Shown here piece after piece: positions 1 to 26,900 of a stretch of 26,900 nt of DNA. This DNA is from a virus. A program made the translations under genes and the position numbers. The stretch is taken from positions 1-26,900 of IMG/VR virus record IMGVR_UViG_3300000101_003737, one strand, 5' to 3'. The first letter of the stretch is position 1; each line of letters starts with the position of its first letter. The notes beneath the pieces are model-generated. The model had not been told where the DNA came from. It did no database searches and saw only the letters and a program-made list of their open reading frames with translations.

Positions 1-2
1 CT

Positions 3-131
3 TATAGTTGTAGCGATGAACCTCTAGGTACGCTTAAAGACGGTTTTACGCTGTTTAAGACACCATCTAAGTGTGTAACTGATACGTGTGTTAGTAGTGC
101 AGATAATAAAATACCAAAGGTACAACTATGA
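3..131 (+). CDS. C-terminal fragment of a probable radical SAM protein (5' end outside the window)
   Basis: Frame 3 is open from the first base of the window to a TGA at 129-131, giving about 42 residues. The other two forward frames stop within the first 30 bases. The tail holds CVTDTC followed by a D five residues after the second Cys and then IPK. This matches, at the same spacing, the tail of the radical SAM protein at 5874-6833 (CGTKVC-like CGKTVC, then D, then IRK). A Cys followed by a PLG/PIG motif also precedes it in both. I infer the end of a paralogous SPASM-like auxiliary-cluster region. The stop overlaps the next start by four bases (ATGA), so the genes are probably translationally coupled. 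The fragment is too short for certainty. Confidence 0.5.
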   Translation, partial: YSCSDEPLGTLKDGFTLFKTPSKCVTDTCVSSADNKIPKVQL

Positions 132-442
132 AGAAGTTATGGGAACGCTATAAGGCGCATGATAAAAAAGTAAAAGAAGCACAAGCAAACTTTAAAGTTT
201 CTGATATAAAGAACAAATACGTTAGAGCATTGATGTGGATTTTTATGCTTAAATTTGTATGGGATATTACTACATTATTTGAAAAGTATTTGCCTATGCC
301 AATAGTATATAAAATACTAGGATTAGGATGGACAAAGTTAGGCTATTATGTGTTTTGGTTATTATGGTTTATATTCTTAGTAGTAGTATTATACAATGTA
401 TTAGGTGAAGAAGCCTTTGATAAGTTAGTTAACGAATTATGA
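128..442 (+). CDS. Small membrane protein of unknown function
   Basis: This 104-residue protein has a charged, Lys-rich N-terminus (about residues 1-30). A first hydrophobic stretch follows at about 34-50 (ALMWIFMLKFVWDITTLF) and a second, longer one at about 72-93 with many Trp, Phe, Leu and Val. The end is acidic. It looks like an integral inner-membrane protein with one or two helices. There is no signal-peptidase site or recognisable domain. It overlaps both neighbours by four bases (ATGA at each end), so it belongs to the enzyme operon. A membrane anchor or holin-like role cannot be told from sequence, and nothing specifically supports a holin. Confidence 0.7.
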   Translation: MKKLWERYKAHDKKVKEAQANFKVSDIKNKYVRALMWIFMLKFVWDITTLFEKYLPMPIVYKILGLGWTKLGYYVFWLLWFIFLVVVLYNVLGEEAFDKLVNEL

Positions 443-1050
443 AAATAGATATTAAAGATATTAAGTTTTGGATGGACGCTATTCGCAACAGCGATGATAG
501 AAGCCGTACCTTAGAAAGTTTCTGGGGTGGACAACTAGAGTCTAAAACTTGGTTAGTTGAATCTTTAAGTGCAAAAGCTAAAACAATTAGTAATGCTAAT
601 GCTGTTATACATGGTGGTTGGAATGGTGTGTTAGCAAATATGCTATTCAATAGTGAGATTGGTATTAAACATATTATAAGTGTAGACCTTGATCCTGTTT
701 GTAAAAAAATTGCAAGTACAGTAAATAAACGACAAGAAATGGAAGGTATGTTTGAAGCAGTTACAGGAGATATGTGTAGTTACGAATATACAACTAGTCC
801 TTACTTTGTTATTAATACAAGTTGCGAACATATTACACCAGAACAATATATGCAATGGTTAAATAATATACCAAAGGGTACAAAGATAGTTTTACAATCT
901 AATAACTATTCTGAATTAGAAGAACATGTTAACTGTAGCGAAACGCTAGACGAGTTTGTAAAGAAATCAAAGTTAAATGTTGAAGTTGCAAAAGAATTAC
1001 AATTAACAAAGTATAAAAGATTTATGATCATAGGAACAAAAGATGTATAA
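439..1050 (+). CDS. Class I SAM-dependent methyltransferase-like protein
   Basis: The 203-residue protein shows a Rossmann-type methyltransferase pattern. A glycine-rich motif I follows a hydrophobic strand (AVIHGGWNGVLA, about residues 55-66). An acidic strand end follows (SVDLDP, D83), as expected for the ribose-binding residue of S-adenosylmethionine. A motif IV-like segment is seen at about 123-132 (FVINTSCEHIT). The HGGWNG loop is not the classical GxGxG, so the assignment is by pattern rather than exact signature. The methyl acceptor is unknown. The start overlaps the upstream stop (ATGA) and the gene runs 8 bases into the next one. The setting suggests it modifies a protein or product of this island, which is inference. 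Confidence 0.6.
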   Translation: MKIDIKDIKFWMDAIRNSDDRSRTLESFWGGQLESKTWLVESLSAKAKTISNANAVIHGGWNGVLANMLFNSEIGIKHIISVDLDPVCKKIASTVNKRQEMEGMFEAVTGDMCSYEYTTSPYFVINTSCEHITPEQYMQWLNNIPKGTKIVLQSNNYSELEEHVNCSETLDEFVKKSKLNVEVAKELQLTKYKRFMIIGTKDV

Positions 1051-2041
1051 TTACGAAGACGTAACAGCAATACATTTAGAAGTAACTTCGAAATGCCAAG
1101 CAAAATGTCCTATGTGTCCAAGACGGTTACATGGTGGGCCATTACTTGAAGGATTAGATCTTACAGAAATTAATTACCAAACGTTTACTGAATGGTTTCC
1201 TATAAGTTTTGTACAGCAATTAAAGTTTCTTAGTATGTGCGGAAACTTAGGCGATCCTATCATGGCCAAAGATACACTAGGTATAATGCAATATCTACGT
1301 AAGCATAATCCTTTTATGACTTTGCAAATGCACACTAACGGAAGTGCTAGAACAACAGATTGGTTTAAGGGTCTAGCAGATGTAGGAGTAAAAATTGTAT
1401 TTGGTATTGACGGATTAGGAGATACTCATTCATTATATAGAATTAGTACAAACTATGAGAAAATTTTAGAAAACGCACAAGCATTTATAGGTGCAGGTGG
1501 TGATGCACGTTGGGATATGTTAGTATTCAAACACAATGAACATCAAGTAGATGCATGTGAACAGTTAAGCAAAGACTTAGGCTTTAAAGGATTTAGCATT
1601 AAGCATACTACAAGATTTAAAGATGGTAAGTTTGATGTAATAGATGACAACTATAATGTTACACATACACTATTACCATCGCAAAAAAGTTTAGAAATGA
1701 TTGCACCAGCAGAAAAAGCTAGGAACGAAACATTACCAACTATTAATTGTAAAGCAGTTGAAGATAAGCAAATGTATATTAGTGCTAATGGAAATGTTAG
1801 TCCGTGCTGTTGGTTAGATTTAGAATGGTTACCACAACATGCCCATTCAAAAATAGATTATATGATAAAAATTAAAGAATTTCCTAACTTGCACACACAG
1901 TCATTGAAAGAAATATTTGATAGTAACTTCTTTAATAAAATTAGTAGTTGTTGGACTAGTACAGGATTAAAAGAATGTTCAAAACAATGTGGAAGTTTTG
2001 ATAAAATGAATGCACAATTTGAAAGGCATGAACATGCGTAA
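1043..2041 (+). CDS. Radical SAM enzyme with C-terminal SPASM-like domain
   Basis: The N-terminus carries the canonical CxxxCxxC motif that binds the radical SAM [4Fe-4S] cluster (C18, C22, C25 in SKCQAKCPMCPRR). Later Cys residues (C236, C255, C256, C303, C312, C316) sit where SPASM or twitch domains bind auxiliary clusters. The segment ISANGNVSPCCW is typical of that domain. SPASM enzymes commonly modify peptides or proteins, for example as anaerobic sulfatase-maturating enzymes and RiPP maturases; the substrate here is unknown. The 332-residue length is normal. The closest relative in the window is the minus-strand protein at 12448-13425, which shares the Asn-Cys/Lys-Cys motif, the PCC motif and the C-terminal Cys pair. 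It is followed by a second radical SAM gene that overlaps its end. Confidence 0.85.
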   Translation: MYNYEDVTAIHLEVTSKCQAKCPMCPRRLHGGPLLEGLDLTEINYQTFTEWFPISFVQQLKFLSMCGNLGDPIMAKDTLGIMQYLRKHNPFMTLQMHTNGSARTTDWFKGLADVGVKIVFGIDGLGDTHSLYRISTNYEKILENAQAFIGAGGDARWDMLVFKHNEHQVDACEQLSKDLGFKGFSIKHTTRFKDGKFDVIDDNYNVTHTLLPSQKSLEMIAPAEKARNETLPTINCKAVEDKQMYISANGNVSPCCWLDLEWLPQHAHSKIDYMIKIKEFPNLHTQSLKEIFDSNFFNKISSCWTSTGLKECSKQCGSFDKMNAQFERHEHA

Positions 2042-3335
2042 GACGTTTTGTCCTTTACCATGGATACACTTAGCAACACGCCCCAATGGTGACGTTAGAG
2101 TTTGTTGTACTGCTAATGCATCAGGTGCTGGACTTGAAGATGACAAAACAGTAGGCCTTGTTAAAAAGGACGGTATTGCTATGAACATGCGTGACCATAC
2201 TATTGAAGAAGTATGGAACAGTGAACATATGCGTAATACAAGATTGCAAATGCTAAATGACGAAGTACCTGCAAGTTGTCGTAAATGTTTTGCAGAAGAG
2301 GAAAAAGGTATTGTAAGTAAGCGCCAATGGGAAACTAAAGTGTGGGAAAAGCGTTTAGATATTGATAGCATTGTAGATCAAACAGATGCAGACGGTAACT
2401 TACCTGTTAACATTCCTTACTTTGATTTACGCCTTGGTAACTTGTGCCAATTAAAGTGTGTAATGTGTAGTCCACATGATTCAAGTAGTTGGATTAAAGA
2501 ATGGAAGCTACAAAAACCTAAATACAAAAACAAAGACTTAATTGCAGAACAAAGTTGGGATCAAGATTTTGATTATACTTGGTATAAGAAAGGATCATTT
2601 CTCGATTCTATGAAAGACCAGTCACAACACATTAAAGAATTATATTTTGCAGGCGGAGAACCTTTACTAATACCAGAGCATTATGCTATACTAGAGTTTA
2701 TGGTTGACAACGGCTTTAGTAAAAATATTTGTATACGTTATAACAGTAATGGATTAGAACTACCTGATAAACTATTTGCATTGTGGAAACACTTTCAAGA
2801 AGTAACATTTAACTTTAGTATTGATGCATACGGAGATAAGAATGATTATATACGCTATCCTAGTAAATGGCAAGACGTAAGTGCAAACTTACATAAATTA
2901 GATAACGCAGGATCTAATATTAGAGTTAATATGGCTTGTGCAGTACAGTTGTTAAATGTAGCATACATACACGAACTTGCTGAATGGAAAATAGAGCAAA
3001 AGTTTAATAATATTAATGTATTACCTTTTGGTGGCGGTCTTATTGGAACACACCTTGTATATTTTCCAAGTTATTTGAATGTACGAGTATTACCACAAGA
3101 GTATAAAGAATTTGCTAAGGATAATATTGAAAGATTTATTGATAGTCAAAAATTTAATACTGAGTGGAATCAACATGCAATGGGGAAACAGAGATTCAAA
3201 GGTATAGTAGAATATATGATGAGCGAAGATTGGTCTAATAAATTGCCTCAACTACAAGATTATTTAAGAGTATTAGACGAACGTCGTGGAACAGACTTTA
3301 GAAAAACATTTACAGAATTAGGAAAACATATATAA
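2034..3335 (+). CDS. Radical SAM enzyme with N-terminal SPASM/twitch-like Cys module
   Basis: The start is taken at ATG 2034 (MRKTFCPLPW), preceded by GAAAGG at seven bases and overlapping the upstream stop; in-frame ATGs at 2010 and 2028 lack this. The 433-residue protein begins with a Cys module (C6, C24-C25, C82, C85). That module resembles a SPASM/twitch domain placed before the barrel. The radical SAM motif follows at C138, C142 and C145 (NLCQLKCVMC), and the AGGEPLL segment matches the SAM-binding GGE motif. Paralogues with the same order lie at 7498-8619 and 11385-12458. It forms a two-gene cassette with the preceding SPASM enzyme. The stop and the next start share a base (TAATG). Confidence 0.85.
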   Translation: MRKTFCPLPWIHLATRPNGDVRVCCTANASGAGLEDDKTVGLVKKDGIAMNMRDHTIEEVWNSEHMRNTRLQMLNDEVPASCRKCFAEEEKGIVSKRQWETKVWEKRLDIDSIVDQTDADGNLPVNIPYFDLRLGNLCQLKCVMCSPHDSSSWIKEWKLQKPKYKNKDLIAEQSWDQDFDYTWYKKGSFLDSMKDQSQHIKELYFAGGEPLLIPEHYAILEFMVDNGFSKNICIRYNSNGLELPDKLFALWKHFQEVTFNFSIDAYGDKNDYIRYPSKWQDVSANLHKLDNAGSNIRVNMACAVQLLNVAYIHELAEWKIEQKFNNINVLPFGGGLIGTHLVYFPSYLNVRVLPQEYKEFAKDNIERFIDSQKFNTEWNQHAMGKQRFKGIVEYMMSEDWSNKLPQLQDYLRVLDERRGTDFRKTFTELGKHI

Positions 3336-3913
3336 TGGACGTAGGATATAAAGTTGTTTGCCATGATGTAGATCCTATAGAACTACATGAACAAACTGTT
3401 ATTGGTACAGAAGAAAAAAATGCAAATCTTATTGTGCGTTCTACTGCTAACGAACAGTTGTTATATATTGACGGAGCCACAGGCGGCAATGAACCTATTT
3501 TTCTTGGAATAACTAAATCAAGAGGAACACAGCAGAATAAGTTACCAGTCGAACCAGGAGATAACTTAGGTGGTGTTCAAATTTATGGAAGAACTAAGCC
3601 AGGCAGTAGTTTAGGGTATTGTCATGATGAAACACCGTTGAATGGTGCTATACAATTTTTTGTATCTAAAGATTATAATAAACAAGGTGCAGTTGCTAAT
3701 GAGATGGTTATAGCATTGTCTAATAATACAGACATGTCTATTAAATTAAAACTTGATAGTAATGGTAACTTAATTACACAAGGTAATATAACTAGTGGTA
3801 ATTTAAAAATAACAGACACAGTAGTTAACGAAGTAGGACCAATAGAGAAATATGTTCAAGTTGAATTAGATGGCAACAAATATGCTATGCCATTGTACAG
3901 GATATCAACATGA
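3335..3913 (+). CDS. Phage fibre-type domain protein inside the enzyme operon
   Basis: This 192-residue protein is not an enzyme by appearance. It has alternating short beta-type segments rich in Gly, Asn and Thr. The pattern SRGTQQNKLPVEPGDNLGG, then an Ala/Ile strand, then KLKLDSNGNLITQGNI resembles the C-terminal half of the fibre protein at 22680-24053 (TPTQGTAGDYLGAID, AFQID, MSIMSNGWVAI). I infer a shared tail-fibre or trimeric spike domain. It lacks the Mtd-like N-terminus of that protein, so it may be an accessory fibre subunit or a modular tip. It is coupled to its neighbours by TAATG upstream and ATGA downstream. It is thus co-translated with radical SAM and methyltransferase-like genes and is a candidate substrate. 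The function is otherwise unproven. Confidence 0.6.
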   Translation: MDVGYKVVCHDVDPIELHEQTVIGTEEKNANLIVRSTANEQLLYIDGATGGNEPIFLGITKSRGTQQNKLPVEPGDNLGGVQIYGRTKPGSSLGYCHDETPLNGAIQFFVSKDYNKQGAVANEMVIALSNNTDMSIKLKLDSNGNLITQGNITSGNLKITDTVVNEVGPIEKYVQVELDGNKYAMPLYRIST

Positions 3914-4599
3914 ACAAAATAACTTGGAAACATATTGACTATAACAACGACAGTCTTAATAGTATAGCAAGAAATATTGCTGAGTATCATACTGCTCATG
4001 CACTAAAAGTTAAGTATTCTACAACTAAAGGAGTACCGCTAGGAACTATCTTCTTAGATGACAAACATACAGTTGAAAATATCAGTGTGTTGAATAGTAT
4101 TTTAAATTATAATGTATATTTTAAAAAGAATACTGAAGTACCATTAAAAACAATAATTGATCCTGATTGTGTTGTTGCGTTAGCAAGTGGTGACACTCCA
4201 AGTCAGTTACTAGCCAAACATACATATGTTATTGACATTAGTCCAATGGCATTAGAAAAAACAAAAGAAAAATATAATATAGATGTAGCTAAGAGCTACA
4301 ATTACAACCAAGTTGATTTATTTGATATACCAGCTGTAAAAAAGTTTTTAACAAAATGCCAAGGTAATGTAGGATTATTTTGTTTAAGTAATGTATTTTT
4401 ATACTTTCCTAATTGCGTAATGTTTGATGCAAAGGCAAGACTTAAAAAACAAAACGAATTAATTAGTTTATTAGCACAAGATAAAATTAAATGGTATGTT
4501 GATATGATAACAGTCAACGGAACATATATTCAAACACTAGCAAGTGAATTAGTAGACATGACGTTAGACGATAAATTTAAGGTATTGCCATGGATCTAG
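3910..4599 (+). CDS. Probable SAM-dependent methyltransferase-like protein
   Basis: The 229-residue protein has a pattern suggestive of a Rossmann methyltransferase. A strand and loop VVALASGDTPSQ occur at about residues 88-99. Then TYVIDISPMALEKTKEKY follows, with D109 in the position expected of the acidic residue after strand beta2, and then LFCLSNVFLYFPN as a motif IV-like strand. The glycine loop is degenerate, so this is weaker than the call at 439-1050. The N-terminal 80 residues are not recognised. It overlaps both neighbours, by four bases upstream and ten bases downstream. Confidence 0.45.
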   Translation: MNKITWKHIDYNNDSLNSIARNIAEYHTAHALKVKYSTTKGVPLGTIFLDDKHTVENISVLNSILNYNVYFKKNTEVPLKTIIDPDCVVALASGDTPSQLLAKHTYVIDISPMALEKTKEKYNIDVAKSYNYNQVDLFDIPAVKKFLTKCQGNVGLFCLSNVFLYFPNCVMFDAKARLKKQNELISLLAQDKIKWYVDMITVNGTYIQTLASELVDMTLDDKFKVLPWI

Positions 4600-5234
4600 T
4601 AGAAAAATTTAACTGGATTAGACACAACAGCGGTCTTGCTACACTTCTGTTAGATATTCCAAAGCCTTCAAATGATATTAGAGATGAAATATTAAAAAGT
4701 GTTGACATTGCTGTTCCTCATAGAGATACTGATGGCAAAGGTTGGCGCAGTTTAACACTTCACGGACACAGTTCTATAATGACTGACAGTGATGATGCTT
4801 ACGAAGAAAAAGGATTCACATTAGGTACTAAAGAATGGACTGATATAGCAAAGCACTTTCCGTTAACTAAACAATGGATTATTAAGAATATACCTTTTGA
4901 AAAGTATGGAAGAATTAGAATAATGATAGTTGACCCAGGCGGGTATGTTAGTCCACACAAAGACTTTTTACATGGACAATTACTAGGCGGAATCAATATT
5001 GCTATTACACATCCTAAAGAAGTAGTGTTTAACATTGAAAATTATGGTAATGTAGAATGGCAAGAAGGTGAATCAAGACTAATTGATCTAGGAAGTATAC
5101 ACCAAATTACAAACAACAGTAGCAAATCTAGGATACATATAATTGTACACAGTGAACCAATTGATCAGTGGAATGAAACAATTATGCAATTAGTCTGCAA
5201 CAGTTACAACAAGGAATATGATGGAACAAAATAA
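4590..5234 (+). CDS. Fe(II)/2-oxoglutarate oxygenase, aspartyl/asparaginyl beta-hydroxylase type (group A)
   Basis: The protein has the 2OG-oxygenase double-stranded beta-helix signature. The metal ligands are HxD at H123/D125 (SPHKDF) and a distal H171 (GSIHQITNN). R181 sits about ten residues later, suited to binding 2-oxoglutarate. The order PGGYVSPHKD, then strands, then SRIHIIVH is that of the Asp/Asn beta-hydroxylase family, whose known members hydroxylate protein side chains. The N-terminal signature PHRDTDGKGWRSLTLHG is almost repeated in the protein at 13465-14166, so the two are paralogues. At 214 residues it is a catalytic domain only, with no membrane anchor or TPR. The acceptor is unknown. 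Its 3' end overlaps the next oxygenase gene by 17 bases. Confidence 0.8.
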   Translation: MDLVEKFNWIRHNSGLATLLLDIPKPSNDIRDEILKSVDIAVPHRDTDGKGWRSLTLHGHSSIMTDSDDAYEEKGFTLGTKEWTDIAKHFPLTKQWIIKNIPFEKYGRIRIMIVDPGGYVSPHKDFLHGQLLGGINIAITHPKEVVFNIENYGNVEWQEGESRLIDLGSIHQITNNSSKSRIHIIVHSEPIDQWNETIMQLVCNSYNKEYDGTK

Positions 5235-5877
5235 TATTGAAAGAGCATTACTATGGAATAGCCTGTGTAACATGGGAGACATGGTTAAACTAAAGTTAAA
5301 AGTTGACGGACACAACCTTGTACAAGAACTAGAGCAATTTAAAGATAACTGGTGTCCTTATAACCAAAAGAAAGATGCCCATAACAATCGTTGGGGCTTA
5401 CCTGTTACAAGTCACACAGGTGATGTAATGGACAACTATCATTTGAATAGCTTTGGTCACATGCAACGCTATCACGATGTTGAGATGAAAGAAGAAAACT
5501 TTACAACACCAACAGAAGTGTATAACAAAATTCCACAACTTGCTAGTTTAGTAGATACGTTTGCACCAGACCTTGGGCGTGTACATTTACTTAGAGTAGA
5601 TGAAGGTGGATTTTTTCCACCACACAGAGACTTTCCAGGTGTAGGACCAGAGTACTTTAGATTGTTATGTACATTTGGTAAAGCACAACCAGAAAACTAT
5701 GCACATATACTTGACAAGCAATTAATTTATCCTGATCCAGAGTATGTACATTTTATTAACTTCCAAAAAGAACATAGTGTATTCAGTTATACTAATGGAC
5801 TACATTCATTAATCCTTACAGTTAAACTAAATCAACGTACACACGATTTAATTATTAAGAATAGTATGAGCGAATGA
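5218..5877 (+). CDS. Fe(II)/2-oxoglutarate oxygenase-like protein (group C)
   Basis: The 219-residue protein carries VDEGGFFPPHRDFPG with an HxD pair at H136/D138, and a candidate distal His at H186 (KEHSVFSYTNG). Spacing and strand pattern match a 2OG oxygenase jelly roll. The Arg usually found about ten residues after the distal His is not evident. The equivalent stretch reads NGLHSLILTV, so 2-oxoglutarate binding may be altered. It is clearly more distant from the other six oxygenases in the window. AAGGA lies just upstream; ATG 5218 or 5221 could both start it. It overlaps the preceding oxygenase by 17 bases and the next radical SAM gene by four. Confidence 0.65.
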   Translation: MMEQNNIERALLWNSLCNMGDMVKLKLKVDGHNLVQELEQFKDNWCPYNQKKDAHNNRWGLPVTSHTGDVMDNYHLNSFGHMQRYHDVEMKEENFTTPTEVYNKIPQLASLVDTFAPDLGRVHLLRVDEGGFFPPHRDFPGVGPEYFRLLCTFGKAQPENYAHILDKQLIYPDPEYVHFINFQKEHSVFSYTNGLHSLILTVKLNQRTHDLIIKNSMSE

Positions 5878-6833
5878 AGCTAGATTATCAAGATAAAACA
5901 AAAGAAGATTGGTTCTTAGTTAGTTGGACATTAAGTAATAAATGTAATTACAAATGTTCTTACTGCCCAGACATATTACACAACGGAACTACAGGACAGC
6001 CCAAATGGGAAACTGTTAAAAACTTTGTTGAAAATTTTAAAGTACCTTCTAAAGAAATTTGTTACAGACTTAGTGGCGGAGAACCTACTTATTGGAAACA
6101 CTTTATTGATCTTGCAAAACTTGTTAAGGAACAAGGACACACATTTAGTTTTGTTACAAACGGTAGTCAATCAGTTGATTACTTTAAAAAAATAGATCCG
6201 TATACTGATGGTATGCTTATGAGTTATCATCCAGAGTATTCAAGTTCATCACACTTTGTAGAAATTGCAAATGCAACAAAGTGTGAAATTATTGTTAACC
6301 TAATGTTACCACCAGGTAAAGAAGCATTTGACGAACAGTATAAAATAGCACAATACTTGTTTGATAGAACAGATAGGATGTCAATATATCCTAAAGTTAT
6401 TTTAGATAAAACAGACGGAGAGCATATTACTAATACTGTGTCTCCTTATAGTAGTGAACAAAAAGAAATTATTGGTGCTTGGCCGTTTGCAAGACAAGTT
6501 AATGATGAGAACTTACACCGAGGTGATCTTAAACTTGACGAACAACCTGTAACAGCAAACGATTTAATTATATCAGGAATGAATAATTTTGCTGGTTGGA
6601 AATGCTGGGCAGGTATTGACGGAGTAAATGTTGATATGTGGGGAAACCTATATAGAGCAGATTGTCAGTTTGGAGGACCAATAGGAAATATGGAACGATA
6701 TAGATTACCAACTGAACCTATTACATGCGGAAAAACTGTGTGCGGATGTTTGAGTGATATATACATACGGAAGGACCGTGGAGATGGACGAAGCAGAACT
6801 GAAAGAAGCATACCGACTGTTTTGGCTAGTTAA
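5874..6833 (+). CDS. Radical SAM enzyme, third subfamily
   Basis: The CxxxCxxC motif lies at C24, C28 and C31 (NKCNYKCSYC), and RLSGGEPTY at about residues 65-73 matches the SAM-binding GGE segment. C-terminal Cys at 244, 264, 285, 290 and 292 suggest an auxiliary iron-sulfur cluster. The tail is similar to the partial protein at 3-131. The last 20 residues are Arg-rich and extend beyond the end of that relative. They overlap the small gene at 6784-6972 by 50 bases, which could reflect a recent change of stop codon. At 319 residues it is a compact radical SAM protein; a QueE-like role is not indicated by context. The product is unknown. Confidence 0.8.
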   Translation: MKLDYQDKTKEDWFLVSWTLSNKCNYKCSYCPDILHNGTTGQPKWETVKNFVENFKVPSKEICYRLSGGEPTYWKHFIDLAKLVKEQGHTFSFVTNGSQSVDYFKKIDPYTDGMLMSYHPEYSSSSHFVEIANATKCEIIVNLMLPPGKEAFDEQYKIAQYLFDRTDRMSIYPKVILDKTDGEHITNTVSPYSSEQKEIIGAWPFARQVNDENLHRGDLKLDEQPVTANDLIISGMNNFAGWKCWAGIDGVNVDMWGNLYRADCQFGGPIGNMERYRLPTEPITCGKTVCGCLSDIYIRKDRGDGRSRTERSIPTVLAS

Positions 6834-6972
6834 AGGACATATGAATTGTAGTGACGAAACAGCATTAAGTTCGGCTGATGGTTATTTTAAAAGATTATGG
6901 AACAATAACGAAAGATCAGAATATGGAATGGAAGGTTTTGAAGAGGCTTATTCAAAGAAAAAATTAATATGA
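6784..6972 (+). CDS. Small acidic/helical protein of unknown function
   Basis: This is a 62-residue ORF. I take the start at ATG 6784 (MDEAELKEAYRLFW), preceded by GGAAGG and GTGGAG, rather than the upstream ATG at 6754 buried in the radical SAM gene. It is rich in Glu, Lys and Tyr, predicted helical, with one Cys. It has no leader/core architecture that would mark it as a RiPP precursor, though its size and position directly after a radical SAM gene make that worth excluding. Its stop overlaps the next start by four bases (ATGA), which supports it as a real coupled gene. Confidence 0.55.
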   Translation: MDEAELKEAYRLFWLVKGHMNCSDETALSSADGYFKRLWNNNERSEYGMEGFEEAYSKKKLI

Positions 6973-7517
6973 AAATAATTATAACAGGCAATCCTAATTA
7001 TGAAGGTCTTTGTAAAGGACTATACAAAGCGTACAATGGTAACCAATTAGAATTTATTGGTAGACATAACGGTTGGGATATGCAAGACTTAGATGCTGTT
7101 GCAGATTATATAAAAGACTATGATGTATTTGTAAACAGTTTGTTAATACCAGATAACGGCCAGGAAGAATTGTTACATAAAGTTTACAAAACCTTCAAAG
7201 GGTCACATATAATTAACATTTCTAGTACAACAAGTTATTGGGGTGACGGTTATAGTCCAAAGGGTTACCTTGAAAGCAAAACTGCATTAGACAACGCAAG
7301 TAAAACATATTCACAATATTGTGCCTTTGGTGATAGTAAAATTCGTGTAAGCAATATTGCGTTTGGTCAACTTGATTCTAAAAAAACAAATGATAATAGT
7401 AATTCTAAAAAGATTAGTTTGCTTGATGCAGGTAAACTTGTTAAGTGGTTAATTGATAGTCCACGCAATACAAACATTCACTATCTTGCAGTCGATCCTA
7501 TTCAAACAACTCTTTAA
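6969..7517 (+). CDS. Short-chain dehydrogenase/reductase-like protein
   Basis: The 182-residue protein starts with a Rossmann-type strand (MKIIITGNPNYEG). It has the SDR-like arrangement NISSTTSYWG at about residues 83-92, then GYLESK with Tyr100 and Lys104 in a YxxxK motif. Ser86 or its neighbour is placed about 14 residues before the Tyr. The nucleotide-binding TGxxxGxG loop is degenerate (TGNPNYEGL) and the protein is shorter than the usual 250 residues. Cofactor use may therefore be altered or lost. The last gene of the block, it runs 20 bases into the convergent gene at 7498-8619. Confidence 0.6.
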   Translation: MKIIITGNPNYEGLCKGLYKAYNGNQLEFIGRHNGWDMQDLDAVADYIKDYDVFVNSLLIPDNGQEELLHKVYKTFKGSHIINISSTTSYWGDGYSPKGYLESKTALDNASKTYSQYCAFGDSKIRVSNIAFGQLDSKKTNDNSNSKKISLLDAGKLVKWLIDSPRNTNIHYLAVDPIQTTL

Positions 7518-8619
7518 GCTCTGGACAGTAGTTTAATACGTTTTCATTTCTAAGTTTATCTAAATCTTTTGTATACTTAACAAACAAATCTAATTGTTTA
7601 CTATCGTCTTTGCTAGTGTAATTTATATTAGGAAATCTAAAATCAATTTTATCTAATATATTGTTAGGTAAAATCTGTGGATTTAAATATGCTGGTTGTG
7701 CAACTACATTGTTAAAATAAATTGACCAGTTATCTTTTTTGTTTTCTTCAAACCACCAATACAATTTATCTAAATGTGAAATGTTATACGCCATAACTGT
7801 AACAGCAATAATTACTCTATCAAAGTTATAATGTTTTAGATTTTCATTTAGTTGTGCAAACGTAAAATTCTTACCGCCTCTAATGTATTCGTACAATCCG
7901 TCTGTACCTTCTACACTCACAGTCCACTTAGTATGACCAAATTGTTGTGCAAGTGCGTGTACTTCTTCATCTACAATAGTACCATTAGTAGTCCAGTCAA
8001 GTGTAATATTTTGTGCAATACCTAAGTCAATAAACTTTTGTAATATCTTTTTATTTGCAGGTTCCATATAAGGTTCGCCACCTTTAATACTTAGGTAACG
8101 TAAATTCATTAATGGAGTAGGATCTTCAAACAGTCTTTCTATAATTTGTTCGCTTTTGTTTGTATAACCAAATTCTGGATGGTCTACCGGACGTTGATAA
8201 TCACTGTCTAAATTAGCTAGTTTGATTTCATCTTTAACCCAAGCACTAGAACTAATACCATTACACATGCGACATTTCAAATTACAAATATTACTCATAT
8301 TAAACTCTAAAAAGTAAATATCTGTGAAGTTTTTTGAGTAGTCGTAATTGGTATTTTCTAACATTGGATTGAGTATGTCACGAAAGAATAATCGCCTACT
8401 ATGACCTACAGAAGCTTCTTTTAACGTACATTGTACACACTCGGGCGGTAACACTCCATTACGGATACTATCCTTTGTGTATGACGCTGTAATGCTGTCT
8501 AAGACGGTATTTAAAGGCGATTTAAGCACGTTACCATAGCGTTCTTTGTACACTCCGTCGGGTACAATATCGCCATTAAAACGTACCAAAATACTATGCC
8601 AAGGTGCGTAACATTTCAT
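7498..8619 (-). CDS. Radical SAM enzyme with degenerate N-terminal Cys module
   Basis: The 373-residue protein has the same order as the proteins at 2034-3335 and 11385-12458: a short N-terminal Cys module, then the radical SAM barrel. The cluster motif is C112, C116, C119 (NICNLKCRMC), followed by SIKGGEPYM. In the N-terminal module C3, C61 and C64 remain. The adjacent Cys pair found in both paralogues (VRVCC, YRLCC) is replaced by GDIVPDG, so the auxiliary cluster may be changed or absent. The start ATG overlaps the upstream stop (ATGA). Confidence 0.85.
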   Translation of the reverse strand: MKCYAPWHSILVRFNGDIVPDGVYKERYGNVLKSPLNTVLDSITASYTKDSIRNGVLPPECVQCTLKEASVGHSRRLFFRDILNPMLENTNYDYSKNFTDIYFLEFNMSNICNLKCRMCNGISSSAWVKDEIKLANLDSDYQRPVDHPEFGYTNKSEQIIERLFEDPTPLMNLRYLSIKGGEPYMEPANKKILQKFIDLGIAQNITLDWTTNGTIVDEEVHALAQQFGHTKWTVSVEGTDGLYEYIRGGKNFTFAQLNENLKHYNFDRVIIAVTVMAYNISHLDKLYWWFEENKKDNWSIYFNNVVAQPAYLNPQILPNNILDKIDFRFPNINYTSKDDSKQLDLFVKYTKDLDKLRNENVLNYCPELKELFE

Positions 8620-9743
8620 ATTTTGGTTACCTGTTTTACTTCTAATGCATCGCCAAAAACATAGATAAAATGTTCTTGTGTTTCCATGTGGTAAGCTAAT
8701 ACATTTATGTGGTTTTTGTGTATAATTGGTCTACCAAACATTAACCCTTCAAACGTTTCGTCTTTAACAATATATCCTTGATCGTTAATTACTATAATAG
8801 GACAGCTAGGAGTTCCACTTGGAAAAAAGAAAGCGTATCCGTTATATTCAATACCACATCTAAATCTATATTTGCCACCAAAGTTTAATTGGATATCAAA
8901 CTGTGTAGTTTCTTTTGTAACAGTATCAAATACTAATCCCCAGTTACTATCGTTAGCATGTTCATCACCGTAAGGTACAGCAACAATTTTATCACCTAAC
9001 AATACACCACAGTTATATTTTTTAGCAAAGTCTACTCCGTTGATAGTATGATACGTAGCAGTATTTGTTTCTGTATCAAATTCAACAATAGTATTAAGTC
9101 CTTTAGTTTCTCCAAATGGTAAACTGTATAGCGTATTACCTTTAACAATAATGTCTGTGTACTTTCTAGTAATATTAGGATCAACATCTATTTCATAACT
9201 TTGATATTGTTTGCCGTCAAAACTTAAAAGTGTATTATACCCTGGCTCATCACCGCGAGGCATACTCCAGTATCTTCCATTGCAGTATACAGTCCCCATG
9301 TGTAACTTTTTACCTTTGGTAGGTAACTCGTGTGCTTTAATTATTCCATCAATATACAATCCAAAGTTTGTATCTTCGTACCCTAGTGGAAAACTAAATG
9401 CAGTCTTTCCATCAGTTGCTACGCTATAAAATTGTCCTTTACCTTTGAATGGTAATGTATGATAGTAGGGCGTTGTGTCACGTAGTTCTACTACAGTATT
9501 AAACTCGTCCCAAATACCGTAAGGAATAAACCAACTGCTATTATCAATTTGTGCAACAGCATTAGTCTTACTAGTTGCCGGTAGTAATTCTAAATCAATG
9601 TAATCACCTTTGTAAAATACTTTACTGTAGTCTTTACATTTTTCTGTAGCAAAAGGAGGACTTAGTAATTCATTGTTATGCTCAACTAACAGTATATGCT
9701 TTATTGATTGTTCTTTGTAAAAATCTTGGAATGCTTTATACAT
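8616..9743 (-). CDS. Beta-propeller-like repeat protein
   Basis: The 375-residue protein is built of about six to seven repeats of 45-55 residues. Each has a segment ending in P-[YFLR]-G-[DE] or a variant (FIPYGIWDEF, FSFPLGYED, WSMPRGDEP, YSLPFGETK, VAVPYGDEH, FFFPSGTPS). After this comes a hydrophobic strand, an FDT or FDG turn, and a His/Tyr-containing strand. This periodicity is what a kelch- or WD-like beta-propeller gives. No signal peptide or catalytic motif is visible. It overlaps the neighbouring propeller gene by eight bases and the downstream radical SAM gene by four. A binding or surface role is inferred; it may be a target of the island's enzymes. Confidence 0.65.
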   Translation of the reverse strand: MYKAFQDFYKEQSIKHILLVEHNNELLSPPFATEKCKDYSKVFYKGDYIDLELLPATSKTNAVAQIDNSSWFIPYGIWDEFNTVVELRDTTPYYHTLPFKGKGQFYSVATDGKTAFSFPLGYEDTNFGLYIDGIIKAHELPTKGKKLHMGTVYCNGRYWSMPRGDEPGYNTLLSFDGKQYQSYEIDVDPNITRKYTDIIVKGNTLYSLPFGETKGLNTIVEFDTETNTATYHTINGVDFAKKYNCGVLLGDKIVAVPYGDEHANDSNWGLVFDTVTKETTQFDIQLNFGGKYRFRCGIEYNGYAFFFPSGTPSCPIIVINDQGYIVKDETFEGLMFGRPIIHKNHINVLAYHMETQEHFIYVFGDALEVKQVTKI

Positions 9744-10962
9744 TATTTAGATCCACGGTGTGTACTACTTTTTCTGTTTTTGTATCAAACACTAATACAG
9801 TTTGAAATGAATCGCTTTCTCCATATGGAAATGCAAAGATCACATCGTCATGTATTAAGCAGTTATTGTATTTTTCTATTGTAGTTGAATCTTTAAAATA
9901 TTCTCCTACATCTATAGTATAATACGAATCGTCTTTAGTGTCAACTACTAATATTTCTGCAAGGTCTCCTTGGCTCTTCCAAGTTTCTTTAGGTTCGCAA
10001 ACACACCCGCCTCTTGGAATATAATAAATTTTACTTTTACTGTTTTCTTTACCTGCAAAGTACTTCTTACTTTCTTTTCCTATATGCAAGTCAAGTGTAT
10101 ACCATGCATCAAGGTTAGTGTCAACAATAAGCATATCGCTCCAATCTTCGTCATGCCCTGCAGGCGGAAAGTAAATTTTACCGTTGCGTGAAACAGTATG
10201 TGTATAATACATTCTACTTGTATCTGTTAATCCGGTGGATTCACTAAACCAACGTGTTCCGTCAAATCGTAGTAACACATCAAAGTCTGGATTTTCGCTG
10301 TATGGTGGTGCGTATAATTTACGTCCTACTTTAGCTAACGTAGTAAACTTTTTGTTAGTGAATTGTTTATCAGCTAATGGTAACCAATGATTACGCATGT
10401 CAATAAGTTCATAGGTCATAGAATTACAATCGTAATGTATCCTGTAATGAAACATTGGATCTTCACATGCTTCACCGCGTGGTACTCCGTAAATAATTCC
10501 ATCTATTATTTGTGTAGTATGCCATTTTTTACAATCTTCAGTTGGTACATCTATATGAACATGCTTTAGTGTATGGTCATTTAGATTAATATGCATAGCC
10601 CAACTAAACGGTTCATGTTCTCCGTAAGGTAGTGCTACAATTTCATTACCGTGTAAGTGTCCTTGTATATACTTGCCTTTACCTTTAGGAGAAACTTCAA
10701 TGTATGTTATTTCATCTGTTTCAGTATCAACAACTAATATTTTACTTTCGTTGTATGGCAGAAAGTATATAAGATGTCTATATACAATACCATGTTGCCA
10801 TTTTTCAAAACTGTCGTCTACATCAAGTTTAATTTTTGTAATAGCATACGTAGTTGGATCCATCTTGAGCATATAGTCAATGCTTTCGTTTAATCCAAAT
10901 GGCGGAATATATATCATTCCATTGCTACCTAGTGTAGCGTAACTAAAGGCTTGCGGGGTCAA
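9736..10962 (-). CDS. Beta-propeller-like repeat protein
   Basis: About eight repeats share the signature of the next gene downstream: IYIPPFGLNE, FLPYNES, VALPYGEHE, YGVPRGEAC, YAPPYSENP, YFPPAGHDE, YYIPRGGCV and FAFPYGESD. Each is followed by a strand and a VDT/FDT turn. This suits a seven- or eight-bladed propeller. I place the start at TTG 10962, which has GGAG six bases upstream and overlaps the preceding stop by 20 bases. A GTG at 10980 in the same frame lacks a Shine-Dalgarno sequence but would add six residues. No enzyme motif is seen. It lies between a kinase-fold gene and a second propeller gene. Confidence 0.65.
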   Translation of the reverse strand: MTPQAFSYATLGSNGMIYIPPFGLNESIDYMLKMDPTTYAITKIKLDVDDSFEKWQHGIVYRHLIYFLPYNESKILVVDTETDEITYIEVSPKGKGKYIQGHLHGNEIVALPYGEHEPFSWAMHINLNDHTLKHVHIDVPTEDCKKWHTTQIIDGIIYGVPRGEACEDPMFHYRIHYDCNSMTYELIDMRNHWLPLADKQFTNKKFTTLAKVGRKLYAPPYSENPDFDVLLRFDGTRWFSESTGLTDTSRMYYTHTVSRNGKIYFPPAGHDEDWSDMLIVDTNLDAWYTLDLHIGKESKKYFAGKENSKSKIYYIPRGGCVCEPKETWKSQGDLAEILVVDTKDDSYYTIDVGEYFKDSTTIEKYNNCLIHDDVIFAFPYGESDSFQTVLVFDTKTEKVVHTVDLNNV

Positions 10963-11398
10963 ATTTGTCTCCAAATGCACTTGTTAAATCAGCATGTAGT
11001 TTAGTCATGATTTGATCTTCGTTATATAACCCAACGTTATCCCAATCAACCATATACATTTTATCACCATCAATCATAATATTACTTAGCACCCAGTCGT
11101 AGTGTGCATACGGACTAGTTTCATTAATAGTAAACATACAAAAGTCATAAATCTTTTTTATAAACTGTGGAGTGTGTGCAAACTGACTTGCCGGTGTACC
11201 GGGAACTTTATGATATTCGATATACATTTTATCATCATCAACACCCCAATCAATTACCCAGCCTTCCATAACTTCACCTAGTATAATAATATGTTCTTCA
11301 AGTCTTTCTCGATCAATCACAGTCCATTCTTTACGGAACCTGTCTTCAAGTTCAAATACTTTTCTACCCCACTCAGTATTTTCTTTAATTAATTCCAT
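10943..11398 (-). CDS. Miniature kinase-fold (aminoglycoside/choline-kinase-like) protein
   Basis: The 151-residue protein carries a kinase catalytic loop HYDWVLSN (H99, D101, N106). The metal-binding strand YMVDWD (D118) follows at the right distance, as in the APH/choline kinase branch (HxDxxxxN then DWD). MYIEYHKVPG at about residues 58-67 resembles the hinge. The usual N-lobe with Gly loop and ATP-binding Lys is missing or reduced to about 55 residues. It is therefore either a minimal kinase or a kinase-derived non-catalytic protein. The start is taken at ATG 11398, 12 bases after GGAGG; an in-frame TTG at 11410 abuts that site directly. It overlaps the radical SAM gene upstream and the propeller gene downstream. 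Confidence 0.6.
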   Translation of the reverse strand: MELIKENTEWGRKVFELEDRFRKEWTVIDRERLEEHIIILGEVMEGWVIDWGVDDDKMYIEYHKVPGTPASQFAHTPQFIKKIYDFCMFTINETSPYAHYDWVLSNIMIDGDKMYMVDWDNVGLYNEDQIMTKLHADLTSAFGDKFDPASL

Positions 11399-12458
11399 AT
11401 GCTTGTGCAACCTCCGGCAAGTAATCTTTGATATATAGTTTACGCCAATTGTCTTGTTTTGTTATTTGTCTTATAAAGTGTTCAATAATTTTTGGATCAC
11501 TAGGATGATTTGCCCATTGATCAACATCTGGGTGTATTCCTTTGAACTGTTCTTTTAAAACAGTTGGAGCATTTTTAACATGTAACCATTCTGGTAATAT
11601 TAATAAATTATCGTACAATTTAAAATTATTTGTTTGTGCATACTCTTTAATCTCGTTATAGTACAATGCATTAAGAATACTAAGTGTTGGAGTTACATCA
11701 ACTTTACAAAAGTCTGCATATTTTTGTGCATTAACTTCTATCTCGCTCCATTTACTTCCACTTCTAATATAATCAATTTTATTACTTGCGGCATCTAAAC
11801 TAAGACTCATAATTACCATATTAAATCTTCTTAATAATTTTTCAATCTTAGGGTTCCATATAGTTCCGTTAGTATTAAATCTAACTAACACACTAGGATC
11901 AAGTCTTTCTAAAAACTTGTCTAAGTGTCTAACCATCATAGGTTCACCACCTGTTAGATAAACTTCTCTAATAGGCAACTCGTCAAACTTTTTCATTGTT
12001 TCTTCTGAAGCCCAATTAAAGTTTGGAACTTCAAGTACGCCATGTAACGGAACAATACCGGCCTTCTTCATTGCAATAGCTTCTTCAGCAATACTACTAC
12101 TGCTCATTTCCCAACAGCTAACACATTTAAGATTACAGCTATTACCAAATCTAATATCAAGATGACTTATTCCAGGACCAAAGAAATTTCTAACGTATCT
12201 AGTACCGTCTGGTTTTACTCTAGTACGCATACTGTCAATGCCTTGTATTTCTTGTAGTTCACAACGTGTACAAGCATCTGGCCATTCACCTTTTAACATT
12301 TGCATTCTTGTTTTTTTATGAAAATCACTGTCATGCCATTCTTGTGGAGTATGTGTTTTAATATTTTCTTTATTATTTTGTTCAAGGCTAACACAACACA
12401 AACGATATTGTCCATCTGATCGTACACACACTTGATTGTCTAAGTACTTACATTGCAC
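11385..12458 (-). CDS. Radical SAM enzyme with N-terminal SPASM/twitch-like Cys module
   Basis: The 357-residue protein starts at GTG 12458 (MQCKYLDNQV), eight bases after GAGGT and overlapping the upstream stop by 11 bases. The N-terminal Cys set is C3, C11, C21-C22, C63 and C66. The radical SAM motif is C108, C112, C115 (NSCNLKCVSC), and YLTGGEPMM follows. The arrangement matches the protein at 2034-3335. Together with the preceding SPASM-type gene it repeats the two-gene order found at 1043-3335 on the other strand. The substrate is unknown; a peptide or protein is the family-based expectation. Confidence 0.85.
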   Translation of the reverse strand: MQCKYLDNQVCVRSDGQYRLCCVSLEQNNKENIKTHTPQEWHDSDFHKKTRMQMLKGEWPDACTRCELQEIQGIDSMRTRVKPDGTRYVRNFFGPGISHLDIRFGNSCNLKCVSCWEMSSSSIAEEAIAMKKAGIVPLHGVLEVPNFNWASEETMKKFDELPIREVYLTGGEPMMVRHLDKFLERLDPSVLVRFNTNGTIWNPKIEKLLRRFNMVIMSLSLDAASNKIDYIRSGSKWSEIEVNAQKYADFCKVDVTPTLSILNALYYNEIKEYAQTNNFKLYDNLLILPEWLHVKNAPTVLKEQFKGIHPDVDQWANHPSDPKIIEHFIRQITKQDNWRKLYIKDYLPEVAQAYGIN

Positions 12459-13425
12459 CGCAGGTTACCTCACATATTTTAAATCTGTTTTTACTTGGCA
12501 TTAACAATTCTTCACCTTCAATTATATCTGTTAGTGACCTATCATTTACGTTAGGCCATACAACATCATTTTGTTGTTTAGCATATGGACTATTAATGTC
12601 TTTAGGCCAACGGTCACTTAGTAAGTAACAACACGGCAATACTTCACCTACATGGTTTATTTGTATTTTTCTTTTGTTTTGCCATTTGCATTTTATAGTA
12701 GTTTCACTAAAGTCTTTAATTTTTTCTAATCGCTCAACATGGTCAAGGTGTTTACTATCGTATTTTATTACACGAGCTTTATCTTTTTTATTTGCTTTAA
12801 ATTTTTCAATAGCACCATCAACCATACTATTAAGAGCAGTAAATGCAAACCCACCATTAACATCAAACTTTAAAAATCCCATGTCTTTAGATAGTTGTTC
12901 ACATTCTTCTAACTGATGTGCATTATGATCAAACACTAGCATACGCCAACGTGCTTTACCACCAGCTTGTATAAATGCTTTAGCGTTATTCATAATACGT
13001 TCCCATATAACTCCTCGTCTGTATAAGTGATTAGTATCTTCTAATCCGTCTATACTCCAAGTAATGCCACTAGGTTGTTTAAACTTCTTCAACACATTTG
13101 CTAGTGCAACGTATTCTTCTGGCATACCTACACCACCGTTAGTGTGAATCATAATTTGTATATCTTCTGAAGCGGCATATTCAAGTGCTTCAACTAGTAT
13201 AGGATTCATTAATGGATCACCATAACTACCATTAAATATTAGTTCATTAGGAGTAGCATTGTCTATAATATTCTTCCACGTTTCCATTGTCATATGGCTT
13301 AACGGCATTGAAGGATTTACCTTAACACCTCCTAAGTTTCTACTACAATTTCCGCACATAGAGTTACAGTGACTTGTAAAGTCAACTACAATCGCATCTA
13401 AGGTATTGGCTGTTAAGTATGGCAT
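12448..13425 (-). CDS. Radical SAM enzyme with C-terminal SPASM-like domain
   Basis: I place the start at ATG 13425 (MPYLTANTLD). The open frame reaches 13476, but that extension would run into the divergent gene. In the 325-residue product the cluster motif is C20, C24, C27 (SHCNSMCGNC). The C-terminal part has TIKCKW, then NHVGEVLPCCYLL, and ends CEVTCGAM (C318, C322), the same SPASM-like set as the protein at 1043-2041. The sequence IDGLEDTNHLYRRG also parallels the IDGLGDTHSLYRIS of that protein, so the two are paralogues. It is the first gene of the minus-strand block, adjoining a 39-base divergent region. Confidence 0.85.
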   Translation of the reverse strand: MPYLTANTLDAIVVDFTSHCNSMCGNCSRNLGGVKVNPSMPLSHMTMETWKNIIDNATPNELIFNGSYGDPLMNPILVEALEYAASEDIQIMIHTNGGVGMPEEYVALANVLKKFKQPSGITWSIDGLEDTNHLYRRGVIWERIMNNAKAFIQAGGKARWRMLVFDHNAHQLEECEQLSKDMGFLKFDVNGGFAFTALNSMVDGAIEKFKANKKDKARVIKYDSKHLDHVERLEKIKDFSETTIKCKWQNKRKIQINHVGEVLPCCYLLSDRWPKDINSPYAKQQNDVVWPNVNDRSLTDIIEGEELLMPSKNRFKICEVTCGAM

Positions 13426-13434
13426 AAGTATATT
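13406..13434 (+). promoter_or_regulatory. Candidate sigma70-like promoter for the rightward block
   Basis: TTGGCT at 13406-13411 and TATATT at 13429-13434 are separated by 17 bases, a reasonable -35/-10 pair. It would start transcription near 13441, about 24 bases before the ATG at 13465. The gap between the divergent starts (13426-13464) is only 39 bases. The -35 box therefore lies inside the leftward gene, and promoters for both directions must overlap here. I could not resolve a convincing leftward promoter. Weak consensus match only. Confidence 0.35.
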
Positions 13435-13464
13435 TAACAGATAGTTTAATGACAAAGTAGAAAT

Positions 13465-14166
13465 ATGACACCACAATCACTGCAAGATATGCGTAAAATA
13501 GACCATGTAATCACTGCACAATACCCGGAGCAGTTTGATCCTAAATGGATTGTAATGGAAAGCGGGTGGCCTTGTTTTAGACTAAGTGCATTAGATAACC
13601 AACCTTGGAAAGAAATGCACAAAGAAGCAGAAGCACTTGCAGATAAATTTTATCCACATAGAGAAACTACATATGGCAAAGGTTGGAAAAGTTTAACACT
13701 ACACGGATTAAATGATGACACACAAAGTTTAGGTGGGTATGGTGATAGAGATGAAACTATTAAACAATTAGATTGGACTTGGGTAGCAGACGAATGTCCT
13801 ATTACTAAAAAGTTTTTAACAGATGTTTGGCCTGCAGAGTTTTTAAATCGAGTAAGATTTATGTTGCTTGAACCAGGAGGTTATATACTTCCACATCAAG
13901 ATAGAGCAGATGAAGAAAAACGTTTAAGTGTTTGCAATATTAGTTTAAACAATCCAGAAAATTGTAAATTTATTTTTAAAGATCATGGCATAGTGCCATT
14001 TGAAGATAGCGGTAGTGCATTTTTAATGGACATATCAAACGTACATGCGGTATATAACGATAGCGATAAACCTCGTATACACATGATTATACATTATGAA
14101 CTAGGCAGACGTATTAGAGATTTCTTTTACGTGCTAAGACAAAGCTATTATACTAATCAGGGGTAA
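13465..14166 (+). CDS. Fe(II)/2-oxoglutarate oxygenase, aspartyl/asparaginyl beta-hydroxylase type (group A)
   Basis: The 233-residue protein is the close paralogue of the one at 4590-5234. It has PHRETTYGKGWKSLTLHG at about residues 64-81, then LEPGGYILPHQD with H144/D146 as metal ligands. The distal H194 (SNVHAVYND) and R204 (KPRIHMIIH) are suited to 2-oxoglutarate binding. All catalytic positions look intact. Known relatives hydroxylate Asp or Asn side chains in proteins; the target here is unknown. It is the first gene of the rightward block. The Shine-Dalgarno region is weak (AAAGTAGAAAT). One base separates its stop from the next start. Confidence 0.8.
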   Translation: MTPQSLQDMRKIDHVITAQYPEQFDPKWIVMESGWPCFRLSALDNQPWKEMHKEAEALADKFYPHRETTYGKGWKSLTLHGLNDDTQSLGGYGDRDETIKQLDWTWVADECPITKKFLTDVWPAEFLNRVRFMLLEPGGYILPHQDRADEEKRLSVCNISLNNPENCKFIFKDHGIVPFEDSGSAFLMDISNVHAVYNDSDKPRIHMIIHYELGRRIRDFFYVLRQSYYTNQG

Positions 14167-14167
14167 C

Positions 14168-15637
14168 ATGAAAGACTGGAATAGCATCACAGCTGATAGA
14201 TACTACGAGAATTTCAATCTCGACAATCGTGTTGGTGTAGGAATTCTTGATATTAGTCGTGATATATCAAATGCTACAGTACAAAAACGTTCTTTTGATA
14301 TGACATATTTTTATGTTAACCGTATGTTGAAGATGAACATGTGTAGTTACGTAGGATTTCATAACCGTGTTGAAACAATTCTCGAAGAAGCATTAGTAAA
14401 AGGCAAAGAGTTTGCAATGGTAGCATGTCAAGGACTGTTATTATACAGAGGTCCAAACTTAGTGCAACAAAGTGTAGAATATGCTGACAATAATCCGCAG
14501 TTTTTTGTAGTTGGTCATATTATGGACAAAAAGAATCAACATTATCTTACTAAAGGTGCATACCCTGGACTACATAGACAATACTTGTTTGTAAATTTAA
14601 GCAAATGGGTTGAATTAGGTAAGCCAGAGTTTGATGAGATGGGTGTTTTCTGGGACAGAAAACCGGAGTTGCAAAATTATTGTCTAAGTGACGATACTAT
14701 TCACAGTACTTACACGCCTAAGTGGATTAAAAACATGCAAGGCACAAGTAAGTATGCTACAACTAGTGATGGATCTAATTGGATTGACATTGCTATGCGT
14801 AAAAACATACAGATTGATAATTTAGACAACAACATGCGAGCCTGCAAAGTATTTTTGTATCCGTACATTGATTCTGAAAAATTAGGCAACGTATGGTATG
14901 ACAAACAAAGCCCTATAGTAGATGAATTAACAAATCAAAGTCAAAAAGCGTGGATACGTAAGTTAGGATACCAAGAAGAAATTGAAAAGAACCGTGTATA
15001 TGCTTTTAATACTGAAACATTAAGTAGTGAAGGTGTTCGCACAGGTGGCAAACTAATTGATCATATGTTTAGTGCGGCCGCAGGATTCAAACCACTTGCA
15101 ATACTAAATGCAAACGGCTTTCATGAAGGTACTACAGTACATTACTTTGATTGGTGTGAAGCAAGTTTAAACTATAAGAAACATTTATTAGAAACATGGG
15201 ACGGTTACGATTTAGACAAGTGGTTAATAGAAAATGATTTAGATTATAACTTTAGTTCTACGTATAGAGGAAACTATAAAAAGTTTTGGGAGCAAGAACT
15301 AAAAGACTTTGGAGGCTCATTAGCATTTCAACGACTATGGAGTAGGTACAAAGAACTTAAACATGAGTTTCATGTAGTAGATCTTATATATGATAATACT
15401 AAACTGTTTGATATTATTAATAGTGTACATGGTACTAAGGTGTTGTGGACTACAAACATATGGTCAAGCGAAATGCTTCATTGGAATCTAGGTCCAGAAG
15501 AGTTAGAACAGCAATGGTTAAAGTTTGAAGCACAAATACCAAACGATCTTGTATTGTATGGACATGATTACATTGCAGTTGATATGAATTCACGAGTACG
15601 TGACAAATTACAGCTAACGCACCCGAGGTACGCCTAA
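14168..15637 (+). CDS. Unrecognised 489-residue protein, possibly two-domain
   Basis: I do not recognise the family. It starts after a good AGGGGT site. The N-terminal half has MVACQGLLLYRGPNL, FFVVGHIMD and AYPGLHRQYLFVNLSKW. That looks like an alpha/beta fold that could be a GT-A-type glycosyltransferase, but no DxD motif is clear. The C-terminal half (from about residue 285) has FKPLAILNANGFHEGTTVHY, then FDW. Later VVDLIYDNTKLF and LWTTNIWSSEML resemble methyltransferase-like strands. It contains many Trp and Tyr and no membrane segment. It is embedded between 2OG oxygenases and shares a base with the next start (TAATG), so it is likely a member of the same pathway. Confidence 0.6.
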   Translation: MKDWNSITADRYYENFNLDNRVGVGILDISRDISNATVQKRSFDMTYFYVNRMLKMNMCSYVGFHNRVETILEEALVKGKEFAMVACQGLLLYRGPNLVQQSVEYADNNPQFFVVGHIMDKKNQHYLTKGAYPGLHRQYLFVNLSKWVELGKPEFDEMGVFWDRKPELQNYCLSDDTIHSTYTPKWIKNMQGTSKYATTSDGSNWIDIAMRKNIQIDNLDNNMRACKVFLYPYIDSEKLGNVWYDKQSPIVDELTNQSQKAWIRKLGYQEEIEKNRVYAFNTETLSSEGVRTGGKLIDHMFSAAAGFKPLAILNANGFHEGTTVHYFDWCEASLNYKKHLLETWDGYDLDKWLIENDLDYNFSSTYRGNYKKFWEQELKDFGGSLAFQRLWSRYKELKHEFHVVDLIYDNTKLFDIINSVHGTKVLWTTNIWSSEMLHWNLGPEELEQQWLKFEAQIPNDLVLYGHDYIAVDMNSRVRDKLQLTHPRYA

Positions 15638-16284
15638 TGGAGATGAAGCGTTATATAGAAAAGCACGATGAAGCTAATCTTGGTTGGGCAGTTAAAAAGT
15701 TATGCAAGGTTAATCCATACTCAATACAAAGTTGGTACGCTGACTTAGAAAGAGATTACAGCGACTGGAAGTTTATTATAGGTGAACAACACCATATATG
15801 GCAGTTTCCTATTAGTGATCCTGAAGCAAAGACAGGACATCGTCTAATGGACGATACTGCATACTATACACTATGTTGGAACAGTAACGAACCAGGACCT
15901 AAGCCATTTGAACAAGGTTGTGCAAAGCCAGAGTATCGAGACAACGACAATGATGAACTTAACCCAAGAGAATGCTTTAAAGGTTATGCACTAGACGTTG
16001 TAAATAATTTGCCAATGCGTAGTAAGAAGTGGTTAGTAACTATTCATACTCCAGGCACTAAACTAATTACACACCAAGACAGTCCAGATAAACTTCGTGT
16101 ACACATTCCTATACACACTAATGAAGATAGTAATTGGATCATAGGTGGCGAAACATATCACATGGAACCAGGTTGGGCATATCTTGTTAATACAACTATT
16201 CCGCATAGTGTGGAAAACAAAGGTACAACAGATAGAATACATTTATACGGAAAGGTTTGGACAGATGATTGCCGTAAGTTATAG
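15637..16284 (+). CDS. Fe(II)/2-oxoglutarate oxygenase, aspartyl/asparaginyl beta-hydroxylase type (group B)
   Basis: The 215-residue protein has the compact catalytic core IHTPGTKLITHQD (H146/D148) followed by LRVHIPIHTN. GGETYHMEPGWAYLVNTT then precedes PHSVENKG (H190), and R200 stands in TDRIHL. This is the Asp/Asn beta-hydroxylase pattern with all metal and 2-oxoglutarate positions present. Residues 1-130 are variable between the group B copies and probably set specificity. It is one of four group B copies in this block. GAGG lies ten bases before the ATG. The 3' end overlaps the phosphatase gene by 20 bases. Confidence 0.85.
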   Translation: MEMKRYIEKHDEANLGWAVKKLCKVNPYSIQSWYADLERDYSDWKFIIGEQHHIWQFPISDPEAKTGHRLMDDTAYYTLCWNSNEPGPKPFEQGCAKPEYRDNDNDELNPRECFKGYALDVVNNLPMRSKKWLVTIHTPGTKLITHQDSPDKLRVHIPIHTNEDSNWIIGGETYHMEPGWAYLVNTTIPHSVENKGTTDRIHLYGKVWTDDCRKL

Positions 16285-16693
16285 TAAAAAAGACTTTGTA
16301 TCTAAAATGCAAAGCGATGATATTACAGATGTAACAGTTGAAGATACTAACGATTATTATATTTGTATTGATTCAACAGGCGGTCCTAACTCAGAGCCTT
16401 ACTTTGAACAGTTTCATCCTAATGTATTAAACTTATGTTTTGATGATGTTGCAGAAGATAGTACAAATTGGGGCGAAGATATAAAAGCATACTATACAGC
16501 AGTTGCACCAACACTAACACAAATTCAACATATTTCAAATTTCCTTAAAGATGCTTGTGGAACAATACATGTACATTGCATGAAAGGCGAGTCACGTAGT
16601 AAAGCCGTTGCAGATTATGTAAATAATACGAGAAATACGCACGACGGAAAGTATGCATATACAATTATAAGGGATACACTAGATGAACTTTGA
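16265..16693 (+). CDS. Tyrosine/dual-specificity protein phosphatase-like protein
   Basis: The start is taken at ATG 16265 (MIAVSYSKKD), nine bases after an AAGG site. An upstream in-frame ATG at 16145 would bury 120 bases in the oxygenase gene. The 142-residue product contains HCMKGESRS (H104, C105, R111). This is the HCx5R(S/T) cysteine-phosphatase signature, with the nucleophilic Cys and phosphate-binding Arg intact. CFDDVAEDS at about residues 58-66 could supply the general acid Asp. The size fits a minimal dual-specificity phosphatase. The substrate is unknown. The kinase-fold protein at 10943-11398 is its possible counterpart. It overlaps the next oxygenase gene by 11 bases. Confidence 0.75.
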   Translation: MIAVSYSKKDFVSKMQSDDITDVTVEDTNDYYICIDSTGGPNSEPYFEQFHPNVLNLCFDDVAEDSTNWGEDIKAYYTAVAPTLTQIQHISNFLKDACGTIHVHCMKGESRSKAVADYVNNTRNTHDGKYAYTIIRDTLDEL

Positions 16694-17234
16694 TGTAAAA
16701 GAAATACCAGTTAAAATAGATTATAGTGATACTAGAAGTTACCTTATAGGATTAGAAAAAAACTTTGCACATTTAAAGTTTACTAATGTAGCTGATACTG
16801 TTGATAGTGAAAAGCATAAAACTGATGGAGTATATGGTTGGGGTATACAAAGTAATTTAGACGACTTAACAATACCATGTCCACCTTGGAATGTACATAA
16901 AGAGCGTAGCGACAATTATAGAGATACTGAACTAGTATACGGTATAATTAATAACCTTAAAAAACAATTCCCACAAGCAAGACAGTTTAGTATTAGTGGA
17001 CATCCACCTGGAACTGAAATAGCACAACATACAGATACTGACAGATATCTTAAAGTACATATTCCTATATTAAGTAATCCTGATGCATGTTTTGTATTTG
17101 GTGATAAAACATATTCGCTACCCGTAGGAAAAGCATATCTAATAAATACTACACGCCCACACGGAACTATTAATAACGGAAAAACTGATAGAGTACATTT
17201 ATTTTTTAAAGTGCCATCGGAACATTATATATGA
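16683..17234 (+). CDS. Fe(II)/2-oxoglutarate oxygenase, aspartyl/asparaginyl beta-hydroxylase type (group B)
   Basis: At 183 residues this is the shortest of the group B oxygenases. HPPGTEIAQHTD gives H116/D118, then LKVHIPILSN. GDKTYSLPVGKAYLINTT is followed by PHGTINNGKTDR with H160 and R170. All expected catalytic residues are present. The N-terminal region is short and contains YGWGI, recalling the GWSVSW of the next gene. The stop overlaps the following start by four bases, so three genes in a row (phosphatase, this oxygenase, next oxygenase) are tightly coupled. The acceptor residue and protein are unknown. Confidence 0.85.
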   Translation: MNFDVKEIPVKIDYSDTRSYLIGLEKNFAHLKFTNVADTVDSEKHKTDGVYGWGIQSNLDDLTIPCPPWNVHKERSDNYRDTELVYGIINNLKKQFPQARQFSISGHPPGTEIAQHTDTDRYLKVHIPILSNPDACFVFGDKTYSLPVGKAYLINTTRPHGTINNGKTDRVHLFFKVPSEHYI

Positions 17235-17959
17235 GATTATTAAAACCTAAAGATATAACAGACGTCAATGCATTATTTGATAGCCTCGAATGGGATATTA
17301 TTGAATTAGATTTTAGCATTGATAAAGATAACTTAGAATTCTATTATACACAATTAAAAACACGATTACAAAATTTATGTTTTAGTTTTAATTCTAAAGA
17401 ATATCTACGTCCTGAAATATATGATAGATTTCAAAAAGAAAATGCAGTTGGAAATTATCAAGGAAATGTACAAGGTTGGAGTGTTAGTTGGCCAATAGAA
17501 CGAGATATTCCGTGTCCAAGTAAATCACAAGCTAACGTTGATATGTATCCCGAATTACAAAATTTAGATGAAGAAAAGTTCTACTACGATTGCGTACCAC
17601 AGCAAGTTTATAAATTTGGTATCCTAAATAAAATGTTAGAAACATTATCTTTGCAATCATTAAGACAGATGTTAATAGCATTACACCCTAGTGGGCTTAA
17701 AGTTAATACACATACTGATGGAAAAACTAGAAAACTACATGTTCCATTTCATACTAATACTGATGCTGTTTTTACTTTTGGTGAAAACAGAGAACGAACA
17801 TATCACATGGAATTGGGCAAAGGGTATATAATTAATACCCTAGTTCCGCATGGTACAGAAAATAACGGAAGTACAGAGCGAGTACACTTATTGTCCAGAG
17901 TTGATGACGATTTTATGCAATCGCTTTTATTAATAAACTGCAATATAGCAGATAAATAA
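17231..17959 (+). CDS. Fe(II)/2-oxoglutarate oxygenase, aspartyl/asparaginyl beta-hydroxylase type (group B)
   Basis: The 242-residue protein has LHPSGLKVNTHTD (H161/D163), LHVPFHTN, an insertion around GENRERTYHM, then KGYIINTLVPHGTENNG with H207, and R217 in TERVHL. It is a direct neighbour and close paralogue of the oxygenase at 16683-17234 (VPHGTENNG against RPHGTINNG), suggesting tandem duplication. The N-terminal 140 residues are longer and different. The last codons overlap a late-promoter-like box that precedes the propeller gene. Confidence 0.85.
   Translation: MRLLKPKDITDVNALFDSLEWDIIELDFSIDKDNLEFYYTQLKTRLQNLCFSFNSKEYLRPEIYDRFQKENAVGNYQGNVQGWSVSWPIERDIPCPSKSQANVDMYPELQNLDEEKFYYDCVPQQVYKFGILNKMLETLSLQSLRQMLIALHPSGLKVNTHTDGKTRKLHVPFHTNTDAVFTFGENRERTYHMELGKGYIINTLVPHGTENNGSTERVHLLSRVDDDFMQSLLLINCNIADK
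17951..17958 (+). promoter_or_regulatory. T4 late-promoter-like box (GATAAATA) before a propeller gene
   Basis: GATAAATA differs by one base from the T4 late consensus TATAAATA. It lies 19-26 bases before the ATG at 17978, followed by a strong AGGAGAT ribosome-binding site. It overlaps the stop codon of the preceding oxygenase gene. In this AT-rich sequence such an octamer can occur by chance; its position before a gene with one of the few true gaps in the block supports it. Confidence 0.4.
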
Positions 17960-17977
17960 CAGTAACAGGAGATAACA

Positions 17978-19222
17978 ATGAGCAACACTTATTTTACACA
18001 GGTATTAGATGAACCATACCACTTAGGAAATGGCGAATTTTTGTCAGTAATCACTAACGGAAAAGCACGTCACGAAGGCGAAGAAACAAGAGATTTTAAC
18101 AAAGATGCAGGCGCAAGAGCAGGATTGCTCAGAGTAAATGCTGATAGTACTACATTTGTAGACTTTTTTGATAAAAGTGATAACGGTGACAGATACCGAG
18201 GTATTGCAGTTGTAGGTAATACAGCATATGTAATGCGTACACAAAAAGACAAAGTAGACAGTATTATTAGAGTAGCGGCTGTAAACTTAGATAATAACGA
18301 AGTTACAATGATTGAAGAAAAGGGTGTAACAGTACACGGCTCAGAAACTCCTAAAACATTCTGTGGACACTTTAACTTTGGTCGACCAATTACAGTTGGT
18401 ACTAAGATTATTTACCCACCAATTATGAGTGGAATGATTATTGTGTTTGATACTGTTGCTAATACATTTACTGTACACGAAACAGAAGAGAAGTTTGCTT
18501 CTATTCATAGTGTGTATGTAAAAGAATTAAATGAAGTTGTGTTTTTCCCATATGGTAAAACAACTAATAAGTTGTTAACATTAGATATGGAAACAGCTAA
18601 AATTACTGCACATGAGGCTCCAACTAACGGTGCTTTTTATCATGTTAATACAAACGGAAGTAAAGCAGTTGGTGCTCCATTAATTATGGATCAAACTACA
18701 GAGTTTAACTTCTGGGTATACGATGGTGATACTGTTAAGTCGGTTGCTTATGATTCGTCTAGTACAGATGACATGGGCGGACAGATGGGTTTCAAATACG
18801 GAACTATGAATGGTAACACACTATTAACACATACTTGTTGGGAAGGCTGTAAAGAGTTTGTATCATTAAACTTAGATACACTTGCTATTGATAGCTTTGA
18901 AACTAATGAGTCACTAGGTAGTAAGCCAGTTATTAATGCTGGAGACGTTTACTTGTTTCCATCAATACAAAATCCAAGCATGGTAAATCCAACAACTAAA
19001 GTTTTTAAAGTTGAAGGCAATGCAATTAATGAAGTTATGGACTTAGGTACTGCAAACATTACTTCAGGATCAATTAACGATACTGATAGTGTTACAATGT
19101 TAGCACCTTACAAGTTTGATCTTAGTGATGCCGGCTTAGCTGGCGATATGTCTATTGTAGATCTTAATGCTAAAACATCAAAACTTGTTCCTGTTAATAT
19201 AAGTTTGGAAGATTATAACTAA
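17978..19222 (+). CDS. Beta-propeller-like repeat protein, possible virion or abundant protein
   Basis: The 414-residue protein has propeller-like repeats: IIYPPIMSGMIIVFDT, VVFFPYGKTTNKLLTLDMET, and DVYLFPSIQNP with TKVFKVEG. They share the PYG turn and FDT/LDMET strand ends with the proteins at 8616-9743 and 9736-10962. The repeats are more diverged, with many Asp, Asn, Thr and Gly residues. There is no signal peptide or enzyme motif. It has the strongest Shine-Dalgarno sequence of the block (AGGAGAT, about six bases before ATG), an 18-base gap upstream and a late-promoter-like box. High late expression is therefore inferred. It is a candidate structural protein or substrate of the flanking oxygenases. 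Confidence 0.65.
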   Translation: MSNTYFTQVLDEPYHLGNGEFLSVITNGKARHEGEETRDFNKDAGARAGLLRVNADSTTFVDFFDKSDNGDRYRGIAVVGNTAYVMRTQKDKVDSIIRVAAVNLDNNEVTMIEEKGVTVHGSETPKTFCGHFNFGRPITVGTKIIYPPIMSGMIIVFDTVANTFTVHETEEKFASIHSVYVKELNEVVFFPYGKTTNKLLTLDMETAKITAHEAPTNGAFYHVNTNGSKAVGAPLIMDQTTEFNFWVYDGDTVKSVAYDSSSTDDMGGQMGFKYGTMNGNTLLTHTCWEGCKEFVSLNLDTLAIDSFETNESLGSKPVINAGDVYLFPSIQNPSMVNPTTKVFKVEGNAINEVMDLGTANITSGSINDTDSVTMLAPYKFDLSDAGLAGDMSIVDLNAKTSKLVPVNISLEDYN

Positions 19223-19944
19223 TGGGGTTGGGGCCAGTAGATACTCGGCTCGTATTACCTTGCCAAGATCCAGAAGGCAATAAATTTGAAAGCTATCACG
19301 AATATTTAGATCACGCTAAAAAAAATTCTGTTGATAAAATACACTTTAAGAACGGACGAGGACAAGAAAGTTTTGCTCCTACGTTTAATGATATAAGCGA
19401 AATATATCCAGTACACGATCTAGGGTTTAAAATGCACAACTGGTTTCCAGTTGATTTAGAACGAGCTAGAGAATGGTGGCACGAATTCCATAAGCAAAAT
19501 GCAGATACTGAATTCTTTTATCAAGGTAAGCCTAACGAACCAAACTCTTGGGGTTGCGTTTACGGTGATGGCGCTTCTATATATCATTTAAAAGATGAGC
19601 AATTAACTGGTTACTTGTTAGAGATACACAATGCACTAATTGATCTTGGCTTAGATAAAGAAGCATTTGAGTGGGTAGTAGTAAACCATACTCCTGGAAC
19701 AAGACTAGGAATGCATGTTGATGAACAACAATGGTTAACAGTACACATACCTTTGTATACAAATGACAAGTGCGACTGGACAATCGGCGGCGAACAATTT
19801 TTTATGCCACTTGGTAACTGTTATATAATTAATAGTACAGAACCGCATGATGTTGTAAACTATGGTGATACTGATAGAATACATATTTACTTTAGTATAA
19901 ATGCAAGTCAAGTAGACAAAGTTAAATTAAAGCCAAAGATATGA
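19222..19944 (+). CDS. Fe(II)/2-oxoglutarate oxygenase, aspartyl/asparaginyl beta-hydroxylase type (group B)
   Basis: The 240-residue protein has NHTPGTRLGMHVD (H165/D167), LTVHIPLYTN, GGEQFFMPLGNCYIINST, PHDVVNYGDTDR with H209 and R219, then IHIYF. All catalytic positions are present. The N-terminal 150 residues include a Trp-rich stretch (REWWHEFHK) and are not shared with the other copies. The start ATG shares a base with the propeller stop (TAATG), so it is translated right after the propeller protein. It overlaps the thioredoxin-like gene by four bases. Confidence 0.85.
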   Translation: MGLGPVDTRLVLPCQDPEGNKFESYHEYLDHAKKNSVDKIHFKNGRGQESFAPTFNDISEIYPVHDLGFKMHNWFPVDLERAREWWHEFHKQNADTEFFYQGKPNEPNSWGCVYGDGASIYHLKDEQLTGYLLEIHNALIDLGLDKEAFEWVVVNHTPGTRLGMHVDEQQWLTVHIPLYTNDKCDWTIGGEQFFMPLGNCYIINSTEPHDVVNYGDTDRIHIYFSINASQVDKVKLKPKI

Positions 19945-20270
19945 TAGTACCTACGCCCTTAGAAATTACAGACACAAATCTAGACACACTAGGTCAGATA
20001 CAAGGAAGAACTATTGTGTATTGGTATGCTAAATGGAACGGTCCTCACAAAATAGTAAGTCCTTATGTGGACGTACTCTGTCGCAAACTACATGACACAC
20101 TAACTGTGGCAAGAGTTGAAGCTGATAAGAATCCTGGTGCGTGGAACAAGTACAGCGTACATGGAGTACCTTGTGTGCAGGTGTTAGAAGACGGTAACTT
20201 AGTAGCTACTATGTATGGTAATATGACACAACAACAACTGGAAAAATTTGCACAAGCAGAGCACAAATAA
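19941..20270 (+). CDS. Thioredoxin-fold protein lacking the CxxC motif
   Basis: The 109-residue protein follows the thioredoxin pattern: strand IVYWYAKW, active-site loop WNGPHK (residues 32-37) where thioredoxin has WCGPCK, helix to about residue 52, strand VARVEADKNPG, cis-Pro loop HGVPCVQV (P77), and ending MYGNMTQQQLEKF. Both redox Cys are replaced (N33 and H36). The remaining Cys are C47 and C78, the latter directly after the cis-Pro. It cannot act as a normal disulfide reductase. A binding, scaffold or single-Cys role is possible. T4-like phages do use thioredoxin-fold proteins, but with CxxC. It is followed directly by the halogenase gene. Confidence 0.8.
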   Translation: MIVPTPLEITDTNLDTLGQIQGRTIVYWYAKWNGPHKIVSPYVDVLCRKLHDTLTVARVEADKNPGAWNKYSVHGVPCVQVLEDGNLVATMYGNMTQQQLEKFAQAEHK

Positions 20271-21458
20271 ATGAAAAATATTATTATTGTAGGTGGTGGA
20301 AGTGCAGGCTGGATGACCGCCGCATATCTTGCGACAAAAACTGATCACGCAGTTACAGTAATAGAAAGTCCTAATATTCCTATTGTTGGAGTAGGGGAAA
20401 GTACTATTCCTAGTATTTCAACTTTTTTAGATGAAATTGGTGTTACTGAACAAGATTTATTTGAAGGATGCGGAGCAGTTCGTAAATATACAATTCAACA
20501 CAATAACTGGAATGGTGAAAACGAATCATGGTATCACCATTTTTGTTTTGATGAAACAGAACACGACGAACAGTTAAAATGGATGAAGGATTATATTAAG
20601 CCTGATAAAGAATGGCGTTGGGCATACCACTTAGATGCAACTCGATTAGGTAATGTTATCCGTGACAAGTCTGCTATTCCTAACGGTGTTAAACATATAA
20701 GCGATACAGTTGTATCTGTTGACACTGATGATAACGGTATTACAGGTATAAAATGCGAAAACGGATATTATACAGCAGATCTATATATTGATTGTACAGG
20801 ATTTAAAAGTTTACTTAGAGGTAAACTAGGTGTTGAATATAAAAAACATAAAGCATTAATCAATGATTATGCAGTATGTGGACCAGGAGCATATTTAGAA
20901 GGCGAACAACCATTACCATATACACAAACTTTTAGTATGGACTACGGTTGGCGTTGGCGTGTAAGCATACAAGAACGCACAGGTAACGGATATGCATTTA
21001 ACTCTAAGATGATTAATGTTGAAGATGCTAAAAAAGAATTTATTGCAAAAACACCTGGGATCAAAGAAGATAAAGTTTTTGTAGTTCCTATTAAAAATGG
21101 TTATAATCCAGAACCTTGGAAAAAGAATGTAATAAGTTTAGGACTAAGTTGCGGATTTTTAGAACCTCTTGAAGCAACAGGTTTGTTTTTAGTACATGGG
21201 CCTGTAATGATGTTAGAAAAACTTTTAGATGATCCTAAAGGAAGCAAAAAGTTTAATCGAGTATGGACTGCACTATACGAACACTTAGCAGACTTCTTAT
21301 CAATGCATTATAAGACTAGCAAATTAGAACATACAGAGTACTGGAAAAGTTTTGATAAAGTTAACAATGTTAAGTTGCCTGCAACAAAACAAGTGTTATT
21401 TTGCAAATATAGTTTTAGAACTTTAGCGAATGCTCGCGAACTTCCGTATACTTCTTAA
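20271..21458 (+). CDS. Flavin-dependent (tryptophan-halogenase-like) halogenase
   Basis: The 395-residue protein has the FAD-binding GGGSAGW at residues 8-14, GVGEST at 40-45 and DCTGF at 174-178. LSCGFLEPLEATGLFLV at about 292-308 is the EPLE(S/A)TG segment of tryptophan halogenases. Lys72 aligns with the catalytic Lys (PrnA K79 position) when the following NNW is matched to the family's VNW. The WxWxIP motif is present in altered form as WRWRVS (227-232). It is about 120-140 residues shorter than PrnA-type enzymes at the C-terminus. A flavin reductase partner is not seen nearby. Marine phage halogenases are known (cyanophage VirX1). The substrate here could be a free small molecule or a protein side chain. 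It converges with the GNAT gene, overlapping by 44 bases. Confidence 0.85.
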   Translation: MKNIIIVGGGSAGWMTAAYLATKTDHAVTVIESPNIPIVGVGESTIPSISTFLDEIGVTEQDLFEGCGAVRKYTIQHNNWNGENESWYHHFCFDETEHDEQLKWMKDYIKPDKEWRWAYHLDATRLGNVIRDKSAIPNGVKHISDTVVSVDTDDNGITGIKCENGYYTADLYIDCTGFKSLLRGKLGVEYKKHKALINDYAVCGPGAYLEGEQPLPYTQTFSMDYGWRWRVSIQERTGNGYAFNSKMINVEDAKKEFIAKTPGIKEDKVFVVPIKNGYNPEPWKKNVISLGLSCGFLEPLEATGLFLVHGPVMMLEKLLDDPKGSKKFNRVWTALYEHLADFLSMHYKTSKLEHTEYWKSFDKVNNVKLPATKQVLFCKYSFRTLANARELPYTS

Positions 21459-21972
21459 CATCAATACGCCACAAATTCTGTGGAACATTATACAACATTA
21501 TCTCTTTTTCAAGAGTCCATATACCACGTTTCGCTAATAGTGGCATCATAATATCGTTCATGCGTTTACTTTTGCCACCATCGTCATTTATATTAGTACT
21601 AATGTAAAGTTCAGCTTTAGGGTTTTGTTCTAACGCCCATTTAATTTGTAGATTTAATAACTGGCTTAATTGTATTCCTGTTTTAAAAATATCTCTACCT
21701 GTGCCTAGTGTATACCCGGGAAGTTGAGCGCCACGGAATAAACAACGGTAAGCATTTTCACTTACTTCGGGTAAAGGGTGTATACCTGCAATGCTAATAA
21801 TTTTACTATAATAGTCGTGTCCGCCATCTTCGATAGCAACTGTCCAAGCACCGGTATCTAAACACCATTGCCATTTCATTTTTTCTAAAGATGTATTGTT
21901 ACTAAAATCTTGACTGTTGCAAAACTTTAATACTTTATCTTTATCGTTTGCTGTAGCAAATTTAAATTCCAT
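21415..21972 (-). CDS. GNAT-family N-acetyltransferase-like protein
   Basis: The 185-residue protein starts MEFKFATANDKDKVLKFC, a typical GNAT first strand and helix. Central strands follow with a beta-bulge-like region at GAWTVAIEDG and SKIISIAGIHPLP, then GYTLGTGRDIFKTGIQ, where the GxG-type acyl-CoA loop would be. ELYISTNINDDGGKSKRMNDIMMPLL and a C-terminal strand resemble motif B of the family. The CoA-binding loop is not the exact Q/RxxGxG/A. It overlaps the ANL gene upstream by 11 bases, suggesting paired function: activation then acyl transfer. Its end overlaps the halogenase gene on the other strand. Confidence 0.6.
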   Translation of the reverse strand: MEFKFATANDKDKVLKFCNSQDFSNNTSLEKMKWQWCLDTGAWTVAIEDGGHDYYSKIISIAGIHPLPEVSENAYRCLFRGAQLPGYTLGTGRDIFKTGIQLSQLLNLQIKWALEQNPKAELYISTNINDDGGKSKRMNDIMMPLLAKRGIWTLEKEIMLYNVPQNLWRIDVKKYTEVREHSLKF

Positions 21973-22636
21973 TCTTCCAAGTACGTCCTTTTGCTTCTTT
22001 TAATCTTCCATGGAACTCTTTCGTGTCCATGTTAAAAACATCGCCGGTTGACTTGCCGTTAATAATACAATGTTGTAAGTTATATCCGCCGGACGCTTGT
22101 AACGGCATAAACATAACATGGTTTTCTTTTTGGTCAATAGTGTTTAAATCAAAACTAGGTGAGTCGTAACCAATCATTACAGGTGGAGCATACTCTGTCA
22201 TACCATACCAATTAGCAACTGTCTGTACTCCACGCTCTTTAAATGCATCAATAAAAGATTGCTCAACTTTACCACTGCCAGTAGCTAGATAACGTACACA
22301 ACTCATGTCTAAGTTTTTAAAGCCTTTTGTCTTTTGTAGTAATTCTAAATGGCGTGGAATTAACGCTATATACGTCGGTTTAACGTTACTAAACAGTTCG
22401 GGGTAGGTAAGTGCATTAAAGTTGCTACTAACTAGCTGTGCGCCGCTTATATAAGCAGGATGAGCTGTTATAGTGTAGTGTGCTATAGTGTTTGCAGGAA
22501 AGACATCTAATACAATGTCGTCTTTAGTTAGTCCAATTTCTCGTACTGAACGTTCTGCACAACGGTTAATATATTCCCAAGAATGTTTAACAACCTTAGG
22601 TTGGTCTGTACTACCAGATGTGAATAGAGTAAGCAT
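21962..22636 (-). CDS. Minimal ANL-type (AMP-binding) adenylation domain
   Basis: The 224-residue protein opens with LTLFTSGSTDQPKVVKHS, the A3 phosphate-binding loop (T6 to K14). NWYGMTEYAPP (YGxTE, A5, residues 143-147) follows, then STGDVF (A7) and FHGRLKEAKGRTWKNG (A8-like, about 207-222). The order is right, but the roughly 150 residues before A3 and the C-terminal subdomain of a normal 500-residue enzyme are missing. An in-frame stop lies ten codons upstream of the ATG, so it is not simply mis-started. The fold would be a core without its mobile lid. It may adenylate a carboxylate, or may need a partner. It overlaps the GNAT gene. Confidence 0.75.
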   Translation of the reverse strand: MLTLFTSGSTDQPKVVKHSWEYINRCAERSVREIGLTKDDIVLDVFPANTIAHYTITAHPAYISGAQLVSSNFNALTYPELFSNVKPTYIALIPRHLELLQKTKGFKNLDMSCVRYLATGSGKVEQSFIDAFKERGVQTVANWYGMTEYAPPVMIGYDSPSFDLNTIDQKENHVMFMPLQASGGYNLQHCIINGKSTGDVFNMDTKEFHGRLKEAKGRTWKNGI

Positions 22637-22679
22637 AAACTTACTTATTGGAAATTTAAGTGGAAGTTACTATATGTGG

Positions 22680-24053
22680 TTAAGCAATCATCTTGATCCA
22701 AGCCGTGCCATCGTAAAATACTGGATATGGATTGCCTGAACCGACACTAACTGGATCCCAAGTAGCTCTGTCAGCGACAGCAATCATACCTAGTGTTGGA
22801 GTTGCAGGTTCTGTTGACGAAGCCGCCAATTTTGCAAAACCGTTAATGTCTAATGTAGCTAATGGAGTAAATGCAAGAGTGTTGTTAATAGCAACCCAAC
22901 CATTTGACATGATTGACATTGTTTTTAACTCTGGAACACTTGCAGAACCATCGTTGTTAATAATTCTAATTGCACCTTTTGCTACATCGCTTGATACTGT
23001 ACTATTAGGATCAATTTGGAATGCAATTACACTTGATGGAACTAAGTTGCCTGTTGATCCATCTAAACTTCTAGCATCAATAGCACCTAAGTAATCACCA
23101 GCAGTACCTTGTGTTGGAGTTTGGATGTCGCCATGATAACCAGTAAATGCCATTTTAGAAATGCCACCAAAACTGCTCTGTGCTAAACTAATCATATCAA
23201 GTGGTGGTGAACCATCTACGTTAGTAATTTGTAAACCAGTACTGAATGCATCAGTCACGCCACCAATTTTAATTGTTTCTGCGTTTCTAACTCTTAGTGT
23301 TGTACCTGTTGCATAAATTCCACCGTTGTCAATAACAACAGTATTGTTAACACCGTCAACTAGTGCAGTACTATCGTCACCAAAAACTGTACCACTCATA
23401 TCACCTACAAGTGTTCCGCTAAAAGTTGGTGCTGTTACTGTACTTGTAAATATACCTGTACTTGCATTTACTGATTTAAGTGCTGGATTGTAAAATGTTG
23501 TAGCATCGTTTGCTTTAACTGTACCTGTTAGTTCACCTGTTGCCGCAATAGCACCAGTAGCAACGTTTAATAATACAGTACTGTCATTACCTATAACATT
23601 TGCATTAATACTCATTGCATCAATTTGATCTGCAACAGTAAGTGTATTAAGATGTGCACCAGCAAACTTGTTAGTTGGTGAACCTAAACTTCTTGCTCCG
23701 TCTACATCTGGAATAATATCTGACTCAATTTTAGCTGATAAATTAACAGTATCTGTTGAAGCATCACCAATAGTAAGGTTGCCTCCAATAGTCATATTAC
23801 CGTCAGCAGTAATATTTCCAGTAGCAGTAATGTTTCCTGCTATGTTTACATTACCTGTACCGTTTAAATTAAAGTTATTTAGATCTAAGTCTGCACCAAG
23901 AAACGTACCAGCTGTATCAACAGCTTTACCGCCTGCTGTGGTTCCGTCCCCTACATACAGCTTTTTAGTATCTGTCGTATAGATCAACTCCCCATCTAGT
24001 GGAGTAATTATAGCCCTTTGGGCATCCGTTCCTCTTCTTAATCTTAAAGCCAT
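22680..24053 (-). CDS. Phage tail fibre / receptor-binding protein with Mtd-like N-terminus
   Basis: The 457-residue protein starts MALRLRRGTDAQRAI, then GELIYTTDTKKLYVGDGTTAG. This is the major-tropism-determinant-type N-terminal domain common on phage fibres. Residues about 60-130 are Gly/Asn/Thr/Ile-rich hexad-like repeats (NIAGNITATGNITADGNM), consistent with a triple-stranded beta shaft. The C-terminal part has TPTQGTAGDYLGAIDARS and MSIMSNGWVAI, also seen in the protein at 3335-3913. It ends near NPYPVFYDGTAWIKMIA, a common fibre tip ending. An AGGAGT site lies seven bases before the ATG, with a late-promoter-like CATAAATA further upstream. There is no chaperone peptidase domain. Confidence 0.85.
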   Translation of the reverse strand: MALRLRRGTDAQRAIITPLDGELIYTTDTKKLYVGDGTTAGGKAVDTAGTFLGADLDLNNFNLNGTGNVNIAGNITATGNITADGNMTIGGNLTIGDASTDTVNLSAKIESDIIPDVDGARSLGSPTNKFAGAHLNTLTVADQIDAMSINANVIGNDSTVLLNVATGAIAATGELTGTVKANDATTFYNPALKSVNASTGIFTSTVTAPTFSGTLVGDMSGTVFGDDSTALVDGVNNTVVIDNGGIYATGTTLRVRNAETIKIGGVTDAFSTGLQITNVDGSPPLDMISLAQSSFGGISKMAFTGYHGDIQTPTQGTAGDYLGAIDARSLDGSTGNLVPSSVIAFQIDPNSTVSSDVAKGAIRIINNDGSASVPELKTMSIMSNGWVAINNTLAFTPLATLDINGFAKLAASSTEPATPTLGMIAVADRATWDPVSVGSGNPYPVFYDGTAWIKMIA

Positions 24054-24081
24054 TTATAGCACTCCTAGTATCTTATGTATG

Positions 24082-24089
24082 TATTTATG
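24082..24089 (-). promoter_or_regulatory. T4 late-promoter-like box (CATAAATA) before the fibre gene
   Basis: Read on the minus strand, CATAAATA is one base from the T4 late consensus TATAAATA. It lies in the 49-base gap between the fibre gene and the small gene upstream, about 30 bases before the fibre ATG and ahead of its AGGAGT ribosome-binding site. Position and following gene fit late structural expression. Activity is not demonstrated. Confidence 0.5.
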
Positions 24090-24102
24090 CCAATAAGATA
24101 AT

Positions 24103-24420
24103 TTACTTCCGCTTCTTCAAAAACTGTTTAGTACGCTTTTGCACGTCATTCTTAACACGTTCTGAATCTACCCGGAAATCAACGTTTTTTATAGCAGAGT
24201 TGTAGTTAGTAAACATTTCGTTAAGTGCTTTTTCAACCTCTTTTAAAGGGTCTCTTTTTGACTTATCCTTAATTTCAATCTCCCACTTCTTACCGTTGTG
24301 GAAAAATACTGTTATACTTTCTACGTATTCCAGCGGAATAGCATCGATGTCTATGTCTTTAAACACCTCCGGCCACTTCGCTATTATGTCTTGTGGTAGT
24401 CGCTTCTTACGACTTGCCAC
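24103..24420 (-). CDS. Small basic protein of unknown function
   Basis: I choose GTG 24420 (VASRKKRLPQ), nine bases after AAAAAGG, giving 105 residues. An ATG at 24453 would add 11 residues but overlap the upstream gene by 47 bases. The product is charged: DIIAKWPEVFKDIDIDAIP, a strand pair around ESITVFFHNGKKWEIEI, and a Lys/Arg-rich helical C-terminus ending QFLKKRK. The mixture suggests a nucleic-acid- or polymerase-associated role, but I see no family signature. It lies in the block with fibre and other probable structural genes. Confidence 0.65.
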   Translation of the reverse strand: MASRKKRLPQDIIAKWPEVFKDIDIDAIPLEYVESITVFFHNGKKWEIEIKDKSKRDPLKEVEKALNEMFTNYNSAIKNVDFRVDSERVKNDVQKRTKQFLKKRK

Positions 24421-25006
24421 GACCAGAAGCCTTTTTAACAGGTGCCAAATCATCGGCTTGTTTTCTTAACTCTGTAGCTTCTTTAAATAGTCTATCAGCA
24501 TCAGCTCTTAGATTCTTAGCTAAGTCGTCGTCTGATAAAGGCTCGTCTGTTTTAGCAACAGCTTGAGCTTGTACTTCAGGAGTAGCAACTGGGCCACCTG
24601 AACCTACTTCAGTAACTGAACTTCCACCTACTGCTAAATCGGAAATACTAATTCCTTTTTGATCAGCAATAATTTTATTAAGTTCTGCAAGGTTAACTGT
24701 AGTTGAATTATCAGGTGTCATAGTAACATCTGCTGTAGCAACTTTAGTTAATTTACCTCTTGCATGGAATGATGGTAACATAGTACTACCGTCTGTTAGT
24801 TGAGTTCTTTGCATTGCATCTGCTAATTCTTCAGCATTTTGCCCTGTATTACTTTCAACTAAGTTCATTAGTACGTCATGTTCTGAATCACCCAAGTTTT
24901 CTGTTTGAACAACTAGACAACTGTTTGGATCGTCTGGTAATGTTCTAAATGCGACAGCAACTTTACGTCCTGTCTTTTCTAGTCTTCCTATGTGTTTTAA
25001 GGCCAT
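24407..25006 (-). CDS. Conserved-looking phage protein of unknown function
   Basis: The 199-residue protein begins MALKHIGRLEKTGRKVAVAF. A compact domain to about residue 95 follows (RTLPDDPNSCLVV, DVLMNLVESNTGQNAEELA, DGSTMLPSFHARGKL). Proteins with this opening are familiar to me from marine T4-like phages, where their function is not established; that is recollection, not a search. The C-terminal half is Ala/Gln/Val-rich, probably disordered, with a short helical segment (LRADADRLFKEATELRKQAD) and a basic tail. The start follows AAGGAG. It overlaps the next gene by 14 bases. Confidence 0.7.
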   Translation of the reverse strand: MALKHIGRLEKTGRKVAVAFRTLPDDPNSCLVVQTENLGDSEHDVLMNLVESNTGQNAEELADAMQRTQLTDGSTMLPSFHARGKLTKVATADVTMTPDNSTTVNLAELNKIIADQKGISISDLAVGGSSVTEVGSGGPVATPEVQAQAVAKTDEPLSDDDLAKNLRADADRLFKEATELRKQADDLAPVKKASGRGKS

Positions 25007-25017
25007 TATATTTCTCC

Positions 25018-25377
25018 TTAGGCGCCTAATACAGCATTAGCATCTGCAGATGAAACTGGTGTATCTTTTGCAGTAGCTGGTGCCGCCGGTGTTGCCGGAG
25101 CAGTTGCTGATTCGCCTACTTGTTGATTTTGTACCGTAGTTAAGAATACATCTAATTTATTAAATGTTTTTCCGACTGCTTCAAGTTCGTTAGCCTTAAA
25201 TGCTCCACGACTTTGTGCAACTTCGATAATTGTTTTTAAAACGCCAAGGTCTTGTACAGTTAATTCTGCCGCGGCCTGCGTTCCTGTTGGTGCACCACCC
25301 TGTGGCATAGGTGCTTGGCCTGCGCCATCTTTTCCTACTGTAGGGGTTGATGCAACTTTTGTTGTATCATTTGACAT
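25018..25377 (-). CDS. Small phage protein with Ala/Pro/Thr-rich flanks
   Basis: The 119-residue protein has low-complexity ends (Gly/Gln/Pro/Ala/Thr at residues 1-36 and about 87-110). They enclose one helical core: LTVQDLGVLKTIIEVAQSRG, then AFKANELEAVGKTFNKLDVFL. Such a core may bind a partner or pack as a small structural protein. The start has a strong AGGAG seven bases upstream and a late-promoter-like box further upstream. Eleven bases separate it from the next gene. There is no recognised domain and the function is unknown. Confidence 0.7.
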   Translation of the reverse strand: MSNDTTKVASTPTVGKDGAGQAPMPQGGAPTGTQAAAELTVQDLGVLKTIIEVAQSRGAFKANELEAVGKTFNKLDVFLTTVQNQQVGESATAPATPAAPATAKDTPVSSADANAVLGA

Positions 25378-25405
25378 TCATATTCTCCTTGTTTTGATCA
25401 TAACA

Positions 25406-25425
25406 AGCATATCTGTTTATATGCT
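25406..25425. repeat. Seven-base-pair inverted repeat with six-base loop
   Basis: AGCATAT at 25406-25412 and ATATGCT at 25419-25425 are perfect complements around CTGTTT. The stem is AT-rich and no T-tract follows immediately on either strand. An intrinsic terminator is therefore doubtful, and a protein-binding site or RNA hairpin in the 5' leader is as likely. This is the largest gap in the window and holds no gene. Confidence 0.4.
25414..25421 (-). promoter_or_regulatory. T4 late-promoter-like box (TATAAACA)
   Basis: On the minus strand, TATAAACA is one base from TATAAATA. It lies in the 69-base gap 25378-25446, about 37 bases before the ATG at 25377, with AAGGAG following. It partly overlaps an inverted repeat at 25406-25425, so the same stretch could serve as promoter, terminator or operator. 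Confidence 0.4.
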
Positions 25426-25446
25426 ATTGTATTTACTATGGGTTAA

Positions 25447-25737
25447 TTAATTGTACTTTAAATGTGGACAAGCTAACATGAAGTAACTAAGCTCTCTATG
25501 TTGTTCAAATCCAATTTTAATAGTCTGATTGTATGCACGATTTTGGTTATCAGATAGAACTAGTGTTCGACCTATATAGAATCGTCCTTTTAAGTTTGCC
25601 TTAATCCATTTACGTATGGAATCTTCCATGTTATACTTTGGGTGTATACTACAGAACTCAAAGTGTTTAGGGGCGGACTTAGCCTCCCTAATATCAAAAA
25701 AGTCATAAGCATTGGGTTTAATATTCTTATCCAGCAC
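25447..25737 (-). CDS. Small protein of unknown function
   Basis: The 96-residue ORF starts at GTG 25737, which shares a base with the preceding stop (TAGTG) and follows AAGGA by about six bases, so the start is well supported. The protein is mixed alpha/beta with several aromatics (KPNAYDFFDIREAKSAPKHF, FYIGRTLVLSDNQNRA, ELSYFMLACPHLKYN). It has two Cys and no membrane segment or known motif. It is probably translated with the VWA/peptidase gene and may assist it; that is inference from coupling only. Confidence 0.65.
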   Translation of the reverse strand: MLDKNIKPNAYDFFDIREAKSAPKHFEFCSIHPKYNMEDSIRKWIKANLKGRFYIGRTLVLSDNQNRAYNQTIKIGFEQHRELSYFMLACPHLKYN

Positions 25738-26900
25738 TATTTTCCTTCTTCGTAATGTGCAGTAATACCAAATGGTGCCTGCATATTTTTATCATGGTAA
25801 CTATGTACAATAAAAATTGTATCACAATAATTTTCATCACCCCAAGTATCCCAAGGATAACCATCTGTAAACATAATGAACTTCTTAGGAACAATATCTT
25901 GTTCTTTCATATATGTCCAGTTTTTCATAAAGTCAGTACCGCCACCGCCAATAACTTTGTACTCACGTAAGTCACTAGCCGAGTCTGCACTAAAATCTTG
26001 TTCGTTATAAACTTCTGTATCAAAGCACCATAGTTTAATTTTATAGTCTTGATACTCGTCCATAATACCTTGTACTTCGCTTAAGAAGTCATTTGCTTGA
26101 CTGTCACCAATTGAACCTGACATGTCAATTGCAATACAAAGATCAACTGTATCCATAAAGTTCATACCTGGAAGTATTGCACCAGTATGCCAACCTTTAC
26201 GTGAAGGACGAGCAAAAGTAAAATCGTTACGTATAGTACTTTCAATCTGTTGTCTAAGTAACTCTCTCCAAGTAATCTTAGGCTCAGTAAGTTCTTTAAT
26301 CATACGTTCTACTTCTTTAGGAACATTACCTGCACCTGCCGCCTGTGCCGCAGACATCATGTTCTCTTTAATTTCGTCACGTATTTTAGCAAGTTCTTCT
26401 TTACTATATGAAGGCTTGTTAGCACCAGGTGCCTTACCTTTAGCTTGACCTGGTTGCGGAGTATTACCTTTCTCCCAATCAACGTGTTCGTCAAGTAACT
26501 TACCTAATTGATCTAATTCTTCTTGATCATACTTGTCAAAGATATCATCATATACAGCCTCTGACGACCAACCATCATATTTAAAGTCTTGGAAGATTGG
26601 AATGTCTTTAGGCTTATCTCCAATACGATCACGTACTAGTGTATTGTTTACAATATAGTCTGCCGCAATATTATGTATCTGCGGATCTCTATCTTCTCTA
26701 CGTGTCATGTGATCAAATACACAATGAAGTATTTCATGTGCAATTACAAATTCTATTTCTTTGTTAGACATCTTAGCAAAAAACGGAACACTATAAAACA
26801 AATGTCTACCATCTGTGGCCGCAGTCGGACACCAATCACTTGCTTCTTTAATAATAAGCCTTGTAGCCATATTACCAAAAAATGGGTGACGTAGTAACAA
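25737..26900 (-). CDS. VWA-domain protein with zinc-metallopeptidase-like N-terminus (5' end outside the window)
   Basis: At least 387 residues are present; the frame is open to the window edge, so the true start is beyond it. HEILHCVFDH at residues 55-64 matches the HExxH zinc motif plus a further His, as in the DUF2201/VWA-like peptidase proteins. A linker rich in Pro, Gly and Lys (about 146-165) and a helical segment follow. The C-terminal von Willebrand A-like domain has DMSGS (D259, S261, S263), GGGGTDF and FTDGYPWD as metal-ion-dependent adhesion site elements. Such proteins often work with a MoxR-type AAA ATPase; none is in view, but one could lie upstream outside the window. It is coupled to the 25447-25737 gene by TAGTG. 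Confidence 0.8.
   Translation of the reverse strand: MLLRHPFFGNMATRLIIKEASDWCPTAATDGRHLFYSVPFFAKMSNKEIEFVIAHEILHCVFDHMTRREDRDPQIHNIAADYIVNNTLVRDRIGDKPKDIPIFQDFKYDGWSSEAVYDDIFDKYDQEELDQLGKLLDEHVDWEKGNTPQPGQAKGKAPGANKPSYSKEELAKIRDEIKENMMSAAQAAGAGNVPKEVERMIKELTEPKITWRELLRQQIESTIRNDFTFARPSRKGWHTGAILPGMNFMDTVDLCIAIDMSGSIGDSQANDFLSEVQGIMDEYQDYKIKLWCFDTEVYNEQDFSADSASDLREYKVIGGGGTDFMKNWTYMKEQDIVPKKFIMFTDGYPWDTWGDENYCDTIFIVHSYHDKNMQAPFGITAHYEEGK

Follow-up and report, generated by a model that had tools for sequence, protein, structure and literature searches.

Host recognition clusters (HRCs) of pelagimyophages and cyanomyophages are large variable islands in the structural region that combine tail fibres, glycosyltransferases and radical SAM (rSAM) cassettes; among the features mentioned for these phages are an aspartyl/asparaginyl beta-hydroxylase and also major-tropism-determinant domains (PMC7029224). 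Pelagibacter phage HTVC008M has a run of four consecutive 2OG-Fe(II) oxygenase genes next to its baseplate genes, and an oxygenase adjoins a tryptophan halogenase. The uncultured T4-like phage TARA_ERS488813_N000010 is similarly rich in rSAM genes, with 12 copies interpreted as Fe-S metabolism in the sections of that report available to us (PMC5332604). The window analysed here, a stretch of 26,900 nucleotides from an uncultured virus, resembles all three in these respects. In contrast to HRC phages, its nearest gp6-like relatives are jumbo phages, and the available text of the HRC account (PMC7029224) makes no mention of a conserved pair of propellers to which oxygenases are linked. The stretch of HTVC008M differs in being devoid of annotated propellers or rSAM genes, and its halogenase is of a longer form and 32% identical.

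Location and gene content of the island

The window comes from an uncultured lineage of jumbo myophages and makes up its variable region on the fibre side. In a 267.8-kb relative (G001), the island follows baseplate (gp5-, gp25- and gp6-like) and fibre genes and ends at a fibre with an Mtd_N domain. As in T4-type host recognition clusters, a variable island with fibre and nonstructural genes adjoins the baseplate module there (119.0-181.9 kb), and all 6 matches to PF05118 (Asp/Asn beta-hydroxylase-type) fall within 162.7-177.9 kb, as does everything in G001 that the propA profile matches. The nearest gp6-like baseplate relatives were those of jumbo phages Phosso, Atu_ph07 and SCTP-2 (35-38% identity). 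The island proposed in a first-pass annotation was confirmed in part and extends beyond the limits given there, with further rSAM genes in G001 upstream of the point at which our contig starts and the Mtd_N fibre at the other border. Its genes are as tightly coupled as described, the largest gap between neighbours being 43 bases. Three had been missed: a thioredoxin, an SDR-like gene and a GT-A-like gene. The features are as follows.

3-131, +: radical SAM 3' end, cut by the contig start
439-1050, +: methyltransferase-like g02, core set; Methyltransf_25 E 0.093, below cut-off
1043-2041, +: radical SAM/SPASM g03, core set; SPASM 34.7, PF04055 29.6 bits
2010-3335, +: N-twitch radical SAM g04, core set
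3335-3913, +: g05, annotated earlier as fibre-like, optional cassette
3910-4599, +: g06, annotated earlier as methyltransferase-like, optional cassette
4590-5234, +: oxygenase OG1 (g07), optional cassette; PF05118 44.1 bits
5218-5877, +: oxygenase-like OG2 (g08), propeller set
5874-6833, +: radical SAM g09, core set; PF04055 39.5 bits
6969-7517: SDR-like gene; Pfam score below cut-off
7498-8619, -: N-twitch radical SAM g12, core set, absent from some lineages
8616-9743, -: propeller protein propA, propeller set; homologous to propB
9736-10980, -: beta-propeller propB, propeller set
10943-11410, -: small kinase-like g15, core set
11385-12458, -: N-twitch radical SAM g16, core set
12448-13476, -: radical SAM/SPASM g17, core set, absent from some lineages; PF04055 41.3, SPASM 26.5 bits
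13465-14166, +: oxygenase OG3 (g18), core set; PF05118 48.8 bits; kept where propellers are absent
14168-15637, +: GT-A-like g19, core set
15637-16284, +: oxygenase OG4 (g20), propeller set; PF05118 53 bits
16265-16693, +: PTP/DSP-like phosphatase g21, absent from some lineages
16683-17234, +: oxygenase OG5 (g22), propeller set; PF05118 49.2 bits
17231-17959, +: oxygenase OG6 (g23), propeller set; PF05118 30.6 bits
17978-19222, +: propeller-like propC, optional; weak link to propA
19222-19944, +: oxygenase OG7 (g25), optional; PF05118 40.3 bits
19941-20270, +: thioredoxin; PF00085 52.1 bits
20271-21458, +: short flavin-dependent halogenase g27
21415-21972, -: g28, annotated earlier as GNAT
21962-22636, -: partial ANL adenylating domain g29, propeller set
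22680-24053, -: tail fibre at the border of the island, Mtd N-terminal domain; PF18454 (Mtd_N) 41.6 bits

As annotated, there are six complete rSAM genes and one partial one: across the entire contig, six score above the Pfam threshold, and the seventh is a gene end whose frame (3-131, +) matches the C-terminus of a complete rSAM gene in G001 (157272-158231). The CX3CX2C cluster motif was present in all six complete genes, including the three N-twitch ones, which passed the curated cut-off of NCBIfam NF033640 (170 bits) with 422, 222 and 228 bits (2028-3332, 7501-8619 and 11388-12458, respectively). Assignment of 5874-6830 to viperin (NF038283) was rejected at 46 bits versus a cut-off of 180. 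Six of the seven proposed 2OG oxygenases passed PF05118 (30.6-53 bits; cut-off, 22.6 bits), and OG2 shows the HXD motif only and matches no Pfam family. HXD was found in all seven, and a distal H with RxH in 6/7. The PF05118 family also contains non-protein hydroxylases, among them the lipid A hydroxylase LpxO.

The halogenase was clearly recovered (PF04820, 307 bits). It has the nucleotide motif GXGXXG (GGGSAG at 8); WXWXIP, the motif of flavin-dependent tryptophan halogenases, is absent and reads WRWRVS. The 395-aa protein matches PDB chains of phage VirX1 (6qgm), PrnA, RebH and PyrH type, and against chains of at least 497 aa (n = 30) the match ends at query residue 359-383, with 78-129 chain residues remaining. 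Other first-pass assignments held in part. The ANL member of the supposed ANL/GNAT pair is genuine but partial (PF00501, 70 bits, profile positions 168-331 of 384), and its partner had no family match in profile searches. For the kinase-fold/phosphatase pair, the motifs are in place (HXD(X4)N and DWD in g15; HCX5R in g21), with both family scores below cut-off (OspG, 18.4 bits, E 0.0023, cut-off 27 bits; DSPc, 17.6 bits, cut-off 33.5 bits). Neither of the two methyltransferase-like genes found firm family support, since g02 scored below cut-off and g06 had no match in profile searches. The fibre-domain protein placed inside the island is g05, which has no family match; the clear fibre lies just past the end of the island as first drawn. 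For g19, a moderate model (pLDDT 71.6) gave structural matches that were for the most part folds of the GT-A or nucleotidyltransferase type (best Z, 9.4); Foldseek returned nothing at E 0.001 or better (best E, 2.6e-3), and no DxD motif was seen by eye.

Of the three propeller-like proteins announced, propA and propB form a homologous pair (hhalign probability 98.5, E 2e-15), and the propB model (pLDDT 86.9) has a predicted propeller fold, matching solved propellers at Z 20.9-23.2 over 302-350 residues and 3.0-3.9 A among the 50 matches listed. The third, propC, is weakly linked to this family (hhalign probability 32% over 84 columns; short matches with the propA profile).

Two separable gene sets among relatives

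Among relatives, the island genes split into two separable sets. The core set (the rSAMs, OG3, g19 and g15) is found with or without propellers, and the rSAMs, OG3 and the kinase-like gene are retained in phages lacking them. The propeller set comprises propA/propB, OG2, OG4, OG5 and the partial ANL, nearly always OG6 and mostly the halogenase; it was jointly present in 29 of 34 clusters and jointly absent in the other 5. OG4, OG5 and the ANL occurred in 29/29 propeller clusters versus 0/5 others, and OG6 in 28/29 versus 0/5. The halogenase had no match in 6 propeller clusters, which weakens its link to the propellers. In an OG3-anchored sample, which overlaps the former, OG4 and OG5 were present in 26/26 propeller-bearing versus 0/7 other clusters. 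At 36 loci, OG2 and propellers were both present in 20 and both missing in 16, with no mixed case. The propeller set occupies three separate places with core genes between them, and the three blocks vanish together. Only one or two events on the trees account for this pattern, so the clusters do not count as independent cases.

Within propeller clusters, propC accompanies one type of OG6: OG6 was 47-96% identical to that of the window in 7/7 propC-bearing clusters, versus at most 40% identical or unseen in 22/22 propeller clusters without propC. The same difference separates the sister lineages H and F. In another relative (G004), a PTP-like domain akin to g21 is fused to OG4. More distant islands without propellers carry oxygenases in two cases (L302 and L321) and a relative of the halogenase in one (L321).

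The region is also subject to high turnover, with g03, g11, g12, g17, g24, g25, the halogenase and cassettes gained or lost among relatives. The cassette formed by g05, g06 and OG1 (3335-5234) moves as a unit and was recently exchanged (dS 0.04-0.08 versus 0.40-1.06 around it); the halogenase was exchanged on its own (dS 0.05). Purifying selection acts throughout the island, with dN/dS of 0.02-0.35 (30 of 31 genes comparable) except at dS 0.04, where g06 had 0.43 and g05 had 0, and motifs are intact. Values for propA/propB (0.08-0.24) were enzyme-like and below those of the fibre at 22680-24053 (0.23-0.35), which does not favour the propellers as fast-changing adsorption proteins.

On bacterial contigs, propellers were found beside rSAM/OG3 relatives at 0/59 loci. 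Of 144 genomes from the phylum of a Bdellovibrionia MAG, 41 encode N-twitch rSAMs that score above the family threshold, with GT2-like genes near some of these loci (by eye). Relatives of the core set thus occur on bacterial chromosomes.

Possible functions of the island

Two-set inheritance beside fibre genes suggests that these viruses may chemically finish either their own surface parts or the host surface. The first-pass annotation had proposed modification of phage surface proteins and named co-occurrence of the enzyme families with the propellers in related phages as a check. That proposal is partly supported: the island lies on the fibre side, and OG2, OG4, OG5 and mostly OG6 track the propellers, whereas the rSAMs and OG3 do not. 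Enzyme genes regularly present in phages without the repeat proteins and linked to metabolite genes, named there as evidence against it, come close to what we found for the rSAM/OG3 half.

We tentatively favour a reading with two tailoring sets, in which the oxygenases and halogenase would act during infection on the propellers themselves or on fibre-region proteins held by them. Hydroxyl groups or halogens, and possibly sugars, would be added to side chains in the cytoplasm, ahead of virion assembly; catalysis, protein substrates and a virion destination are what we infer here. The fibre-side location, the co-occurrence and the propC-OG6 pairing argue for this reading, as do the PTP-OG4 fusion, the g05/g06/OG1 cassette, the shortened halogenase, the intact motifs and the purifying selection. 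Against it stand the small number of events behind the propeller-set pattern, the distant propeller-less islands with oxygenases or a halogenase relative, the properties of g19 (moderate model, no good Foldseek match, no DxD by eye) and sugar-related genes: the G001 region has a UDP-glucose/GDP-mannose dehydrogenase match (PF00984, E 5e-18; PHROG UDP-glucose dehydrogenase), and other relatives have genes that resemble, by eye, those for NDP-sugar epimerases, glycosyltransferases and aminotransferases.

These sugar-related genes keep host-surface modification alive, a serious, if somewhat doubtful, alternative. In infected cells the island would then alter the envelope of the host, be it LPS, the capsule or a different surface glycan, e.g., against superinfection, with the oxygenases, rSAMs and g19 acting on lipids or sugars and the propellers serving as binding or scaffold parts. 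LpxO in the oxygenase family agrees with this, and the GT2-like genes near some bacterial N-twitch rSAM loci fit glycan work. The pelagimyophage report, in the part available to us, likewise proposes that glycosyltransferases encoded in regions of this kind alter the surface (PMC7029224). However, no window gene scored above cut-off for sugar-nucleotide, transport or lipid A families, three G001 genes that look glycosyltransferase-like by eye had no Pfam match, and a halogenase is not generally associated with LPS modification.

The turnover and solitary halogenase exchange described above would also be expected of unrelated accessory genes pooled in a recombination-prone region with no shared job. 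We consider this improbable, given the fixed set in every propeller cluster, the joint loss of three separated blocks, the pervasive purifying selection and the PTP-OG4 fusion. A small molecule (peptide or siderophore-like) made or decorated via ANL activation, rSAM chemistry and halogenation is likewise improbable: the partial ANL, halogenase and six rSAMs do occur together, and in some relatives they are joined by genes that look, by eye, like those for a full-length ANL ligase and an asparagine synthase, but the ANL covers only part of the domain, carrier-protein and transporter families were unmatched among the island proteins searched, and no short precursor peptide gene, as expected for a RiPP, was found in the gaps or short ORFs, the sole short ORF (72 aa) being a conserved protein with a single Cys (another frame may hide one).

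A bolder form of the protein-tailoring reading, which we regard as unlikely, is a dedicated jumbo-phage protein-maturation machine, in which four linked hydroxylases and a much reduced halogenase would have the propeller pair as their substrate or scaffold, with a second rSAM/oxygenase/GT-A-like module, in part common to Bdellovibrio-like bacteria, alongside, and fibre-tip protein chemistry would be rewritten. Our searches returned no precedent for such virion modification.

Comparison with known systems

The two-set split allows a concrete assignment: named enzymes are gained and lost with two named propellers, and the other set is not. Should virion proteins prove to be the targets of these enzymes, posttranslational chemistry would be a route to changed host recognition without sequence change, and N-twitch rSAM enzymes, which have no function in the database records used, would gain a defined context. 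Besides Fe-S metabolism (PMC5332604), the oxygenase, halogenase and rSAM genes in variable regions of such phages have been read elsewhere as 2-oxoglutarate/nitrogen control (PMC3037559) or, speculatively, as antibiotic protection (PMC2984593).

In quinohemoprotein amine dehydrogenase maturation, the rSAM enzyme QhpD and the flavoprotein QhpG act on a protein of the same operon; as far as the available text goes, the enzymes there belong to other families and their substrate protein is small, and the likeness is a working analogy (PMC7876137). Flavin-dependent tryptophan halogenases, including that of phage VirX1, share PF04820 with g27, which at 395 aa versus 497-554 aa is without the C-terminal part and about 50 mid residues in the alignments listed. 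The adjacency of OG3 and g19 recalls, by analogy only, collagen hydroxylysine glycosylation: LH3 and COLGALT1 are among the structural matches of the moderate g19 model (Z about 8.5-9.2), a likeness of structure only, with no DxD by eye. Fibre-side islands with rSAM cassettes have been published before; for the linked propeller set, a search of the literature returned no description.

Gene content of the island

The window comprises the first 26,900 bases of a 36.7-kb IMG/VR viral contig. What the first-pass annotation had observed in its left 22.6 kb, the island, proved largely right in family searches. These recovered six radical SAM (rSAM) genes, three of them above the N-twitch family cut-off, a flavin halogenase, and a thioredoxin; as proposed, the window opens with the 3' tail of a seventh rSAM gene. 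Six of the seven 2OG oxygenases (OG1 to OG7) matched PF05118, and the remaining one, OG2, carried the motif only. From the proposed ANL/GNAT pair, a partial adenylating (ANL) domain was matched, but the GNAT had no family match. The kinase-like and phosphatase-like genes had matches scoring below the family cut-offs, as did one of two methyltransferase-like genes, the other being without a match, and the gene read as fibre-like inside the island had no family match. Among the three supposed propellers, propB gave a confident beta-propeller model and propA is homologous to it, but propC is weakly linked. A viperin-like or defence role for positions 5874-6833 was rejected, the score lying far below cut-off, as was a RiPP cluster, since a gap for a precursor is absent. 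At 12448-14166, g17 (SPASM rSAM; listed start, TTG) and OG3 are divergent, and their listed starts overlap by 12 bases; if g17 began at an ATG further downstream, a divergent promoter would have space. To the right of the island, inspection by eye revealed a VWA-domain protein and a MoxR-like ATPase (51% identity to PA5oct-type jumbo phages), followed by exonuclease-, QueE-, and FolE-like genes.

The product of g19 (14168-15637), a gene passed over in the first-pass annotation, yielded a GT-A-like model of moderate quality (pLDDT, 71.6; best Z, 9.4), with lysyl hydroxylase LH3, COLGALT1, and a PBCV-1 capsid glycosyltransferase among its structural matches. Because no DxD motif was seen in g19 by eye, the predicted "glycosyltransferase" is only a lead. 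Locus L323, where a long N-terminal part on an OG3-like domain looked g19-like by eye, was rejected, as the g19 profile had no match there.

The island halogenase ends before the C-terminal part of tryptophan halogenases, which fits a larger substrate. Canonical free-tryptophan halogenation was rejected, since the enzyme is too short and its WXWXIP motif is altered. Longer relatives (505 to 538 aa, 28 to 30% identity) occupy the place that the short form has in other lineages.

Longer halogenase relatives
G008 49137-50654 (L080), longer halogenase relative
G011 23167-24696 (L077), longer halogenase relative
L321 5619-7235, longer halogenase relative

Two gene sets in related viral islands

Viral contigs were scanned with g19, OG3, and g04 (N-twitch rSAM) profiles. 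From the best 80 of 92 g19 relatives, 56 loci had enough flank and gave 34 clusters after dereplication; from the best 80 of 122 OG3 relatives, 59 loci gave 33 clusters; and from the best 80 of at least 574 g04 relatives, 36 loci were counted without dereplication. All three samples lean to close relatives, and many contigs are common to them.

In the g19 sample (best 80 of 92), propA and propB were present in 29 of 34 clusters. All 29 contained OG4, OG5, and the partial ANL, 28 contained OG6, and 23 had a halogenase match. OG2 was found in 26, the other three (L095, L104, and L107) being cut before its place; beyond the flank used, G004, which belongs to the L095 cluster, does have OG2. None of the five propeller-less clusters carried OG4, the PTP-like gene, OG5, OG6, halogenase, or ANL, and all five kept g04, g09, g12, g15, g16, g17, OG3, and g19 (29 to 31% matches to OG2 in L119 and L157 are a different gene at a different place). 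Five further propeller-less loci (L089, L143, L145, L158, and L162), which break off inside g19 or shortly upstream of it, were left uncounted. Anchored on OG3 (best 80 of 122), OG4 and OG5 occurred in 26/26 propeller clusters and 0/7 others; ANL was unseen in one of the 26 (L191, short flank). Among the 36 g04-anchored loci (best 80 of at least 574), OG2 and propellers were found together in 20, neither in 16, and never mixed. Genes were missing from the propeller-less type at three places: the g12/g15 interval, the g04/g09 interval, and 3' of g19.

In gene trees, the propeller-less type was nested among the others, with one state change (OG3 and g12) or two (g19, g04, and g15). Since the samples also share contigs, the clean pattern represents few events, and its reading as many independent ones was rejected. 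Four more distant islands (L281, L302, L312, and L321) contained g04 and no propellers; L302 and L321 had weak relatives of OG3 and g19, and L321 also a halogenase relative (538 aa). Therefore, oxygenases and halogenases in general are not bound to propellers. By eye, L302, L321, and L281 combine N-twitch rSAMs with oxygenase-like and SDR- or SGNH-like genes. The proposal that the tailoring enzymes are tied to propellers held, by co-occurrence in relatives, for the oxygenase/ANL half and mostly for the halogenase, but not for the rSAM half. This partly supports the original interpretation and sharpens it into two gene sets, a core set (rSAMs, OG3, g19, and kinase-like g15) and a propeller set.

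Exchange, selection, and cellular relatives

Of the 29 propeller clusters (g19 sample, best 80 of 92), 7 carried propC; in these, OG6 was 47 to 96% identical to that of the window, and in the 22 without propC it was at most 40% identical or unseen. In the oxygenase tree, lineage H is the sister of lineage F on both the OG3 and the OG4 branch; H has propC and window-type OG5/OG6, and F is without both. In G004, OG4 carries a fused PTP-like domain, a fusion also listed at L082 2658-3731. The cassette at 3335-5234 (g05, g06, and OG1) hardly differs from its lineage D counterpart (dS, 0.04 to 0.08), with dS values around it of 1.01 for g04, 0.40 for OG2, and 1.06 for g09. A further exchange involved the halogenase (dS, 0.05; neighbors propC, 0.24, and ANL, 0.99).

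For genes with a comparable relative (30/31), dN/dS was 0.02 to 0.35, except for g06 (0.43) and g05 (0), both compared at a dS of 0.04. Values for propB (0.08 to 0.16), propA (0.09 to 0.24), and propC (0.10 to 0.15) resemble those of enzymes, and propellers as fast-evolving adhesins were rejected; the Mtd_N fibre gave 0.23 to 0.35. Slow propeller evolution speaks against a diversifying adhesin and is compatible with a scaffold or substrate. By eye, islands of relatives also contain full-length ANL ligase, desaturase-like, asparagine-synthase-like, and B12-binding rSAM genes.

Genes of these kinds in relatives' islands (L075-L078; by eye)
G011 20541-21902
G011 24693-25316
G011 28269-29354
G010 40045-42006

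In the "phages" database, searches gave no homologue of propA, propB, or propC and no match to g05, OG3, or g19. propB had no PDB match by sequence, and no homologue of it was confirmed in genome_contigs, scanned with two peptide patterns only; a separate propB result of 0/144 genomes of one phylum shows nothing, as an empty answer is uninformative there. Scanning genomes with g04 yielded 59 cellular loci, of which 29 bear Bdellovibrio- or Bacteriovorax-type names (31 when Oligoflexia is counted), and the N-twitch family exceeded its cut-off in 41/144 genomes of the phylum of one such MAG, many with ten or more matches. A phage host among these bacteria is no more than a lead. None of the 59 loci had a propeller, seven had an OG3-like gene, and three had a g19-like gene. 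Both occur in L336 (1-17251), L338, and L360, where N-twitch rSAM arrays adjoin them on Bdellovibrionota-type contigs. The contig that carries L336 measures 917 kb and belongs to a 4.5-Mb MAG; as ribosomal protein S7 of this MAG is on another contig, we infer a chromosomal location from contig size.

Possible substrates and comparison with known phage regions

Our tentative first choice, with chances somewhat short of even, is that, in the infected cell, the island enzymes tailor proteins of the fibre region. The propeller-set oxygenases and halogenase would act on the propellers, or by way of them, and the core set would act beside these enzymes. There is precedent in QhpD (rSAM) and QhpG (flavoprotein), which modify a protein of their own operon (excerpts of PMC7876137). 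If L336 is chromosomal, part of the core set resides in cells, where phage fibres are impossible as substrate. Envelope remodelling is the main rival, and we consider it rather doubtful; small-molecule making and a pool of unrelated genes rank after it.

The setting of the island was traced in relatives, among them records of 268, 186, and 126 kb. In the region concerned of the largest, G001, baseplate genes of gp5-, gp25-, and gp6-like type come first, ahead of an open reading frame of 4937 codons and fibre genes; glycosyltransferase-like genes (by eye; no Pfam match) and more rSAMs follow, and then a UDP-glucose dehydrogenase-like gene, the island, and the Mtd_N fibre. The single 4937-codon frame of the tail region spans 124570-139383 (L070/L071). 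Across G001, every match to PF05118 (six in total) and to the propA profile falls within 162.7 to 177.9 kb. Its gp6-like protein is nearest to those of jumbo phages Phosso, Atu_ph07, and SCTP-2 (35 to 38% identity).

The region is of a known kind, and the linked propeller gene set is apparently undescribed: no description was found in the literature searched, where absence is weak evidence, most subscription journals being outside its scope. An uncultured marine T4-like genome with 12 rSAM genes has already been published (excerpts of PMC5332604). In HTVC008M, baseplate genes adjoin four oxygenase genes, and one oxygenase adjoins a halogenase. The G001 region resembles the pelagimyophage "host recognition cluster," which, in the portions of PMC7029224 consulted, includes fibres, glycosyltransferases, and radical SAM cassettes.
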